From assembly GCF_003054555.1 (NCBI RefSeq), contig NZ_CP026304.1, positions 2,852,001-2,916,000 on the forward strand: a DNA stretch of 64,000 nt. The letters are read 5' to 3'. The notes under the pieces were generated by a model, which was not told the origin of the DNA, did not search any database, and saw only the letters and a program-made list of their open reading frames with translations. Both the position numbers and the translations under genes were made by a program. The stretch is from Streptomyces lunaelactis. Lineage in GTDB: Bacteria; Actinomycetota; Actinomycetes; Streptomycetales; Streptomycetaceae. Positions 1 through 64,000 of the stretch are shown one piece after another (position 1 is the first letter of the stretch; each line of letters starts with the position of its first letter).

Positions 1-106
1 TCAGGGTAGAGCGCACGGGACCTGCGCGTAAGAGGCCGCGGGCTGCCGCTTGATAACGAACGTGACCCGGGACCACCGGCCCGAACCATCGGTCGATGTA
101 ACCATC

Positions 107-139
107 ACCTATCCCTTACCTATCCCTCACCTATCGGGT
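107..139. repeat. three 11-bp direct repeats (ACCTATCCCTT-like)
   Basis: Three consecutive copies of ACCTATC followed by CCTT, CCTC or GGGT occur at 107, 118 and 129, so the unit is 11 bp, one helical turn. The copies lie left of the lepA terminator. They could be an operator or activator site for a gene transcribed leftwards beyond the window edge; 11-bp phased direct repeats are typical of SARP-type activator sites. Nothing else is seen in 1-158. Confidence 0.55.
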
Positions 140-160
140 GATGCGTCCGCAGACACGCGA

Positions 161-193
161 AAAGCGCCCGTCCGGACCCCGGTCGGGCGCTTT
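161..193 (-). terminator. lepA terminator hairpin
   Basis: AAAGCGCCCG (161-170) pairs with CGGGCGCTTT (184-193) across a 13-nt loop, just past the lepA stop on the minus strand. The AAA/TTT ends make it usable in both directions. Confidence 0.8.
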
Positions 194-216
194 CGCTTGT
201 GGTCTCGGCGTGTGGG

Positions 217-2082
217 CTACTTCTTCGCCTTGCCGCCTTCGTCGCTGGACAGCACGGCGATGAAGGCGTCCTGCGGGACCTCCACGCTGCCGACCATCTT
301 CATCCGCTTCTTACCTTCCTTCTGCTTCTCCAGCAGCTTCCGCTTACGGGAGATGTCACCGCCGTAGCACTTGGCGAGGACGTCCTTGCGGATGGCGCGA
401 ATGGTCTCGCGGGCGATGACACGCGAGCCGATGGCCGCCTGGATGGGCACCTCGAAGGCCTGCCGCGGGATGAGCTCCCGAAGTTTGGCGACGAGCCGTA
501 CTCCGTACGCGTACGCCGCGTCCTTGTGAGTGACGGCGGAGAAGGCGTCGACCTTGTCGCCGTGCAGCAGGATGTCGACCTTGACCAGGCTGGCGGCCTG
601 CTCGCCGGTGGGCTCGTAGTCGAGGGAGGCGTAACCGCGCGTCTTGGACTTCAGCTGGTCGAAGAAGTCGAAGACGATCTCGGCGAGGGGGAGGGTGTAG
701 CGGATCTCGACCCGGTCCGAGGAGAGGTAGTCCATGCCGAGCAGGGTGCCGCGGCGGGTCTGGCAGAGCTCCATGATCGATCCGATGAACTCGCTGGGGG
801 CGAGGATCGTGGCCCGTACGACCGGCTCGTGCACCTCGGAGATCTTGCCCTCGGGGAACTCGCTCGGGTTGGTGACGGTGTGCTCGGTCCCGTCCTCCAT
901 GACCACGCGGTAGACGACGTTGGGGGCGGTGGCGATCAGGTCGAGCCCGAACTCACGCTCCAGGCGCTCGCGGATCACGTCCAGGTGCAGCAGCCCGAGG
1001 AAGCCCACGCGGAAGCCGAAGCCGAGGGCCGCGGAGGTCTCCGGCTCGTAGACCAGCGCGGCGTCGTTGAGCTGCAGCTTGTCGAGGGCCTCGCGGAGGT
1101 CCGGGTACTCCGAGCCGTCCAGCGGATAGAGGCCGGAGAACACCATGGGCTTGGGGTCCTTGTAGCCGCCCAGCGCCTCGGTCGCGCCCTTGGCGAAGGA
1201 GGTGATCGTGTCACCGACCTTGGACTGCCGTACGTCCTTCACACCCGTGATGATGTAGCCGACCTCGCCGACGCCGATGCCGTCGGCCGGGGTCATCTCC
1301 GGGGACGAGACACCGATCTCCAGCAGCTCGTGAGTGGCGCCGGTGGACATCATCCTGATGCGCTCGCGCTTGTTGAGCTGCCCGTCGACGACTCGTACGT
1401 ACGTCACGACACCGCGGTACGAGTCATAGACGGAGTCGAAGATCATCGCGCGAGCGGGCGCGTCGGCGACACCGACCGGGGCGGGGACATCGCGGACCAC
1501 GCGGTCCAGCAGGGCCTCCACGCCGACACCGGTCTTGGCCGAGACCTTGAGCACGTCCTCCGGCTGACAGCCGATGAGGTTGGCGAGCTCCTCGGAGAAC
1601 TTCTCCGGCTGCGCGGCCGGCAGGTCGATCTTGTTGAGAACCGGGACGATCGTGAGGTCGTTCTCCATCGCCAGGTAGAGGTTGGCGAGGGTCTGCGCCT
1701 CGATGCCCTGCGCGGCGTCGACCAGGAGGACCGTGCCCTCGCAGGCCGCGAGCGACCGCGACACCTCGTAGGTGAAGTCGACGTGCCCGGGGGTGTCGAT
1801 CATGTTCAGGATGTGAGTCCTGGCCTGGTCGGGCCCCTCGTTCGGAGCCCAGGGCAGCCGGACCGCCTGGGACTTGATCGTGATGCCGCGCTCGCGCTCG
1901 ATGTCCATGCGGTCGAGGTACTGAGCACGCATCTGCCGCTGGTCGACCACACCGGTCAGCTGGAGCATCCGGTCGGCGAGGGTCGACTTGCCGTGGTCGA
2001 TGTGCGCGATGATGCAGAAATTGCGGATCAGCGCCGGGTCGGTACGGCTCGGCTCGGGCACGTTGGTAGGAGTCGCGGGCAC
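217..2082 (-). CDS. lepA: Elongation factor 4 (LepA), ribosome back-translocating GTPase
   Basis: Encodes a 621-residue translational GTPase of the LepA/EF4 family, which acts on the ribosome and is thought to rescue stalled or mistranslocated complexes. The P-loop AHIDHGKST is at residues 26-34, followed by the switch region with RGITIKSQ, then DTPGH and NKID. The C-terminal LepA-specific region ends in the basic [16 protein letters not shown] segment. Length is normal for actinobacterial LepA. I chose the GTG at 2082 (protein [11 protein letters not shown]) because AGGA lies 6 nt upstream; the frame is open further upstream but runs into the rpsT promoter region. It is divergent from rpsT, the usual arrangement in Streptomyces. 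Confidence 0.97.
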
Positions 2083-2181
2083 GCAGGGTCCTGATTCTTG
2101 AGACGCGGGGCGTCTCGTCTCGGGCGATGTCGGATCGATACGTAGGCTCCATCGTCCCACGGGAACGGGACTGCGCCCGGT

Positions 2182-2211
2182 TTGGGCCGGTGGATGGGCG
2201 GCTGGTAGTCT
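2182..2211 (+). promoter_or_regulatory. putative rpsT promoter
   Basis: TTGGGC (2182-2187) and TAGTCT (2206-2211) are separated by 18 nt and sit about 80 nt upstream of the rpsT GTG, in the lepA/rpsT divergent gap. They match a vegetative (HrdB-type) promoter only moderately. Confidence 0.45.
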
Positions 2212-2290
2212 GGGCAGCTGTGTCTCGTGCGCTCTCAGTGCGGGACACAACCTCAGAGATCAAGATCATCGAACCTGCAAAGGCTCTTTC

Positions 2291-2557
2291 GTGGCGAACA
2301 TCAAGTCCCAGATCAAGCGGAACAAGACGAACGAGAAGGCGCGCCTGCGTAACAAGGCCGTCAAGTCGTCGCTCAAGACCGCGGTCCGCAAGGCCCGTGA
2401 GGCTGTCGCCTCGGGCGACGTCGAGAAGGCCACTGTGGCCGTCCGTGAGGCGTCGCAGAAGCTCGACAAGGCCGTCTCCAAGGGTGTCATCCACAAGAAC
2501 GCCGCCGCCAACAAGAAGTCGGCGCTGGCCACCAAGGTTGGCTCCCTCCAGGGCTGA
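2291..2557 (+). CDS. rpsT: 30S ribosomal protein S20
   Basis: Encodes an 88-residue, strongly basic and alpha-helical protein that binds the 5' domain of 16S rRNA during early 30S assembly. The sequence begins [18 protein letters not shown], the family signature, and its length is typical of actinobacterial S20. It starts with GTG, preceded by AAAGG. It is a single-gene unit, divergent from lepA and convergent with holA, with a strong hairpin downstream at 2677-2721. Confidence 0.97.
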
Positions 2558-2620
2558 GCTCTTGACTGATCGCCGGTAGGGACCAAGCGGGCCCTCTCTC
2601 CCGCTCCTTCCCGGCACCCC

Positions 2621-2660
2621 GCGCCGCACACCGAACGCGTTCGCCACGCGGGTGCGGCGC
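2621..2660. repeat. hairpin enclosing a perfect 12-bp palindrome
   Basis: GCGCCGCAC (2621-2629) is the reverse complement of GTGCGGCGC (2652-2660). The loop contains CGAACGCGTTCG (2632-2643), a perfect palindrome. It sits between the rpsT stop and its terminator. It may be a processing or termination structure or a protein site. Confidence 0.55.
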
Positions 2661-2676
2661 ACAAAGCGTGAACTGT

Positions 2677-2721
2677 AAGGCCCCGACCGCCGCCCTTCCC
2701 CAGGACGACGACCGGGGCCTT
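2677..2721. terminator. bidirectional terminator between rpsT and holA
   Basis: AAGGCCCCG (2677-2685) pairs with CGGGGCCTT (2713-2721), with further partial pairing inside. It is placed between two convergent genes. Confidence 0.7.
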
Positions 2722-2782
2722 TGGCGTGGGTGGGGTCGGGGCTGGGCCGCGAAGGCGGTGGGGCTACCGCGGGGTCCCTCCA

Positions 2783-2910
2783 CGCCGCGCAGCCGGCGCT
2801 CTGGGCCCAGGGCGGGTCGGTCCGCGCCGCGAAGCCGGTGCTCTGGGGTCCGCGGGTACGCCGTACCCCGCACCCCTCCCGGGGTCCGGGGCTTGCCCCG
2901 GTTCGGGAAG
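2783..2910. repeat. non-coding repeats between rpsT and holA
   Basis: A 23-bp GC-rich sequence at 2783-2805 is repeated with three differences at 2825-2847, a 42-bp period. It is followed at about 2872-2910 by a CCCGGGGTCCGGGGC...GCCCCGG...CGGGAAGGG hairpin cluster, resembling intergenic repeats I know from Streptomyces genomes. No gene is supported in 2558-2932. Confidence 0.5.
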
Positions 2911-2932
2911 GGCGGGAGGGAAGGCCCGCGGG

Positions 2933-3919
2933 CTACCGCCTCGACCGCGCCGCCCGGGCGACCGCTACCACGGCCTTCTCCAGCGCGTACTCCGGATCGT
3001 CTCCGCCGCCCTTGACCCCGGCATCCGCATCCGCCACCGCGCGCAGCGCCATCGCCACCCCGTCCGGCGTCCAGCCGCGCATCTGCTGCCGTACCCGGTC
3101 GATCTTCCACGGCGGCATCCCCAGCTCACGTGCGAGATCCGCGGGCCGCCCGCCCCGCGCCGAGGACAGCTTGCCGATCGCCCGCACCCCCTGTGCCAGC
3201 GCGCTCGTGATCAGCACCGGCGCGACCCCCGTCGACAGCGACCAGCGCAACGCCTCCAGCGCCTCCGCCGCACGCCCCTCCACCGCACGGTCGGCAACCG
3301 TGAAGCTGGAGGCCTCGGCCCGGCCCTTGTAGTACCGCCCGACGACCGCCTCGTCGATCGTGCCCGCGACGTCCGAGGCCAGCTGCGAGACCGCGCTCGC
3401 CAGCTCCCGCAGATCGCTGCCGATGGAGTCGACCAGCGCCTGGCACGCCTCGGGCGTCGCCGACCGCCCCAGCGCGCGGAACTCGGAGCGTACGAACGTG
3501 AGCCGCTCCGCGGGCTTCGTGGTCTTGGGGCAGGCGACCTCACGCGCCCCGGCCTTGCGCGCCGCGTCCAGCAGCCCCTTGCCCTTGGCGCCGCCGGCGT
3601 GCAGCAGGACGAGGGTGATCTCCTCGGCAGGCGCGTCGAGATAGCTCTTGACGTCCTTGATCGTGTCGGCGGACAGATCCTGTGCGTTGCGCACGACGAC
3701 GACCTTGCGCTCGGCGAAGAGCGAGGGGCTGGTCAGCTCCGCGAGGGTGCCGGGCTGGAGCTGGTCGGAGGTGAGGTCGCGTACGTCCGTATCGGCGTCG
3801 GCGGCCCGCGCGGCCGCCACCACCTGCTGCACGGCACGGTCGAGGAGCAGGTCCTCCTGGCCCACGGCGAGCGTGACGGGGGCGAGAGTGTCGTCGGTCG
3901 AATTCTTCCTGGTGGCCAT
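2933..3919 (-). CDS. holA: DNA polymerase III delta subunit
   Basis: Encodes a 328-residue HolA-type clamp-loader subunit, which opens the beta sliding clamp during replication. The N-terminal part matches the family (VTLAVGQEDLLLDRAV near residue 15, then LFAERKVVVVRNAQDL). The C-terminal half carries the helical collar pattern (ALEALRWSLSTGVAPVLIT). I chose the ATG at 3919 (MATRKNSTDDTLAPVT). The frame is open to 4093, but that extension is low-complexity and overlaps the start of the divergent small gene at 3992. The gene order holA-comEC-comEA is usual in Streptomyces; here NAT and a transporter remnant lie between. Confidence 0.94.
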   Translation of the reverse strand: MATRKNSTDDTLAPVTLAVGQEDLLLDRAVQQVVAAARAADADTDVRDLTSDQLQPGTLAELTSPSLFAERKVVVVRNAQDLSADTIKDVKSYLDAPAEEITLVLLHAGGAKGKGLLDAARKAGAREVACPKTTKPAERLTFVRSEFRALGRSATPEACQALVDSIGSDLRELASAVSQLASDVAGTIDEAVVGRYYKGRAEASSFTVADRAVEGRAAEALEALRWSLSTGVAPVLITSALAQGVRAIGKLSSARGGRPADLARELGMPPWKIDRVRQQMRGWTPDGVAMALRAVADADAGVKGGGDDPEYALEKAVVAVARAARSRR

Positions 3920-3991
3920 CGCGGTCCAGCATCCCACGGGGCACTGACACTCCCGTGCGGACCGGGTGTTCGCGTACCCGAGAATGGAGCG

Positions 3992-4237
3992 GTGAGTGAC
4001 GCGAGACATGTACTGGTGCTGCCCGACCGCGACGCCGCCGAGGAGGTGGCGCTGGAGCTGGCCGGCCGCTTCGGCGTGGCCGAGGAGCCCCACCTCGTAC
4101 GCGATGCGCTGGCCGGCGAGGACGACGCCGAGGACGCCCAGTGGCTGGTCGTGGTGGAGGACCCGCAGGCCCGGCTCGACCCCATGGCGCTGGACGAGTT
4201 CGCCGCCGAGTACGAGGGGTGGCTGGAGTCTCCTTAG
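3992..4237 (+). CDS. conserved small acidic hypothetical protein
   Basis: Encodes 81 residues starting VSDARHVLVLPDRDAAEEVA, rich in Asp and Glu, with an alternating beta/alpha look and no Cys or membrane segment. The GTG start has GGAG 6 nt upstream (gaatGGAGcgGTG). It is divergent from holA with a 72-nt gap. I do not recognise a function. The acidic charge and small alpha/beta shape suggest a soluble accessory protein, but this is inference. Confidence 0.7.
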   Translation: MSDARHVLVLPDRDAAEEVALELAGRFGVAEEPHLVRDALAGEDDAEDAQWLVVVEDPQARLDPMALDEFAAEYEGWLESP

Positions 4238-4272
4238 CCGTTCCCGTCAACCCTTCGTGTGAGCCGCTCGCG

Positions 4273-5067
4273 TCAGCCGTTCGCGTTGCCCGGGGCGGGC
4301 GGCAGCCGGTCGAGCACCAGCCCGAAGTGGTCACGGTAGGCCGCCAGTAGCGCCGCGTCGTCGGCCAGCGGCTGCTCATGGCGCTCGCCGCCCACGGTGG
4401 TGACCAGCTTGCGGCCGCTGAGCGTGATCCTGCCCTCGGGGGTGAGCCGGGAGCAGACCACGGACCGGGGGAAGTGGGAGCCGGGCGAGGTGCGGTGCCA
4501 CCAGGCTCCGGCCTCGAAGTCGGCGAGGACACGGGGCCGCGTATCGAGGCGGAACTGCGGTTTGCCGTCGCGGTAGACGTCGAGGTCGCCGTACTCAGGC
4601 GCCTCCGCGATCCTGAACGTACCGGCCGGGTCCCGCTGATCCCCGCGCTCGTCGAGGACGAGGGGGTGGTGGGCATGGTCCCCGAAGCCGACGTCGGCCA
4701 GCCAGGGCCCGGAGGAGTCCGCCGTCTCGACGCGCAGGGCGAGATGGTCGTACGGGATGCCGAGCCGCCCCGCGTCGCCGAAGACGCGTCCCTGGAGGAG
4801 GGTGACCGTGAAGCCGAGGCCGCGCAGCAACGCGGCGAATGCGCCGTTGAGTTCGTAGCAGAAGCCGCCGCGCCGGGCGTCCACGATCTTGGCGAGGAGC
4901 GGCTTCTCCTCGAGCACGATGTCCTCACCGAGGTGGATGGAGAGGTTCTCGAACGGAACCGTCCACAAGTGCCGCAACTGCAGATCACGCAGGGCGGCGG
5001 CGTCTGCGCGCTCTGGACGGGTGGCTCCGATACGGCGGAGATAGGCATCGAGGAGGTTGGCATCCAT
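4273..5067 (-). CDS. arylamine N-acetyltransferase
   Basis: Encodes a 264-residue NAT-family enzyme, which transfers acetyl from acetyl-CoA to arylamines or hydrazines, or works in amide synthesis of aromatic natural products. The Cys-His-Asp triad is visible: C70 in RGGFCYELN, H108 in PYDHLALRV and D125 in WLADVGFGD. Length is normal. The ATG at 5067 (MDANLLDAYLRRIG) fits the family start; the extra 12 residues upstream do not. The gene lies between holA and the comEC end, where core genes are normally adjacent in Streptomyces, so it was probably inserted locally with the transporter remnant next to it. Confidence 0.92.
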   Translation of the reverse strand: MDANLLDAYLRRIGATRPERADAAALRDLQLRHLWTVPFENLSIHLGEDIVLEEKPLLAKIVDARRGGFCYELNGAFAALLRGLGFTVTLLQGRVFGDAGRLGIPYDHLALRVETADSSGPWLADVGFGDHAHHPLVLDERGDQRDPAGTFRIAEAPEYGDLDVYRDGKPQFRLDTRPRVLADFEAGAWWHRTSPGSHFPRSVVCSRLTPEGRITLSGRKLVTTVGGERHEQPLADDAALLAAYRDHFGLVLDRLPPAPGNANG

Positions 5068-5115
5068 GGGAGAAGTCTGACGCGCCCTCGTCCCGCCCGC
5101 CATGGACCACTGGTC

Positions 5116-5405
5116 CTAGGGCTGTCGCCCGAGGGGGCCGGGTGCTGCGGGTTCGCGCTCGGGGTCGGGGTCCTGGTCCAGCTCGGGAGCGGCGTCCGGG
5201 GCAGAAGCGGCGTCGGGCCGGGGTCCAGGTCGGGGAGTTCACGCAGGCGCGGTACGGGTGAGAGCAGCAGCCACACGACCGAGAGGACCGCTCCGGCGGT
5301 GCCGATCCACAGGGCCGGGCACAGGCCGACGGTGCTGCCGAGCAGCCCGCCGAGGAAGGCGCCTACCGGCCGGAAGGCGTGGGTGAGCGCGTAGTAGGCG
5401 CCTTT
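5116..5405 (-). pseudogene. C-terminal remnant of an MFS transporter
   Basis: Read on the minus strand from about 5405, the frame gives YYALTHAFRPVGAFLGGLLG, then STVGLCPALWIGTAGAVLS and VVWLLLSPVPRLRELPDLDP. This is the last two membrane helices and the cytoplasmic tail of a major-facilitator permease. The upstream part is missing. Just after LPDLDP the natural tail (PDAAPELDQDPDPEREP, ending GRQP and TAG at 5116) is in another frame, so there is also a frameshift near 5215. Its left-over 5' end overlaps the comEC stop, marking a deletion joint near 5405-5425. Confidence 0.7.
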
Positions 5406-7996
5406 CTTTGCAAGGATATCTTTTCAAGGCTCGCCCGCAGCTCGCGGCCGTGTCCCGCCACCGCGATCGCCCCCTCCGTGTCGGTGCGCAGCACCACCGC
5501 TCCCCCGGACCGGAGCGCGCCGACGGTACGGGGCGAGGGGTGCCCGTAAGGGTTGTCCCGGCCACAGGAGATCAACGCCAGGCGCGGTCGCACGCTCCGC
5601 AGCAGCCCCGGGTCCTGGTGGGCCGATCCGTGATGGGCGACCTTGAGGACATCGACCGGCGGGAGTACCGGAAAGGCCCGCAACAGCCCCCGCTGGGCCG
5701 GTGGTTCGAGGTCGCCGAGGAGCAGGAGGGTGGGGCCGCCGTCGATCCGTACGAACAGCGTGACGCTCGCGTCATTGGGCCCGTCCGGTGCGGCGGTTCG
5801 GCCAGGACCCCGTGCCGACGGCGGCCACAGGACCTGCCAGGCGAGCCGCCCGACCCGGCGCTGCTCCCCCGGTCCCGCGCGGATGACCGGCACCCCCGCG
5901 GCGACGGTCGTTCTCCGTACGAACGCGCTCTGGCCCCGCGGCTCGTCGAATGTCGTCGTCTGGACCGCGCCCACCGCCCGCCCCCTCAGCACCCCGGGCA
6001 GCCCCCGGACATGGTCGGCGTGAAAATGCGTCAGCAGGACCAGCGGAACCCGGGTGACGCCCAGATCGCGCAGACAACGGTCGGCGAGCTCCGGGTCGGG
6101 CCCCGCGTCGACGACCACAGCCGCGCCGTCTCCCGCCGCGAGCACCGTCGTGTCCCCCTGCCCGACATCGCACATCGCGAACGTCCAGCCCGGCGGCGGC
6201 CAGCCGGTGACGACCCTGGTGAGCCGGGCCGGGCGCAGCACGGCGAGCAGGAGCAGCAGCGCGCAGACGACGGCCACCCAGGGGCGGCGCGGCAGCCGGC
6301 GCGCGACGAGCACGATCAGGGCCGTGAGGGCGGCGAGCAGCAGCCCGCCGGGCCAGCCGTCCGGCCAGCCCACCTCCGCCCCGGGCAGCGCCGCCCCGGC
6401 ACGGGCGACGGAGGCGATCCACCCGGCGGGCCACCCCGCACACCGGGCCAGTACCTCTGCGACCGGTATGGCGAGCGGTGCCGCGGCGAGAGCGGCGAAG
6501 CCGAGGATCGTGGCCGGGCCGACCGCGAGTTCGGCGGCGAGGTTGCAGGGGATCGCCACCAGGCTGACCCTGGCCGCGAACACCGCCACCACGGGTGCGC
6601 ACACGGCCTGTGCCGCGGCTGACGCGGCCAGCGCCTCGGCGAGCCTGGGCGGCACCCCTCTGCGTTGCAGCGCCGCGCTCCACCCCGGGCCGATGGTGAG
6701 CAGGGCGCCGGTTGCCAGCACGGAGAGCAGAAAGCCGTAACTGCGCGCCAGCCAGGGGTCGTACAGGACGAGCAGCAGTACGGCGGCGGCCAGCGCGGGG
6801 ATCAGTGACCGGCGGCGCCCGGTGGCGATGGCGAGCAGCGTGATCAACCCGCACGCGGCGGCCCGCAGCACGCTGGGATCGGGACGGCACACGACCACGA
6901 AGGCGAGCGTGAGCCCCCCTCCGATGAGTGCGGTCCCACGCAGCGTGATGCCCAACCGTGGTGCGAGGCCGCGTCGTTCGGCCAGCAGGGCGGTGCCCGG
7001 CGGCCCGATCAGCAGGACGAGCACAAGGGTCAGGTTGCTTCCGGAGACGGCGAGCAAGTGCGTGAGGTCGGTCGCCTCGAAGGCGTCGTGCAGCTCGGGC
7101 GGGATCCGGGAGGTGTCCCCGACGACCAGCCCGGGCAACAGGGCGCGGGCGTCCGGGGCGAGCCCTTCCGTCGCCTCGCGCAGTCCGGTCCGCAGGTCTC
7201 CGGCCGTGCGCTGGAGGGAGGTTGGCGGGCCGGTGATCGGCGGTGGGCCGTCCCCTTGAACCCGCAGTACGGCGGCGAACCGGTCGTCCGCGCTCAGTGG
7301 GGGCGCGAGCCGCCCTGCCATCCGCAGCCGGGTGGAGGGCAGCAGCCGCTGCCACTGCTCGACGGAGCCTCCTGGCCCACCGGACGGCACGATCACCAGG
7401 ACAGGTGTCCGGGTCGCGGTTACCGCACCGCCCGGCGCTGTCACCCGGGTCGCCTCCGCGTCCAGCACGACAGACCCGGCCGCCATGTGGTCGCCGCGGA
7501 CCCGGGGCCGGATCGGTCGCGGATCGGAGGTGACCGTCAACTCGGCGGTGACGTAGGCGGATTGGTCCGCCAGGGCGGGAAGCGGACCGCGGTGCAGATC
7601 CGCGCCATGCAGTCCGGCCGAGGCCGCACCCGCGGCGGCGCACAGCAACAGCGCGGCGAGGGCGGTGCCGTTGAGCCGACGGCGACGCCGTTGCCGTTGC
7701 CTGGGCTCGGACAGGCGCTGCTGTCCGCCGACCGGCGGTACTCGGCGGGCAGCCGGAAGTCCGAGAGGCGCGCGTACGGTACGCAGCGCCGCCGGAGCCA
7801 GTAACAGAGCCGCCACGGCGACACAGGCCGCCACACCCGCCGCCGTCCACCACCCCCGCGCACCCAGCGCGAGAGCAGCCGCGGCCCAGGCCGCCAGGGC
7901 GGGCGGCACCAGGCGCAGATCGGCCGGTCCCTCCTGCCGCGGGTCCGAGGCCCCCAGCCGATGGCCCGACGCGGCATGAACCACCGCGCGTGTCAC
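5363..7996 (-). CDS. comEC: ComEC/Rec2-family DNA channel protein
   Basis: Encodes 877 residues in the order N-terminal membrane helices, OB-like DUF4131 region, competence permease domain with many helices, and C-terminal metallo-beta-lactamase-like domain with H657-F-H659-A-D661-H662 and a later HHGSAHQDP. The family forms the inner-membrane channel for single-stranded DNA uptake. I place the start at GTG 7996 because in the uninterrupted chromosome it would overlap the comEA stop as GTGA; the frame runs open through attL into the element. The extreme C-terminus (KISLQRKAPTTRSPTPSGR) comes from a joint with the MFS remnant and is unlike the family. Its normal upstream partner and promoter have been displaced 13.5 kb by the element. 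Confidence 0.9.
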   Translation of the reverse strand: MTRAVVHAASGHRLGASDPRQEGPADLRLVPPALAAWAAAALALGARGWWTAAGVAACVAVAALLLAPAALRTVRAPLGLPAARRVPPVGGQQRLSEPRQRQRRRRRLNGTALAALLLCAAAGAASAGLHGADLHRGPLPALADQSAYVTAELTVTSDPRPIRPRVRGDHMAAGSVVLDAEATRVTAPGGAVTATRTPVLVIVPSGGPGGSVEQWQRLLPSTRLRMAGRLAPPLSADDRFAAVLRVQGDGPPPITGPPTSLQRTAGDLRTGLREATEGLAPDARALLPGLVVGDTSRIPPELHDAFEATDLTHLLAVSGSNLTLVLVLLIGPPGTALLAERRGLAPRLGITLRGTALIGGGLTLAFVVVCRPDPSVLRAAACGLITLLAIATGRRRSLIPALAAAVLLLVLYDPWLARSYGFLLSVLATGALLTIGPGWSAALQRRGVPPRLAEALAASAAAQAVCAPVVAVFAARVSLVAIPCNLAAELAVGPATILGFAALAAAPLAIPVAEVLARCAGWPAGWIASVARAGAALPGAEVGWPDGWPGGLLLAALTALIVLVARRLPRRPWVAVVCALLLLLAVLRPARLTRVVTGWPPPGWTFAMCDVGQGDTTVLAAGDGAAVVVDAGPDPELADRCLRDLGVTRVPLVLLTHFHADHVRGLPGVLRGRAVGAVQTTTFDEPRGQSAFVRRTTVAAGVPVIRAGPGEQRRVGRLAWQVLWPPSARGPGRTAAPDGPNDASVTLFVRIDGGPTLLLLGDLEPPAQRGLLRAFPVLPPVDVLKVAHHGSAHQDPGLLRSVRPRLALISCGRDNPYGHPSPRTVGALRSGGAVVLRTDTEGAIAVAGHGRELRASLEKISLQRKAPTTRSPTPSGR

Positions 7997-8013
7997 GGCC
8001 GGACCCGGGTCTG

Positions 8014-8055
8014 GAGCTCCGCGAACCGGCGGTCCCCCAAGGGTCCATGGAGACC
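8014..8055. other. attL (left junction of the element)
   Basis: On the minus strand the element arm GGTCTCCATGGAC (8055-8043) is followed by the core GAC (8034-8032) and the chromosomal arm CGCCGG...TTCGCGGAGCTC (down to 8014). In the comEA frame the chromosomal side reads RRFAELQTRVRP then TGA, the lost comEA C-terminus. Only GAC is shared with attR, as expected for a serine integrase. Confidence 0.88.
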
Positions 8056-8080
8056 TAAGAGGTAGCGGATTTGCAAGCAA
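8053..8080 (-). promoter_or_regulatory. candidate leftward promoter at the element left end
   Basis: On the minus strand TTGCTT (8080-8075) and TTAGGT (8058-8053) are separated by 16 nt. In the excised circle this would lie directly upstream of attP and int, giving a short leader. In the integrated state it points at comEC, about 50 nt from its GTG. The match is modest and this is an inference from position. Confidence 0.3.
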
Positions 8081-8086
8081 AGAAGC

Positions 8087-8122
8087 GGCCCCATACCGGC
8101 GCGTCAACGCCGATACGGGGCC
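8087..8122. terminator. stem-loop at the element left end
   Basis: GGCCCCATACCGGCG (8087-8101) pairs with CGCCGATACGGGGCC (8108-8122) with one A/C-type mismatch and a 6-nt loop. It may block read-through between the element and the chromosome, or act on the leader of the HNH gene. Confidence 0.6.
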
Positions 8123-8156
8123 TAACGGACACCTGACAGACCAGGAGACCCGCTCA

Positions 8157-8621
8157 ATGAAAGCTATCCCGATCACTGCGCCCATCACAGAGGCGGACAC
8201 GCGTCGCTTCTGGGTGAAGGTCGCACTGCCCAACGAGAACGGCTGTCTGCTCTGGACTGCCGGAAAGACGAGCCGCGGGTACGGAGCCTTCGATCACTGC
8301 GGGCGCAAGGTTGTCGCCCATCGCTTCGCGTACGCAGCCCTGGTCGGCCCGGTCCCTGAGGGGCTGGAGCTGGACCACCTGTGCCGCGACCGGGCCTGCG
8401 TCACCCCGGATCACCTGGAACCTGTCACACACGTGGAGAACGTCCGGCGCGGGGATGCGGGCACGAACCAGGCAGTCAAGACGCACTGCCCGCAGGGTCA
8501 CGAGTACGACGATGCGAACACCTATGCCGCGCCCGGGAACCGGCGGAGGTGCCGCGGCTGCCACCGCGAGCACATGCGCGCCCGTCGTGCCACCCAGCGC
8601 ACGCAGGGCGGTGCGGCATGA
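8157..8621 (+). CDS. HNH endonuclease, phage type
   Basis: Encodes 154 residues with an HNH_3-type fold. The sequence holds GCLLWTAGKTSRGYGAF, VAHRFAYAALVGPVPEG, the ELDHLCRDRACVTPDHLEPVT core with the paired His and Asn-like positions, and a zinc-binding tail CPQGHEYDD...RRRCRGCHREH. Such proteins nick or cut DNA and are common in actinobacterial phages and mobile elements as homing or recombination helpers. ATG at 8157 has AGGAG 8 nt upstream. It is the first gene of a rightward operon and overlaps the ERF gene by ATGA. Confidence 0.88.
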   Translation: MKAIPITAPITEADTRRFWVKVALPNENGCLLWTAGKTSRGYGAFDHCGRKVVAHRFAYAALVGPVPEGLELDHLCRDRACVTPDHLEPVTHVENVRRGDAGTNQAVKTHCPQGHEYDDANTYAAPGNRRRCRGCHREHMRARRATQRTQGGAA

Positions 8622-9325
8622 GCAACACAGATCTCCGTGTCCACACCGCACTGGCGAACGTCATGCGCGACGTCGTCCCGGTCAGCAAGGACCGGGTCAA
8701 CTCCTCGCAGCGCTACAGCTTCCGTGGCATCGACGACCTGATGTCGGCCGTCGCCGGACCGATGCGCGCACACGGCGTGTTCATCCTCCCCGAGGTCATC
8801 GAGAAGACTGCCGAGCGGCACGGCGAGAAGATGACCACCGTCCGCATCACCATGCGGTACCGCGTCTACGGGCCAGCCGGTGACTGCCTGGAAGCCACCG
8901 TGCCCGGGGAAGCGTCCGACTTCGCCGACAAGGCCACCAACAAGGCCATGTCCGCAGCGCTGAAGTACTTCCTGCTGCAGGTACTGATGATCCCCGTGGA
9001 CGGGCGCAGCATCGACGACGGTGATCGCGATCACCCTGAGCCGCCGGCCGCCACGCAGGCTGCGCCCGAGCGGCAACAGCGGACCTCCGCACAGCCCGAG
9101 CTCGCGCCAGACCCCGGCAAGTTGGTGGAGGCGGCCCACAACGCGATGCGCGCTGCCAGGGAGGCGACCGACACGGAGGTCCTCCGGGGCCTGTGGCGCG
9201 AGGCTGACTCCGCCGGACTGATGGGCGTGCCCGTCCAGGTACCGAACGCGGGTGAGATGCCGCTTCAGTCGGTGCTCATCTACCACGGTGCGCGGCTCGC
9301 GGAGACCAAGGCGGTGGCGGTATGA
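8618..9325 (+). CDS. ERF-family single-strand DNA annealing protein
   Basis: Encodes 235 residues. The N-terminal 120 residues match the ERF superfamily: VNSSQRYSFRGIDDLMSAVA, GPMRAHGVFILPEV, YRVYGPAGDCLEATVPGEAS and NKAMSAALKYFLLQ. ERF proteins anneal complementary single strands during phage or plasmid recombination. The C-terminal third is a linker (PPAATQAAPERQQ) and a helical tail. The start ATG overlaps the HNH stop (ATGA). An annealase next to an HNH nuclease suggests a recombination module that may assist circularisation or capture of foreign DNA; that role is inferred. Confidence 0.85.
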   Translation: MSNTDLRVHTALANVMRDVVPVSKDRVNSSQRYSFRGIDDLMSAVAGPMRAHGVFILPEVIEKTAERHGEKMTTVRITMRYRVYGPAGDCLEATVPGEASDFADKATNKAMSAALKYFLLQVLMIPVDGRSIDDGDRDHPEPPAATQAAPERQQRTSAQPELAPDPGKLVEAAHNAMRAAREATDTEVLRGLWREADSAGLMGVPVQVPNAGEMPLQSVLIYHGARLAETKAVAV

Positions 9326-9447
9326 GCGCCAACGACCAGCGGGCGCAGGATGCCCTTGACTACGCCGAGGCACAGGCACAGCGGCAGGCCCAATCGAACC
9401 GTGACGACGCGGACCTCCGTGGCCTGCGGACAGGTGGTGCCCGATGA
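9322..9447 (+). CDS. 41-residue hypothetical peptide
   Basis: Starts with an ATG overlapping the ERF stop (TATGAG) and ends with TGA overlapping the next ATG, so it is kept in a chain of 4-nt overlaps typical of translated operons. The peptide begins MSANDQRAQDALDYAEAQAQ and is a Gln/Ala-rich amphipathic helix. I do not recognise it. Confidence 0.6.
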   Translation: MSANDQRAQDALDYAEAQAQRQAQSNRDDADLRGLRTGGAR

Positions 9448-9686
9448 GCGCATACGACCCGCTGTACGACCCCGCAGTCGACGGCATCGGCTGGACCCCG
9501 CCGCTGGACATCGCCATCACCTGTGCCCGCGAGTCTCTGGCCAAGCACCAGTGCGCCAACATCCACGACCACACCGAAGTGCTCCGAGCCGCCACCGCCC
9601 TGGAGTTCGTACTCCGGGACCTGCTCAACGCGCATGACGAGCTCGATGCGCTTCTCAAGGCGGACGCGGCGGGGGATGGGGCATGA
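9444..9686 (+). CDS. small helical hypothetical protein
   Basis: Encodes 80 residues, MSAYDPLYDPAVDGIGWTPP onwards, with a proline-rich start followed by two acidic helices (LEFVLRDLLNAHDELDALL). It overlaps both neighbours by ATGA. It has no membrane segment or recognisable motif. Its place in the operon between the annealase and the membrane proteins is the only clue to function. Confidence 0.65.
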   Translation: MSAYDPLYDPAVDGIGWTPPLDIAITCARESLAKHQCANIHDHTEVLRAATALEFVLRDLLNAHDELDALLKADAAGDGA

Positions 9687-10480
9687 GCACCAACGACACT
9701 GCCCGCAAGTGGCTGACGCGGCTGTCCCTCGCGGCCGGCATCGCGTTCACCGCGCACGCCGAGTACGACCTGGCCCGCTCTCTCGGAGCGGACCCCGCGA
9801 TCGCGGCCATGCTCCCCGTGGCAGTCGACGCCTACGTGATGGCTGCCCTGCGGTGGTTCAAGGGGTTCGATATCGCACTGTCGCTGACCCTGATGGGTGC
9901 GGCACAGATCGCTGCGCACCTCCTGGACGCCAGGGTGATGGTCGTCAACATCCCGGTGGTTGTCGTGGTGTCACTCCTGGTGCCCATCGCGATCTGGAGG
10001 ACTCACGCACTGGCCCGCGAGGAGCACGCTGAGAGCACCGCAGAGGACACCCCGGCGTCGGTGACCGCACCTTTGGTCACCCGGCCCCTGGGCGGCCCTG
10101 AGGTGTCCGCTGAGGTGTCCGATGAGGTGACCCTTACCGAGGCTCAGGCGCGTCCGGCTCTCGCTCCGGCGCCACCCGTGAAGCCGCTGGTCATCTGCGG
10201 TGACCGCAGGGTGTGGCCCCTGGTGGTCACCCCTCGGGACACCGATGACGAGGTGTCCGATGGGGTGTCCGGTGAGGTGACCGAAAGGCTGCCCGCTGAC
10301 GCAGCCCTTGCGGTCATCGAAAAGTGCTGGGTTAGGGGCACCTCGCCGACCGAAACGGCACGGGTGTCCACCCGGTCCGCCTCGTACGTCAAGAAGGTGT
10401 TCGGCAGGCTCGATGAGGCTCGCGGACCACAGCCCATGCCCGGACAGATGACGCTCGTTCCGGCGGAGGTGGCGTCGTGA
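9683..10480 (+). CDS. DUF2637-like membrane protein with C-terminal HTH (Spd-type)
   Basis: Encodes 265 residues. Residues about 12-110 form four membrane segments with the DUF2637-type pattern AEYDLARSLGADPAIAAML then PVAVDAYVMAAL. These proteins accompany FtsK/TraB translocases on Streptomyces plasmids and AICEs and are linked with spreading of the element in mycelium. Residues about 110-200 are a hydrophilic linker with repeated EVS(A/D/G) units. About residues 205-250 (AALAVIEKCWVRGTSPTETA) look like a helix-turn-helix. A membrane anchor joined to a DNA-binding tail suggests tethering of element DNA at the membrane, which is inference. Confidence 0.75.
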   Translation: MSTNDTARKWLTRLSLAAGIAFTAHAEYDLARSLGADPAIAAMLPVAVDAYVMAALRWFKGFDIALSLTLMGAAQIAAHLLDARVMVVNIPVVVVVSLLVPIAIWRTHALAREEHAESTAEDTPASVTAPLVTRPLGGPEVSAEVSDEVTLTEAQARPALAPAPPVKPLVICGDRRVWPLVVTPRDTDDEVSDGVSGEVTERLPADAALAVIEKCWVRGTSPTETARVSTRSASYVKKVFGRLDEARGPQPMPGQMTLVPAEVAS

Positions 10481-10788
10481 GTGACATCGAGAAGGCTGCC
10501 AGGGATGCCGTGGAGGCTGCGGCGAACAGCGAGAACCTTCGCCTCGTCGCAGCCCTGTTGCAGGCACAGCAGGTCACCCAGCAGGCGCAGCCGCCGGCAT
10601 GCCAGCACGCGCCCGTACAGCAGTCGTCCGGTGGCGCAGCCAAGTGGGTCGGCATCGGTGTCGGAGGCTCCATCTTCCTGCTCACCGTTGCCGTGTCCGC
10701 CGTAGCCGTGGCGATCTCCGCAGTCTCGCTGACCATCTGCGTCCTCGTTCTGCGCTCGATGTGGCGCGACTACCAGAAGGGTCGCTGA
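10477..10788 (+). CDS. Spd-like small membrane protein
   Basis: Encodes 103 residues from a GTG overlapping the previous stop (GTGA). The first half is hydrophilic and Gln/Ala-rich; residues about 52-95 (WVGIGVGGSIFLLTVAVSAV then AISAVSLTICVLVLRSMW) form one long or two short membrane spans. It resembles the spread (Spd) proteins next to TraB in Streptomyces elements, which help pass plasmid DNA between hyphal compartments. Family assignment rests on topology and context rather than motifs. Confidence 0.65.
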   Translation: MSDIEKAARDAVEAAANSENLRLVAALLQAQQVTQQAQPPACQHAPVQQSSGGAAKWVGIGVGGSIFLLTVAVSAVAVAISAVSLTICVLVLRSMWRDYQKGR

Positions 10789-10803
10789 CAGTCCTTCCGT
10801 CCT

Positions 10804-10871
10804 CCACGGCTCGTCCGTGGGGGTGCGGTGGGACTGGGACAGCCCCAGCCCCGTAACGAAGGAGACCCGTC
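10804..10871 (+). promoter_or_regulatory. duplicated hairpin-leader module, copy 1
   Basis: Hairpin CCACGG-ctcgt-CCGTGG (10804-10820), then GGACTGGGACAGCCCC, then CGAAGGAGA as ribosome-binding site before the ATG at 10872. The same arrangement precedes the next gene (11079-11146), so this is a repeated leader cassette. Confidence 0.6.
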
Positions 10872-11066
10872 ATGGGCCTGTTCAGCTACACCCCGAACAC
10901 CCGCCCCCGCTCCGACAGCGAGCTCCGTGACCTGCGTGACGGTGCGGCAGCACTTCGGGCCAGTGCCCGCCGCAACCAGCACGACCCGGTCAAGGCGGCC
11001 CGCGAGCTCAAGGCCGCGCAGCAGAACGAGGCCGACATTCAGGCCGAGCACAAGCGCCGCCGCTGA
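10872..11066 (+). CDS. small basic/helical hypothetical protein
   Basis: Encodes 64 residues starting MGLFSYTPNTRPRSDSELRD, with a charged helix (AARELKAAQQNEADIQAEHK) and a basic KRRR end. The Shine-Dalgarno GAAGGAGA is strong. It sits between two copies of a hairpin leader module. No family is recognised; a small transfer-region accessory protein is possible from context. Confidence 0.65.
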   Translation: MGLFSYTPNTRPRSDSELRDLRDGAAALRASARRNQHDPVKAARELKAAQQNEADIQAEHKRRR

Positions 11067-11078
11067 CGGCTGCCCGAT

Positions 11079-11146
11079 CCGCCCGTCTCGCACGGGCGGT
11101 GAGGGGAGCTGGGACAGTCCGGCCCCGGACACCGAAGGAGAACGCC
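11079..11146 (+). promoter_or_regulatory. duplicated hairpin-leader module, copy 2
   Basis: Hairpin CCGCCCGT-ctcgc-ACGGGCGG (11079-11099), then GGGAGCTGGGACAGTCC, GGCCCCG and CGAAGGAGA before the ATG at 11147. It matches copy 1 in layout, and in sequence outside the stem. Confidence 0.6.
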
Positions 11147-11374
11147 ATGACCGGAACAGCCATCAGTGACCTCTCGACCGGGGACGCAGTCACCCATGCC
11201 GCACCGCCCATCTGCTGTGGCACCACCATGCGCCACCGGCCGTACACCAACACCAGCAGCGTGTGGACCTGCTGGCTCTCCGAGGACACGCAAATCCACG
11301 TCGACCTCGACGGCCGCATCACCGAGCAGCCGTATCTCGACGGCGGATGCGAAGACGAGAAGAAGGCCGGCTGA
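11147..11374 (+). CDS. small Cys-containing hypothetical protein
   Basis: Encodes 75 residues, MTGTAISDLSTGDAVTHAAP onwards, with a CC near residue 24 and a C in SVWTCWLSEDTQIHVDLDG, suggesting a small beta-rich, possibly metal-binding domain. Start ATG has GAAGGAGA 6 nt upstream. The stop TGATG overlaps a possible 12-residue frame (MPYADEPKLTAG, 11374-11412) that I cannot support as a gene. No family recognised. Confidence 0.65.
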   Translation: MTGTAISDLSTGDAVTHAAPPICCGTTMRHRPYTNTSSVWTCWLSEDTQIHVDLDGRITEQPYLDGGCEDEKKAG

Positions 11375-11412
11375 TGCCCTACGCCGACGAACCGAAGCTC
11401 ACCGCCGGCTGA

Positions 11413-11642
11413 TACCCCTCTCGCGGCCCGAGGGACTCCACGGGGTCTCCGAGGGTCAACCGGGGCCTGAAAGGCCGCGAGAGGGGCCACCACGCTCCGT
11501 CACGGTTGTCTCAGCCCTCACGCGCGCGCACGTAGGGGGGCCCCGTGAGCCCGTGAGACAAGTCAGATTCGTAACACAACGTAACGGGCGGCGGCCCATG
11601 CAGGGACCGCCGCCCCGCCCACAGGATCTATGGAGGATCACC
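11413..11642 (+). promoter_or_regulatory. structured control region upstream of the translocase gene
   Basis: Contains a perfect 14-bp stem CCCCTCTCGCGGCC (11415-11428) / GGCCGCGAGAGGGG (11473-11486) around a 44-nt loop, and a separate inverted repeat TTGTCTCA (11506-11513) / TGAGACAA (11554-11561) enclosing CCCTCACG and CGTGAGCCCGTGAG. Next comes GTAACACAACGTAAC. The first could be a terminator for the upstream operon. The second is a good operator candidate for repression of the translocase gene, as KorSA-type control exists on related elements. Nothing codes here. Confidence 0.6.
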
Positions 11643-13319
11643 GTGAGCAGCAACAAGATACGCCGCACAGCCCGTTGGACCGCCAAGCGCTACCGATCCG
11701 AAGCGCTGCGCCGCAGGGAACTGCGCGCGGAGCGCAAGCCGTTGGTCCGCGATGCCCGCCACGCGGTCGCCGCTGCCAAGGCACTGGATCCGTCCGGCAT
11801 CACCAGCGCGGTCCACACCGCAGAGCGTGGACTCAAGACCGCACAGCGCCGGGTACCGGACTCGCTGCCCGTGTTCGCGCTCAAGTCAGCGGCTGGTCTC
11901 GGCACAGCGGCGTACGTCGGTCTGCCCGCCATCCCGGAAGAAGTCTGGGCTTGGGGTGGCAGCGGTGCTGGCACCATGGCGGCCGGCGCTGCTGTGATTG
12001 CCATCGTGCGCAGCAAGCGTGCACCCCGAGGGCTTGAGCCCAGCAAGGAGGAGCGAGCGCTGCTCGCCAGGCTGCAGCCCGAGCACTGGCGCGAGCACTG
12101 CGAGAAGCGGGGCCTGGCGGGAACCCTCACAGGAAAGCCCAAGCTCACCGAATCGGGCATCGTCTGCGCGGTCCGCCTCGATGGCACGTGGACCGCGGCC
12201 AAGCTGAGCAGCTCGGGCGACCACGTGCGCGCGCTGCTCGGCGCCAGGACTGACCTTCGCATCGAGACCAAGGCAGGGAAGAAGGGCGGATGGGCGGAGC
12301 TCACCATTCGGACCCGTTCGGCTGCGGATGGAGACGATCTGCTCTGGACTCCCGAGCGTCGCTCGCTCGGCGTCGACACCGTGACCGGGGAGCAGGTGAC
12401 CGTACCGCTCGGGGAGCGGCTACTCATCGCCGGACGCTCCGGAGCAGGCAAGTCAGTGGCATCCCGACCGCTGCTGTACGACGCATCGGAGGGGGGGAGC
12501 AACGCGCTCGCCATCATCGACCTCAAGCGCGTCGAAGGCCGGTTGTGGGACCACCGCGCCCGCGTCGCATCCACCCCGGATGAGGTGGTCACGCTGGTCG
12601 ATGAGCTCGAGGCGGAAATGCACGACAGGCTCAATGTCCTGCCCAAGGGCCAGGACACGTGGACACCGACCGCTGACCGCCCCCGGATCACGGTCGTTGT
12701 CGACGAGGGGGCGGAGGTGGTGACCGCAGCGAAAGACGCGCTCGAGGGGCTCGAGTCGCTCGCCCGAATGGGCAGGGCCGCATGCATCGACCTGTGGTGG
12801 ATGACCCAGAAGCCGACCATCGGGGACGGGGTACCGAAGCAGATCAGCCCGCAGATCAGTACGTCGATCTGCCTCGCGGTCCGCACGCCGACGGAGGCCA
12901 GGGTTGTGCTCGGGGAGGATGCTCAGGCCAAGGGCTGGAACGCTGATGAGCTCCCGGCGCCCGGGGTGGCGCTGATCCGGGATGGCAAGCGCGGGCCCGA
13001 CCCGGTCCGCGTGCGGTACATGGACAAGGCGGTTGTGATCGCACTGCCCGCGCAGCCCATTTGGTCCCGCGCCATGGACCCGAGCGACAGGAAGCAGTCC
13101 GTCAGCATGGCCAAGGCGCCTGCGCCGGCGCAGGACTCCGAGGGGAAGGTCCTCGCGGCCATCGCGGACGGTGCGGGCCAGGTCCCGACGCTGGTCGAAC
13201 GGACCGGACTGTCGCGGGCCACGGTGAACCGGCTGCTGATCGGACTGCTGGACGCAGGCCAGGTCCGGCGGGCGGACCGTGGACGGTACGCCCTGGCCAC
13301 CCCGGCGGAAGCCATGTAG
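11643..13319 (+). CDS. FtsK/SpoIIIE-type DNA translocase (TraB-like)
   Basis: Encodes 558 residues. A basic N-terminal helix is followed by a hydrophobic stretch at about residues 80-130 (one or two membrane spans), then an FtsK-type motor with Walker A GRSGAGKS (264-271) and Walker B ITVVVDEGAE (349-358), and a C-terminal winged helix (VLAAIADGAGQVPTLVERTG) like the DNA-recognising gamma domain. TraB proteins on Streptomyces plasmids and AICEs move double-stranded DNA between mycelia as hexameric pumps. GTG at 11643 has GGAGG 6 nt upstream. It is the key evidence that the element is self-transmissible. Confidence 0.88.
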   Translation: MSSNKIRRTARWTAKRYRSEALRRRELRAERKPLVRDARHAVAAAKALDPSGITSAVHTAERGLKTAQRRVPDSLPVFALKSAAGLGTAAYVGLPAIPEEVWAWGGSGAGTMAAGAAVIAIVRSKRAPRGLEPSKEERALLARLQPEHWREHCEKRGLAGTLTGKPKLTESGIVCAVRLDGTWTAAKLSSSGDHVRALLGARTDLRIETKAGKKGGWAELTIRTRSAADGDDLLWTPERRSLGVDTVTGEQVTVPLGERLLIAGRSGAGKSVASRPLLYDASEGGSNALAIIDLKRVEGRLWDHRARVASTPDEVVTLVDELEAEMHDRLNVLPKGQDTWTPTADRPRITVVVDEGAEVVTAAKDALEGLESLARMGRAACIDLWWMTQKPTIGDGVPKQISPQISTSICLAVRTPTEARVVLGEDAQAKGWNADELPAPGVALIRDGKRGPDPVRVRYMDKAVVIALPAQPIWSRAMDPSDRKQSVSMAKAPAPAQDSEGKVLAAIADGAGQVPTLVERTGLSRATVNRLLIGLLDAGQVRRADRGRYALATPAEAM

Positions 13320-13330
13320 GCAGACAGTCG

Positions 13331-13361
13331 GAAGCCCCCGTCGACTGTCGACGGGGGCTTC
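13331..13361. terminator. bidirectional terminator
   Basis: GAAGCCCCCGTCGA (13331-13344) and TCGACGGGGGCTTC (13348-13361) form a perfect 14-bp stem with a 3-nt loop between the convergent translocase and Xre genes. Confidence 0.9.
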
Positions 13362-13383
13362 TGGGTGTCCGGGCTGGCGGACG

Positions 13384-13890
13384 TCAGTCATTCCGGGGCG
13401 CGATCTCGTCATAGATCAATTCGTCCGTGAATCCGAGCGCGAACGATGCGTGATCGAGGAAGACGGCTTGGCTCTCAAGGCTCTTGGCCACAAGCTTGTA
13501 AGCGCCGTACTGGTCTCGGAGTGCTGCAATCAACGCACCGCGTGCGCGGTCCAGGGACTGGGGGTTCGCGTCCCCTTTCGGGCTCTCGCCGACAATCGCC
13601 CGCTCGTACTCCCGGTCCGTGAACTCCGCTTCCCCTGGGAGCAGCGCCCCGTGAGAGCCGAGTGCGCCTGGCAGGAGGAGTAGGTCCAGGGACGTCTTCA
13701 ACGCCAGTGCCAGGGATACCAGCTCCGCAGCCGTGAAGGCCCTGCGCCCTTTCTCTGCGGCGGATACCGCCTGGCGGCTCCAGGGCTTGCCCAGATAGGC
13801 CGCCAGTGCTGTCCCGAGCTGCGCCTGAGACAGGCCGGCAGTCTCCCGTAGGCGTGCGACGTTCCGGCCGATGGCCTCTTCAAGTCTCAT
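13384..13890 (-). CDS. Xre-family transcriptional regulator
   Basis: Encodes 168 residues. The N-terminal HTH_3 domain (IGRNVARLRETAGLSQAQLG, then WSRQAVSAAEKGRRAF) occupies residues about 8-65. The C-terminal 100 residues are of unknown fold and may sense a signal or oligomerise. It is transcribed opposite to the rest of the element and faces the excisionase-like gene over a 120-nt gap with a good promoter. This is the usual position of an immunity or transfer repressor. Confidence 0.88.
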   Translation of the reverse strand: MRLEEAIGRNVARLRETAGLSQAQLGTALAAYLGKPWSRQAVSAAEKGRRAFTAAELVSLALALKTSLDLLLLPGALGSHGALLPGEAEFTDREYERAIVGESPKGDANPQSLDRARGALIAALRDQYGAYKLVAKSLESQAVFLDHASFALGFTDELIYDEIAPRND

Positions 13891-13943
13891 GAGTCGTCCC
13901 TCGCATGTCGGTGTCGCGCTCAGCATGACATGGTGGGTTTGCG

Positions 13944-13973
13944 TTGACAAGTGGCCTAGTGCGCTGGGATGAT
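13944..13973 (+). promoter_or_regulatory. candidate promoter for the excisionase-primase operon
   Basis: TTGACA (13944-13949) and GATGAT (13968-13973) are 18 nt apart in the divergent gap with the Xre gene. It would transcribe rightwards into the HTH gene at 14014. An ATG at 13969 falls within the -10 region, which argues against that start. Confidence 0.5.
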
Positions 13974-14013
13974 TGAGGTGACAGTCATTCTCATTCGGAC
14001 AAGAGGCGACGTC

Positions 14014-14223
14014 GTGAAGACCAACCCCGCCCCGGACACGGTCAGGTACCTGACCACGGAACAAGTCGCAGCCCGGTATCACGCTGCGCCGAGCACCGTT
14101 CGCTGCTGGCGCCTCAATGGCTACGGCCCCAAGTTCGTGAAGGTCGGCCGCCGGGCTCTCTACGCCGAAAACGACCTGGCCCGCTTCGAAGCAAGCCAGG
14201 TGCGGAAGCCGGGCACCAAGTGA
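14014..14223 (+). CDS. MerR/HTH_17-type DNA-binding protein, probable excisionase
   Basis: Encodes 69 residues: VKTNPAPDTVRYLTTEQVAA, then RYHAAPSTVRCWRLNGYGPK and VGRRALYAENDLARFEAS. This is the small winged-HTH found in excisionases and recombination directionality factors of actinobacterial elements. The GTG at 14014 has GAGG upstream; an ATG at 13969 would add 15 residues but overlaps the promoter. It may act as a regulator instead; serine integrases usually use unrelated directionality factors. Confidence 0.75.
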   Translation: MKTNPAPDTVRYLTTEQVAARYHAAPSTVRCWRLNGYGPKFVKVGRRALYAENDLARFEASQVRKPGTK

Positions 14224-14369
14224 GCACGCAGCCGACACGCGAGCAAGAGCGCCCCCCGGACTTCTGGCACGGGGGGCCGCTGAGCGACGCACAGGTGCGC
14301 CGCGTCGTCGCACTCCTCGGGCTCACCGCCAGACGAGACCGACAGGGGCCCGACCTGGCCGCGTCATAA
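14220..14369 (+). CDS. 49-residue hypothetical protein
   Basis: Its GTG overlaps the stop of the HTH gene (GTGA), so it is probably translationally coupled. The product begins VSTQPTREQERPPDFWHGGP and ends with a basic helix (VRRVVALLGLTARRDRQ). No known family; a small DNA-binding or integrase-accessory role is possible from context. Confidence 0.6.
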   Translation: MSTQPTREQERPPDFWHGGPLSDAQVRRVVALLGLTARRDRQGPDLAAS

Positions 14370-14372
14370 AAC

Positions 14373-14467
14373 GGCCCTCAGGTGGACGGGAATCCAGCTG
14401 AGGGCCTGTGCCGACACCCCAGAAAACCGAAGAGCCCCCTCCGCCGTAGCAAGCAGTTTGGGGGCTC
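14373..14467 (+). terminator. two tandem hairpins before the primase operon
   Basis: GGCCCTCAG (14373-14381) pairs with CTGAGGGCC (14398-14406); GAGCCCCC (14432-14439) pairs with GGGGGCTC (14460-14467). The pair lies between the 49-residue gene and the next ATG and may terminate or attenuate transcription into the replication gene. Confidence 0.65.
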
Positions 14468-14488
14468 ATCAGAAAGAAGAAATCGACA

Positions 14489-14743
14489 ATGGCAACACTA
14501 GACATCGGGGTCGACACGGTCAAGGCGGCCCCCGTGGCGTACTGCCGGCCACGTCTCAACGACTTCCCCGCAGGGCATGAGATCAGCCTCGTGGTCGAGA
14601 GCTGCCCCCTCTGCCGGGGGCAGCATGTCCACCCCGGAGGGCTGGAGCGACGGCCCTTCTACACAGTCCGGTCGGCCCCCTGCTGCGGGCAGTTCATCCC
14701 TGCCTGCGCCTACCGCCTGGCCCCGGTCGGCGGTGCGGCGTGA
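14489..14743 (+). CDS. small zinc-finger-like protein
   Basis: Encodes 84 residues. The Cys/His set SCPLCRGQHVHPGG near residue 40 and APCCGQFIPAC near residue 65 indicates a treble-clef or zinc-ribbon fold. The stop overlaps the GTG of the primase gene (GTGA), suggesting that the two products act together, perhaps in primer synthesis or loading. Similar small Cys-rich proteins precede primase genes on Streptomyces elements; no named family is claimed. Confidence 0.7.
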   Translation: MATLDIGVDTVKAAPVAYCRPRLNDFPAGHEISLVVESCPLCRGQHVHPGGLERRPFYTVRSAPCCGQFIPACAYRLAPVGGAA

Positions 14744-17445
14744 CTACTGCCGTCGATGCACGTCAGATCGTTGAGGACGCTCTCGCGCAGACCGTAGCCA
14801 TGCGTGGCACGGAATGGGACTGCCCTGTGTGCGGCGGCCCCAGGAAGCTGGGGAAGCTGACGTCCGCCCACCCGACCTGCTTCGTTGCGAGCTGCGATGG
14901 CCACCACAGCAACAGGGGCGCTGACGCCGTACTCGAAGCGATCGGCCTGACCAGGCGAGACCTGCGCGGTGACAGCCGCACAGCCCCCGTCGCTCACGTC
15001 GATGGCCAGACCAGCCTCGAGGAGGCTGCGCCGACGCCGGCGGCCGACAGCGCGCCGGCGTCCGCTCTCAGTCCGGAGCACGAGGCAGAGATCCTGCAAG
15101 GGTCCTCAGTGGACCGTGGTGTCGCAGCCGATCGCGGCTACCGGACGCTGCTCGGGGTCCCTGACGATCGAGCGATGCTCGCCGAACAGGGCTTCAGCCG
15201 TCGACAGACGGAGCGTGAGGACGCCTACCCGGCGCTGTACATCCCTCTCTACCGGGCGACTGGCGAGCAGATCGCCGCGCAGATCAAGCCCAGCGTCCCC
15301 CGGCAGTCCCAGAGCCCGAACGGGAAGGTCCGGGAGCTCAAGTACGAGAATCCGGCAGGGTCCCCCGTGCACGTCGACGTCCCTCCGTTCACCCAGCAGC
15401 ACATCAGGAACACCTCGGTATCCCTGTGGATCACCGAGGGCATCAAAAAGGTCGATGCTCTCGTGTCTAAGGGGCGCGCGGCAGTCGGCATCACCGGGGT
15501 CTACAACTGGCGCAGCAAGCTCGGGACGCTCGGGGATTGGGAGGACATCCCGCTCAAGGACCGCACGATCGTTGTCTGCTTCGACGCCGACGCGGCGAAG
15601 AACATGAATGTCCTGCGGGCTATGAATCGGCTGGGCGCGTGGCTCAAGTCCAAGGGTGCCACCCCGCACTATCTGATCGTCCCGCCCGAGGTGAACGGGA
15701 CGACCGTCAAGGGAGTCGATGACTACTTCGCGGCCGGCGGGACGATGGACGGATTGCAGGCCGCGTCCAGTGCGAGGCAGCCAGACACGTCCACGTCGGA
15801 CGGTACGTACTCCGACGCATTCATGGCAGAGACCATCGCCGATGAGGTCTTCGACGGAAGGTTCTGCTACACCTCCGGCGCCGGATGGCTGCGCTGGGAC
15901 GGCCGTGTGTGGCTGCGCTGCAAGGACGACTCGGATGCAGTCGAAGCGGTCCGCAAGTACGTCAAGAACCGGTTTGCGGACGTCGTGGAGGGCCTGCGGG
16001 CAACCACGGGACAGCCGACCAACGCTAACGCCATAGACGGCTGGAGAAGCCTCCTGTCGTCGTCCCGCATCAGCGCGGTGACCAAGCTCGCCAAAGGCAT
16101 CGTCAAGGTCGACGACGAAGCGCTTGACGCCGACCGCCACCTGCTCAACACCCCCAGCGGCATCGTCGACATGCGCACGCTGGATCTACTGCCACACGAC
16201 CCCGAGCGGTACATGACTCGGATCACCGGCGCGGACTACAACCCACGTGCCACCTCTGCCGGCTGGGACCAGATCCTCACGGCTCTGCCCGACGAGACTC
16301 GCCCGTACCTGCAAGAGGTTCTCGGGCAGGCCATCACCGGATACAGGAACCCACGGGATCAGGCACCCCTCCTGAGCGCGGGCGGCAAGAACGGCAAGTC
16401 GACCATCATGGCTGCCACGTCCAAGGCCATCGGGGACTACGCGGTACTGGTGCCCGACGCGGTTCTGGTCGGAAGCGCCCAGCGGGACGAAACGATGGTC
16501 CTTCGCGGGGCCAGGCTCGCCCTGATAGAGGAGCTCCCGGAGGGGGCGCACCTCAACGCGGTGCAGCTCAAGAAAGCCACGTCACCGCAGATGAGCGGAC
16601 ACCACCTGTACCAGTCGGAGACGACATGGGACACGACGCACAGCCTGGTGGTGACCACCAACTACCGGCCGATCGTCTCGGAGACGGATGAGGGAACCTG
16701 GCGCAGGCTCTCTCTGATCCCCTTCCCGTACACGTTCGTCTCCGACCCCAAAGAGCCGCATGAGCGGCAGGGGGACCCAACGCTGGTCACCAGGGCGGAG
16801 AACGGCGATCCAGAGATCATTGCGGCTGCGCTGCGGTGGCTGGTCGACGGAGCCCATAAGTGGTTCACGGCAGGGATGGTTCTCTCGGATGAGCCGGAGC
16901 AGATCCGGAAAGCCACCAGGGCCTGGCGGGAAGAGACAGACCTGGTCCTCGCCTTCTGGGGCGAGCAACTGATCCCTGACGGAGGCAGTCATGTCGCGAC
17001 GCTGGACATGCGCCAGGCATTCAACGAATGGGCTCAGGAGCGAGGGAACAACCCCCTCGCGGAACGGGTGTTCTTGCAGCGGTTCGGCGATCACTCGCAG
17101 ACGCAGAGCCACCGGGTGGAAAAGGCAGCCAAGTCCCGAGACAAGGAAGGCGCATCTCGGCATGAGCGAGTGCTCGGGGACTTCAATGCTAAGCCGCTAC
17201 CGGTGGCGTACCCCCGATGGGGCGGGGTGCGATTCCGGACAAACGAGGACGATGCGGAGAAGAACGAGGGGGGTGTGCCGGGTGTGCCGACTAAAACCAA
17301 AGTCCCTCTATACGTAGGAACTGAGGAGGTTTCAAAAGAGTCGGCACACCCGGCACACCCCCCGCTCCCAGACCCCGATCACCCGTGCTCTGTCTGCTGG
17401 TCCACTGGCGCCCGCACCCGCTGCTGGTCCACCTGTACTCGCTGA
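14740..17445 (+). CDS. phage/plasmid primase-helicase (zinc finger, Toprim-like, SF3 helicase)
   Basis: Encodes 901 residues. An N-terminal zinc finger (C28, C31, C47, C52) is followed by a DUF3854/Toprim-like domain (LWITEGIKKVDALVSKG at about 228 and the FDADA acidic motif near 280). A D5_N-like region precedes the superfamily-3 helicase with Walker A GGKNGKST near 550, Walker B ALIEELPEG near 593 and motif C LVVTTNYRP near 637. Such proteins prime and unwind DNA to start replication of P4-like phages and plasmids. Typical AICEs use RepSA, RepAM or prim-pol proteins, so this is an uncommon replication module. The C-terminal 60 residues are poorly ordered and Cys/Trp-rich. Confidence 0.88.
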   Translation: MTTAVDARQIVEDALAQTVAMRGTEWDCPVCGGPRKLGKLTSAHPTCFVASCDGHHSNRGADAVLEAIGLTRRDLRGDSRTAPVAHVDGQTSLEEAAPTPAADSAPASALSPEHEAEILQGSSVDRGVAADRGYRTLLGVPDDRAMLAEQGFSRRQTEREDAYPALYIPLYRATGEQIAAQIKPSVPRQSQSPNGKVRELKYENPAGSPVHVDVPPFTQQHIRNTSVSLWITEGIKKVDALVSKGRAAVGITGVYNWRSKLGTLGDWEDIPLKDRTIVVCFDADAAKNMNVLRAMNRLGAWLKSKGATPHYLIVPPEVNGTTVKGVDDYFAAGGTMDGLQAASSARQPDTSTSDGTYSDAFMAETIADEVFDGRFCYTSGAGWLRWDGRVWLRCKDDSDAVEAVRKYVKNRFADVVEGLRATTGQPTNANAIDGWRSLLSSSRISAVTKLAKGIVKVDDEALDADRHLLNTPSGIVDMRTLDLLPHDPERYMTRITGADYNPRATSAGWDQILTALPDETRPYLQEVLGQAITGYRNPRDQAPLLSAGGKNGKSTIMAATSKAIGDYAVLVPDAVLVGSAQRDETMVLRGARLALIEELPEGAHLNAVQLKKATSPQMSGHHLYQSETTWDTTHSLVVTTNYRPIVSETDEGTWRRLSLIPFPYTFVSDPKEPHERQGDPTLVTRAENGDPEIIAAALRWLVDGAHKWFTAGMVLSDEPEQIRKATRAWREETDLVLAFWGEQLIPDGGSHVATLDMRQAFNEWAQERGNNPLAERVFLQRFGDHSQTQSHRVEKAAKSRDKEGASRHERVLGDFNAKPLPVAYPRWGGVRFRTNEDDAEKNEGGVPGVPTKTKVPLYVGTEEVSKESAHPAHPPLPDPDHPCSVCWSTGARTRCWSTCTR

Positions 17446-17499
17446 CCACCACCGGACGGCCGTCCCCGCTGACGGCCGTCCACCCCGAGAGGAACCGAG

Positions 17500-17859
17500 A
17501 TGCCTGACTACCCCTGCCCCAACTTCAAGCAGTCCCACCCGCTTTACGTGGCGTCGGTGTCCCTCAACTACGAGACCGGTGACGTGATCCTGGTCCGTAG
17601 CGGCCTCGTTGTGGGATGGGAGTCCACGGAGCCCGACAGGTCCGAGATGCTCCCTCACGTGCTGTTCACCCACGCGCACGGATCCAGAGGGGCGGCCTCA
17701 GGTACGCCAGTCGAGAGCCCGTTCACCGTGCTTGCCCGGCACGAAAGCAACTCGCGCTGGTTCTTCGCCCCCACGCAGAGTGCGGCTCTCGCGCAGGCTC
17801 GCCAGTACCTCCTGGCCGATCCCTTCTGCACCCGGCTCTCTGTCTGCACCACCCCCTGA
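17500..17859 (+). CDS. hypothetical protein (element cargo)
   Basis: Encodes 119 residues: MPDYPCPNFKQSHPLYVASV, then a beta-rich region (NYETGDVILVRSGLVVGWES) and a C-terminal helix (SAALAQARQYLLADP). The Shine-Dalgarno GAGAGGA is shared in near-identical form by the genes at 17874 and 18567, so these form one expressed run. No family recognised. Confidence 0.7.
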   Translation: MPDYPCPNFKQSHPLYVASVSLNYETGDVILVRSGLVVGWESTEPDRSEMLPHVLFTHAHGSRGAASGTPVESPFTVLARHESNSRWFFAPTQSAALAQARQYLLADPFCTRLSVCTTP

Positions 17860-17873
17860 GAGGAGTTCCGACC

Positions 17874-18263
17874 ATGACCATTCCCGACCTGGATGCCAAG
17901 GCCCAAGCAGTCGTGCTGCTTGCCAGAGGGGTGTCCACCGACGCGGCCGGCGCACAAGTCGGCATGAGCGGCCGGCAGGTCCGCCGCTGGAGCGAGGAAC
18001 CTGAGTTCCGTGCCGACGTGGAGGCTGCGCGCCGAGCAGTCCTTGCCGAGTCGGTGGCCGCTCTCACCGCGGCTGTGCGCGACGCGGTCGACACCCTGCA
18101 CGCCGCTCTCAAGGACAAGTCACCCAGCATCCGTCTGCGCGCAGCCTCCGAGATCGTCAGGGCCCTCCCGCTGCTCGCCTCGCACGCGGAGCTGGAAGCC
18201 CGCGTAGCGGCTCTGGAAGCCACCCAGACCCCCGGGGGTGCTCATGTCGTCCGCGTCGCTTGA
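17874..18263 (+). CDS. HTH protein resembling terminase small subunits
   Basis: Encodes 129 residues. Residues 8-45 (AVVLLARGVSTDAAGAQVGM then SGRQVRRWSEEPEFRADV) are a homeodomain-like helix-turn-helix as found in phage terminase small subunits and transposase leaders. The remainder is a helical bundle (AARRAVLAESVAALTAAVRD, then LEARVAALEAT). A terminase small subunit without a large subunit would be a phage-satellite trait; the match here is to the general fold only. ATG follows GAGAGGAG. Confidence 0.65.
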   Translation: MTIPDLDAKAQAVVLLARGVSTDAAGAQVGMSGRQVRRWSEEPEFRADVEAARRAVLAESVAALTAAVRDAVDTLHAALKDKSPSIRLRAASEIVRALPLLASHAELEARVAALEATQTPGGAHVVRVA

Positions 18264-18570
18264 CGCACGCCTACGGCGCCTGGAGCAGCAGCTCGCTCCG
18301 CCGGCCGACGCCGACGAGGCCGCCCGCATGGAAGGTGCGGCCCGCGTGGTGGATCTGTTGATGCCACGCCTTGATGCCGGAGAAACCCTCGCCGAAATAC
18401 TGCTGCACCAGCGCACTGGTGAGCCGCTGCCACCGATGACCACCGGGGGACCGGCCTGGGCAACGGAATACCGGTTCACGGTCTGGTTCATCCATGTCGG
18501 CGCCGGACACGAGACCACGGGTCCCGATGGCATCTGCGTCACCTGCAACTCTGAGAGGAACTCCCCGTGA
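18244..18570 (+). CDS. hypothetical protein with N-terminal coiled coil
   Basis: Encodes 108 residues starting MSSASLDARLRRLEQQLAPP, a short coiled coil also seen at the end of the preceding protein (LEARVAALEAT). The middle is acidic and helical, and the end holds GICVTCNSE. It overlaps the previous gene by 20 nt and ends with TGA inside the next GTG/ATG. A GTG 6 nt upstream is an alternative start. The shared coiled-coil pattern hints at interaction with the HTH protein. Confidence 0.6.
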   Translation: MSSASLDARLRRLEQQLAPPADADEAARMEGAARVVDLLMPRLDAGETLAEILLHQRTGEPLPPMTTGGPAWATEYRFTVWFIHVGAGHETTGPDGICVTCNSERNSP

Positions 18571-19547
18571 TGTCTCGTAAGGACCGCAAGAACCGACGTA
18601 CGGACAACCCGCCGGCCGCAGCCACGAACCTGCCCCCGGACACCTCCGGGGAGCTGGACGCCCTGCGCGAACGGCTCGACCGTATGGAGAAGGACCAGGC
18701 CCCCCGGGACGCGTGGGCCATGGTGGCGGACCGTCACCGCATCGAGCGGGAGCGCGAGATCGCAGCCCATACCAGGGCCAACCCGGACACGCCGTGCCGG
18801 GCTTGCGGGGACGCTGATGCTGTCCAGCGTCGCCTGGTCCCCGCAGAGATCTTCGGGACTTCTGCCTGGATCTGCACCGCCTGCGTCAAGGCATGCGTCC
18901 CTGGGTGGGGCACCCAGACCACCAGGGCCCTCAACCGCAGCCAGGCGATCGATCGTCTCGCCTGCCTGGCTGTCGGCATGGATGCGCCTACGGCCAGCTT
19001 CGCGGCCCTGGCCGGCCGCTACGGGCTCCGGCTGGTCCTCGCTCAGGACGCACCCGGCGCCGGTGACGGCACGCCGTGGTCGCACCTCGGGGACCTCGCT
19101 CAGTGGCGCGAGGCGGGCATCAAGGCCACCCGCAGGAGCGCAGCGGGCTTCGGCGCGTTCCCCGCGGTCGACCACCGCACGCTGCTCGCACCCCGGGAGA
19201 CGGAGCTGCGCCGGGTCTGGGACCCGGAGCTTGGCGCCGCTCGCCTGGGGCCCGTAGAGGTGCCCCCGGAGCCGCCTACGGCTGAGGAGCTCGCTGCGCG
19301 ACTGTGCGCCGAAGAGATCGCGATCGAGGCTGCGCTCAAGGATCAGGTCCGCCAGGCCAGGGAGCAGGCTGAGCAGGCCGATAAGGATGCCGAGCGCACC
19401 CGCATCGCCAGGGAGTACCGCGCGGCCGCCCGGGCGCAGGAGAAGCTGTTCCAGGAAGAGCGCCACAAGCTGCGTGAGGCGCGGCGAGCGGTATACCGGG
19501 CGGCAGACACCAAGGTCGTCTTCAACGCGATCGTGGGAGGCATCTGA
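18567..19547 (+). CDS. zinc-finger and coiled-coil hypothetical protein
   Basis: Encodes 326 residues (GTG 18567, or the ATG at 18570). It begins with a Lys/Arg-rich tail, then a coiled coil (GELDALRERLDRMEKDQ), a zinc-binding pair CRACGDAD and CTACVKACVPG near residues 72-112, a central domain of unknown fold, and a long charged coiled coil from residue 230 (KDQVRQAREQAEQADKDAER). It overlaps its neighbours at both ends. No family recognised; the architecture suits a DNA-bound scaffold. Confidence 0.65.
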   Translation: MMSRKDRKNRRTDNPPAAATNLPPDTSGELDALRERLDRMEKDQAPRDAWAMVADRHRIEREREIAAHTRANPDTPCRACGDADAVQRRLVPAEIFGTSAWICTACVKACVPGWGTQTTRALNRSQAIDRLACLAVGMDAPTASFAALAGRYGLRLVLAQDAPGAGDGTPWSHLGDLAQWREAGIKATRRSAAGFGAFPAVDHRTLLAPRETELRRVWDPELGAARLGPVEVPPEPPTAEELAARLCAEEIAIEAALKDQVRQAREQAEQADKDAERTRIAREYRAAARAQEKLFQEERHKLREARRAVYRAADTKVVFNAIVGGI

Positions 19548-19963
19548 TGGCGACCGACCTCAAGGCATGGGGACGCCTGGTGCTCGACGCTGAGAGCCGC
19601 GGCATGTCCACGAATCAGGCGTGCAAGTGGGCTACCGAGACTCTGACTCCGGTACGGCGTACCAAGGCTGACCCTGCAGTGCAGCGGGCCCGGACGGCTG
19701 TGCAGCCGTCGAAGCAGATGCAGCCCGGACGGGGCGAGACAGTGACGTACTCGATGAACCCCGTGAGGGGACTCCCGAGCATCGTCACGCGTACCAAGGC
19801 TGATCCTGCTGCCTTCGCGGCCCGTGCGGCTGCTGTGAAGCAGGCTCGGGAGCGGTGGCGGGATGCAGAGAAGTCGTTCGCGCGGCTGGACACCCGGATC
19901 GAGCAGCTAAGGGAGTGGGAGGCGGGTTGGCGGTCGGCCCTTGCAGCCGGCTACCTGTTCTGA
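19547..19963 (+). CDS. hypothetical protein with an internal repeat
   Basis: Encodes 138 residues. The motif RTKADPA occurs twice (near residues 38 and 82), each followed by an Ala/Arg-rich helix, so the protein contains a diverged internal duplication. The C-terminal half is a coiled coil (KQARERWRDAEKSFARLDTR). The ATG overlaps the previous stop (TGATGG). It is the last gene of the rightward run, ahead of a strong terminator. Function unknown. Confidence 0.65.
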   Translation: MATDLKAWGRLVLDAESRGMSTNQACKWATETLTPVRRTKADPAVQRARTAVQPSKQMQPGRGETVTYSMNPVRGLPSIVTRTKADPAAFAARAAAVKQARERWRDAEKSFARLDTRIEQLREWEAGWRSALAAGYLF

Positions 19964-19976
19964 CATCCCGGCACAC

Positions 19977-20011
19977 GAGAGCCCCCATCGACGTGAGCGA
20001 CGGGGGCTCTC
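19977..20011. terminator. bidirectional terminator
   Basis: GAGAGCCCCC (19977-19986) pairs with GGGGGCTCTC (20002-20011), with extra pairing inside, between the rightward element genes and the leftward integrase. Confidence 0.88.
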
Positions 20012-20026
20012 TACTGCTCCGGAGTC

Positions 20027-21475
20027 TCAGGCGGACGCAGGGGGCTGCTCCCCCGCCTCGATGGGCACGAGACGCGCAGGGTTGAACTTGTTGCCCTTGG
20101 ACCGGTCGTGCGGCATCACCCGCCACATGCCACCCAACGCAATGACGACTTCCCGCTTGTCGGCAGGAGTGAGCGCATGCCACCCCTCGTGGATGTCCCC
20201 CGCGAGCAGCCTGCGCAGCACCCGCGGGGCACGGGAGGTGACGAACGCCCGGGAGTCCTTCACGCGCGCCTCGATCAGTGACCTGGCCTCGCGGTACTCC
20301 GCGAGACTGACCTGCTTGCGGGCCCACATACCCGCAAGCTCTTTCAGCTGCTGCTCGTCCTCCGCCAGGGAGCGCCGTGCGTCGTCGGTCGCCTCAGTCG
20401 TGGCCGCGTGCCGGAGCTGTTCAAGGACTTGCGGTCCCGATAGGCCCTCGAGAACACGCCGTTCGATCTCTGCCTCTACCGGCTCAGCCTTGATCGCGAT
20501 CTTCCCGCAGCCGCCCCGGGGAGTGGCGCACCAGTAGCGCACGCCGTTGTTGCCCTGCGCGCCGGGCATGGTCCGCCCGCACTTCGAGCAGACCAGGACC
20601 CCGGTAAGCCACCGCTGCAGCGTCAAGTCAACATTCCTCACTCGCCCTGCCAACCGGGCGCATACGTCCTCCCATTGGCCCCTGTCCAGGATAGGAGGCC
20701 ACACGGCGTCCCCTACGACGTCCCCGCGGTGCGCGCGCAGGCCGGCCACCCGGGGCTTGGTGACGATCGACTTCACGCTTCGGGAGTTCCACGGGGCCCC
20801 GGTGACGGTAGGTACCTCCCTGGCCTGCAAGTCAGCCGCAATGGCGTTCAGGGACTCGTCGTCCAGGATGCGGCCGGCTATCTCCCGGACGATCTCCGCC
20901 TCTTCGGGGACGATCTCCAGGTTCCTTACGTCATAGCCGTACCCGCGAAACCCTCCCCCGCCGGGCTTGCCTGCTGCTGCGAGCTCCTCATGCTTACGGG
21001 CGACGCGGCGTCCCGTGTCGCTACTGGACTTGTTGGCCATGACCGTCATCACCCGCGCCATGGCAATGTCGCTCGAGTTCGCCAGGCGCAGCGACCCCGA
21101 GACGCTCTCCACGGGGAGGTGCGGGTAGCCGGACTGCACCACGTCCACGAGGTCTTCCAGGTCCCTCATATCGCGCGCAACGCGGTCAAGGTCGTAGGCG
21201 ATGAGTCCGTCAAATTCGCCCGACGCAAGACCGTCCAGGACGTACCGGAATCGCGGCCGGACCGTGCGCAGGACGGATGTTCCGTCCGGCAGCTTGATGC
21301 GCTTGCGCTTGTACGCGCTGGTGTCGTTCTCGGTGACGACTTGCGCGACTGTCCATCCGAGACGCTGGGCAAGGCTTCGGCAGTCCTCTTCCTGCCGGCC
21401 TACACCCTGGGCATCTCCGGCTTTGTCATCGCTGATCCGGACGAGAATCACGGCCCTTGAAGGAGTCATGTTCAT
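20027..21475 (-). CDS. int: large serine recombinase (integrase)
   Basis: Encodes 482 residues. The resolvase domain has the nucleophile S15 in VILVRISDD and the DGLIAYDLDRVARDMRDLED helix near 90-110. The recombinase domain spans about 170-280 (GGGGFRGYGYDVRN, NSRSVKSIVTKPRVAGLRAH). A zinc ribbon uses C296, C299, C316 and C323. A coiled coil follows near 340-400. The family catalyses directional attP x attB recombination. The start lies 2 nt from the attP arm and 3 nt after the truncated comEA stop, so in the integrated state it is in the comEA transcription unit. No good Shine-Dalgarno is seen, so coupling to comEA translation or another start (ATG at 21469) is possible. Confidence 0.95.
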   Translation of the reverse strand: MNMTPSRAVILVRISDDKAGDAQGVGRQEEDCRSLAQRLGWTVAQVVTENDTSAYKRKRIKLPDGTSVLRTVRPRFRYVLDGLASGEFDGLIAYDLDRVARDMRDLEDLVDVVQSGYPHLPVESVSGSLRLANSSDIAMARVMTVMANKSSSDTGRRVARKHEELAAAGKPGGGGFRGYGYDVRNLEIVPEEAEIVREIAGRILDDESLNAIAADLQAREVPTVTGAPWNSRSVKSIVTKPRVAGLRAHRGDVVGDAVWPPILDRGQWEDVCARLAGRVRNVDLTLQRWLTGVLVCSKCGRTMPGAQGNNGVRYWCATPRGGCGKIAIKAEPVEAEIERRVLEGLSGPQVLEQLRHAATTEATDDARRSLAEDEQQLKELAGMWARKQVSLAEYREARSLIEARVKDSRAFVTSRAPRVLRRLLAGDIHEGWHALTPADKREVVIALGGMWRVMPHDRSKGNKFNPARLVPIEAGEQPPASA

Positions 21476-21476
21476 A

Positions 21477-21526
21477 GGTTACCATCGACACATCGCGTCA
21501 CCAATTCCGTTTACTTCGCGGAGTTC
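21477..21526. other. attR (right junction of the element)
   Basis: On the minus strand the chromosomal arm GAACTCCGCGAA (21526-21515) leads through ...ATTGGT to core GAC (21499-21497), then element sequence GCGATGT and the arm GTCGATGGTAACC (21489-21477). The two element arms match at 10 of 13 positions as inverted repeats and are each 9 nt from the G|A centre, so attP is a 44-bp imperfect palindrome. Confidence 0.88.
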
Positions 21527-22480
21527 GCCGACGGACCGGAAACCGCCGTGCTGAGTGCGGTAGTCGATGATGTGCTGGGCCAGTACGGGACCGACGCCGG
21601 GCAACGTGTCGAGCTGCTCGACAGTGGCGGCGTTGAGGCTCACGGGCCCCGCGGCCTGCGCGCCGCCGCCCGTACCCGATCCGCCGGCCCCCGATCCGCT
21701 CGCGACCGGGCCCGGCGGCGCGGGCCCGCCCACCACCACCTGCTCGCCGTCCACGAGCACCCGGGCTCGGTTGAGCCCGGTCAGATCCGTACCGGCTCTG
21801 ACACCTCCGGCCGCCCGCAGTGCGTCGGCGACCCGGGATCCGGCCGGCAGCTGGAGCACCCCCGGCCGGCGCACCTTGCCGCTCACGTCGACGACGATCC
21901 GCCCGCCAGGCCCTCCGGCCCCGGCGCCCGAAGGCGCCGGCGGCACCCCCGGCGAAGGCTGCGGCTGCGGCTCCGGTGTGGCCGCACTCTGCTGGACCAG
22001 CTCCGGGGCGCGTACGGACTGGGGCCGCCCCACCCAGAAGTACTGGGCCGCAAAGACTCCGGCGACCACGAGAACGACGGCGAGCGCGGCGAGAGTCCGG
22101 GGCTCGAGCCCGCACCTGAGCTGCACCCACAAGGGCAGCCGCTCCCGCAGTGCAAGGCCCGCCCGCCGTCGGGCGTCCGTCCCCGCGTCTGTCTCGGTAC
22201 GAACGCCCTCATCCAGTCGGGAGCGCGCGACAGCCGCGTCAAGCCCCGTGCCCGCACTGCGCGGTGGAGCCTCGAAGAGCGCGTCCGCCCGGCGGCGCAG
22301 TGCTGTGGTCGCCGCGGCGGACACCCGCCTCCCGCGGAGCCGCGCCGGACGGCCCGGTCCACGGCCGGATCCACGGCCCGGGCCGCGGCTTGATCCTGAG
22401 CCGCGACCATGACGGGCGCGGCTGTCCGAGGCCGGGGCGCGGCCCGGGCCACTGGTTGCGGAGCGTGATCGAAGAGCCAT
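21479..22480 (-). CDS. comEA: ComEA-family DNA-binding protein, C-terminus replaced by the element
   Basis: Encodes 333 residues: basic cytoplasmic start, membrane span near 140-160 (LAALAVVLVVAGVFAAQYFW), Pro-rich linker, SLBB domain (GGRIVVDVSGKVRRPGVLQL) and a helix-hairpin-helix pair (LNAATVEQLDTLPGVGPVLA, GELREVNGIGD). The family binds incoming DNA and passes it to ComEC. The native end RRFAELQTRVRP is replaced by AMCRW through attR, cutting the last helix of the second hairpin motif. A start at 22501 (ATG with GAGG upstream) would add 7 residues. Whether the altered protein works is unknown. Confidence 0.9.
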   Translation of the reverse strand: MALRSRSATSGPGRAPASDSRARHGRGSGSSRGPGRGSGRGPGRPARLRGRRVSAAATTALRRRADALFEAPPRSAGTGLDAAVARSRLDEGVRTETDAGTDARRRAGLALRERLPLWVQLRCGLEPRTLAALAVVLVVAGVFAAQYFWVGRPQSVRAPELVQQSAATPEPQPQPSPGVPPAPSGAGAGGPGGRIVVDVSGKVRRPGVLQLPAGSRVADALRAAGGVRAGTDLTGLNRARVLVDGEQVVVGGPAPPGPVASGSGAGGSGTGGGAQAAGPVSLNAATVEQLDTLPGVGPVLAQHIIDYRTQHGGFRSVGELREVNGIGDAMCRW

Positions 22481-22640
22481 GTCACAGGACGGTAGGCACA
22501 TCCGTCCGACCTCGCTGAGCAGGCCACATTTCCGTGGACAGCCGCCCCGATGTGGACAACTCGCTCACCCTCAAAGGTGATTGGCGCGCCGCTCAGCAGC
22601 CACACCGCCCATCAGCCGCGCCGCTCAGCAGCAACGCCAC

Positions 22641-23486
22641 TCAGCGCGGCGAAACCACAGCCCCGAGCAGCCCCGGCCCCGTATGCGCCCCGATCACCGC
22701 GCCCACCTCACTCACATGCAGATCGGCCAGACCGGGAACCCGCTCGCGCAGCCGCCCCGCCAGCGACGCAGCCCGCTCCGGCGCGGCCAGATGATGTACC
22801 GCGATGTCCACCCGGCTCGTACCGGCCCGGTCGACGACGATCTCCTCCAGCCGGGCGATCGCCTTCGACGCCGTGCGCACCTTCTCTAGCAGCTCGATCC
22901 GGCCGCCGTCCAGCTGGAGCAGCGGTTTCACCGCGAGCGCGGAGCCCAGCAGCGCCTGCGCGGCCCCGATCCGGCCGCCGCGGCGCAGGTAGTCCAGCGT
23001 GTCGACGTAGAAGTACGCGGACGTGCCCGCGGCCCGCTTCTCCGCGGCCGCCACCGCGTCGTCCAGCGTGCCGCCCGCCTCGGCCGCCTCCGCGGCCGCG
23101 AGCGCGCAGAATCCCAGGGCCATCGCGACCATCCCGGTGTCCACCACCCGCACCGGCACCGGAGCGTCCTTGGCGGCCAGCACGGCGGCGTCGTACGTCC
23201 CCGAGAACTCCGCCGACAGATGCAGCGATACGATCCCGGTCGCGCCGGCCTCCGCGCACCGCCGGTACGCCTCGGAGAACACCTCGGGGCTCGGCCGGGA
23301 GGTGGTCACGGGGCGTCGCTTCTGCAACGCCAGCGCCAGCGAGCGGGCCGAGATCTCGGTGCCCTCCTCAAACGCCTGATCACCGAGTACCACGGTCAGC
23401 GGCACCGCGACGATGGCGTGCCGCTCCATCGTCGGCGGCGGCAGGTAGGCCGTGGAATCGGTGACGATCGCGACATGGCGGGACAT
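22641..23486 (-). CDS. DegV-family fatty-acid-binding protein
   Basis: Encodes 281 residues starting MSRHVAIVTDSTAYLPP, the family signature. Other DegV features are KRRPVTTSRPSPEVF, VSLHLSAEFSGTYDAAVLAA, VDTLDYLRRGGRIGAAQALLG and the C-terminal GAVIGAHTGPGLLG. In Gram-positive bacteria such proteins deliver fatty acids to the FakA kinase or have other lipid-binding roles; no FakA is seen nearby. It sits upstream of comEA in the same direction, and 160 nt with short CCGCTCAGCAGC repeats separate them. Confidence 0.93.
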   Translation of the reverse strand: MSRHVAIVTDSTAYLPPPTMERHAIVAVPLTVVLGDQAFEEGTEISARSLALALQKRRPVTTSRPSPEVFSEAYRRCAEAGATGIVSLHLSAEFSGTYDAAVLAAKDAPVPVRVVDTGMVAMALGFCALAAAEAAEAGGTLDDAVAAAEKRAAGTSAYFYVDTLDYLRRGGRIGAAQALLGSALAVKPLLQLDGGRIELLEKVRTASKAIARLEEIVVDRAGTSRVDIAVHHLAAPERAASLAGRLRERVPGLADLHVSEVGAVIGAHTGPGLLGAVVSPR

Positions 23487-23585
23487 GAGCGGGAGGTTAC
23501 CCGCAGGGGCCGCCGGGCGGCAGCCCGGCCCCGTGGCAAAGATCGCGTCGCCCCCGCCGAAGGACCAGTGCGTGGCGTGCGAACT

Positions 23586-23705
23586 GCCCCGCCGAGGGAC
23601 CGGTTCGCGGTCTCCTGGCAGCCCGGCCGGAGGAACGGTTCGATTTCCGCACTGCCCGGCCAGGAGGATCAGCTCACTTCCGGACCGCCCGGCCGGAGGA
23701 TCAGT
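23586..23705. repeat. four-copy 33-35 bp direct repeat
   Basis: GCCC(G/C)GCCGGAGGA-like units begin at 23586, 23621, 23654 and 23687. The last overlaps the stop codon of the gene at 23701. No gene is supported between 23487 and 23700. Confidence 0.65.
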
Positions 23706-24453
23706 TGGTGGTCTCCGGGCGGGCGCTCTTCTGCCAGGGGTAGGTGGTCTGCTGCCTCGGGTCGCGGGCCGTGATCGCCTGCGGCTCCGCCTCAGAAGCG
23801 GCCCCCGGCTCGGGCCAGGTCTGCTCCGCCGGCACCTCGGAGGCCCCAGCGCCCCCGGCCGTCCGCCCGGCCTCCGGCCAGGATGCCGGCTCCCCGTCCG
23901 GCACATCCGCGGCCGACCAGTGCCGCAACGCCCCGGCCTCCACGTCGATCTGATCGCTCAGCGCGTCCAGATCATCGTCCGCGAACTTCCGCGCCCGGTC
24001 CCGCGCCGCCCATCGCAGCGACTCGGCCGAATGTGTGATCCGCTCCGTACGCTCGCGCAGTCCGGGCAGCAGCGAGGCCACCGTCGCCCGGTCCGGCTCG
24101 CGCTCCAGTCGCTTGAGTTCATCGTCGAGCTCTCGACCGTGCCCGCTCAGCCGACGGAACAGCGCGAGCGACTCGGACAGCGAGGCGTCCTCCGCCACGC
24201 CCGCGTGCAGCGCGTCCTGCGTGGCCCTCATCGACGTACGCAGCGCCAGCCGCAGCTGCGCCAGCTCGCCGACCACACCGCCCTGCCCATAGCTCTTCGC
24301 CCGCAGCGTGGTCTCCTCGACGGTGCGGCGGGCCTGGGTGACCGTGCGCTCCACACCGCGCTTGGCCGCTCCGACCACCTTCACGGTCACATACACCCCC
24401 AACGCCACAAGGGCGACGAAAAGCAGCGCCAGAATCAGTATCGCGGCTTCCAT
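23701..24453 (-). CDS. membrane-anchored coiled-coil hypothetical protein
   Basis: Encodes 250 residues. Residues 4-25 (AILILALLFVALVALGVYVT) are a membrane anchor; residues 30-160 are helical and charged (RTVTQARRTVEETTLRAKSY, HGRELDDELKRLEREPD), and the tail is Pro/Glu-rich. It appears to be the conserved Streptomyces protein found between leuS and degV. Function not known; the topology suggests an envelope-associated scaffold. Confidence 0.8.
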   Translation of the reverse strand: MEAAILILALLFVALVALGVYVTVKVVGAAKRGVERTVTQARRTVEETTLRAKSYGQGGVVGELAQLRLALRTSMRATQDALHAGVAEDASLSESLALFRRLSGHGRELDDELKRLEREPDRATVASLLPGLRERTERITHSAESLRWAARDRARKFADDDLDALSDQIDVEAGALRHWSAADVPDGEPASWPEAGRTAGGAGASEVPAEQTWPEPGAASEAEPQAITARDPRQQTTYPWQKSARPETTN

Positions 24454-24603
24454 GGGCGCCCCTCCGGCGTCGGATGTTGTCCTCCCACCGTAAACGGAAA
24501 GGGCAGGCCAAGGGTTCCAGGGGAACCCCCAACCTGCCCGTAGGGGAAACCCCTGTCACCCCGGCCGGGCCCGCGCGGGAGCCTCGCCGGAACGGCCCGG
24601 AGA

Positions 24604-27471
24604 CTACGCGGGCACGATGTTGACCAGCTTCGGCGCCCGCACGATCACCTTGCGAATGCCCGCGCCGCCCAGCGCCGCGACCACGGCCTCGTCACCCAGC
24701 GCCAACGCCTCCAGGTCCGCCTCCGAGATCGACGGGGGGACCTCCAGCCGCGCCCTGACCTTGCCCTTGATCTGCACCACGCACGTCACGGACTCGTCCA
24801 CGACATACGCCGGGTCGGCGACCGGGAAGTCCTGGTGCACGACCGAGTCGCTGTGCCCCAGCCGGTGCCACAGCTCCTCGGCGATGTGCGGGGCCAGCGG
24901 GGCGATCAGCAGCACCAGCTGCTCCGCCACGCTCCGCGACAGCGGGCCGCCCACCTTGGTCAGATAGTTGTTCAGCTCGGTGATCTTGGCGATGGCGGTG
25001 TTGAAGCGCAGCCCCGCCAGGTCCCCTCCCGCACCGTCGATCGCCTTGTGCAGGGCGCGCAGGGCCGCCTCGTCGGCCTCGGTGTCGACGACCGTGATCT
25101 CACCGGTGGTCTCGTCGACGACATTGCGCCACAGTCGCTGCAGCAGCCGGTACTGGCCGACGACGGCCCGGGTGTCCCACGGCCGGGAAACATCCAGGGG
25201 CCCCATCGCCATCTCGTACAGGCGCAGGGTGTCCGCACCGTACTCGGCGCAGATCTCGTCCGGAGTGACGGCGTTCTTCAGGGACTTGCCCATCTTGCCC
25301 AGCTCGCGCTTGACGGGCTCGCCCTCGAAGTAGAACTTGCCGTCCCGCTCCTCGACCTCGGCGGCCGTCACCGGGAAGCCGCGGCTGTCCCGGTAGACGT
25401 ACGCCTGGATCATGCCCTGGTTGTACAGCTTGTGGAACGGCTCGACCGAGGAGACGTGCCCCAGGTCGAACAGCACCTTGGACCAGAAGCGCGCGTACAG
25501 CAGGTGCAGCACGGCGTGCTCCGCACCGCCCACGTACAGGTCGACGCCGCCGTGCGGCTGCCCTTCGCGCGGACCCATCCAGTACTGCTCGATCGCCGGG
25601 TCGACCAGCTTCTCGCTGTTGTGCGGGTCCAGATAGCGCAGCTCGTACCAGCACGAACCCGCCCAGTTGGGCATGGTGTTGGTCTCCCGGCGGTAGCGCT
25701 TGACGCCGTCGCCCAGGTCCAGCTCCACATTGACCCAGTCCTCGTTGCGCGACAGCGGCGTCTCGGGCCGGGTGTCCGCGTCGTCAGGATCAAACGTACG
25801 AGGCGAGTAGTCGTCGACCTCCGGCAGCTCCAGCGGCAGCATCGAATCGGGCAGCCCGTGCGCGACGCCGTCCTCGTCGTAGACGATCGGGAAGGGCTCG
25901 CCCCAGTAGCGCTGGCGGCTGAACAGCCAGTCACGCAGCCGGAAGTTGACCGTTCCCTCGCCGATGCCTCGGGCGTCCAGCCAATCGGTGATCTTCGCCT
26001 TGGCGCCGACGACACCCAGGCCGTCCAGCGAGATCTCGGCGCTCGCGGAGTTGACGATCTTCGCTTCGTACGAGACGAAGGCGTCGTCCCAGGTCGACGG
26101 GTCCGTGCCGCGGCCGTCGCTCGGCTCGACCACACAGCGCATCGGCAGCTCGAAGGCGCGCGCGAAGGCGAAGTCACGGCTGTCGTGCGCCGGGACGGCC
26201 ATGATCGCGCCGGTGCCGTAACCCATCAGCACGTAGTCCGCGATGAAGACCGGGACCTTCTCGCCGCTGACCGGGTTGGTCGCGTACGTGCCGGTGAAGA
26301 CGCCGGTCTTGTCCTTGGCCTCGGCCTGCCGCTCGACATCGGACTTCGAAGCGGCCTGCTTGCGGTACGCCGCGACGGCGTCGACCGGAGTGGCGTGCCC
26401 GCCGGTCCACACGTCGTGCGTGCCCTCGGGCCAGACGGCCGGGGTGATCTTCTCGACCAGCTCGTGCTCGGGCGCCAGCACCATGTATGTCGCGCCGAAC
26501 AGCGTGTCCTGGCGGGTGGTGAAGACGGTGATCGCGTCCTCGCCGACGGGGAAGTCGACGCGCGCGCCCTCGCTGCGGCCGATCCAGTTGCGCTGCTGCA
26601 GCTTGATGGCCTCGGGCCAGTCCAGCGCGTCCAGGTCATTCAGCAGCCGGTCGGCGTAGGCGGTGATGCGCATGTTCCACTGGCGCAGCTTCGCCTTGAA
26701 GACCGGGAAGTTGCCGCGCTCGGAACGACCGTCCGCAGTGACCTCTTCGTTGGCCAGTACGGTGCCCAGCCCCGGGCACCAGTTGACGGGCGCGTCGGAG
26801 GCGTACGCCAGCCGGTAGCCACCCAGCACCTCGGCGCGCTCGACGGCGCTCAGCTCGCTCCACGCGCGCGTGCCCGGCGCCGAGCGCTCACCGCTCTCGA
26901 ACTGGGCGACCAGCTCGTCGATCGGACGGGCCCTGTCGGCGTCCTCGTCGTACCAGGAGTTGAAGATCTGCAGGAAGATCCACTGGGTCCACTTGTAGTA
27001 CTCGGGGTCGATCGTCGCGACGGACCGCCGCTTGTCGTGGCCCAGGCCCAGCCGGCGCAGCTGGACCTTCATGTTGTCCATGGCCGCCTCGGTGGACACC
27101 CGGGGGTGCGTGCCGGTGGCCACCGCGTGCTGCTCGGCGGGCAGGCCGAAGGCGTCGAAGCCGAGTGTGTGCAGGACGTTGTGCCCCGTCATGCGCTGGT
27201 GGCGGGCGTAGACGTCGGTGGCGATGTAGCCCAGCGGGTGGCCGACGTGCAGGCCGGTGCCCGAGGGGTACGGGAACATGTCCATGATGAACTTCTTGGG
27301 CTTGGCGACCAGCTCCGGGTCGCCCGCCAGATCACCACTCGGGTTGGGCGCCTCGTACGTGCCCTCGGCGTCCCAGACGTCCTGCCAGCGTGCCTCGATG
27401 CCGGCGGCCATGGCAGCCGTATAGCGGTGCGCTGCGGCCACCTCTGTGGCAGCGGAATTCGTCTCGCTCAT
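24604..27471 (-). CDS. leuS: leucyl-tRNA synthetase
   Basis: Encodes 955 residues of a class I synthetase that charges tRNA-Leu. The HIGH motif is HVGH (75-78) in [16 protein letters not shown]; the editing domain includes [19 protein letters not shown]; the KMSKS motif is KMGKS (726-730). It ends with the anticodon and C-terminal domains ([14 protein letters not shown]). The ATG at 27471 ([11 protein letters not shown]) is 5 nt after a terminator-bearing leader. Expression is probably controlled by leucine through transcription attenuation at the leader peptide (27595-27633) and terminator (27521-27550). Hairpins in 24454-24603 may end the transcript. Confidence 0.97.
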
Positions 27472-27520
27472 GATCCCTAAAGCTCCATCGATCGTCTCTG
27501 CCTGCGCTGTGACATCCACC

Positions 27521-27550
27521 GAAATGAAAAAGCCCCTCGCACAGGAGGGG
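27521..27550 (-). terminator. leuS attenuator terminator
   Basis: On the minus strand CCCCTC (27550-27545) pairs with GAGGGG (27538-27533) and is followed by a U-rich tract (TTTTTCATTTC). It lies 45 nt downstream of the leader-peptide stop and 50 nt before leuS. A second hairpin GGATC-aaa-GATCC (27571-27583) lies between and may pause polymerase or take part in the alternative fold. Confidence 0.85.
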
Positions 27551-27594
27551 ACGCCGCGCCGATTCCAACCGGATCTTTGATCCGTCGGGACTGA

Positions 27595-27633
27595 TCAGCG
27601 CGGCTCGCTAAGCAGAAGGCGTACGGCACGCAT
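27595..27633 (-). CDS. leuS leader peptide (MRAVRLLLSEPR)
   Basis: A 12-codon frame with three consecutive Leu codons (CTT CTG CTT) ends in TGA shortly before the attenuator hairpin. This is a classic ribosome-mediated attenuation leader: slow translation of Leu codons when Leu-tRNA is short would favour an antiterminator and raise leuS expression. I know the same peptide type from streptomycete amino-acid genes. No T-box motif is seen. Confidence 0.85.
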   Translation of the reverse strand: MRAVRLLLSEPR

Positions 27634-27727
27634 GGCGTCAGGGTACCGCAGCGAGTGAACCGGGTGCGTAGGAGTAATCCCGACAGGGCATGGCTGCCGC
27701 CGGCAGCGCGGAGGGGACCCGCAGCGG

Positions 27728-28090
27728 GTTCCGCTCGCGCCCTCGGGCGGGCTCGGAGCACGTTCCGCTCGCGCCCTCAGGTGGGCTCGGAGCGGGTTCC
27801 GGTCAGGACACCCGGAGCGGCCGCCAGCGGGTTCCGGACCCATCGCGCGAGCGGCCGTCGGCGGATTCCGGTCACATGCCCCGAAGGCCCCCGGCGAGCA
27901 TGGATGCCTGCCCCGAAAGGTTCCGCAGGGATCACCGGCGCACGCTCCGAGAGGTTCCGCAAGGATCACCCGCTTACGTCCCGAGGGGTTCCGCAATGAT
28001 CACCGACGCACGATCCGAAGGGTTCCGCGCGGATCACCCACGCACTCCCCATCGCGTTCCGGCAGTCGTCGGCAGACGTTCCGAAACGGT
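27728..28090. repeat. degenerate 34-bp tandem array upstream of leuS
   Basis: Units start with (G/A)TTCCG at 27728, 27762, 27796, 27831, 27865, then 27920, 27954, 27988, 28022, 28056 and 28078. The spacing is 34 bp nearly throughout. The right half is more uniform (GTTCCGcaggGATCACC..CGCACg). It fills most of the otherwise empty 27634-28278 interval. Thirty-four is not a multiple of three and no conserved frame is present, so it is non-coding. Confidence 0.8.
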
Positions 28091-28278
28091 CACACTGAGC
28101 ACCGACTCATGCACCGAGCCGACCAAGTTACTCCGCGTATCGACCTTATCCGGGGCAACCCCAGAGTCAGTTGACTGTGGTTCCGCTCTCTAAACGAGCA
28201 AACCTCGTACTGTCCGGTATGGGTGGACCTAGCATGCGTCAACGGGACCGCCTTTCCCGCACCATTCGGAGTCGCCCC

Positions 28279-29871
28279 ATGAAGCCTCATCGCAAGAGCC
28301 GTTCGTCGCCCGCGCCCAGCCCCGGTCTGAGCCGCCCCGTCCAAGGCGGCCTTTCCGTCGCAGCGTTGGTGCTCCTACCCCTGCTCGCCATCGGCGGGAG
28401 TGACAGCTTTCGCTCTGCGCTCGACTTCACCACCGGGGTTCTGTCCCTGGTGTCATTGACCGCTTCCGTCGCGTGGGGCCTGATCGCCACCGACAGGTTG
28501 CTGCTGTCCACACGCCACCGGCTGCTCGCCCAGGGCATCCACCGGTCCACCGCGATCGCCTCGCTCGGCTTCCTTCTGCTGCACGGCACCGTGAAGGTCT
28601 CACTGGGACACGTAGAACTCCTGGGTGCCCTGGTCCCGTTCGGACTCGGCGTCAGCGGTACGTCCGGACTCATCGGCTTCGGTTCGCTGGCCGGCCTCCT
28701 CATGGTTGTAGCAGCCACGACCGGCGCACTGCGCAGCGCCCTGGCCGGCAACATCCGCATTGCGGGCCGCTGGCGGCCGCTGCACATGCTGGCCTACCCG
28801 GCCTGGTGCTCGGCGCTGGTGCACGGTCTGTACACCGGCCGGCCCGCCGCGACCTGGGTGATGGTGATGTACTGCCTCGCGCTCACCGGGGTCGCCGCCG
28901 CCGTGTGCGTACGGCTGATGCCGCGTCCGGTGCAGCGCCGCATCGCCAACAAGATCATGTACCTCCTCGGCCGCAGCGGCGACGGTCCCGCGACGGACGA
29001 GCAGCTGCGTCGCGACCTCGGAACCTCCCCCCTCCCGGGTGCCACGGGTGTGACCGCGCCGGCCGGCCTGAACGACATGAACGGCCGCAGCGGCATGAAC
29101 GGCATTCCGCAGCAGCGCGCGTACGAGCAGGAGTTCCAGCGCCCGTCGTCCCTCGGCCAGGCGCGCGCCCAGCCCCGACGGCTCGCGGCCCCCTCGCCGC
29201 AGCTGTACGAGGTGCCGATGCCGCCGGCCCCCGAGCCGACGATGAGCAGCGGCACCGGTCCGGGCCCCGGAATATCCGCCGCCTATCGCGCGGTCTCCCT
29301 CGCCGCCGAGACGGCCCCGCTCGCCGAGCGCGTACCGATGACCGAGGAGATACCCGTCGTGTCGGAGTCGGGGCCCGCACCGGGCGGCCTGTGGCCGACT
29401 CCTTCGCCGCCGCCGCCCGCGCAGGCCGTCCCTTCCGCGCCCGCCGTGCCCGCCGTGCCCCCGGCCTACGAGCCCCCTCCCGCTTACGAGCCCACACCTT
29501 CGTACGACGCTCCTTCCTCGTACGACACCCCTTCCTCGTACGACGCCCCTCCCTCCTTCAACACCTCTCCCACGTACGACACACCTCCCCCTTACGACCC
29601 CTTGTCCCCGCACGATCCCCGACCGCCCCGACCTCCCCGTACGAAACCGGCAGCGCCGCCACGTACGAGGACACAGCGCCGATGCCCGGACCGCTCTTCC
29701 CGCCCCCGGCCGGGGAACCCTGGCACGCACCCGCAGGAGACCGACCGTGAACACCCCTCTCCCCGATGTCCCCGAGGTCCGCGTCGTCGGCCTTCCCCAG
29801 CTGACGCAGGGTTTCGACCTTGTCGAGCGCCTCGACCTCCCCATGCATCTCAAGGTGCACGGCCCTCTTGA
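28279..29871 (+). CDS. multi-pass membrane protein with Pro/Tyr-rich tail, probable frameshift
   Basis: Residues about 15-215 contain five to six membrane segments with conserved-looking His residues (FLLLHGTVKVSLGHVE, WRPLHMLAYPAWCSALVHGL), as in cytochrome-b561 or ferric-reductase-like heme membrane domains. The tail has repeated SYD(A/T)P units. ATG 28279 has GGAG 8 nt upstream. Near 29600-29645 the reading frame appears to slip: the natural tail (SPYETGSAATYEDTAP ... AGDRP) continues in another frame and stops at 29750, overlapping the next GTG as GTGA. The frame as sequenced runs 121 nt further, to 29871. A missing base in a C-rich run, or a sequencing error, would explain it. It probably transfers electrons with the NuoF-like protein downstream. 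Confidence 0.7.
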   Translation: MKPHRKSRSSPAPSPGLSRPVQGGLSVAALVLLPLLAIGGSDSFRSALDFTTGVLSLVSLTASVAWGLIATDRLLLSTRHRLLAQGIHRSTAIASLGFLLLHGTVKVSLGHVELLGALVPFGLGVSGTSGLIGFGSLAGLLMVVAATTGALRSALAGNIRIAGRWRPLHMLAYPAWCSALVHGLYTGRPAATWVMVMYCLALTGVAAAVCVRLMPRPVQRRIANKIMYLLGRSGDGPATDEQLRRDLGTSPLPGATGVTAPAGLNDMNGRSGMNGIPQQRAYEQEFQRPSSLGQARAQPRRLAAPSPQLYEVPMPPAPEPTMSSGTGPGPGISAAYRAVSLAAETAPLAERVPMTEEIPVVSESGPAPGGLWPTPSPPPPAQAVPSAPAVPAVPPAYEPPPAYEPTPSYDAPSSYDTPSSYDAPPSFNTSPTYDTPPPYDPLSPHDPRPPRPPRTKPAAPPRTRTQRRCPDRSSRPRPGNPGTHPQETDREHPSPRCPRGPRRRPSPADAGFRPCRAPRPPHASQGARPS

Positions 29872-31342
29872 ACCCATGAGCGGCGAGCGGCTCGCGCAGC
29901 TCGCCGACGACATAACCCTGCGCGGCCGTGGTGGTGCCGGCTTCCCTTTCGGGCAGAAGCTCCGCGCCGTGGCGAAGTCCGCCATCCGGCGCGGGGTGCG
30001 GCCCGTCGTCGTGATCAACGGCAGTGAGGGCGAGCCCGCCTGCCGCAAGGACACCGTTCTGCTCAACCGCGCCCCCCATCTGATCCTGGACGGCGCCCTG
30101 ATCGCCGCAGAGGCGCTCGGCGCGCGCACCCTGGTCGTCGCGGTCACCCGTAACTCCACGGAGATCTCCATGCGCGCCGCCCTCGCCGAGCGCGGACTCT
30201 CCGACCGGCGCGGGCAGCAGCTGCGCGCGCGAGTGGTCCGCACTCCCGAGCGCATGGTCTCCGGCGAGGCCTCCTCCGTCATCCGCGCGGTGAACGGCGG
30301 CCCCGCCCTGCCGCCCGGCCGTCGTGAGCGCGCCTCCGACACCGGAGTCGGCGGTGCCCCCACCCTGCTGTCCAACGCGGAGACGTTCGCGCAGCTCGCC
30401 ATCGGCGCCCGCATCGGCGCCCACCGCTACAGCCACACCGGCCTCGACACCGAGCCGGGCACCGTGATGCTGACGATCTCCGGGGCGGTGGCGCGCCCGA
30501 TGGTCGTCGAGGTCCCCACGGGTGTACCCCTGCGGTACGTACTGCAGCTGGCGGGTGCCCCGCCGCTCCCCCAGGGCGTGCTGACGGGCGGCTACCACGG
30601 CAACTGGATCGACTCGATCGCCGTCCACGAGGCGCTCGTCTCACGCGAGTCCCTGGCCTCCGTGGGCGGCTCGCTGGGCGCCGGCGCGATCCTGCCGATC
30701 GGCCCCGAGACCTGCCCGCTGGGCGAGGCGCTGCGGGTGGCCAACTGGCTCGCCGCCGAGACCGCCGGCCAGTGCGGCCCCTGCAAGCTCGGCCTGCCCG
30801 CCGCGGCCGGTGGCCTGTCCGACGTGATGAACGGTGGCGGCCCTGCCGCCCTGGAGGCGCTGCGCGAGGTCACCCAGGCCGTGAAGGGCCGGGGCGCGTG
30901 CAAGCACCCCGACGGCTCCGCGCGGTTCTTCGCCTCGACCCTGTCCGCCTTCACCGACGACCTCGCCGCCCATGTGCTCGACGGCGGCTGCGGACGCGAG
31001 ACGGTCGGCGTGCTGCCGCTTCCCAATCCCGGCTACGAAGAGGCGGAGGAGTCGATTCCGAGCGGTGAGAAGCTCGCCGTCGACTGGACGCTCTGCCAGG
31101 GCCACGGGCTCTGCGCGGACATCGTCCCCGAGCTGATCCGGCTCGGCCCCGACGGCTACCCGGCGGTGGCCGACGCGACCGTTCCGATGCATCTGCGGGG
31201 GCGCTCACAGCGGGCTGTACGCCGCTGTCCCGCGCTGGCGCTCCGTATCGAGCAGGCACCGGCCGAGCGGGCCCCCGCGCCCACCAGCCGCCCAGCTCTG
31301 CCCAGCAGCAACCGCAAGGCCCTTGGCAGCGGCCGCGGTTGA
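29747..31342 (+). CDS. NuoF-like flavoprotein fused to a ferredoxin domain
   Basis: Encodes 531 residues. The FMN/NADH part has LRGRGGAGFPFGQKLRAVAK near 70 and INGSEGEPACRKDTVL near 100. An SLBB domain follows (VEVPTGVPLRYVLQLAG), then the 4Fe-4S helical domain (GQCGPCKLG near 345 and a later GACKHPDG). The last 90 residues form a mono-cluster ferredoxin (VDWTLCQGHGLCADIVPEL ... VRRCPALALRIE) of the 3Fe-4S or 4Fe-4S type. No other complex I genes are nearby, so it is likely a stand-alone oxidoreductase working with the membrane protein before it. GTG start, GTGA overlap with the ancestral upstream stop. Confidence 0.87.
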   Translation: MNTPLPDVPEVRVVGLPQLTQGFDLVERLDLPMHLKVHGPLEPMSGERLAQLADDITLRGRGGAGFPFGQKLRAVAKSAIRRGVRPVVVINGSEGEPACRKDTVLLNRAPHLILDGALIAAEALGARTLVVAVTRNSTEISMRAALAERGLSDRRGQQLRARVVRTPERMVSGEASSVIRAVNGGPALPPGRRERASDTGVGGAPTLLSNAETFAQLAIGARIGAHRYSHTGLDTEPGTVMLTISGAVARPMVVEVPTGVPLRYVLQLAGAPPLPQGVLTGGYHGNWIDSIAVHEALVSRESLASVGGSLGAGAILPIGPETCPLGEALRVANWLAAETAGQCGPCKLGLPAAAGGLSDVMNGGGPAALEALREVTQAVKGRGACKHPDGSARFFASTLSAFTDDLAAHVLDGGCGRETVGVLPLPNPGYEEAEESIPSGEKLAVDWTLCQGHGLCADIVPELIRLGPDGYPAVADATVPMHLRGRSQRAVRRCPALALRIEQAPAERAPAPTSRPALPSSNRKALGSGRG

Positions 31343-31350
31343 CGGACACA

Positions 31351-31391
31351 CAAGGAAGCGGGCCATCCGATCCGGATGGCCCGCTTCCTTG
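31351..31391. terminator. strong bidirectional terminator
   Basis: Nineteen perfectly paired bases around the 3-nt loop ATC (31351-31369 with 31373-31391), between the NuoF-like gene and the leftward tRNA-Ala. Confidence 0.93.
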
Positions 31392-31406
31392 TTTCTACCG
31401 CTTCTG

Positions 31407-31479
31407 TGGAGCTAAGGAGAATTGAACTCCTGACCTCCTGCATGCCATGCAGGCGCTCTACCAACTGAGCTATAGCCCC
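31407..31479 (-). tRNA. tRNA-Ala (anticodon GGC), copy 1
   Basis: Minus strand begins GGGGCTATAGCTCAGTTGG; the acceptor GGGGCTA pairs with TAGCTCC, the anticodon loop ATGGCAT sits in stem CCTGC/GCAGG, and the T-arm contains GGTTCAAT-type sequence as AGTTCAAT. CCA is not encoded. It is 73 nt and identical to the copy at 32438. Confidence 0.97.
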
Positions 31480-31610
31480 TTGAGTGCGCCACCCAGATCC
31501 GGGGTTTCCCCCGCGGCGACGTCGACAACATTAACGCTCCGCCTGGTCCATCACCAAATCGTTTCCGGTCTGTACGGACAAGGCCGGTAACGTCCCTTTT
31601 CTCGCTGCCA

Positions 31611-31844
31611 TCATGCTGTGGCGAACGAGTAGAACCGCTTGAGAGTGCAGTGCTCGTCGAGGAGACGGCCGTAGATCGGCTCCCCCTCGAGTTCCCGGTA
31701 GGTCTCGATGGGGTCGCCCTTTATGATCAGCGCCCGCGCGCACTCCTCGCACCAGTACTGGTACTCGGGATTGACCGGGTCCATGTCCCGGACGATCGGC
31801 GTACCACTGCCGCACCAGTCGCATTTCCGCCTGTGTGCACCCAT
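31611..31844 (-). CDS. small zinc-ribbon protein
   Basis: Encodes 77 residues: MGAHRRKCDWCGSGTPIVRD, then EYQYWCEECARALIIKGDPI. Two CxxC pairs make a zinc ribbon; the rest is an alpha/beta tail with a conserved look (LLDEHCTLKRFYSFATA). A GTG directly before the ATG (tgaGTGATG) is an alternative start. It follows the 54-residue gene immediately and the two Cys-rich products may work together. Function unknown. Confidence 0.8.
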   Translation of the reverse strand: MGAHRRKCDWCGSGTPIVRDMDPVNPEYQYWCEECARALIIKGDPIETYRELEGEPIYGRLLDEHCTLKRFYSFATA

Positions 31845-31847
31845 CAC

Positions 31848-32012
31848 TCAGCTCCAGCTGTGGCCGCAGGCCGTGCACACGTAGGAAACCCCGCCGTTGT
31901 CGCCGAGGACTTGGGCGACATGCGCCGATCCGCAGGACGGGCAACTGAGACGAGCACGTACCTCCGCCGTGGCAAGCAGGTCATCGGCCTCCTCGCTACT
32001 GCTGGCGGACAT
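31848..32012 (-). CDS. 54-residue zinc-ribbon protein
   Basis: Starts MSASSSEEADDLLATAEVRA and contains CPSCGSAHVAQVL and YVCTACGHSWS, a TFIIS/rubredoxin-like pair of CxxC knuckles that probably bind one zinc. Its stop TGA directly abuts the start of the next gene on the same strand. I know similar short proteins as widely conserved in Streptomyces, with no assigned role. Confidence 0.8.
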   Translation of the reverse strand: MSASSSEEADDLLATAEVRARLSCPSCGSAHVAQVLGDNGGVSYVCTACGHSWS

Positions 32013-32082
32013 CGTGCTCTCCCTCCCGTCCTGGCCGGTGTCCCCTCCGGCCGTCCGATTCTGCCATGGCCACGCAAGAGGG

Positions 32083-32320
32083 TCAGCGGCGATTCCGTAC
32101 CAGACCTGCCACCGCGCCCAAGATCGACGCGGCTGCCGGCGCGAGGGCGCTCACCCACTGCGCATCCGCGGACCTCTGGCTCCCGGGAGCTGTCAGCCGA
32201 TTCAGGAAGAGTGTGCCGAATGCGGCGACGCCGATCACCAGGCCGAGCTGAGTGACGGTCACCAGCAGACCGCCGGCATCGGCCGCGTCCTCCTGCCGCA
32301 CGGTCGCGCCGTCCTGACGA
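32083..32320 (-). pseudogene. C-terminal remnant of an EmrB/QacA-type efflux transporter
   Basis: The readable part is RQEDAADAGGLLVTVTQLGL, VIGVAAFGTLFLNRL and a last membrane segment (APAAASILGAVAGLV), the end of a drug:H+ antiporter. The remaining 400 or so residues are absent and upstream sequence toward 32437 is unrelated. It lies between the two tRNA-Ala copies. Confidence 0.7.
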
Positions 32321-32404
32321 CCAACCCCGCCTCCCGCGAACTTGCGCGCCTGAGGGTCCGCGCGGGTCGGCGAGGTCTGGCGAGCGAGGCCGGGAAAGGC
32401 GAAA

Positions 32405-32430
32405 TCCCGCCCTCTAGTGAGGACGGGATC
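32405..32430 (-). terminator. terminator downstream of tRNA-Ala copy 2
   Basis: ATCCCG-C-CCTC pairs with GAGG-A-CGGGAT around a TAGT loop, just past the 3' end of the tRNA on the minus strand. Confidence 0.7.
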
Positions 32431-32437
32431 CGGATTG

Positions 32438-32510
32438 TGGAGCTAAGGAGAATTGAACTCCTGACCTCCTGCATGCCATGCAGGCGCTCTACCAACTGAG
32501 CTATAGCCCC
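32438..32510 (-). tRNA. tRNA-Ala (anticodon GGC), copy 2
   Basis: Base-for-base the same 73-nt gene as 31407-31479, same strand, 1031 bp apart. Flanking sequences differ, so the duplicated segment is limited to the tRNA itself. Confidence 0.97.
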
Positions 32511-32625
32511 GCGTGTTCTTCGCGCTCCGCGCTGCGAACAAGAAGAACTTTAGCCTGCGACCTGCCGGAAAGTGAAATCCGGGGGTGCGGGGCCGGACAC
32601 CGGCCCGGCCTGGCCGAGGAGTCGC

Positions 32626-33288
32626 TCAGTCGTCGTCGCCGAGGACCGGTTCCGGCAGCGTGCCGGCGTTGTGCTCAAGGAGCCGCCAGCCGCGAGCGCC
32701 CTCGCCGAGCACCGACCAGCAGCAGTTCGTGAGACCGCCGAGCCCCTCCCAGTGGTGGGCCTCCAGACCGAGCAGTCGGCCGATGGTGGTGCGGATCGTG
32801 CCGCCGTGGCTGACGACGACGAGCGTGCCGTCGTCGGGCAGCTTCTCGGCGTGGTGGAGCACCACAGGAGCGGCCCGGTCGGCGACCTCGGTCTCCAGCT
32901 CGCCGCCGCCGCGGCGCACGGGTTCGCCGCGCTTCCAGGCGGCGTACTGCTCGCCGTACTGCCCGACGATCTCCTCGTGGGTCAGCCCCTGCCAGGCACC
33001 GGCGTACGTCTCGCGCAGGGCGGCGTCGTAGGAGATGTCGAGCCCGGTGATCCCGGCCAGCTCGCCGGCCGTGGCCGCTGCCCGCTTGAGGTCCGAGGCG
33101 ACGATCGCGTCGGGCTTCAGCGAGGCGAGCAGCCGGGCGGCGCGGCGCGCCTGGGCGACGCCGGCCTCGGTCAGGGCAATGTCCGTGGAGCCCTGGAAGC
33201 GGCGCTCCAGGTTCCAGGCGGTCTGGCCGTGCCGCCACAGGACGACGCGGCGGCCCCTGCTGCGCTTGCTGGTGTCGCTGCCGTTCAG
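32626..33288 (-). CDS. histidine phosphatase (phosphoglycerate mutase-like) with non-canonical CTG start
   Basis: Encodes 220 residues with the RHG motif LWRHGQTAWN (H20), the second His in VVVSHGGTIRTT, and a full branch-2-free phosphatase core. In Streptomyces the gene after rsfS has this character and is annotated as phosphoglycerate mutase or glucosyl-3-phosphoglycerate phosphatase. The frame from residue 1 contains no ATG, GTG or TTG until 32919, which is beyond the catalytic motif. The only start that fits is CTG at 33288, overlapping the rsfS stop as CTGA with AAGGTGAG just upstream. This points to translation from CTG by coupling. Confidence 0.85.
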   Translation of the reverse strand: MNGSDTSKRSRGRRVVLWRHGQTAWNLERRFQGSTDIALTEAGVAQARRAARLLASLKPDAIVASDLKRAAATAGELAGITGLDISYDAALRETYAGAWQGLTHEEIVGQYGEQYAAWKRGEPVRRGGGELETEVADRAAPVVLHHAEKLPDDGTLVVVSHGGTIRTTIGRLLGLEAHHWEGLGGLTNCCWSVLGEGARGWRLLEHNAGTLPEPVLGDDD

Positions 33289-33716
33289 CTCAGCTCACCT
33301 TCCGGGTCGCCGGTGAGCTGCGCGTGCTCCTCGGCCTTGCCGCGGGTCTTCAGTGCGTCCTCGGGGAGAGGCAGCTCGGGGCAGTCCTTCCACAGCCGCT
33401 CCAGGGCGTAGAAGACACGCTCCTCGCTGTGCTGGACGTGCACGACGATGTCGATGTAGTCGAGCAGGATCCAGCGGGCGTCGCGGTCGCCCTCGCGGCG
33501 CACCGGCTTGGCGCCGAGCTCCTTGTTGAGCCGCTCCTCGATCTCGTCGACGATCGACTTGACCTGGCGGTCGTTGGGCGCGGAGGCGAGCAGGAATGCG
33601 TCGGTGATCGACAGCACATCACTGACGTCGTACGCGATGATGTCGTGCGCGAGCCGGTCGGCGGCCGCCTGAGCGGCGGCGTTGACGAGCTCGATGGAGC
33701 GATCCGTGGCGGTCAC
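33285..33716 (-). CDS. rsfS: ribosome silencing factor RsfS
   Basis: Encodes 143 residues of the RsfS/Iojap family, which binds L14 on the 50S subunit and blocks subunit joining under poor nutrition. Recognisable parts are VLSITDAFLLASAPNDRQVK, PVRREGDRDARWILLDYIDI and VVHVQHSEERVFYALERLW. I chose GTG 33716 (VTATDRSIELVNAAA), the usual start; a TTG at 33740 would add 8 residues. It overlaps the phosphatase by 4 nt. It lies downstream of nadD and the LytR_C gene, the usual operon order. Confidence 0.93.
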   Translation of the reverse strand: MTATDRSIELVNAAAQAAADRLAHDIIAYDVSDVLSITDAFLLASAPNDRQVKSIVDEIEERLNKELGAKPVRREGDRDARWILLDYIDIVVHVQHSEERVFYALERLWKDCPELPLPEDALKTRGKAEEHAQLTGDPEGELS

Positions 33717-33846
33717 AAGCAGGCTTTCGTCGGCGGTCAAGAACCCTTCAAGGGTCTCACGGACCGCCGACAGCCCTTGCCGCGATTATTTCGGCCCCCT
33801 ACGGCCGGCCCTGATCGCCGAATCCGGTGCCGATCCTGGTTGCCGT

Positions 33847-33939
33847 TCCTCGTCGTCCGATCCTCGTCGTCCGATCCTCGTCGTCGATCCTGCGGCAGTC
33901 GATCCTGCCGCCGACGATCACTCGGCCTTCACTCGGCCT
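33847..33939. repeat. short tandem repeats between rsfS and the LytR_C gene
   Basis: TCCTCGTCGTCCGA repeats at 33847, 33861 and (13 bp) 33875, followed by looser copies. TCACTCGGCCT is then repeated at 33918 and 33929, the second copy containing the stop codon of the LytR_C gene. It probably arose by slippage. Confidence 0.7.
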
Positions 33940-35647
33940 TGTAGTCCTTGCCGAGGACGACCGACACATCGGCGTTGGTGACCGCCTTGCCCTGCTTGAC
34001 CGCGCTCGCCGGCAGGCCCAGGGTCTTGGCGACCTCCACCGCCTTCGCCTTCTGCGTCTCGCTTCCGTAGGTGACCTGCGAGGACGACGTGGTGTCGGCG
34101 GTCTTGCCGCCGTCGAGGACGGTGTAGCCGCCGTTGACCAGGTCGATCCGGGCGGCCTCCGTGGCGCCCGTGTTCCCGGACGCGTTCCTGACGCCCACAC
34201 GGACGGCCGCGTCCTTCTCCGGTGCGGAGACCGTGCCGCCCAGGACGTCCTTGACGACGCTGTTGGCGGTCTGCTCGGTGAGAGTGCCGTCCTGCTGGAC
34301 GGGCAGCACCGCCGTCTTGTAGTCGCCGCCCTTGGCGTGCGCGGCGAGCTTCGCCAGCGTGGCGCCGAGGTCGCTCTCGCGCAGCGACGGGTCGAGGATC
34401 TGCGCCAGCGTCTCGATGGTGACGGTCGCCGCCTTCGGGTCGTCCGGCAGCTTGCGCAGCACACCCTGCATGACCTGGCCGAAGCGCTGCAGCTGCTTCG
34501 CCTCGGCCTCGCCCGGCCCGAGGTAGGTGGCGTACGCGACAGCAGCCCGCCCGTTCAGCGTCTGGTTCTCACCCTTCTTCACCAGCGGCGCCTCGCCCTT
34601 CTTCGCGCCGGGCACGTCGGTGTCGGTGGTCAGGTCGATATTGCCGACCAGCTCGACCAGGTTCTCCAGATACGGGGTGTCGAGCCGCCAGGTGCCGGTG
34701 ATCTTGGCACCGAGGAGGCTGCCGACGGCCTCCCGGGTGCCCGTCGAGCCGTCGTCCTCGACGGACTTGGCGAGGGTGGTGGCGGTGCCGTCGTCGTTGG
34801 CGACGGAGAGCGAGTTGGGGAGCAGGACGGTAGTGCCCTGCTTGGTGGTGACGTTGTTGACGAGGAGCGCCGTGGAGGTGCCCTTTTTCTTGGTGTTGTG
34901 CAGATGCACCACGATCACGTCCCGCTTCTGCGGTCCGGTCGCCGTGGTGTTCTTCTTGTCCGTGTCCGCGAGGCCGGGCAGCTTGCCCGCGTACCAGAGG
35001 TAGCCGACGCCGCCCACGACGGCCAGCGCCAGCACGACGACGAGCGCGACGAGGCGGTTGCGGCCACGCCGCCTGGCCCCCTCGCGCCGCTCGGAGCGGC
35101 TCTCGGTGAACTTCAGCCAGTCGATGACGTCTTCGGAATCCTCGTCGGGCTCCTCGATGAAGGTGAACTGCTCGGTCCGGTAGTCGCGGTCGGGCGCGGG
35201 CCGGCGCTGCTCGGGCACGCCAGGCTCGGGCGCCTGTGCCTGCGGCCGCACCTGTGGCCGGGGCTGCGTCTGCGGCTCGGCGGGGGCCTGCTGCTGCGGG
35301 ATGTTCCACTGCTGGGTGGTGTCCACGGCCGCGGGCTGCTGGCCCGTGTCGTAGCCGTAGCCGCCGTTGCCGTACCCCTGGGACTGCGTCTGCCGGCCGT
35401 ACGGGTCGTACTGCTGAGGCTGCTCGGACTGCGGCTGCTGCTGCTGCGCGTACGGGTCGTACCCGTATCCCTGTCCCTGGCTCTGCCCCTGCTCGGGAGA
35501 CTGCGATTGCTGAGGGTACTGGGGCTGCTGCTGCGCGTAAGGGTCGTACTGCTGGGGCTGCTGATACACCGGCTGCCCGTACTCGTCGTAGCCGATGATC
35601 TGCGGCTGCTGGTAGTACGGGTCGTACGGATTCTGCTGGTCGTTCAC
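33929..35647 (-). CDS. LytR_C-domain membrane protein with Gln/Tyr-rich N-terminus
   Basis: Encodes 572 residues. The first 160 are low-complexity (repeats of QQYDPYAQQQ and GYGYDPY type), cytoplasmic and probably disordered. A membrane span follows near 195-215 (LVALVVVLALAVVGGVGYLW). The extracellular part has an LCP-like domain (KRDVIVVHLHNTKKKGT, LPNSLSVANDDG) and ends with a LytR_C domain (AAVRVGVRNASGNTG ... VVLGKDYKAE). LCP proteins attach teichoic acids and other glycopolymers to peptidoglycan, which fits the two sugar blocks in this window. The usual catalytic Arg set is not obvious, so the activity is uncertain. GTG 35647 has GAGAGGGG upstream. Confidence 0.85.
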   Translation of the reverse strand: MNDQQNPYDPYYQQPQIIGYDEYGQPVYQQPQQYDPYAQQQPQYPQQSQSPEQGQSQGQGYGYDPYAQQQQPQSEQPQQYDPYGRQTQSQGYGNGGYGYDTGQQPAAVDTTQQWNIPQQQAPAEPQTQPRPQVRPQAQAPEPGVPEQRRPAPDRDYRTEQFTFIEEPDEDSEDVIDWLKFTESRSERREGARRRGRNRLVALVVVLALAVVGGVGYLWYAGKLPGLADTDKKNTTATGPQKRDVIVVHLHNTKKKGTSTALLVNNVTTKQGTTVLLPNSLSVANDDGTATTLAKSVEDDGSTGTREAVGSLLGAKITGTWRLDTPYLENLVELVGNIDLTTDTDVPGAKKGEAPLVKKGENQTLNGRAAVAYATYLGPGEAEAKQLQRFGQVMQGVLRKLPDDPKAATVTIETLAQILDPSLRESDLGATLAKLAAHAKGGDYKTAVLPVQQDGTLTEQTANSVVKDVLGGTVSAPEKDAAVRVGVRNASGNTGATEAARIDLVNGGYTVLDGGKTADTTSSSQVTYGSETQKAKAVEVAKTLGLPASAVKQGKAVTNADVSVVLGKDYKAE

Positions 35648-35666
35648 CGGTGCCCCTCTCCGTGGC

Positions 35667-36290
35667 TCACTCGCCGCGGTACAACTGGCGCTTGTCGATG
35701 TAGCGCACCACACCGTCCGGCACCAGGTACCAGACCGGATCGCCGCTCGCGACCCTGGCCCGGCAGTCGGTCGACGAGATGGCCAGCGCCGGAACCTCCA
35801 CCAGGGAGACCCCGCCCTCTGGCAGCCCGTCGTCCGTCAGGTCGTGACCCGGCCGGGTCACACCGATGAAGTGGGCGAGCGCGAACAGCTCTTCGGCGTC
35901 CCGCCAGCCGAGGATCTGGGAGAGCGCGTCGGCTCCCGTGATGAAGAAAAGATCCGCGTCGTCGTTGAGGGAGCGCAAGTCCCGCAGCGTATCGATCGTG
36001 TAAGTCGCCCCGCCGCGGTCGATGTCGATGCGGCTCACCGAGAACTGCGGGTTGGACGCCGTGGCGATGACCGTCATCAGATAGCGGTCCTCGGCCGGAG
36101 ACACCGCCTTCTGGCTCTTCTGCCACGGCTGCCCGGTCGGTACGAACACCACCTCGTCCAGGTGGAACAGGGCGGCCACCTCGCTGGCGGCCACCAGGTG
36201 TCCGTGGTGGATCGGGTCGAACGTCCCGCCCATCACGCCGATTCGGCGCTTGCCCGAACCGGAACCGGTAGGCACTTCCTGCTCTCCCAT
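35667..36290 (-). CDS. nadD: nicotinate-nucleotide adenylyltransferase
   Basis: Encodes 207 residues. It forms deamido-NAD from nicotinate mononucleotide and ATP. The nucleotidyltransferase motif [11 protein letters not shown] is at 21-31 and [10 protein letters not shown] near 180. Length is normal. The ATG 36290 start ([18 protein letters not shown]) is supported by the usual N-terminal length. It lies 19 nt upstream of the LytR_C gene in a nadD-LytR_C-rsfS operon. Confidence 0.95.
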
Positions 36291-36328
36291 GCGTGCAGAG
36301 CCTACTGGCACGATGTCACGGCCCCGAA

Positions 36329-36490
36329 TCAGCGGTCGCGGTTGAATCGAGTGGTGATCCACAGCAGCAGGAGCAGCGCGAAGAGGGCGCCGCCGCCCGT
36401 GAGGTAGGGGCTGAGGCTTTCGTGGTTGCCACCGTGCTCGGCGCCCTCGGCGAGAGTGACCAGGTTGGCGGCGGTGCTGGCGATGCTCAT
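36329..36490 (-). CDS. 53-residue membrane protein
   Basis: Starts [20 protein letters not shown] and has one membrane segment ([18 protein letters not shown]) followed by a basic tail (NRDR). N-out, C-in orientation is likely. It is upstream of nadD on the same strand and probably co-transcribed. It appears to be a conserved actinobacterial microprotein of unknown role. Confidence 0.75.
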
Positions 36491-36597
36491 CTTCAGCGGG
36501 ACCTATCGATCGGGAGTCCGGGACCGGAGCTCGGGAATCGGAGCGAAGAGACTTCGCGCACATCGTATGCGGGCCGTCCGGGCACGCTCACGCCGAC

Positions 36598-36762
36598 TCA
36601 GTCGTTGTGGTTGTCGTCGCCGCCGTTTTCGCGGTAGCCGCGCAGCAGGAACCAGGCGAGCAATGCCGCTCCGACGATCGAGACGATCAGCAGGATGCGC
36701 AGCGTATTGCCCGGTCCTGTTGCTCGGATGCGGCGGCGAGCAGTGCGGCGGAATCCGGCATG
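36598..36762 (-). pseudogene. small membrane protein gene with apparent frameshift
   Basis: The ATG frame reads MPDSAALLAAASEQQ then goes to nonsense and stops after 24 residues. A different frame from the same place reads GNTLRILLIVSIVGAALLAW, FLLRGYRENGGDDNHND and a stop at 36598, a clear membrane microprotein, but has no start codon of its own. One missing base near 36717 would join them. It could be a real lesion or a sequencing error. Confidence 0.55.
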
Positions 36763-36870
36763 TCGGGTCTACTCCTCAGTTATCCACAGCCCCCGCCGCA
36801 CCGTAGCCCCAGCACCTACGCTGGGGTCCGTCAGGGGGACGAGCACGGACTCGCGCCAACAGGGGGCATG

Positions 36871-38025
36871 ATGACCGAAAGCAATCACGAGAACGTTCCG
36901 AGCAGGCAGCGCAAGCGCTTCCCGGGCATCTCATCACGGGCGTACGAACATCCCGCGGACCGCTCCGCGCTGGTCGCCCTGCGCAAGCTCAGCGGCTTCG
37001 ACACCGTCTTCAAGGCACTGAGCGGGCTGCTGCCCGAGCGCAGCCTGCGGCTGCTCTTCCTCTCCGACTCGGTGCGCGTGAGCGACGCCCAGTTCGCGCA
37101 TCTGAACACCATGCTGAGGGACGCCTGTTACATCCTGGACCTGGAGAAGGTCCCGGCCATGTACGTCACGCAGGACCCGCGGCCCAACGCCATGTGTATC
37201 GGCCTGGACGAGCCGCTCATCGTGCTCACGACCGGGCTGGTGGAGCTGCTCGATGAGGAGGAGATGCGGGCGGTCGTCGGGCACGAAGTGGGCCATGCTC
37301 TCTCCGGCCACTCCGTCTACCGCACGGTCCTGCTCTTCCTCACCAGCCTGGCGCTGAAGATCGCCTGGATCCCCCTCGGCAACGTCGCGATCATGGCGAT
37401 CGTCACCGCGCTTCGCGAGTGGTTCCGCAAGTCGGAGCTCTCGGCGGACCGGGCGGGGCTGCTGGTCGGCCAGGACCTGCAGGCGTCGATGCGCGGTCTG
37501 ATGAAGATCGCCGGTGGCAACCACCTGCACGAGATGAACGTCGACGCGTTCCTGAAGCAGGCCGAGGAGTACGAGGCCGGCGGCGATCTGCGCGACTCCG
37601 TGCTGAAGATTCTGAATGTGCTCCCCCGCTCGCACCCGTTCACCACGGTCCGCGCTGCCGAGCTGAAGAAGTGGGCCGCGACCCGCGACTACCAGCGGAT
37701 CATGGACGGGCACTACCCGCGGCGCACGGAGGACAAGGACACCTCGGTGTCCGACTCCTTCCGCGAGTCCGCCTCGCACTATGCCGACACGGTCCGTACC
37801 AGCAAGGACCCCTTGATGAAGCTGGTCGGTGACATAGCCGGCGGCGCGGGTGACCTGAGCGGCAAACTGCGGGACAAGTTCACGGGCGCAGCCGGCAGCG
37901 GAAGCGGCGGGAGTTCCAGCAGCGGCGGGAGTTCCGACGGGGGCAGCGGCACGAACGGCAGCAACGGCCACGGGAACGGCAGCGGCCCTGCGAGTGACGA
38001 CGACAGCGGTCAGGGCAAGGGCTGA
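36871..38025 (+). CDS. M48-family metallopeptidase, membrane-associated
   Basis: Encodes 384 residues. The zinc motif HEVGH (138-142) lies in VVGHEVGHALSGH; hydrophobic segments follow near 150-185 (TVLLFLTSLALKIAWIPLGN), and the third ligand region is SELSADRAG near 205. These are HtpX/Ste24-like proteases acting at the membrane in envelope quality control. The C-terminal 60 residues are Gly/Ser/Asp-rich. I chose the second ATG (36871) because AGGGGG is then 5 nt upstream. The 3' end overlaps the convergent gene at 38010 by 16 bp. Confidence 0.9.
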   Translation: MTESNHENVPSRQRKRFPGISSRAYEHPADRSALVALRKLSGFDTVFKALSGLLPERSLRLLFLSDSVRVSDAQFAHLNTMLRDACYILDLEKVPAMYVTQDPRPNAMCIGLDEPLIVLTTGLVELLDEEEMRAVVGHEVGHALSGHSVYRTVLLFLTSLALKIAWIPLGNVAIMAIVTALREWFRKSELSADRAGLLVGQDLQASMRGLMKIAGGNHLHEMNVDAFLKQAEEYEAGGDLRDSVLKILNVLPRSHPFTTVRAAELKKWAATRDYQRIMDGHYPRRTEDKDTSVSDSFRESASHYADTVRTSKDPLMKLVGDIAGGAGDLSGKLRDKFTGAAGSGSGGSSSSGGSSDGGSGTNGSNGHGNGSGPASDDDSGQGKG

Positions 38026-39086
38026 GCGCCGGGCGCCAGCGCCCCGCACAGCGCCGCGGTGGCCCGACCCCTCGCGTACGGGTCAGTGCCCGCCGGGCCG
38101 TCCGCGCTCGCCCGCTGGCCGGCGAGCAGCGGGCGCAGGGCGCCCGAGGCGTCCGCCGAGCAGGACTGCGGGCCGGCCTGGACATAGCTCACCAGCAGTT
38201 CGGCCCGGTGCTGGCGCAGGTCGTCCCGGTCGAAGCGGAAGTGCAGCTCGCGGCGGACGGTGAACAGCGAGGCCTCACTCGCCTGCGGGCCGCTCACACC
38301 GACGGGCCGCAGCGCGTAGGCGAAGGTGTGGTCCGACGTCACCTCCAGGGCGTCGGGCCCCGCCTCGGCGACGTGCAGGGTGCCCTGCACCCGGATCTTG
38401 GGGTCGGCCAGCGCGACCTTCGACGGGTCGAAGCGCACCAGCCAGCCGGTGGCGGCATGGCGGCCGTCGCCGGCCGGAGAGGCGATGCTCCGGTCGAACT
38501 GCTCCAGCTGATCCGGGTCGAGCAGCATCCGCACCGGCCGCACCGCGCCTCCTGTGAGCACATCGGGGTCGAGCGAGGACTCCACGAGGTAGTCCTTGGC
38601 GGTGGTCAGCGCGGTCATCACCTGGTCCTCGGAGAAGTTCTCGGTGCGCCGGGCGCCGGGCAGCGTGATGCCCGAGGCCCCGATGCGGAACTCCGCTGCG
38701 GGGCTGTGTGCGTAGAGCTCGGTGGGGGCGCCGCCCGGGACCGGGCCCTGGGGCGCCAGCGGGATCATGGTGATGTGCAGCGGCTCCGCCTGCTTGAACT
38801 GCGGTGCCGGGTACGGGTGCCGGACGCCCAGATAGATCGCCATCCCGAAGGCCATCGCGACCAGCAGGACGAGGAGGAGAACCTGCTTCGAGCCGCTTCT
38901 GCGACCCCAGACGGGGAGGCTGCGCACAGCCCGCGCATGGTCGCCCATCCGCTCCTGCGCGGAGAATTCCTGCAGCCGCGCAGCCCGTACGAACGATTCG
39001 TCGAAGACGACGGACCGGTACTCGTCCTCACCACCGCCGGGGAGTCCCTCGGGTGTCCCCTCAGGCGGGTCTCCGCGCCCAGCCAT
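38010..39086 (-). CDS. membrane protein with SVVFDExFVRAA motif (paralogue A)
   Basis: Encodes 358 residues. The cytoplasmic start has EDEYRSVVFDESFVRAARLQ near residue 20, a membrane span at about 68-88 (VLLLVLLVAMAFGMAIYLGV), and a 260-residue extracellular domain of unknown fold with Cys near the end (GPQSCSADASG, ALCGALAPG). A shorter paralogue with the same start motif is at 39198-39812. This pair seems to be conserved next to proA in Streptomyces. A secretion or cell-wall role is possible but not shown. Confidence 0.8.
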   Translation of the reverse strand: MAGRGDPPEGTPEGLPGGGEDEYRSVVFDESFVRAARLQEFSAQERMGDHARAVRSLPVWGRRSGSKQVLLLVLLVAMAFGMAIYLGVRHPYPAPQFKQAEPLHITMIPLAPQGPVPGGAPTELYAHSPAAEFRIGASGITLPGARRTENFSEDQVMTALTTAKDYLVESSLDPDVLTGGAVRPVRMLLDPDQLEQFDRSIASPAGDGRHAATGWLVRFDPSKVALADPKIRVQGTLHVAEAGPDALEVTSDHTFAYALRPVGVSGPQASEASLFTVRRELHFRFDRDDLRQHRAELLVSYVQAGPQSCSADASGALRPLLAGQRASADGPAGTDPYARGRATAALCGALAPGAQPLP

Positions 39087-39151
39087 ACTTTCAGGGTAGG
39101 TCCGGCAGAGCGAAGGTAAACGCGCTGGCGCTCCACAAACTCCCCCGAGTT

Positions 39152-39174
39152 CCCACTCGGCCGTTCAGAGTGGG
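39152..39174 (-). terminator. terminator between the two paralogues
   Basis: CCCACTC (39152-39158) pairs with GAGTGGG (39168-39174), just past the end of paralogue B on the minus strand. Confidence 0.65.
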
Positions 39175-39197
39175 CACAGGGAGTAATGCGTGGCTGC

Positions 39198-39812
39198 TCA
39201 GGGCATACGCGGATCGGCGGAGACGGGCGGCGCCGAGTACTCCGCCGAAGCCGAGGGCCCGCCGACCCGGTCCGTGGCCGAGCCATTGGTGGGCGTCGAG
39301 TCGACGCCGGTCGTCGCCGGCGGCGGAACCCGGTCCTGGCGGTTGCCCGCGGCTCCCCGGTACACGGCCGTGAAGGCGAGGGCGACCATCCCGATGCCCA
39401 TCAGCAGGGCCAGGATCCAGGCCACCGGGCGGTGCCAGCGGGCGCTGCCGCGGTAGGGACGCAGAGCGCCGCCGTGCCGGCCGTACGGTCCGGTGTACGC
39501 GTCGTTGGGGTGCGCGGCCTCGTTGTCGTCGTCGTACGCCCGCTCGCGGCCGTAGCCGCCGGGGCCGTAGCCGTCGTCGTAGGGCTCGTCGTCGCCCGGT
39601 CCGCCGCCGGATCTGGCGCGGGTGGCCTCGGCCTCGGCGCGTGCCTGTGCGGCGGCCAGCAGCCGCTCGACGGCGGTCGGTTCATGGATCTCGGCGGCTC
39701 GTACGAAGTCCTCGTCGAACACCACGGAGGCGAAGTCCTCGTCCGCGCCCCCGCGGTCGTCGTCGGGCTCCCAGCCGTCCGGGAACGGCCTGCCCCCCAC
39801 GTCGTCCGGCAC
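39198..39812 (-). CDS. membrane protein with SVVFDExFVRAA motif (paralogue B)
   Basis: Encodes 204 residues starting MPDDVGGRPFPDGWEPDDDR; DEDFASVVFDEDFVRAAEIH matches paralogue A almost exactly, and E(x)TAVERL parallels E(x)SAQERM. A Gly/Tyr/Asp-rich linker follows, then one membrane span (VAWILALLMGIGMVALAFTA) and a short Pro/Ser-rich outside tail. It lacks the large extracellular domain of paralogue A. Function unknown; the motif probably binds a shared cytoplasmic partner. Confidence 0.78.
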   Translation of the reverse strand: MPDDVGGRPFPDGWEPDDDRGGADEDFASVVFDEDFVRAAEIHEPTAVERLLAAAQARAEAEATRARSGGGPGDDEPYDDGYGPGGYGRERAYDDDNEAAHPNDAYTGPYGRHGGALRPYRGSARWHRPVAWILALLMGIGMVALAFTAVYRGAAGNRQDRVPPPATTGVDSTPTNGSATDRVGGPSASAEYSAPPVSADPRMP

Positions 39813-39944
39813 GCCTTCAGAGTAGACCTGGGCGATCGGTTTGGGCAGTGAGAGTCCGAACTATCCCCGCCCGGGTGACCTCCACCCGCGTGAAACCCCG
39901 CAACCCACCACGCCCCCGGCCCACGTGCACCACAGGGGCAGCGA

Positions 39945-41228
39945 CTACCGAATGTGACCGTCTCCTGTCACGATGTACTTCGTCGAGGTCAGCTCCGGCA
40001 GGCCCATCGGCCCCCGCGCGTGCAGCTTCTGCGTGGAAATTCCGATCTCGGCGCCGAATCCGAACTGGCCACCGTCCGTGAAACGCGTGGACGCGTTCAC
40101 GGTGACCGTCGTCGAGTCGACCAACTGGGTGAAGCGGCGGGCCGCGGCCTGCGAGGTGGTCACGATCGCCTCGGTGTGCCCGGAGGACCAGAGCCGGATG
40201 TGGGCGACGGCCGCGTCCAGCGAGTGGACGACGGCGGCGGCGATGTCGTACGAGAGGTACTCCGTCTCCCAGTCCTCGGGCGTGGCCGCCACGACGGTCG
40301 CCTTGGTCCCCTCGGCGTACTCGAGCACCCGCTCGTCGCCGTGCACGGTCACCCCGGCCTCGGCCAGCGCGTCCAGGGCTCGCGGCAGGAAGGCGGCTGC
40401 GATGTCCTGGTGGACGAGCAGTGTCTCGGCGGCGTTGCAGACGCTCGGCCTCTGCGCCTTGGAGTTGATCAGGATGTCGACGGCCATGTCGAGGTCGGTC
40501 TCGGCGTCCACGTACACATGGCAGTTGCCGGTGCCGGTCTCGATGACCGGGACGATGGACTCCTCGACGACGGTGCGGATCAGGGCGGCGCCGCCGCGCG
40601 GGATCAGTACGTCCACCAGGCCGCGCGCCCGCATCAACTCCCGTACGGATTCCCGGCTTTCACCGGGCACCAGCTGCACGGCGTCGGCCGGCAGTCCGGA
40701 GCCTCCGACCGCGTCCCGCAGGACCTTCACCAGCGCGGAGTTGGAGGAGTACGCGGAGGAGGAGCCGCGCAGCAGCACGGCGTTGCCCGACTTCAGGCAG
40801 AGCGCGGCGGCGTCCACGGTGACGTTCGGGCGGGCCTCGTAGATGATCCCGACGACGCCGAGGGGGACGCGCACCTGGCGCAGGTCGATGCCGTTGGGGA
40901 GGGTGGAGCCGCGCACGACCTCGCCGACGGGGTCGGGCAGCGCGGCCACGTCCCGTACGTCGGCGGCGATGGCGCGCACCCGCTCCGGGGTCAGGGTGAG
41001 CCGGTCGATGATCGACTCGCTGGTGCCGGCCTCCCGGGCGCGCGCGATGTCCTGCGCGTTGGCCGCGACGATCTCGCTCGTACGGACCTCGAGCGCGTCC
41101 GCGATCGCCAGCAGGGCGTCGTCCTTGGCCGAGCGCGGCAGCGGCGCGAGGTCGGCGGAGGCGGCACGGGCCCGGTAGGCGGCCTGGGCGACCGGGGAGA
41201 GGTTGTCGTACGGCGAAAGCGAGGTCAT
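39945..41228 (-). CDS. proA: glutamate-5-semialdehyde dehydrogenase (gamma-glutamyl phosphate reductase)
   Basis: Encodes 427 residues. Second step of proline synthesis: reduces gamma-glutamyl phosphate with NADPH. Signature parts are [20 protein letters not shown] near 110-130, the catalytic Cys in [18 protein letters not shown], and [20 protein letters not shown] near the end. The ATG 41228 start ([13 protein letters not shown]) is supported by family length. It lies downstream of proB with one small gene between. Confidence 0.96.
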
Positions 41229-41302
41229 GCCCGCAGAGTACTGCGCTTTGAGGGGGCTCCCTGCGGGCGTCCTCGCGTATCCCGAACTGCGAGACGGAAG
41301 CC

Positions 41303-41647
41303 TCAGAAGGGGTGTACGCCCGCCGGTGCGGCAGGCAGCGGGCCGTAGCCCTCCGCTCTGCGCTGGTGGTACGTCTGGCGGTCGATGACCTCCAGGCCCA
41401 CGATCTCCCACGGCGGCAGCTTGGCGCTCGAGCGGTGCTCGCCCCACAGCCGCAGCGCCACCGCCGCGGCGTCGTGCAGGTCCCGCGCCTCTTCCCAGTA
41501 GCGGATCTCCGCGTGGTCGTTGGCGTACCGGCTGGTGAGCAGGAAGGGATGGTCGTGCGCGAGCTGTTCCAGACCGCGCCGGACCTCTCTCAGCGGGGCT
41601 TCGGCGCCGGAGACGCTCAGGGTGATGTGCCACAGCTTGGACAGCAC
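41303..41647 (-). CDS. conserved small hypothetical protein between proB and proA
   Basis: Encodes 114 residues: [20 protein letters not shown], then [40 protein letters not shown] and [20 protein letters not shown]. The frame is open upstream to 41875, but only this part looks protein-like, so I chose GTG 41647. It appears conserved in Streptomyces between the proline genes; no function is known to me. Confidence 0.78.
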
Positions 41648-41847
41648 ACGTTCTTCGGCGTGTGTGCCGCTCTCTCCGGTCTCCTGGCTCCCTTCGGCGT
41701 CGCCGAAGTCGGGGCCCGCCCCGACGCTGGTCAGGGCTCGTTCCTCGCCCAAGGCCCTACGGGCGTGGGCGATGCCCCCACTCCCTCGGGGCACATCCCC
41801 GGGGCGCGCTCGTCTCACCGGCGGCCTCCTGTTGCATGTGGTGGCTT

Positions 41848-41875
41848 TCTGTACCCCGCCATCCCCCCGCAACAA
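41848..41875 (-). promoter_or_regulatory. candidate promoter in the proB-41.6 kb gap
   Basis: On the minus strand TTGTTG (41875-41870) and TACAGA (41853-41848) are 16 nt apart, in the 303-nt gap (41648-41950) after proB. It could drive the small gene and proA. Apart from short GC hairpins I see nothing else in this gap. Confidence 0.4.
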
Positions 41876-41950
41876 AGTTGACCAGTCCCGGACGGAACGT
41901 GGGGCGGTTTTGCCGAAGCTCTCTGCCCGAAGACTGGACTTTCAGCCGTT

Positions 41951-43078
41951 TCAGGAGCGCAGGACCACCAGATCGTCTCTGTGTACGACTTCCCGCTCGT
42001 ACGCCGGGCCGAGCTCCCGGGCCAGGTCACGGGTGGAACGGCCGAGCAGCTGCGGGATCTCCTTGGCGTCGAAGTTGACCAGGCCGCGGGCCACGGCCCG
42101 GCCCTCGGTGTCCCGCAGTTCGACCGGATCGCCCGCGCTGAACTCGCCCTCGACCGCGGCGATCCCGGCCGCCAGGAGCGACTTCTTGCCGTGCACCACG
42201 GCCCGTACCGCACCGTCGTCCAGGGTCAGCGCGCCCTGCGGCGTCGAGGCATGGGCGAGCCAGAGCAGCCGGTCGGCGGAGCGGCGGCCGGTGCTGTGGA
42301 AGTACGTGCCGGTGGCGCGGCCCGCGAGGGCGTCGGCGGCGCGGACGGCGGAGGTGAGGACGACGGGGACGCCCGCGGCCGCCGCGATCCTGGCGGCCTC
42401 GACCTTGGTGACCATCCCGCCGGTGCCGACGCCGGCCTTGCCGGCGCTGCCGATCTGGACGTGTGCGATGTCGGCCGGGCCGTGTACCTCCTCGATCCGT
42501 GAGGTGCCGGGCTTGGCCGGGTCCCCGTCGTAGAGCCCGTCGACGTCCGAGAGGAGGACCAGCAGATCGGCCCGTACGAGATGGGCGACGAGGGCGGCGA
42601 GACGGTCGTTGTCGCCGAAGCGGATCTCGTCCGTCGCCACGGTGTCGTTCTCGTTGACGACCGGGACGGCACCCATGTCGAGCAGCTGGTCCAGGGTCCG
42701 GTAGGCGTTGCGGTAGTGGGCGCGGCGGCTGGTGTCGTCGGTGGTGAGGAGGACCTGGCCGACGCGTACGCCGTAGCGCGCGAACGACGCGGTGTAGCGG
42801 GCGACGAGCAGCCCCTGGCCGACGCTGGCGGCGGCCTGCTGGCGGGCCAGGTCCTTGGGGCGGCGGGCCAGGCCCAGTGGTGCGAGGCCGGCTGCGATGG
42901 CGCCGGAGGAGACCAGCACTATCTCCTTCTCGCCGCCGCTGCGGACCTTGGCGAGCACATCGACGAGTGCGTCGACGCGGTCGGCGTCGAGTCCGCCGGC
43001 GGCCGTGGTCAGGGAGGACGAGCCGACCTTGACGACGATCCTGCGGGCCTGGGTTACCTGCTGTCTTGCCTCTGTCAC
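41951..43078 (-). CDS. proB: glutamate 5-kinase
   Basis: Encodes 375 residues. First step of proline synthesis. Amino-acid-kinase domain: RRIVVKVGSSSLTTAAGGLD at the start, SSGAIAAG near 58, NENDTVATDEIRFGDND near 145-160 and GTGGMVTKVEAARIA near 215. The C-terminal 80 residues are a PUA domain (SAGDPVELRDTEGRAVARGL). GTG start. In many actinobacteria proB follows obg directly; here a 7-kb glycopolymer block lies between. Confidence 0.96.
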   Translation of the reverse strand: MTEARQQVTQARRIVVKVGSSSLTTAAGGLDADRVDALVDVLAKVRSGGEKEIVLVSSGAIAAGLAPLGLARRPKDLARQQAAASVGQGLLVARYTASFARYGVRVGQVLLTTDDTSRRAHYRNAYRTLDQLLDMGAVPVVNENDTVATDEIRFGDNDRLAALVAHLVRADLLVLLSDVDGLYDGDPAKPGTSRIEEVHGPADIAHVQIGSAGKAGVGTGGMVTKVEAARIAAAAGVPVVLTSAVRAADALAGRATGTYFHSTGRRSADRLLWLAHASTPQGALTLDDGAVRAVVHGKKSLLAAGIAAVEGEFSAGDPVELRDTEGRAVARGLVNFDAKEIPQLLGRSTRDLARELGPAYEREVVHRDDLVVLRS

Positions 43079-43117
43079 ACAGTCGAATCTATGTCAGTGC
43101 GTGCAGTGCGTGCTCGG

Positions 43118-44179
43118 TCATTTCACGCGCTGGACAGCCTGCCACGGCTCTCTCTTCCTCATCTCCCTGCGCAGCCGCCGCGCCACTCGCCGGGCGAAGG
43201 ACACCTTCCGCGGCGTCTCGGGCGCGAGGAGCGCCTCCTTCAGCAGATCCGGCCGCGCCGAGGCGACGCACGTGAGCCGCCGCCGGTCCCTCTCGCCCAG
43301 CCGCCGCGCCACTCCCGGTGTCCAGTACGCCTCCATCAACGGGGCGGCCAGCTCCATCTTGTGGAGCAGGATCTGCTCGTTCTGCCGCAGCACGACGGGG
43401 CCGAACTGCGGCAGCAGCGTCACCACGAACGGCCTGACCATCAGCTGGTCCCGCCGCGCCCCCGGCGGTTCGTACGTGGCGATCAGCTCCATCAGCACCC
43501 GCGCGGAGTGGAAGCGCAGCGTGTAACTCCCGCTCTTGGTCACGTGTTTGCCGTCGTCCCGGCCGACCAGGTAGTAGCAGGTGTAGTCGGCGACCACGGA
43601 GACGCCGTTGCCCCGCAGATACGCCTCCATGGTGAACAGAGCGTCCTCGCCGGTGCGCATGGTCTCGTCGAAGCGCATGCCCAGCCGTACGAGCAGCTCG
43701 CGGCGGAAGAGCTTCTGCGCGCTCAGCGTGAACTTGACGTTGGACGCGTAGATGTCGGCGCGCTCGGCACTGCGCTCCCACATCGACTTGGCGGCGTTGC
43801 GGTTGACGCCTTCGATCCTGCCGAGCACCACATCCGTGCCGGCTCGGTCGGCCATCGAGACCAGCCGCTCCAGCGCCTCCTCACCGAGGTAGTCGTCCGC
43901 GTCGAGGAAGAACACATAGCGCCCGCGGGCCAGCGAGAGACCCACGTTGCGCGGGCCGCCGGGACCACCGGAGTTCGTCTGCCGCACCACGCGCGTCGGG
44001 ACCTTGCTGCGGACCGCGAACTCCTCCAGGTACTCGCCGGTGCCGTCGGAGGAACCGTCGTCAACGGCGATCAGCTCGATCCGGTCCGCACCGATCGTCT
44101 GGGCCTCGACCGACTCCAGACAGCGCACCAGATAGGGCAGGGCCTCATAGGCCCCGATGATCACGCTGACATCGCACAT
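43118..44179 (-). CDS. GT2-family glycosyltransferase
   Basis: Encodes 353 residues: CDVSVIIGAYEALPYLVRCL, VDDGSSDGTGEYLEEFA, and the DxD motif FFLDADDYLGEEALERL near 95. The GT-A fold covers about 1-230 and the rest is helical and basic (KVSFARRVARRLRREMRKRE), suggesting contact with the membrane. The family adds sugars to lipid-linked or polymer acceptors. It is closely related in pattern to the larger GT2 protein at 61653. The ATG at 44179 follows a GGTGTC leader. Confidence 0.88.
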   Translation of the reverse strand: MCDVSVIIGAYEALPYLVRCLESVEAQTIGADRIELIAVDDGSSDGTGEYLEEFAVRSKVPTRVVRQTNSGGPGGPRNVGLSLARGRYVFFLDADDYLGEEALERLVSMADRAGTDVVLGRIEGVNRNAAKSMWERSAERADIYASNVKFTLSAQKLFRRELLVRLGMRFDETMRTGEDALFTMEAYLRGNGVSVVADYTCYYLVGRDDGKHVTKSGSYTLRFHSARVLMELIATYEPPGARRDQLMVRPFVVTLLPQFGPVVLRQNEQILLHKMELAAPLMEAYWTPGVARRLGERDRRRLTCVASARPDLLKEALLAPETPRKVSFARRVARRLRREMRKREPWQAVQRVK

Positions 44180-44233
44180 GGACACCTCGGTAGTCGTACA
44201 CGGCGGAAGGTCGGGCCATGATGCCCGGCGCGT

Positions 44234-44300
44234 GTGTCGCCCACGTGTCGGATGCGACACGGCGGCGCGTGTCGCCCGCATGTCGGATGCGACACGGCCC
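44234..44300. repeat. two 35-bp direct repeats with hairpins
   Basis: GTGTCGCCC(A/G)C(G/A)TGTCGG, then ATGCGACACGGC, occurs at 44234 and 44269. Each copy contains TGTCG-gatg-CGACA, and the outer GTGTCG also pairs with CGACAC. They lie between the polymerase-like gene and the GT2 gene, ahead of its start. Confidence 0.7.
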
Positions 44301-44334
44301 GGACACCCGCCCGCGAGGGGCGGCGGTCCGGGCC
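44296..44334 (-). terminator. terminator after the polymerase-like gene
   Basis: GGCCCGGAC (44296-44304) pairs perfectly with GTCCGGGCC (44326-44334), just past the stop of the gene at 44357 on the minus strand. Confidence 0.8.
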
Positions 44335-44356
44335 GTGGGAGGTTTGCTCGAGCGCG

Positions 44357-46465
44357 TCAGCGAGCCACCGGCGCCTCTGCGCCATTGGACTCGGCACCGG
44401 AGTCGGACTCACGGTCGAGCTCGCCCACGAACTGCCCACCGATGCGCTGCTCCACACCGGCGTTGCGGGCCTCGGACTTGGCCGTGAGCGCTCGTACCGC
44501 CGAGTTGAACCGATCTATCGAGGTGGGCTTGTCGGGGCCGAGCAGATACGTCTTCAGCTCGCGCCGGGCATCCGCCAGCCGGTCGGCGGCCGGATCGGCC
44601 ACCGCGTCCAGCAGCTCGCCGAGCTCCTCCGCACTGTTGGAGAGGATGACCGCGGCCCGTACGGCGGTGTTCTGCCGGTTGAACTCCTCGACGCCCAGCT
44701 CGGCGGAGTCGGTGACGGCATACGGCTTGCCGCTCGCGATGAAGTCCGAGACCACGCTGGAGATGTCGGAGACCATGCCGTCGGCCTCGTTGAAGCAGTC
44801 GTACAGCTTCGGCTCGGCCCCCGTCACGACCTTGTGCTCCCACCAGCCGAAGGAACGCCAGTACGCGTCGTTCCACTCGGCCCGCAGCTTCTTCATCTCG
44901 GCAAGGCGCTCCGGATCCGCGAGCGAGATCCGTGACTCCTCCGACTCGTCCCCGCCCGCGCGGCCCGGCGCGGTCAGCACGTTCAGCCTGGCCTCGATAC
45001 GGGTCAGCTCGGCCTGCGCGGCGGCCTGTCCGGACTGCTCGGCGGCGGCTTCCTTCGCCCAGCGCTGGTCGAGGGCACGCTCGGCGGCCGCGGCGCGCAC
45101 CATCGCGGTGATCCGCTCGTGGACGGCCTTGGCCTTTTTGTTGCGGATGCCGGTGAAGGGGTGCGGCTTGTAGATGACGCGGACCGGCTTCTCGGCCTCC
45201 AGCAGCCGCCGGACGATGTTCTCGCCGGCCAGCAGCAGGGAGGTGTTGCCGGGACTGTCGTCCCAGCCCTCCCAGGTGGGGGCGTACAGGATGGTCGGGA
45301 TGGGATTCTTCGGAGCGCCGGTCCAGCTCTTGATCGGGGCCAGCTGGGGGCGGCCGACCTCGACGATGTCGTCGTCGCGTACGCCGACGTCGGCGAGCGC
45401 GTAGCGGTCCCGGCCGGCCCGGCCCGCGGTCCATACCTCGTCGTACACCTTGGAGAAGGGGTTGACGCTGGCGAGCTTGTCGCTGTCGCCGTGGCCGATG
45501 AAGACGTGCTTCATGGTCGGGACGCGCAGCATGTGGACGTTCTTGCCGACGTTGGCCGCGTACAGCGTGACCCGGACCATGGACAGGTCGAGGTTTATCA
45601 GATGCGTGCCGCCGGGCACACAGATCACCGGCACGTCGGTCACGGCGAGCTTCGGAACCAGGCTGCGCTCACGCATGATGATCAGCGGCCGGCCTTCGGC
45701 CTGCTCCATCGTCTCGAGCCACATGTTGACCTGGTACGCCGACTCGTCGGAGCCGGAGAAGTACAGGACGACGGTCGGCCGGTACTCACGCAGCCAGGTG
45801 CTCACGGCCTTGAGCACGGTGGGCGCACCCGGCACCCGGCGCTTGCGGCGCAGATACGGCACGAGGACGGCCGTGTAGATCAGCCCGAGGGCGAGGGTGG
45901 CGGCGACGCCCGCGTATCCGATGACGTCCTTGCCGCTCCCGGCGGCGATCACCACACCGGCCATCGCCGGGATGTCGAGGTGGAGCATCTTCTCGCCGGA
46001 GCGGCGCAGCAGCACGTTCGGCGGGGCGTCCGGGATGCGTACGGCGTGGAGGTCGACGTTGCGTGTGACGACCGGCATGGTGCGGCGCAGCCGGATCAGG
46101 GTCGCCAGGGCTCCCTGCGGCGCCTGGAGACCGTAGAAGACCAGGAATCCGGCGACCGCGGCGTAGAACAGCGGGGTCTCCGCCAGGTTCTCGCGGGCGA
46201 GCAGCAGGACCAGCAGCAGCTGCCGCAGCAGGAAGCGGATCGGCAGGCCGACCCGGACCTTGTTGAGGCGGTTGATCAGGTAGCTGCCCTTCTGGTGCAG
46301 ATACCAGTCCGCCACGTAGGTCACGGCACCGGCAGCCGCGAAGAACCAGATGTTCGGGATCAGCGCGGCGAGCATGACGCACGGATAGCCGAGTCCCATC
46401 AGGGCTGCCGCGGTCAGCTCTGAGGGGCTGCCGACGCGTGCCAGACGAATGGCGGTCGAAATCAC
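44357..46465 (-). CDS. CDP-glycerol glycerophosphotransferase-like polymerase (TagF/TarL family)
   Basis: Encodes 702 residues. The N-terminal 230 form several membrane helices (VMLAALIPNIWFFAAAGAVT, FLLRQLLLVLLLAREN), unusual for TagF itself. The GT-B catalytic part has FIGHGDSDKLASVNPFSKVY, PTILYAPTWEGWDDSPG near 385, RVIYKPHPFTG and the family-typical GMVSDISSVVSDFIASGKPY near 590. Such enzymes polymerise glycerol- or ribitol-phosphate from CDP precursors into teichoic acid. With the fused CDP-ribitol synthase next door, ribitol phosphate is the likely substrate. GTG 46465 follows GGAGCAGG. Confidence 0.87.
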   Translation of the reverse strand: MISTAIRLARVGSPSELTAAALMGLGYPCVMLAALIPNIWFFAAAGAVTYVADWYLHQKGSYLINRLNKVRVGLPIRFLLRQLLLVLLLARENLAETPLFYAAVAGFLVFYGLQAPQGALATLIRLRRTMPVVTRNVDLHAVRIPDAPPNVLLRRSGEKMLHLDIPAMAGVVIAAGSGKDVIGYAGVAATLALGLIYTAVLVPYLRRKRRVPGAPTVLKAVSTWLREYRPTVVLYFSGSDESAYQVNMWLETMEQAEGRPLIIMRERSLVPKLAVTDVPVICVPGGTHLINLDLSMVRVTLYAANVGKNVHMLRVPTMKHVFIGHGDSDKLASVNPFSKVYDEVWTAGRAGRDRYALADVGVRDDDIVEVGRPQLAPIKSWTGAPKNPIPTILYAPTWEGWDDSPGNTSLLLAGENIVRRLLEAEKPVRVIYKPHPFTGIRNKKAKAVHERITAMVRAAAAERALDQRWAKEAAAEQSGQAAAQAELTRIEARLNVLTAPGRAGGDESEESRISLADPERLAEMKKLRAEWNDAYWRSFGWWEHKVVTGAEPKLYDCFNEADGMVSDISSVVSDFIASGKPYAVTDSAELGVEEFNRQNTAVRAAVILSNSAEELGELLDAVADPAADRLADARRELKTYLLGPDKPTSIDRFNSAVRALTAKSEARNAGVEQRIGGQFVGELDRESDSGAESNGAEAPVAR

Positions 46466-46569
46466 GAAGAACCTGCTCCAAGGGGTGCCGGTTGATTCAC
46501 GTTTTGGCGGGAATTGTGAAGGTGGGGCTTCACGAATTCGGGCCCGAAAAATACTTTAACGGTGGATTA

Positions 46570-48069
46570 TTACACATCTTCCTGGACGTCAAGAACCGAG
46601 GCGAGCGCCTGCTCGAAGCCTGATGCCTCGCTCGCCTCGCGAGTCGGATCCTGCTGTCGCACATCAATGACATGACCGGTCAGATCGGACAGCAGCACAT
46701 CCAGAGAGGTCCTGGCCACGGCCTCGGAGGAGAGCAGCGAACCCTCCGGCTCCGCACCGAACGCCTTCGTCCGCATCGGGGTGGCCGTGCGCTCCGGATT
46801 GACGCAATTCACTCGAATTCCCTCGCCCGCCCATTCGTCCGAGAGGGCCTGGGTGAGATTCACCATGGCCGCCTTGGTGGACGAGTAAAGGCTGTATTCG
46901 GCGCGGCCACGGGTGTAACTGGAGGACGTGTAGAGGAGCAGCTGCCCCTTGGTCTCCGCCAGATACTTGTACGACGCACGGGCAATCTGTACAGGCGCCA
47001 GGTAATTGACGTTCAACGCCTCCTGGATGGTGGTGTTGTCGGTCTCGGCCAGCTTGCCGATGCGCAGCACGCCCGCCGTGTTGATGACGTAGTCGATGCG
47101 GCCGGTCGCGGAGTACGCCGCGGAGAGCGCGTCGTCCACATGCTCCGGATTCTCGACGTGGGTGCCGGTGGTGGAGCGGCCCAGCGCGTACACATGGGCG
47201 CCGTACTGCTCGGCCAGCGCGGCGATGTCCGCGCCGATGCCGTACGAACCACCGAAGACGACCAGCGTCCTGCCGGCCAGCAGCTCGCGGTAGGCGGCCT
47301 CGTCGGCCTGCTGCGGCGAAGCGCTGGAGGCCAGCTGGAAGAGCTTGTCGGCGATGAAGACGTCGACGGGCTGGGTCACCTTCATGTTGTACTCGTCGCC
47401 CGCGACGACATAGATCGGCACGTCGGGCAGGTACTTCAGGACGACCGAACAGTCGTCGGTGGCCTGGAAGTTCGGGTCGCCGGCCGCGATCTCGTACGCC
47501 CTGCGGATCGTGGAGAGCTTGAAGGCCTGCGGGGTCTGGCCGCGGCGCAGCCGGGAGCGGTCCGGGACGTCGGTGATGAACTCGCCGTCATCGCCGTGGG
47601 TGCGGGTCACGATGATCGTGTCGGCGGAGGGGATGGCGACATCGACGGCCTGGTAGCGGTCGAGGGCGTCGACACAGTCCTTGATCACACGCTGCGACAG
47701 AAGCGGACGGACCGCGTCATGGAAGAGGACATTGCGGTCCTCGCCCTCCGCGAGCCCCTCACCGAGGGCCTCGATGGCGCGCTCGGTGGTCTCGTTGCGG
47801 GTTGCGCCGCCCTCGATCACCTTGCTGACCTTGGTCAGCCCGGCCTTGGCGATAATCTTCTCCACGTCGGGCACAAACCCCGGCGCCATCAGCACTATGA
47901 CGTCGTCGACCGACTCGGCCTGCTCGAAAATCGACAGCGTGTGCTCGATGACGGCCTTGCCGGCGATCTTCAGCAGCTGCTTCGGGATCGCCAGGCCCAC
48001 TCTCTGACCGGTACCACCGGCGAGCACGACTGCTGTGGTGCGGGGCTTGGCTTCGTGCGGCACAGACAC
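46570..48069 (-). CDS. bifunctional cytidylyltransferase / SDR reductase (CDP-ribitol synthesis)
   Basis: Encodes 499 residues. The N-terminal half is an IspD/TarI-type cytidylyltransferase (VLAGGTGQRVGLAIPKQLLK, HDAVRPLLSQRVI). The C-terminal half is a short-chain reductase with GGSYGIGADIAALAEQYG and the catalytic pair in YSLYSSTKAAM. This matches the fused Acs1/Bcs1 type that reduces ribulose-5-phosphate and makes CDP-ribitol. I chose GTG 48069 (VSVPHEAKPRTTAVV) because AGGTAGG lies 6 nt upstream; a TTG at 48090 is open too. The 46466-46569 gap upstream of the next gene is AT-richer than its surroundings. Confidence 0.9.
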   Translation of the reverse strand: MSVPHEAKPRTTAVVLAGGTGQRVGLAIPKQLLKIAGKAVIEHTLSIFEQAESVDDVIVLMAPGFVPDVEKIIAKAGLTKVSKVIEGGATRNETTERAIEALGEGLAEGEDRNVLFHDAVRPLLSQRVIKDCVDALDRYQAVDVAIPSADTIIVTRTHGDDGEFITDVPDRSRLRRGQTPQAFKLSTIRRAYEIAAGDPNFQATDDCSVVLKYLPDVPIYVVAGDEYNMKVTQPVDVFIADKLFQLASSASPQQADEAAYRELLAGRTLVVFGGSYGIGADIAALAEQYGAHVYALGRSTTGTHVENPEHVDDALSAAYSATGRIDYVINTAGVLRIGKLAETDNTTIQEALNVNYLAPVQIARASYKYLAETKGQLLLYTSSSYTRGRAEYSLYSSTKAAMVNLTQALSDEWAGEGIRVNCVNPERTATPMRTKAFGAEPEGSLLSSEAVARTSLDVLLSDLTGHVIDVRQQDPTREASEASGFEQALASVLDVQEDV

Positions 48070-48259
48070 AGGCGACCTACCTTGCGACAAGTGGGGGACG
48101 GGGCTGATGGTCGCACTCTCCGTGACCGTCTCGCAAGGCGGACTTCAACCACCCCACACCTCCGCGAAGCCGGGCGTTCACCCCGTAGGCATGGGATACA
48201 TCGGTGTCCCAGCCCCTCCGCCGAGTGACTGAAACCACAGTTGTCAAGGGCGCGTACAG

Positions 48260-50320
48260 TTACTTGATCGGCTTGTCGACAACGTTCAGTACGAGTTCGT
48301 TGGCGGCGCTGTAGAAGACCTTGACCGTGACCCGTTCCTGCGGCTTCCCGCCGAGTCTGCGGGCCACCGCGCGCAGCCTCGCCAAGGGTCGCTTCTTGCG
48401 CAGGTCAGTGCCGGGATAGGGGAAGAGGGAGCCCTTCTCCCAGACGTCGTCGAGCACCCGGGCGAGCCTGACCGGCTCGGCGTCGGGCGCGTACCGCAGC
48501 CACAGGTCCCAGACGTCGTGCGGCTCGGCCTGACGGTTCGCGGGAGCCGCGCACGGGACGGTGACCCGGAAGCCGTCGCTTCCCTCGCGGTCGCCCGGGA
48601 ACGTCAGTTCTGCGGGGGCACTGCCGCGGCGGCGCAGCAGCAGGACCGGGTCGCCGGCCGGGGTGCCCGGGGCGGACAGCCGCCCCGAGACCGTGATCCT
48701 CTGCCGGGCGAGACGGATCTCACCGACCTCGGCGTGGACCGGCCTGGCCCAGGACCGCAGAGCCAGCACTCCCTGCTTCGTATACGGGACGAGGTTGCGG
48801 ACCGGCCCGTCCGCGGGCGTACGCGACGCGACGTGCATCGATCCGCGCTGGTCGACGGCGCGGGTCGCCAGCGCGACCCGCTCGCCGTCCGGCAGCTCGG
48901 CCTGGCAGGTCCAGGCACCTTCGGGGAGGTCCGCGCCGACGGGCACGGTCGCCCGCCCCTCCGCGTCGAACGCGAATCGTCGCGCCTCGACGGCGGCATC
49001 GGGGTGGTTGCACACGAGTTGCAGTTCGACACCCTTGCCGAGACGCCGGCCGCCCCGGGGGATCAGGGTGACGGTCAGCCCGCCGTCCTCGGCGACCGCG
49101 CAGTCCGCCACGGGCGTGAACTCCTCGCCCTCCCCCGCCGCCGGGGCGAGGTGCTCGCCGCTCCCGCTCGACGCCGTGGCCGCACCGAGCTCCGCGAAGA
49201 GCTCCTCGTACAGCTTGGCGACCGGACCCGGGGCGAACCGACGGGCGTTGCGCTGCGCGGCCGCACCCATCCGCCGGCGCAGTTCCTCGTCGTCGATGAG
49301 CTTCAGCAGGGCGTCGGCCACGGCATCGGCATCGCCGACGGGGACCAGCAGTCCGTCCACGCCGTCCTCGATGATCTCCCGGGGCCCGTAGTCGCAGTCG
49401 GTGCTGACCACCGGCAGACCGCAGCGCATGGCCTCGACGAGCGTCATGCCGAACGACTCGTGCCGGGAGGTAGAGACGGCGATCGCGCCCTTGACCCACT
49501 CCGGTTCGATGGGCGAGCGGGGGCCCATGAGATGGACGCTGTTGTACAGGCCCAGCTCGTCGATGCGTCTGCGGAGCCGGTCCTTCTGATTGCCCCAGCC
49601 GCAGATCCGCAGTGTCCATTCCGGCCGGACGGCAACCACCTTGCCGAACGCCTCGATGAGCACCTGGTACTGCTTCTCCGAAGCCAGCCGCCCCGCGGCC
49701 ACCACGGTCGTGCCCGAGGTGTCGGAAGGCGCGACCATCGGCTCGGGCACGCTGTTGGGAATGGCGAGCACCCGGGTGCCGGGCAGCGGCATCTGCTCGC
49801 GGTAGGAGGCGGCGTCCCCCTCGGACACCGTCACAAAGGCGTCGAGCCTGGTGAGGTGGCCGTACATCTCGGCGCGCAGCTCGGGCTTGTGGTGGTTGTG
49901 CGTCATGTGCTCCTGCCCGATGAGCACCGCGCCTTCCGGGCCGAACTGCGCGGCGTACGCGACCAGTCCCGGCCGGGTCCCGATGACCACATCCGCGTCC
50001 GAGCGGGAGTAGTGGGCCCGCACCCGCTCGTCGGTGAGCCTGCTGTACTCCTTGTAGCGGGCCTCGGACCGGGGGAAGAGCCCGGCGGGCTCCAGGTGGA
50101 GCGGATGCTTCTTCTCGTTGCCCGGGGAGGCCGGCCGGGTGTCCACGAGAGGTACGACGTTGATGCGCGAGTCGATGGCGAAGATCGGGATGTCCCGGTG
50201 CCGGAAGACGGAGACGATTTCCACCTCATGCCGGTCGGCGAGCTCTTCCGCAAGGTTCAGCGTGGTGCGGATGGTCCCGCCGATGCCGTAAATCGTGTGG
50301 ATGAGGAAGGAAATCTTCAT
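48260..50320 (-). CDS. GT4-family glycosyltransferase with C-terminal extension
   Basis: Encodes 686 residues. Residues 1-370 are a GT-B enzyme: MKISFLIHTIYGIGGTIRTT, VVAAGRLASEKQYQVLIEAF, and the EX7E-like HESFGMTLVEAMRCGLPVVS. Residues about 400-686 are a beta-rich region (ELQLVCNHPDAAVEA, RITVSGRLSAPGTPAGDP) of TagE/poly-glycerol-phosphate glucosyltransferase accessory type. A related domain closes the GT2 protein at 61653. Likely decorates the teichoic-acid backbone or its linkage unit. ATG start with GAAGGAAA upstream. Confidence 0.88.
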   Translation of the reverse strand: MKISFLIHTIYGIGGTIRTTLNLAEELADRHEVEIVSVFRHRDIPIFAIDSRINVVPLVDTRPASPGNEKKHPLHLEPAGLFPRSEARYKEYSRLTDERVRAHYSRSDADVVIGTRPGLVAYAAQFGPEGAVLIGQEHMTHNHHKPELRAEMYGHLTRLDAFVTVSEGDAASYREQMPLPGTRVLAIPNSVPEPMVAPSDTSGTTVVAAGRLASEKQYQVLIEAFGKVVAVRPEWTLRICGWGNQKDRLRRRIDELGLYNSVHLMGPRSPIEPEWVKGAIAVSTSRHESFGMTLVEAMRCGLPVVSTDCDYGPREIIEDGVDGLLVPVGDADAVADALLKLIDDEELRRRMGAAAQRNARRFAPGPVAKLYEELFAELGAATASSGSGEHLAPAAGEGEEFTPVADCAVAEDGGLTVTLIPRGGRRLGKGVELQLVCNHPDAAVEARRFAFDAEGRATVPVGADLPEGAWTCQAELPDGERVALATRAVDQRGSMHVASRTPADGPVRNLVPYTKQGVLALRSWARPVHAEVGEIRLARQRITVSGRLSAPGTPAGDPVLLLRRRGSAPAELTFPGDREGSDGFRVTVPCAAPANRQAEPHDVWDLWLRYAPDAEPVRLARVLDDVWEKGSLFPYPGTDLRKKRPLARLRAVARRLGGKPQERVTVKVFYSAANELVLNVVDKPIK

Positions 50321-50516
50321 CGACGCTCCGTTCAGTGTGCCGGGGCGACAGCCCCACCCCCGCGTACAAGACGGTCATTGCGGGTATGGGGTTGTGTCGC
50401 CTCAGGTACAAGAACGAATCGGACGCCTCAGGGTGTCGTCAGCCGCCGGACGAGCTTGTTTTTCACGCCCGTCCGGCGGTTGAGGACGACCCCGCGCGGA
50501 CAGGGTCGGACACGGC

Positions 50517-51953
50517 CTAGAACGGGTCGAACTCGTCGTACTCCTTCTGCACGTCGTCCCGCTCCGCGTCGCGGTCCCGCCGGCGCTGAGCCGCCGGACG
50601 CGGGGCCTCGAGACGGTGATCCTCGCCACGGCGGCCGAGCATCTCCGCGCCCGCCATCATCGTCGGCTCCCAGTCGAAGACGACCGCGTTCTCCTCGGGA
50701 CCGATGGCCACGCCGTCGCCGGCCCTGGCACCGGCCTTCATCAGCTGGTCCTCGACACCGAGGCGGCTGAGACGGTCCGCGAGGTAGCCGACGGCCTCGT
50801 CGTTGTTGAAGTCGGTCTGGCGCACCCAGCGCTCCGGCTTCTCGCCGCGCACGCGGAAGATGCCGTCCTCCTCCTGGTTGACCGTGAAGCCCGCGTCGTC
50901 GACGGCCTTCGGGCGGATGACGATCCTCGTCGCCTCCTCCGTGGGCTTGGCCGCACGCGCCTCCGCGATGATGCCGGCGAGGGCGAAGGACAGCTCCTTC
51001 AGGCCCGTACGAGCGATCGCCGACACCTCGAAGACCTGGTAGCCACGGTCCTCGAGCTCCGGGCGGATCATCTCGGCCAGGTCCTGGCCGTCCGGGATGT
51101 CGATCTTGTTGAGGACGACGAGGCGCGGCCGGTCGTCGAGACCGCCGTACTGCCGCAGCTCCGCCTCGATCACATCGAGGTCGGAGACCGGGTCCCGGTC
51201 GGACTCGAGCGTCGCGGTGTCCAGCACATGCACGAGCACCGAGCAGCGCTCGACATGGCGCAGGAACTCCAGGCCCAGCCCCTTGCCCTGGCTGGCGCCC
51301 GGGATCAGGCCGGGGACGTCGGCGATGGTGTACACGGTCGAGCCCGCCGTGACGACACCCAGGTTCGGTACGAGCGTCGTGAACGGGTAGTCCGCGATCT
51401 TCGGCTTGGCCGCACTGAGTACCGAGATCAGCGACGACTTGCCCGCGCTCGGGTAGCCGACCAGCGCCACATCGGCGACGGTCTTGAGCTCCATGACGAC
51501 GTCACGGGACTCGCCCGGCTCGCCGAGGAGCGCGAAGCCGGGTGCCTTGCGGCGGGCGGAGGCCAGCGCCGCGTTGCCCAGGCCGCCGCGGCCGCCCTGG
51601 CCGGCGATGAAGGTGGTGCCCTGACCGACGAGGTCGGCGAGGACGTTGCCCTCCTTGTCGAGGACGACGGTGCCGTCGGGTACGGGCAGGACCAGGTCCT
51701 GGCCGTCCTTGCCGGAGCGGTTGTCGCCGGCGCCGGGCTGGCCGTTGGTGGCCTTGCGGTGCGGGCTGTGGTGGTATTCGAGCAGCGTGGTCACCGACTG
51801 GTCGACGACCAGGATGACGTCACCGCCACGGCCGCCGTTGCCGCCGTCGGGGCCGCCCAGCGGCTTGAACTTCTCCCGGTGAACGGAGGCGCAGCCGTGG
51901 CCTCCGTTACCCGCGGCGGCATGCAGCTCGACGCGGTCCACGAAGGTGGTCAT
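50517..51953 (-). CDS. obg: Obg-family GTPase
   Basis: Encodes 478 residues. Obg domain ([38 protein letters not shown]), GTPase domain with [11 protein letters not shown] near 167, [16 protein letters not shown] and NKID, then the actinobacterial C-terminal OCT domain ([20 protein letters not shown]) and an acidic tail ending EYDEFDPF. It acts in 50S assembly and, in Streptomyces, in control of aerial growth. It forms the usual rplU-rpmA-obg order, with a hairpin (52003-52040) between rpmA and obg. Confidence 0.97.
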
Positions 51954-52002
51954 GGGTGTGCCTCCAGTTATGTACGGAATGTCTATCTAGTAACAAGCGA
52001 AA

Positions 52003-52040
52003 GGCGGACCCGCTTCCCGATACGGGAAGCGAGGTCCGCC
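52003..52040 (-). terminator. hairpin between rpmA and obg
   Basis: GGCGGACC-CGCTTCCCG pairs with CGGGAAGCG-a-GGTCCGCC around ATA. It may partly terminate, so that ribosomal proteins exceed Obg. Confidence 0.85.
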
Positions 52041-52073
52041 CTCGCAAAGAAGACCGTTCTGCAGTGACCGAAA

Positions 52074-52331
52074 TTACTCGGCGACCGGAACGATGTTCAC
52101 GACCTTGCGGCCACGGTGGGTGCCGAACTGCACCGCACCGGGGTTCAGCGCGAACAGGGTGTCGTCGCCACCGCGACCGACGCCCGTACCCGGGTGGAAG
52201 TGGGTGCCGCGCTGGCGGACCAGGATTTCACCGGCGAGAACGACCTGACCGCCGAAGCGCTTCACGCCGAGCCGCTGAGCATTGGAATCGCGCCCGTTCC
52301 GAGTGGACGATGCGCCCTTCTTGTGTGCCAT
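52074..52331 (-). CDS. rpmA: 50S ribosomal protein L27
   Basis: Encodes 85 residues starting [20 protein letters not shown], the L27 signature, without the cleaved N-terminal extension found in Firmicutes. Its N-terminal tail reaches the peptidyl transferase centre. The start is ATG and the gene lies 14 nt after rplU. Confidence 0.97.
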
Positions 52332-52345
52332 GTCTCCTCAGTCCC

Positions 52346-52666
52346 TTACTTCGCAGCCGCGGGGATACCGGTGACCTTGATCGCCGTGTACTGCTGGCGG
52401 TGACCCTGGCGACGGCGGTAGCCGGTCTTGTTCTTGTAGCGAAGGATGTCGATCTTCGCGCCCTTGTGGTGGTCCACGACCTCGGCCGTGACCTTGATAC
52501 CGGCCAGCACCCACGGGTCGCTGGTCACAGCGTCGCCGTCGACAACGAGCAGGGTCGAGAGCTCGACCGTGTCGCCAACCTTGGCAGTGGGAATCTTGTC
52601 AACCTCAACGATGTCGTCAACAGCAACCTTGTGCTGACGACCACCGCTGCGCACGATGGCGTACAC
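52346..52666 (-). CDS. rplU: 50S ribosomal protein L21
   Basis: Encodes 106 residues starting [20 protein letters not shown] and ending in the basic [20 protein letters not shown] region that binds 23S rRNA. GTG 52666 has GAGTGAGA upstream and gives the usual length; the open frame further upstream is not L21-like. The first gene of the rplU-rpmA-obg operon. Confidence 0.97.
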
Positions 52667-52753
52667 GCGGATCTCACTCTCGCTCGGAACGGATCCCCTG
52701 AAGCCAGCCGCTCGCACAGGCCGAAGCCTGCGACGATCCGGAAGGATGAGCGG

Positions 52754-52786
52754 CCTCTCCCGACCGGCAGAAACCATCGGGAGGGA
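52754..52786 (-). other. hairpin in the rplU leader
   Basis: CCTCTCCCGA (52754-52763) pairs with TCGGGAGGG (52777-52785) with one G-U pair, about 90 nt upstream of rplU on the minus strand. It could be a processing or autoregulatory structure; no known L21-leader motif can be asserted. Confidence 0.45.
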
Positions 52787-52876
52787 GTTGCTCAGGGGTG
52801 GGCGTGCATGGAAACACACCGAGGGTCAAGGTTACGGGGGCCCGCGCAAGGGGTCAAACCGGGGTCCGCACTCTCA

Positions 52877-52917
52877 TGAACGCCTGGCGTCAGGTCATGT
52901 GAACCCCTGGCGTCAGC
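52877..52917. repeat. two 18-bp direct repeats in a divergent promoter region
   Basis: TGAACGCCTGGCGTCAGG (52877-52894) and TGAACCCCTGGCGTCAGC (52900-52917) are 23 bp apart. The first contains the inverted element CCTG-gcgt-CAGG. They lie between rplU and the divergent gene at 52958 and look like a paired operator. Confidence 0.65.
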
Positions 52918-52957
52918 CCCTGGTACGAGGGGGCTCCTCGCTGTTCAATGAGCGCTC

Positions 52958-54808
52958 GTGTCCTTTCGTTCCCTGATCACCCTGCCTCGTATGCTCCGCC
53001 ACGGCTCGTCCGTGGGCACGGATCTGCCGCCGGACGAGGCCGTGAGCGTCGACGCACCCACCGAACCGATGCGTGCCGCTCTCGCCGCGGCCGCCGCGGG
53101 CGACCACCGGCCGGCCCGTGAGCTGCTCGCGGCGACCCGGCTCGGCGCGGAGTGGGAACGCCGCAGCGAGTACGTCGCCGAGCTGGCCGGCGCCGCCCTG
53201 CGCAACCCGGGCTGGCTGGACGCCTGGCTCGCCGAGTCGCCCGAGGACCCCGACGCCGTACTGGTCAAGGCGGACCTCTGCATCGACCGGGCGTGGGAGA
53301 TCCGTACCGGGGCCCGCGCCAAGGATGTGTCGCAGGACCAGTTCCAGGCCTTCTTCACGCTGCTCGACGACGCCGCTCCGGTGATCAGCCGCGCCGCTGA
53401 TCTCAACCCGGCCGATCCGGTCCCGTGGCGCGTCGCGCTGACCCACGCGCTGGGCAGTCAGGCCCCGCGCGATGTGTTCGACGCGTACTGGGCGGAGGCC
53501 GTCGCCCGCGCCCCGCACCACTACGGCTGCCATGCGACCGCGCTGCAGTATCTGTGCGCCAAGTGGTACGGCTCGCACGAGGAGATGTTCGACTTCGCCG
53601 AGCGGGCCGCCGAGAACGCGCTGCCAGGGTCGAAACTGCACGCGCTGCCGCTGCTCGCCGCCATCGAGTACGAGGTGGTGTCCGACGACTCCACCGCGGA
53701 CGGTCCGATCGGCCGCGACCGGATCGATGCGGCCGCCGCCCGCGCGCTGGAGCTCTCGGGCTGGTACGCGCCGGGCGACCCCGAGGCCGCCGGCTTCCGC
53801 AATCACCTGGCGCTGATGCTGATCCTCGCCGAGCGCTGGACCGAGGCACTCGACGTCTTCCGGGCGATCGGCGTGCACGCGCGCCGGTTCCCCTGGGCGT
53901 ACGTCGGCGAGAGCCGCAAGGAGTTCCTGGAGTTCCGGCTGGGCGTACGGATGCAGGTCGCGTCCCAGACGCCGTTCTTCGGACGCCCGCCGCAGCCCGC
54001 GGCTCCGGCGGCCGCTCCCGGCTCCGTCCCCGCGCCGCGCTCGCTCGCGATAGCCGCCGCGCCGCCCCATGAGGTCGCCGAGGCCGCGCTGATGTGCGGT
54101 GTCTCGCTCCGTATCGCGCCCGCACGGTCTTCGATGAGTTACGTCGAGCTGGTCCCCGACCCCTCCCCCGGCAGACGCGCGACCCTCGCCGCCGGCGAGG
54201 AGCTGCTGACGGCGGCCGCCGACAACTTCACCACCGGCGAGAAGTGGCCCGCCCTGGTCCTTCGCCGCACCGCCGACCGCTACGGCTTCACCCTCTTCCA
54301 CAAGGGCAAGGCGCGCGCCAGGCACCTGTGGGACCCGACCGCCCCGGTCACCGACCACGCCGAGGCCGCTGCCACGGCGCAGGCACTCGCCGCCGTCTTC
54401 CCGGTCCCGGACCCGCGCCCGCTGGTCACCCTGCTGCGCGGCACGAACAGCCCGGCCGAGCGCCAGTCGGAGCTGGTGGCCGCGCTCGGGCTGCCCCCGA
54501 TCCCGGCCGGCTTCGGCGAGCGCGACGAGATACTGGCCGGGCTCGACGGTGCCCAACTCCTCGCCCGCCGCGGGGTGTTCAAGGGCATCAGGGACACCAT
54601 GTCGACCGACCTGGGCTCCCCCGCCTTCCCGGTTCCCCGCCCGAGGCGCTGGTGGGTCCTGCGTATGGCGGGGCTGGTGCTCCTCGTCCCGGCGGCGGCA
54701 TTCGCCTGGTGGTCACCGGACGTGGGCTGGTACCGCACGATCGTCCCGACGGCGGCGGCGGTGTACCTGGCGCTGCAGCTCCGGACGGCCTGGGCCCAAA
54801 GGCGCTGA
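52958..54808 (+). CDS. large conserved hypothetical protein, TPR-like, membrane-anchored
   Basis: Encodes 616 residues. The first 320 are helical with TPR-like repeats (ARELLAATRLGAEWERRSEY, WRVALTHALGSQAPRDVFDA, NHLALMLILAERWTEALDVF), similar to DUF4034-type proteins. A Pro/Ala linker and an alpha/beta domain follow, and the end has two membrane spans (WWVLRMAGLVLLVPAAAFAW, IVPTAAAVYLALQL). The GTG start has GAGCGCTC but no clear Shine-Dalgarno. It is transcribed away from rplU. Function unknown. Confidence 0.8.
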   Translation: MSFRSLITLPRMLRHGSSVGTDLPPDEAVSVDAPTEPMRAALAAAAAGDHRPARELLAATRLGAEWERRSEYVAELAGAALRNPGWLDAWLAESPEDPDAVLVKADLCIDRAWEIRTGARAKDVSQDQFQAFFTLLDDAAPVISRAADLNPADPVPWRVALTHALGSQAPRDVFDAYWAEAVARAPHHYGCHATALQYLCAKWYGSHEEMFDFAERAAENALPGSKLHALPLLAAIEYEVVSDDSTADGPIGRDRIDAAAARALELSGWYAPGDPEAAGFRNHLALMLILAERWTEALDVFRAIGVHARRFPWAYVGESRKEFLEFRLGVRMQVASQTPFFGRPPQPAAPAAAPGSVPAPRSLAIAAAPPHEVAEAALMCGVSLRIAPARSSMSYVELVPDPSPGRRATLAAGEELLTAAADNFTTGEKWPALVLRRTADRYGFTLFHKGKARARHLWDPTAPVTDHAEAAATAQALAAVFPVPDPRPLVTLLRGTNSPAERQSELVAALGLPPIPAGFGERDEILAGLDGAQLLARRGVFKGIRDTMSTDLGSPAFPVPRPRRWWVLRMAGLVLLVPAAAFAWWSPDVGWYRTIVPTAAAVYLALQLRTAWAQRR

Positions 54809-54863
54809 ACCCGCGCGGGGCCGTATGCTCGCCGGGCTAAGCCGCGCACCGGAAGGCAGAACA

Positions 54864-55460
54864 GTGAATTACAGGGTCCAGCCCACCGCCCAGGTCGACG
54901 AGAGCGCCGAGATCGGCGCCGGGAGCAGCGTCTGGGAGCTCGCTCAGATCCGCGAGGGCGCCCGCCTCGGTGAGGGCTGCGTCATCGGGCGTGGTGCCTA
55001 CGTCGGCACCGGCGTCAGGATGGGCGACAACTGCAAGCTGCAGAACTACGCGCTGGTCTACGAGCCCGCCGAGCTCGGCGACGGTGTCTTCATCGGGCCC
55101 GCCGTGGTGCTCACCAATGACCACAACCCGCGCTCGGTGGCCCCCGACGGCACCCAGAAGCGCGGCGGCGACTGGGAGGCCGTCGGCGTGAAGATCGCCG
55201 ATGGCGCCTCGCTCGGCGCGCGCTCGGTATGTGTGGCGCCGGTACGGATCGGGCGCTGGTCCATGGTCGCGGCGGGCGCCGTCGTCACCAAGGACGTGCC
55301 CGACTTCGCGCTGGTCGTCGGCGTGCCCGCGCGGCAGATCGGCTGGGTCGGCAAGGCCGGGGTCAAGCTGGTCGAGCGTGAGGCCGGGCTGTGGGAGTGC
55401 CCGCAGACCGGCGAGCTGTACGACGAGAAGGACGACCTGCTCGCCGAGCGGGCAGGCTGA
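54864..55460 (+). CDS. left-handed beta-helix acyltransferase (sugar N-acetyltransferase type)
   Basis: Encodes 198 residues with hexapeptide repeats throughout (AEIGAGSSVWELAQIREGAR, VGTGVRMGDNCKLQNYALVY, DGVFIGPAVVLTNDHNPRSV) and a C-terminal VVGVPARQIGWVG. This is the WbpD/WlbB-like group that acetylates UDP-amino sugars; DHN in LTNDHNPR carries the likely catalytic His. GTG 54864 follows GGAAGG. It belongs with the ManNAcA-type genes at 60-61 kb in function, but it is on the opposite strand. Confidence 0.88.
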   Translation: MNYRVQPTAQVDESAEIGAGSSVWELAQIREGARLGEGCVIGRGAYVGTGVRMGDNCKLQNYALVYEPAELGDGVFIGPAVVLTNDHNPRSVAPDGTQKRGGDWEAVGVKIADGASLGARSVCVAPVRIGRWSMVAAGAVVTKDVPDFALVVGVPARQIGWVGKAGVKLVEREAGLWECPQTGELYDEKDDLLAERAG

Positions 55461-55481
55461 AGCCCGGGACACACGGGCACG

Positions 55482-55519
55482 GTCTGAGGGCCTCGGCCAT
55501 CTGAGAAAGGCCCTCAGAC
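55482..55519. terminator. bidirectional terminator overlapping a stop codon
   Basis: GTCTGAGGGCCT (55482-55493) pairs perfectly with AGGCCCTCAGAC (55508-55519). The right arm includes the stop codon (55514-55516) of the convergent gene. Confidence 0.85.
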
Positions 55520-56650
55520 GCGAGCCCAGGCCTCCAGGGCAAGGCCCGACTCCGCCTTCTGCCGGGCCACCCGCAGCGTCCCGTCGGTACCGAACGCCGC
55601 CATCACGATCCTGCCCCGGCCGTCGATCGCCAGCGCCGGAGCGCCTGCGCACGGTTCTCCCGTGAGGGTCCAGGAGCATTCGAGGGACTCGTGTTCGGTC
55701 GGGTAGGCGGCGAGGGCAGGGCGACCGGTGGCGGCGTCACGGCGGGCGAGGATCGTGCAGTCGTTGCCTTCGACCGGTGTACGCAGCAGGGCGACCGGAC
55801 CGGTGCCCGTACCGGTGCCGAGAGTGATCGGCTCCTTGGTGGACGGGCGCCAGGCGCGGGCCATGTGGTCGTCCGCGTCGTGCCAGAAGTGGGTGAGCCG
55901 ATTGCCGCCTGTGCGTTCCGCGGTGAGGGAGTCGGGCGCAGCGCCGGCCGGTATGTCCTCGGCGCGCTGAAAGTCCATGCCCGCCGTCTCCTGCTCCCAG
56001 CGAATGATGCCGTCCGCCGTCGTGGCCAGGATTTCCATGAGGCCCTCGGAAGTGGTCGAAGCGGAGACCGTACCGAGCACCCCCTTGCCCTTGAGATCAG
56101 CCCATTTGCCCCACCTGCCCGACGACCCCTGGCTGCGCCCGCAGACGCCTGCGCATGCGTTACGGACGAAGACATGGAGCGAGCCCTGCGCGTTCACTAC
56201 TCCCGAGGGGAGACCTATCTGCTCTGCCAGGTCCGGGTCTCTCGGATACGGGGTGCCGAGCGGGTGCCAGTCGCGCACCGCGAGGCCCGACTGGTACTGG
56301 AGGGCGTGCACCACATCGACTCCGGTGCGGCCGTCCGCCAGGCGAGCGCGCCGCAGACCCAGCAGATGGACATAACCGTCGGCACCTTGGGCTATGGAGA
56401 GATACGGCAGCACGCCGGGAGCGGGAATCAGGTCGGGGCCGGACCATTCCGGGCCGCCGGGGCGAGTCTCGGTCCACCGCAGGACGCCTTCGGTCGTCGG
56501 GGCGTACGCCGTGAGCCTGCCGTCCTTGCCTCTCAGCAGCCAGCCGGTGGTCGCCGGGAGGGTTGTGTCCGAAGGCGGTGTCGCGGCGGCATTACGGCGC
56601 TGCGGCGCATCGAGCTGACCCTTGGATTTCCGTGCGGACCAGACCGCCAT
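55514..56650 (-). CDS. beta-propeller-like hypothetical protein
   Basis: Encodes 378 residues in about seven similar blocks with W and DG(R/Y/I/T) turns: LLRGKDGRLTAYAPTTEGVL, IAQGADGYVHLLGLRRARLA, VVNAQGSLHVFVRNAC, ATTADGIIRWEQETAGMDFQ, ALAIDGRGRIVMAAFGTDGT. This is the PLL/tachylectin-like propeller pattern, often carbohydrate-binding. No signal peptide is visible, so it may act in the cytoplasm or be exported by another route. It lies at the end of the glycosyltransferase operon. A sugar-binding role is inferred from context. Confidence 0.75.
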   Translation of the reverse strand: MAVWSARKSKGQLDAPQRRNAAATPPSDTTLPATTGWLLRGKDGRLTAYAPTTEGVLRWTETRPGGPEWSGPDLIPAPGVLPYLSIAQGADGYVHLLGLRRARLADGRTGVDVVHALQYQSGLAVRDWHPLGTPYPRDPDLAEQIGLPSGVVNAQGSLHVFVRNACAGVCGRSQGSSGRWGKWADLKGKGVLGTVSASTTSEGLMEILATTADGIIRWEQETAGMDFQRAEDIPAGAAPDSLTAERTGGNRLTHFWHDADDHMARAWRPSTKEPITLGTGTGTGPVALLRTPVEGNDCTILARRDAATGRPALAAYPTEHESLECSWTLTGEPCAGAPALAIDGRGRIVMAAFGTDGTLRVARQKAESGLALEAWARV

Positions 56651-56742
56651 GACTCAGCCCCGACCTTTCCTTTTTCCGTGCCGCAGAGCGCGTCGCTAGC
56701 ATTCGTGCAGGTTGGGCAGGCACCGCGCCGGCCTCGTACGGG

Positions 56743-58890
56743 CTACACCTCGTCGGACAGCAACAGCCTGTCGAACTCCAGGCCCACCACTGACCAGTCC
56801 CACGTCGACAGCGAATGCTTCGCCGCGCTCGCCGTCGCCGTGCGCCAATTCTCCTCCGAGCCGGTCAGCGCCAGGATCCGCTCGGCGGCCTCCTCCGGCG
56901 TCGTGACGATCCAGTCGGCCGGGAACAGCGTGCGGGCGCCGTTCGCCTTGTCTGCGAAGAACGGCCAGTCACGGACCACCGGGAGCGCCCCACTGGCGGC
57001 GCCCTCAACAAGGCCGCAGTGGAAGGACTCGCGAACCGAGCTGCTGAGTATCACACCGACCTTGGTGAGCGCCCCGGGAACGTCGTCGGTGCGGCCGATG
57101 AGATCCACCGCACCTGTCGCTGTCAGCTCATCCAGGTCCCGCTGGAGAAGGTCGTCGTAGTCGCGAGCGGCCCGACTGGCCTTGCGGTCAAGGCCGTCGC
57201 CCACGACGACCATGCGGTAGCGCTCGTCGTGCCCGCGCAGGATCCGCAGAACGTCCAGGGCCCAGCGCGGGTCCTTCGCGACAGCGCTCACACCGACAAG
57301 GCCGAGTGTGAAGCGGGCATCCGGGCTCGCCTTTTCCAGCTGGAAGCGCTCCAGGAACATCGCGTTGGCGATGACGTGCAGCTCGGGAGCGGCCGGCTCA
57401 CTCAGCGGCGGCAGCAAGTCCACGGTCAGATCGCGCAGATGGTCGCCGACGAAGACCACATCGTCGACGCGGGTGAAGTCCACCAGATGCGGCCAGAAAG
57501 TGAAGGCCTCATAGCTGTGCAGCCGTACGACCATGCGTGTCGTGCCCGGGTCGACCAACGAGAAGATCGCGGAGGCGTTGGTGGCCCAGTCGACGAAGAC
57601 GGTGTCCGCCCAGTCCAGATGTGGGCGCAGGGCGTGCTCGACCTGGGTGCCGAAGCGGCGCTGGCCCCCGAGGAGGTGCTCCATCATCCGCTGGCCACCA
57701 CGGGCCAGCGGACGGATCTCGTCGTCTTCCTTGAGGTCGAGGAAGCGGATCTCCACACCGGGGTGGCCGGCGTATCGGTCCATGATCGGCTGGAGGAAGT
57801 TCGCGTTCGAGTACGTCGTCACGAGCAGCCGCATCGGGCGGTCGGCCGGCGGCGTCGCGGCAGGCAGCTCACGCCCGCGCGGCGCGGACAGCGCGGCGAA
57901 GGCGGTGCTGTCCCGGAACGGCGCCAGGTACCCGGCCGTATCGGTCATGAGGGGGGACGACAGCCCGTCGAAGTGAATCGCCCGGTGGAAGGCGAGCGTC
58001 AGAGCCGATGACAGAAGCTCGGCGGCGCGCTTGGGGTCGCCCTTCTTGTACCGCTCGTCGGCGAGGGCGAGGGCGGCCTTGACGGCGCGCGCCCGGCCCT
58101 TGAGGTCGTCATGGCCTCGGCCGATGTCCCGGCGTGCGGCATCGACGAGCAGCTCAGCCTGGAGTGCGCGGTCGGCCATCCGCTCGGCGGCAGAGTGCAG
58201 CACTATCACCGAGCCGGCTCTGCGGCCGCCCTTGGCCATGCTGTGGCTGACCCGCTTGGCCAGCCTGGCGCGGACCCCGTCGGGCAAGCGCGGCGCGGAG
58301 ACAGCGGACCGCCAGACCTTCGCGCCGACCGCGTTACGCATGACGGTGGGCGAAGTGGCGCGGTGGTACAGGCCGTTGGCGCCCAAGCGGGCCAACCGCT
58401 TGGTGCGCCGGGCTGCGATCACCGCGGACGGCAGCGTGTGGAACGCGTCTCGCAAGGCGTAGTGTCCGGGGCGCGCCTGGCGGTCCGCGACCGCCTTGAG
58501 CGCGGGCGCAATACCGAAGACCGCGTCGGCCCTGCGGTTGCGCTGGGACAGCCGCCAGACCGTGTAGACGGCGCCGGCGTCGAGGGCGACCAGCACTTGC
58601 GCCTTGCGGGCGTGGCCGCGCACCCAGCGGTCGCGCTCGACATGCCGCCAGACACGGCGGGGCGCAGCGCCCTTGGAGATGCGCCGGACGAACGCCTCGC
58701 CGTGCGCGGCCTCCGCGCCCTCGGGCAGTGACCGGATCCCGGCCAGTGTCAGGCCGTCGGAGTCGATGTCAGCAGATTCGAAGAGGCCGGCGAGCCGGAC
58801 CGTCGCACCGGCCGCCCGGAACTTCTCGAGCGACGCCTTGAGAAGCGCAGGCTGCGGAACGTGGCCTGCGATCAGGAGCACCTGGGTCAT
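56743..58890 (-). CDS. large GT-B glycosyltransferase
   Basis: Encodes 715 residues. The N-terminal 350 are of unclear fold, starting MTQVLLIAGHVPQPALLKAS, with a basic middle. The C-terminal half is GT4-like: MRLLVTTYSNANFLQPIMDR near 350, ARFTLGLVGVSAVAKDPRWA, and VILSSSVRESFHCGLVEGAA with the acidic acceptor pattern. It overlaps the next gene upstream by 4 nt (ATGA). It probably extends a cell-wall glycopolymer. Confidence 0.83.
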   Translation of the reverse strand: MTQVLLIAGHVPQPALLKASLEKFRAAGATVRLAGLFESADIDSDGLTLAGIRSLPEGAEAAHGEAFVRRISKGAAPRRVWRHVERDRWVRGHARKAQVLVALDAGAVYTVWRLSQRNRRADAVFGIAPALKAVADRQARPGHYALRDAFHTLPSAVIAARRTKRLARLGANGLYHRATSPTVMRNAVGAKVWRSAVSAPRLPDGVRARLAKRVSHSMAKGGRRAGSVIVLHSAAERMADRALQAELLVDAARRDIGRGHDDLKGRARAVKAALALADERYKKGDPKRAAELLSSALTLAFHRAIHFDGLSSPLMTDTAGYLAPFRDSTAFAALSAPRGRELPAATPPADRPMRLLVTTYSNANFLQPIMDRYAGHPGVEIRFLDLKEDDEIRPLARGGQRMMEHLLGGQRRFGTQVEHALRPHLDWADTVFVDWATNASAIFSLVDPGTTRMVVRLHSYEAFTFWPHLVDFTRVDDVVFVGDHLRDLTVDLLPPLSEPAAPELHVIANAMFLERFQLEKASPDARFTLGLVGVSAVAKDPRWALDVLRILRGHDERYRMVVVGDGLDRKASRAARDYDDLLQRDLDELTATGAVDLIGRTDDVPGALTKVGVILSSSVRESFHCGLVEGAASGALPVVRDWPFFADKANGARTLFPADWIVTTPEEAAERILALTGSEENWRTATASAAKHSLSTWDWSVVGLEFDRLLLSDEV

Positions 58891-60281
58891 GCGGGGAGGC
58901 CCTCCACCTCGTTGGTCCTCACGGACCCGGACGAACGTCCTGACTCAACCAGTTCCGCGAGGTGGCGCACCGCCGGGCCCATCAGGGCATCCCTCGCGTA
59001 CTGCGCGGCATGCGTACGGGCCTCGGCCCGCTCCTCGTCGGTCGCCTCGAAGGCGATCCGCGCGGCCGTCGAGTACAGGTTGGCGAGCTTGTCCGTGTCG
59101 AACCCCGCTGCACCGGTCCACAGCGGGTGCCCGTCCATCACAGTGGTCGCGTCGTGCTCCACCTTGTGCGCGGACATCACCGGCAGGCCTGTCGCCATGT
59201 ACTCGTACACCTTCCCCGACGTCATGTACTTGCCCCCCATGATCATGAGCAGGAGTACGTCCCAGGAAGCAAAGATCTCCGGCACCTCGGCCTTGGGGGC
59301 CGGGCCCCCGAAGCTGACTCCGTCCCCCTCGGCCTGCCGGATCAGCTCTATGTGGGCATTCGCTTCGCGATGTGCGCCGGACCCGATCTGGCCGCGGATC
59401 TCCAGCCGGGAGCGGGCCATCAGCGGATCGCGATCCCGGGCGATCCGCCAGCCGTCGATCACGGCCTTGAGGAACTGCGGCGGCGAGGTGACCACGCCCA
59501 GGTGCCCGAAGACCAGTCCGGTCTCGTGGTCGGGCTTGCGCGTCTCGGCCGGGACGCTGTCCGCGTCATAGCCATTGCGTACGACGTGGATCCGCGAAGC
59601 GAGGTCCGGGTACCGGTCGCGGTACCACTCGGCGATGGGGTCATTGACCAGCCACAGCGATACGGCGTTCTCAAGGACCTTGCGCTCCCACTTCCCGGAC
59701 ACCGAGTCCTTGGTGAACGCCTCGCCGCCGTCGACCACGTCAACCGACCAGCCGTCGCGGAAGTCGATGGCGTACGGGACGCGGTGGGTCTCCCAGAGCT
59801 TCAGCGCGGCCGACATGGTGACGTACGGAACACAGGTGGCGAGCACCAGATCGGCAGGCTTCTCGCGATGCAGCCGCAGCACGGCCTTCTCGAGGTCAGG
59901 TCGCCAGCCGCCGTAAATCGGTTCGGGGAAGAGCTTCATGCCCTTCTCCCGGTACTTCGCGGCCCAGCCGCCCGGGTGCAGCGCGCGGGACTCGGAGAAC
60001 TTGCGGAGGTCCGTCTCCAGATCTTCCCGTACAAGAGGCAGCTCGACGATGCGGACCCGGGGGTCGACGCGCTCGGAGAGGGTGTGGTCGAGACCGAAGT
60101 CACGTTCCCACGACTTCTGCTGAATGGTCACCACGGTGACGTCCCAGCCCTGATCGACGAACTGGTTCGCTGTCTCGCGCATCCGGTAGGCACAGCTCTT
60201 CGCAGCGGGCGGAAACCCGATCGCGAGATAGATCAGATGTTTGCGAGAACGCTTTGGAGGAAGGGAGAGAGACACCCTCAA
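58887..60281 (-). CDS. GT4-family glycosyltransferase
   Basis: Encodes up to 464 residues: HLIYLAIGFPPAAKSCAYRM (the N-terminal glycine-type loop), GLVFGHLGVVTSPPQFLKAV near 290 and TSGKVYEYMATGLPVMSAHK near 385, typical of the GT4 nucleotide-binding site. Start uncertain: TTG 60281 or GTG 60275, neither with a clear Shine-Dalgarno, so the transcript may be leaderless. It is the first gene of a sub-operon; the 91-nt gap to the dehydrogenase gene holds no other feature. Confidence 0.85.
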   Translation of the reverse strand: MRVSLSLPPKRSRKHLIYLAIGFPPAAKSCAYRMRETANQFVDQGWDVTVVTIQQKSWERDFGLDHTLSERVDPRVRIVELPLVREDLETDLRKFSESRALHPGGWAAKYREKGMKLFPEPIYGGWRPDLEKAVLRLHREKPADLVLATCVPYVTMSAALKLWETHRVPYAIDFRDGWSVDVVDGGEAFTKDSVSGKWERKVLENAVSLWLVNDPIAEWYRDRYPDLASRIHVVRNGYDADSVPAETRKPDHETGLVFGHLGVVTSPPQFLKAVIDGWRIARDRDPLMARSRLEIRGQIGSGAHREANAHIELIRQAEGDGVSFGGPAPKAEVPEIFASWDVLLLMIMGGKYMTSGKVYEYMATGLPVMSAHKVEHDATTVMDGHPLWTGAAGFDTDKLANLYSTAARIAFEATDEERAEARTHAAQYARDALMGPAVRHLAELVESGRSSGSVRTNEVEGLPA

Positions 60282-60372
60282 ACGCTAGCATGATTGGACT
60301 ACTCGCCTCCCAACAGGTGGTGCCCTCGGCCCCTGCCGCCAAGGGCACCACGCGTACGGACGTGCAACGAAG

Positions 60373-61656
60373 TCAGCCGCCGATGACGACCCGGCGGACG
60401 CCTTCCCAGCGGGCCGGGTCCGTGGTGCGGCGGCCGTCGACCAGGACGCGGACGTCCGGCAGGTCGGAGGCGGCCAGCTCGCGGTACTCGGCGTGGTCGG
60501 CCTGCAGGATCGCGGCCGTGACGACCTGGCCCTCGTGCGGGGTGAGGCCGTGCGCGGCCAGCTCCTCGGAGGTGTACATCGGGTCCGAGACGAACGGGAC
60601 GGCCCCGCGCGCCTTGAGCGCCTCGACGGTCGGGAAGACGCCGGAGAAGGCCGTCTCCTTCACGCCGCCGCGGTAGGCGGCACCGAGCACCAGCACGCCC
60701 ACGCCGTCCAGGTCGCCGTAGGCGGCGGCCAGCAGGTCGACGGCGTACTCCGGCATGGCGGCGTTCGCCTCGCGCGCCGAGCGGACGACGGTGGCCTCCG
60801 GGTCGTTCCACAGGTACATCCGCGGGTAGATCGGGATGCAGTGGCCGCCGACCGCGATACCGGGCTGGTGGATGTGGCTGTACGGCTGGGAGTTGCAGGC
60901 CTCGATGACCTTCTTGACGTCGATGTCGTTCTTGTCGGCGAACCGGGCGAACTGGTTCGCCAGACCGATGTTGACGTCGCGGTAGGTGGTCTCGGCGAGC
61001 TTCGCCAGCTCGGAGGCCTCGGCGGTGCCCAGGTCCCAGACTCCGTTCGGCTGCGCGAGGTCCTCGCGCTCGTCGAAGTCGAGCACCTGCTCGTAGAACT
61101 CGACACCGTGCTTCGCCGAGGCCTCGTCGACGCCGCCGACGAGCTTGGGGTAGCGGCGCAGGTCGGCGAAGACGCGGCCGGTGAGCACCCGCTCCGGCGA
61201 GAAGACCAGGTGGAAGTCGGTGCCGGCGGTCAGGCCCGAGCCCTCCTCCAGCATCGGCGCCCAGCGGGTGCGGGTGGTGCCGACCGGCAGGGTGGTCTCG
61301 TACGAGACGAGGGTGCCGGGCTTGAGGCCCTTGGCGATCGCATTGGTCGCGGAGTCCATCCAGCCGAAGTCCGGCGTGCCCTCGGCGTCCACGAAGAGCG
61401 GGACGACGACCACGACGGCGTCGGACTGGGCGACGGCGGCCGCGGTGTCGGTGGTGGCGCTGAGCAGCCCGGCGCCGACGGTCTCCTTCAGCAGCCGGTC
61501 GAGGTCGAACTCGCCGGGAAACGGCTCGGTGCCGGCGTTGACGAGCTCGACGACCTTCTCGTTGACGTCGGCGCCGATGACCTTGTGGCCCTTGGCCGCG
61601 AACTGCACGGCGAGCGGAAGCCCGATCTTGCCGAGCGCTACTACACAGATATTCAT
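60373..61656 (-). CDS. UDP-N-acetyl-D-mannosamine dehydrogenase (WecC-like)
   Basis: Encodes 427 residues. NAD-binding start MNICVVALGKIGLPLAVQFA, middle SPERVLTGRVFADLRRYPKL, catalytic Cys273 in VGGHCIPIYPRMYL, and C-terminal UDP-binding domain. The enzyme oxidises UDP-ManNAc to UDP-ManNAcA (or a related UDP-HexNAc). It overlaps the upstream GT2 gene by ATGA, so the products are made together. The acid sugar is likely built into the polymer by the flanking transferases. No UDP-GlcNAc 2-epimerase is in the window. Confidence 0.93.
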   Translation of the reverse strand: MNICVVALGKIGLPLAVQFAAKGHKVIGADVNEKVVELVNAGTEPFPGEFDLDRLLKETVGAGLLSATTDTAAAVAQSDAVVVVVPLFVDAEGTPDFGWMDSATNAIAKGLKPGTLVSYETTLPVGTTRTRWAPMLEEGSGLTAGTDFHLVFSPERVLTGRVFADLRRYPKLVGGVDEASAKHGVEFYEQVLDFDEREDLAQPNGVWDLGTAEASELAKLAETTYRDVNIGLANQFARFADKNDIDVKKVIEACNSQPYSHIHQPGIAVGGHCIPIYPRMYLWNDPEATVVRSAREANAAMPEYAVDLLAAAYGDLDGVGVLVLGAAYRGGVKETAFSGVFPTVEALKARGAVPFVSDPMYTSEELAAHGLTPHEGQVVTAAILQADHAEYRELAASDLPDVRVLVDGRRTTDPARWEGVRRVVIGG

Positions 61657-63290
61657 CGGGTTACTTTCCTCTTCACACGGACCAGCAGGGGTCGCACACG
61701 CGACCACCATCTATTCGCGTTCGCGGGCGGGAACAGCAGGCCGGTCTGGACGACCATCCGGCCCTTGGCATTCACGCGCGCCGCCACTCGGTACGGGGTG
61801 CCGCTGCGCCAACGCCGGGCCAGCGGCATCGGCAGGTCCTTGCCACGCACCGGGATCTCATACGTCCAGCCTGCGACGTCCAGGTAGACGCGCACGCCGA
61901 GCGTGGCCTGGTGGGGCTGGACGGGAATCCGTGCACGGATGACCGTGCCGGCTCCGTCAGCCGTGACTTCCTGGGTGAACTTCCCCACCGGGGCAGGGAG
62001 TTCATGGCCGGCGGGCAGCCTGCGGCCGCCGGCCTTGTCCGCGCTCTTCGGCATCGCGCCCTGGACGAGGCGGACGGCGGCGGACTCGGTGTCGCCGGTG
62101 AGCCCGAGGCGTACCGCGATGGCCAGCGACAGATTGTCGCCGTCCTGCTCCCACTCGGCCGAGACCAGCTCGGTGCCCGACGCGAGTTGGGCGGCCGCGG
62201 ACTCGCCGGTCACCTCGAAGACCCGGTCGGGGATGTTCAGCAGGGGGTCCCTGAAGCCCGGGTAGCGGGCGTAGGCCCGGTCGTCCTCCAGGTGGAACGA
62301 CGGCGGGCCGTTCTCCTCCTCGGACTCGATCGCCGCGGCCAGTTCGTCCACCGCGCCACGCTGCGCCAGCACGATCCTGACCCGCTTCATGACCGGCAGC
62401 GCGTCGCGCAGCGGGTCCGTGAGGTACTCGTCGGCCAGCTCGGCGATCCCGGCGCACACCTCCTGCCTGGTCTGCGCGTCCAGCGCGGGGAAGTCGTCCT
62501 TGACGAGCTTGAAGATCTCCCAGTTGAAGTGGCGCTCGAAGAGCGTGTCCCGCTTGGGACCCGCCTCGACCAAGCCCGCCGCGTGGTGCAGGATCTCCGC
62601 CGTGCAGCGCAGCCGTGACAGATGGCTGGACTTGTAGGTGATGTTGCTCGCGTCCACGCGCTTGACCGCGTAGTAGTACGTGTAGTCCGCGAGCACCGAG
62701 ATCTTGCGGGCCTTGACGCACGCCTCGATGGTGAACGGCATGTCGCTGCCGACCGGCAGGTCCTCGGGGAACCGCAGCTTGTGCTTCTCCACCAGCTCAC
62801 GGCGGAACAGCTTGGTGTTGGCGAGCGTGTACGGCAGCGCCGAGTCGAACATGCTGATGTCCGGGTCGCTCTTCTTGAAGAGCGCTTGATGGACATAGCG
62901 GCCGTTGGTGCCGGCCATCTTGCCGATCACCACGTCGGACTCGTGCTCGTCGGCACAGGCCACCATCCGCGCCAACGCTTCTTTGCCGAGGTGGTCGTCG
63001 GCGCCGATGAAGTAGACGTAACGTCCGGTGGCCACCTCCAGCGCCCTGTTGCTGGGTGCGGCCGGGCCACCGGAGTTCGCCTGGTGGAGCACCTTGATGG
63101 TGTCCGGGTACTTCTTGGCGAAGCGGTCCAGTTCGGCACCGCTGTCGTCGGTCGAGCCGTCGTCGACCGCGACGACCTCCAGCCGGTCGAGGCCGATGCT
63201 CTGCTCGACCAGCGACGTCAGGCACTCGGTGAGATACGGCATCGTGTTGTAGACCGCCACCACGACACTGACGTCAGGGGTTCTTGTCAT
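61653..63290 (-). CDS. GT2-family glycosyltransferase with C-terminal beta domain
   Basis: Encodes 545 residues. GT-A domain: DVSVVVAVYNTMPYLTECLT, VDDGSTDDSGAELDRFAKKY and FIGADDHLGKEALARMVAC. The C-terminal 200 residues are beta-rich (GTELVSAEWEQDGDNLSLAI, VTADGAGTVIRARIPVQPH), as in teichoic-acid decorating TagE/TarQ-type enzymes. The same N-terminal pattern as the protein at 43118 suggests paralogy. Overlaps both neighbours by ATGA. Confidence 0.88.
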   Translation of the reverse strand: MTRTPDVSVVVAVYNTMPYLTECLTSLVEQSIGLDRLEVVAVDDGSTDDSGAELDRFAKKYPDTIKVLHQANSGGPAAPSNRALEVATGRYVYFIGADDHLGKEALARMVACADEHESDVVIGKMAGTNGRYVHQALFKKSDPDISMFDSALPYTLANTKLFRRELVEKHKLRFPEDLPVGSDMPFTIEACVKARKISVLADYTYYYAVKRVDASNITYKSSHLSRLRCTAEILHHAAGLVEAGPKRDTLFERHFNWEIFKLVKDDFPALDAQTRQEVCAGIAELADEYLTDPLRDALPVMKRVRIVLAQRGAVDELAAAIESEEENGPPSFHLEDDRAYARYPGFRDPLLNIPDRVFEVTGESAAAQLASGTELVSAEWEQDGDNLSLAIAVRLGLTGDTESAAVRLVQGAMPKSADKAGGRRLPAGHELPAPVGKFTQEVTADGAGTVIRARIPVQPHQATLGVRVYLDVAGWTYEIPVRGKDLPMPLARRWRSGTPYRVAARVNAKGRMVVQTGLLFPPANANRWWSRVRPLLVRVKRKVTR

Positions 63291-64000
63291 CTCCCGCCCC
63301 CTTGAAGCAGTCGCGTGTAGACCTCATCGAGGACCTTGGCCTGGGCTTCCCAGGTCCACTCCTCGAGCAGGCCCTCGGTGTCGTATACAGCGCTGTACTT
63401 CTGCGGGTCGGCCAGCACGGCCTTGACGGCGCGCACATAGTCCGCGACGTTCTCGGCCTTGAAGACCTCGCCCTGACCGGTCTCCGAGGCGACCTCGGCC
63501 ATCGTCTTCACATCGCTGACGACGAGTGGCAGCCGTGCGTGCGAGTACTCGAAGAACTTCGTGATCAGCGCGATCTCGTGGTTCGGCCAGTGGTGGATCG
63601 GAATGACCCCCACGTTGGCGCCGGACAGGAACGGCACGACCTGCCAGTGCGGTACGTACGGCACGGCATGGACCCGCTCCTGCACGCCGAGTTCCTCTGC
63701 CCGCCGGAGCAGCCCCTGTACATACGGAGCTTCGGGATCGCCGCAGACGAAGACCACATGGGCCTTCGGGATCTCGGGCAGCCCCTCGACCATGATGCCG
63801 AGACCCCGCTGCGCCGCCGCCAGACCGCTGTAGACCAGCAGCGGTACATCATCGCTGTCGATGCCGCACAGCTCGCGGATGTCCGGTACCTGCTCGTCTG
63901 TCTCCCTGTGGGTCGCCGCCGCGTCGGGGGCGTTGAGGACCACGGCCGGGCGCTCGGCGAGTTTGTGGGATTTCTGCAGCAGATCGGCGAGACCGCCCGA
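63287..64000 (-). CDS. glycosyltransferase, C-terminal part (runs off the window)
   Basis: The frame is open to the last base. The visible 237 residues form the C-terminal Rossmann half of a GT-B enzyme: VPLLVYSGLAAAQRGLGIMV, HVVFVCGDPEAPYVQGLLRR, VPFLSGANVGVIPIHHWPNH and LITKFFEYSHARLPLVVSDV, with the E in FFEYSHARLP at the donor-site position. It overlaps the next gene by ATGA. Family GT4-like; the substrate cannot be told. Confidence 0.87.
   Translation of the reverse strand, partial: SGGLADLLQKSHKLAERPAVVLNAPDAAATHRETDEQVPDIRELCGIDSDDVPLLVYSGLAAAQRGLGIMVEGLPEIPKAHVVFVCGDPEAPYVQGLLRRAEELGVQERVHAVPYVPHWQVVPFLSGANVGVIPIHHWPNHEIALITKFFEYSHARLPLVVSDVKTMAEVASETGQGEVFKAENVADYVRAVKAVLADPQKYSAVYDTEGLLEEWTWEAQAKVLDEVYTRLLQGGGR

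Follow-up and report, generated by a model that had tools for sequence, protein, structure and literature searches.

A predicted AICE-like element of Streptomyces lunaelactis with a serine integrase whose attB lies in the second helix-hairpin-helix of comEA

The comEA gene of Streptomyces lunaelactis is interrupted by what is very probably an AICE-like element whose serine integrase has its attB in the second helix-hairpin-helix of that gene. Within the window (the whole 64,000-nucleotide stretch of DNA analyzed), comparison of att sites with those of five sister elements and with empty sites places the integrated element at 8033..21497, with 13,465 bp between the two crossover points. It is bounded on the comEC side by attL (8008..8059, minus strand; crossover dinucleotide GA, TC on the plus strand, at 8033-8034) and on the comEA side by attR (21473..21524, minus strand; GA, again TC on the plus strand, at 21498-21499). 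The insertion site, the crossover core, the association of one integrase clade with the site, and the truncation of ComEA can all be read from these sequence comparisons; integrase activity and excision we infer.

Once the flanks are brought together at positions 8033 and 21498, comEA reads as one open frame ending GIGD-RRFAELQTRVRP, with the rebuilt C-terminus ...LREVNGIGDRRFAELQTRVRP*. The preliminary description had proposed such a single frame, its TGA overlapping the GTG of comEC (GTGA), and the joined flanks bear this out. In the occupied chromosome, the 5′ part of comEA is a 340-aa ORF (21479..22501, minus strand) that ends in an element-encoded tail, AMCRW, and in which HHH_3 is matched only to position 55 of 65. 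The 3′ remnant (RRFAELQTRVRP plus stop; 7993..8034, minus strand), compared with 30 intact relatives, is severed from the gene; comEC (877 aa; 5363..7996, minus strand; Pfam Competence, PF03772) starts within its stop overlap. The end of the second helix-hairpin-helix of ComEA is cut off by the insertion and the last 12 residues are gone. The C-terminus is likewise lost, and the gene end not restored, in 6/6 elements.

Against the 217-nt joined site, the S. lunaelactis genome itself aligns in two pieces (1-90 and 85-217). Ten of 12 other Streptomyces genomes align in one piece across the junction, the other two having no match; the uninterrupted comEA sought in relatives is present in all ten genomes that match. 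The 30 comEA loci read, drawn from the highest places in a ranking of 369 genomes, are likewise all uninterrupted, as GIG[DE] followed by the tail. The target was expected to be conserved and appears so: comEA was found in 369 of 392 Streptomyces genomes and its tail in 368 of 392. Genomes without a match to the tail are mostly assemblies of hundreds of contigs. When the tail was used to search for other interruptions, each of 15 genomes besides those labeled G091 and G292 yielded one weak match (E > 1e-3). The attB core falls on highly conserved comEA codons, and this placement in so widespread a gene is consistent with a neutral interpretation, in which comEA serves only as conserved GIG helix-hairpin-helix DNA in a dispensable gene and no competence-related selection is involved. 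A single coding site that hosts elements of variable content has a parallel in SCO2606-like genes, as the accessible text of PMC5311408 describes, and we give such neutrality a slightly better than even chance, although the unrestored ComEA C-terminus in all six insertions argues against it.

The integrase (482 aa; 20027..21475, minus strand; start adjoining attR) has the domain set of large serine integrases, with an N-terminal resolvase, a recombinase, and a zinc-ribbon domain (Resolvase, Recombinase, and Zn_ribbon_recom in Pfam). It matches the integrase family phrog_95 (9e-77, PHROGs) and, among solved structures, YokA and an integrase. Six integrases, this one included, form one clade (60-70% identity, support 99/98), and in 6/6 genomes with an integrase of this clade the gene is found between comEA′ and comEC, with codon and orientation identical in every case. 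The proposal that comEA carries, at its 3′ end, an attB specific to this integrase is supported by six same-codon insertions by a single clade, and by the empty sites; related integrases at this codon, which the preliminary description suggested looking for, were found in five other genomes. Its impression that such an integrase is uncommon also holds, with matches at E ≤ 1e-60 in three of 392 Streptomyces genomes, S. lunaelactis among them. None of the 25 more distant integrases with loci given (among 61 such matches) has comEA in about 1.5 kb of flank, nor does the G1008 integrase, of another family, in 19 kb. In a contig scan of genomes, the best 80 of 366 relatives all show 20-32% identity. 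By tblastn, no close phage relative was recovered (438 records, all below 60%; the 20 rows listed at or below 31%), and a phage origin of the integrase is therefore not traceable. The six elements range from 11.7 to 28.4 kb and share little but the integrase. Similar integrases insert in comEA across genera and element types. That the element ends reflect assembly artefact or chance resemblance is extremely improbable, given six insertions in six assemblies—each on one contig—and matching empty sites.

Across the six elements, attP and attB are non-identical and have a short central core, GA, in common. A core of GAC had been proposed, of which the GA stands and the trailing C does not: the base after GA is unshared in five of six elements, and GAC was rejected on this basis. 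The preceding base is unshared in two of six elements, and in G091 the bases on both sides differ, which leaves GA as the entire common core there. The 13-nt attP arms, described earlier as matching at 10 of 13 positions, do so on comparison. Extending the comparison to 25 positions either side of GA gives 17 complementary ones, a value reached by a fraction of 5e-5 of 20,000 random GA half-site pairs from the same element; over this span the symmetry does not reach significance in G091 (P 0.11) or in G510 (P 0.41). An AGGT-type motif lies exactly 18 nt from GA in the attP half-sites (AGGT in 9/12, AGAT in 2, GGGG in 1). Its counterpart in the left arm of attB sits 5 bp further in, with exact AGGT in only 3/6; an inward shift of 5 bp is what the attP/attB binding model predicts, in the available portion of PMC3783163, while the right-arm shift is 4 bp, not 5.

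These sites suggest how integration would proceed. Integrase dimers would bind attP on the circular element and attB at comEA codons LREVNGIGD|RRFAEL, cut at the central GA, and exchange strands to give attL and attR. GA is non-palindromic, and orientation would therefore be fixed, with int behind the truncated comEA and in the same direction. The chromosome would be left with a ComEA lacking its last 12 residues, and 13.5 kb of DNA together with a terminator-like hairpin would stand between comEC and the rest of its operon. This hairpin (16 pairs; 8087..8122, minus strand) faces comEC, 53 nt inside the element end; six terminator-like sites were found in the region versus 4.6 expected in shuffles, and its stem is by far the longest. 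Similar hairpins lie near the element ends in G292 and G510, as judged by eye. The attP arm (TAACCTA or TAATCTA) supplies an in-frame ComEA′ stop just before int in four of six elements. A TAACCT arm also lies 6-7 nt before an ATG in four of six elements, a mere hint of a -10 role; a consensus scan detected no promoter at this arm.

The gene content looks like that of an AICE-like integrative element, a class predicted from genes. Two AICE traits are present, a site-specific integrase and an FtsK/SpoIIIE (TraB-like) translocase (717 aa; 11166..13319, plus strand; PF01580 at 5.1e-07, phrog_17958 at 1.8e-93) with C-terminal winged-helix matches; an FtsK/TraB-like protein occurs in five of six elements, which look like AICEs. 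The present element may be conjugative. For replication, the element encodes a D5_N/P4-family primase-helicase (901 aa; 14740..17445, plus strand; Pfam, PHROGs). AICE replication modules belong to the RepSA, RepAM, or Prim-Pol types, and the G091 sister element has Prim-Pol. Rfam gave two matches only, to microRNA families along part of the primase gene; both were dismissed as far below gathering score. None of the Rep families given in the accessible text of PMC3218068 appeared among the scanned window proteins. Also encoded on the plus strand are an HNH endonuclease (8157..8621), an ERF single-strand annealing protein (8618..9325; both Pfam, PHROGs), and two proteins of unknown function, of 265 and 103 aa (9683..10788), with blastp relatives in the G292 and G091 elements and no Pfam family matched. 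No directionality factor was identified in the element. A further feature of AICEs is the clt repeats that serve the translocase. A k-mer scan, slightly too narrow in its settings, found no 8-10-mer present three times within less than 150 bp; GGTGTCCG occurs four times at 10102-10271, in two arrays of 12-nt period (10098-10129 and 10250-10284) before the FtsK gene and inside a coding ORF.

The ERF, HNH, and P4-type primase families occur in the PHROGs phage library, and phage-like genes appear in one of the six elements, the G527 sister having a head-maturation protease and an endolysin-like LysM protein. One could accordingly take the element for a prophage or a phage satellite instead of an AICE. 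We regard this as quite unlikely, as a PHROGs scan of ten window proteins (from 16 predicted and a few more ORFs) showed no capsid or tail family, and the sole terminase match falls on the FtsK-like protein.

If the AICE-like element integrates as described, a truncated helix-hairpin-helix and an uncoupled comEC mean that uptake through the comEA-comEC operon is probably lost, such that any ComEA/ComEC-dependent DNA uptake of the host would probably be off until excision. ComEA is cut just before residues that fit, by spacing, B. subtilis K193, K197, and K199. To our knowledge, natural transformation is not known in walled Streptomyces. In K. viridifaciens, walled cells showed no DNA uptake, and deletion of comEA/comEC left uptake by L-forms unchanged (PMC9500057). 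In B. subtilis ComEA, K199A lowers transformation by >2 logs, according to the part of PMC9747964 available. It is possible, but doubtful, that the clade persists because a disabled uptake operon shields the element from removal by recombination with imported DNA. Integrases as far apart as 60-70% identity, on elements of different types and in different genera, all insert into competence-gene coding sequence; the ComEA truncation precedes positions important in B. subtilis, comEC is left behind a hairpin, and a blocking role has been argued for elements in comYC, comK, comFA, and comM, in the portion of PMC4774983 at hand. However, transformation of walled hosts is not known to us here, the three occupied genomes of 392 are few, and serine integrases use other coding genes, such as the phiJoe/SCO2603 site (PMC5311408, in its accessible portion). 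We would consider rather improbable the broader proposal that a dedicated lineage of integrases moves among AICE-like and phage-like elements in Streptomyces and the wider family, turning comEA-comEC off at integration and restoring it at excision, with int, behind the ComEA′ stop supplied by the attP arm, transcribed as part of the comEA operon in the integrated state; if true, persistence of the lineage would be evidence that streptomycetes take up DNA via ComEA/ComEC in nature.

A base-exact attB in a gene near-ubiquitous among the sampled Streptomyces genomes is a candidate orthogonal integration site, and the insertions offer naturally occurring disruptions of comEA/comEC spread over a family. 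Were transformation blocking true, intragenomic conflict over DNA uptake would extend to this bacterial group, and the role of ComEA/ComEC there would be directly testable in occupied versus cured strains.

Both kinds of insertion have precedents: serine-integrase elements in coding genes of Streptomyces, and mobile elements in genes for competence. Literature searches did not find comEA as an actinobacterial integration target, and papers naming comEA, Streptomyces, integrase, and attB together have comEA only in other contexts; the newness of this target is judged from these searches. Mobile elements disrupt comYC, comK, comFA, and comM, and comEC in pneumococcus (PMC4774983, available text), where, as here, similar integrases enter DNA-uptake coding sequence across species and genera; unlike here, those hosts have established transformation, and comEA and actinobacteria are not named in that text. 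An integrase, a replication protein, and an FtsK/TraB-like translocase are shared with AICEs, although most of these, in the accessible parts of PMC3218068 and PMC9513070, have tyrosine integrases and tRNA sites, with serine recombinases in 19 of 144 (PMC3218068). As in A118/LI-type integrases (PMC3783163, same portion), attP is pseudo-palindromic around a central dinucleotide and the zinc-ribbon motif lies 5 bp inward in attB, but the motif here is (T)AGGT, recognized from sequence only, and the right arm departs by its 4-bp shift. Also close is the phiJoe/SCO2603 system, where integration targets a radical SAM gene of the SCO2606-like kind and the core is predicted to be GG (PMC5311408, in part). 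In both, one type of serine integrase carries very different element contents into a conserved coding site near a gene 3′ end, and the ancestral attB was reconstructed in the same way; here, by contrast, the gene is comEA, the core is GA, and the end of a domain is lost.

The chromosomal flanks of the element, when joined, restore a single open comEA frame with the C-terminus VNGIGDRRFAELQTRVRP, whose TGA stop overlaps the GTG start of comEC (877 aa; minus strand, 7996..5363), as the preliminary description had proposed. The crossover dinucleotide lies at 8033-8034 and 21498-21499 of the plus strand, the element measures 13,465 bp, and the minus-strand order is comEA, integrase, element body, comEC. 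The earlier reconstruction of attB, attP, attL and attR is right, with support exceeding what one window could give, and comEA is a new, conserved target site for a known kind of recombinase.

The organism's own genome and 20 relatives (12 of the same genus, 8 of the same order) were searched with the 217-nt joined site. The own genome matches it as two pieces, 1-90 and 85-217; ten of the 12 other same-genus genomes align, all as a single piece spanning the junction, and no match was found in the other two or in any of the eight same-order genomes. The search for uninterrupted comEA that the preliminary description had suggested found the site unbroken in these ten, and GIG[DE] plus tail was uninterrupted in all 30 comEA loci read, which are the top of a ranking and so biased toward similar tails. 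Of these tails, 28 finish in VRP and one each in VRL and VGP; the stop codon sits in ATGA at 29 loci and in GTGA at the remaining one. Across the genus, the helix-hairpin-helix end of comEA is present in 369 of 392 genomes and the 23-aa tail was detected in 368 (E <= 0.5); the own genome gave no tail match at that threshold, and G091 and G292, both hosts of sister elements, gave a pair of weak matches apiece (best E 0.0067 in G091 and 0.0022 in G292). Fifteen further genus genomes (e.g., G037, G121, G135, G145, G345 and G367) have weak tail matches only, with E > 1e-3, through either diverged tails or other interruptions.

A search for related integrases in comEA, likewise suggested earlier, recovered five sister elements, each with the cut 5' part of comEA preceding the large serine integrase gene (int) and comEC at the opposite end: 11.7 kb in G527, 16.1 kb in G292 and 24.5 kb in G091, all hosts of the window's genus, and 25.3 kb in G510 and 28.4 kb in G407, of two other genera. 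Across overlapping genus, family and class samples, the integrase was matched in three of 392 genus genomes at E <= 1e-60 (own one counted), in 53 of 394 family genomes at E <= 1e-40 (at 64% or more only in G000, G527, G292, G510 and G407), and in three of 394 class genomes at E <= 1e-90, where G1008 is the one addition, matching at 47% along part of the protein. No comEA was found within the ~1.5-kb flank at any of 25 loci (L089-L113) from 61 more distant family-sample integrase matches, nor in 19 kb around the G1008 integrase. In a tree of 32 integrases the six comEA-site proteins group as a single clade (99/98) whose neighbour is G1008; the six share 60-70% identity with each other and at most 49% with the rest of the set. 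Because hosts of other genera fall inside this clade, its horizontal spread is likely.

The 13-nt attP arms do match at 10 of 13 positions. Of the shared trinucleotide GAC put forward with them, the central GA stands and the C does not, since attL and attR disagree at the position following GA in all five sisters (C versus T or G). At the position preceding GA they disagree in the window element (G, T) and in G091 (C, T); with both neighbouring bases unshared in G091, the common core there is GA and nothing more, and no further assumption is needed. Independent support for this core comes from the attP inverted-repeat axis, which falls on GA (TCGGC-GA-TCCGA in G292, G091 and G527), and from the spacing of an AGGT-type motif, which lies precisely 18 nt to either side of GA (AGGT in nine of 12 attP half-sites, AGAT in both G292 halves and GGGG in one G510 half). 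Complementary positions, out of 25 per side of GA, were set against those of 20,000 GA half-site pairs drawn at random from the element in question: 17 in the window (matched by a fraction of 5e-5), 15 in G292 (0.0012), 10 in G091 (0.11), 16 in G527 (1e-4), 8 in G510 (0.41) and 18 in G407 (0 of 20,000), so that the symmetry is not significant in two of the six, G091 and G510. In attB the motif sits further in than in attP, by 5 bp in the left arm (AGGT in three of six, one change in three) and 4 bp in the right (AGGT in four of six, AGAT and AGCT in the others). The model, as excerpted from PMC3783163, places the zinc-ribbon motif 5 bp further in for attB, which agrees with the left arm, whereas the right-arm shift is 4 bp.

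Integration shortens the HHH_3 match of ComEA to position 55 of 65, against 65 for the joined tail. Aligned with the solved ComE operon protein 1 (8dfk, ...vsGIGEKSFEKIK), presumably the B. subtilis protein, ComEA is cut directly ahead of lysines that correspond in their spacing to K193, K197 and K199 of B. subtilis ComEA; according to the available part of PMC9747964, K199A and K164A cut transformation by more than 2 logs, and K193A and K197A 2-4 fold. An element-encoded stop follows 3-6 codons past GIG in all six elements, within ~40 nt of int in five (not G527). At 21473-21490 in the window, the attP arm TAACCTA provides the in-frame stop of truncated comEA. In the window element, G292, G510 and G407, four of the six, the arm hexamer stands 6-7 nt ahead of an int ATG, so that int may start leaderless, the arm serving as its -10. 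The insertion separates comEC from the comEA overlap, and a 16-pair terminator-like hairpin precedes comEC (8122-8087). With ComEA truncated and comEC uncoupled behind this hairpin, DNA uptake through the operon would probably be off in the integrated state. The insertion could be a weapon against transformation, or the site may be a neutral one, the neutral reading being somewhat more likely. In a related organism, deleting comEA and comEC left L-form DNA uptake unchanged, and no uptake was seen in walled cells (PMC9500057, in its accessible portion).

When predicted proteins were compared by blastp (E <= 1e-5), only the integrase proved common to the window element and all five sisters; the ORFs were called mechanically, so small genes may be missed. 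A 265-aa/103-aa protein pair recurs in G292 and G091 at this threshold; the two other matches are weak (G292 primase 23%, G407 translocase 25%). The window element encodes an HNH endonuclease, ERF, an FtsK/TraB-like translocase and a P4-type primase. With Pfam and PHROGs scans covering selected proteins of each sister, FtsK_SpoIIIE passes the Pfam cut-off in the window, G292, G510 and G407 and narrowly misses it in G091, where the protein is also FtsK/SpoIIIE-like by PHROGs; it was not found among four G527 proteins scanned with Pfam. At L115 6051-13158, the G527 element has genes for a phage head-maturation protease, for a LysM/endolysin-like protein and for an AAA primase-helicase-like protein; it is possibly a phage satellite, or the remnant of one, that employs the comEA integrase. 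This differing content indicates that a comEA-specific integration module rides on different kinds of element. The 28-kb G407 element also has a tyrosine integrase (L117 5146-6150; PF00589, 4.1e-23) and is possibly two elements combined.

Ahead of the first operon of the window element, a leader (8087-8156) consists of a long GGCCCC...GGGGCC hairpin, then TAACGGA(T)CACCTGAC...ACCAGGAG, then the first start codon. The leader recurs near element ends at L084 and L149: a pattern matched it in the window and G292, and by eye it is seen, with changes, in G510 and G407. Possible roles are those of an origin, an attenuator or a regulator site. Two short 12-nt-period arrays (GAGGTGTCCG-type; 10098-10129 and 10250-10284) lie inside the 265-aa ORF before the FtsK gene, and may be coding repeats or a clt/iteron-like site.

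We did not find comEA as an actinobacterial integrase target in the open literature searched, mostly at the level of listings; the site tables for actinomycete integrative and conjugative elements (AICEs) of PMC3218068 and PMC9513070 fall outside this scope and could include it. The available text of PMC4774983 has integrases steering elements into comYC, comK, comFA and comM, and also describes pneumococcal comEC carrying an insertion; that of PMC11472951 has comM interrupted by mobile elements. Serine recombinases are counted in 19 of 144 AICEs (PMC3218068, in part), and modules are exchanged among Streptomyces AICEs (PMC9513070, in part). The comEA elements resemble the phiJoe/SCO2603 elements, as excerpted from PMC5311408, in that a single coding site is occupied by elements which vary in content but carry related serine integrases.
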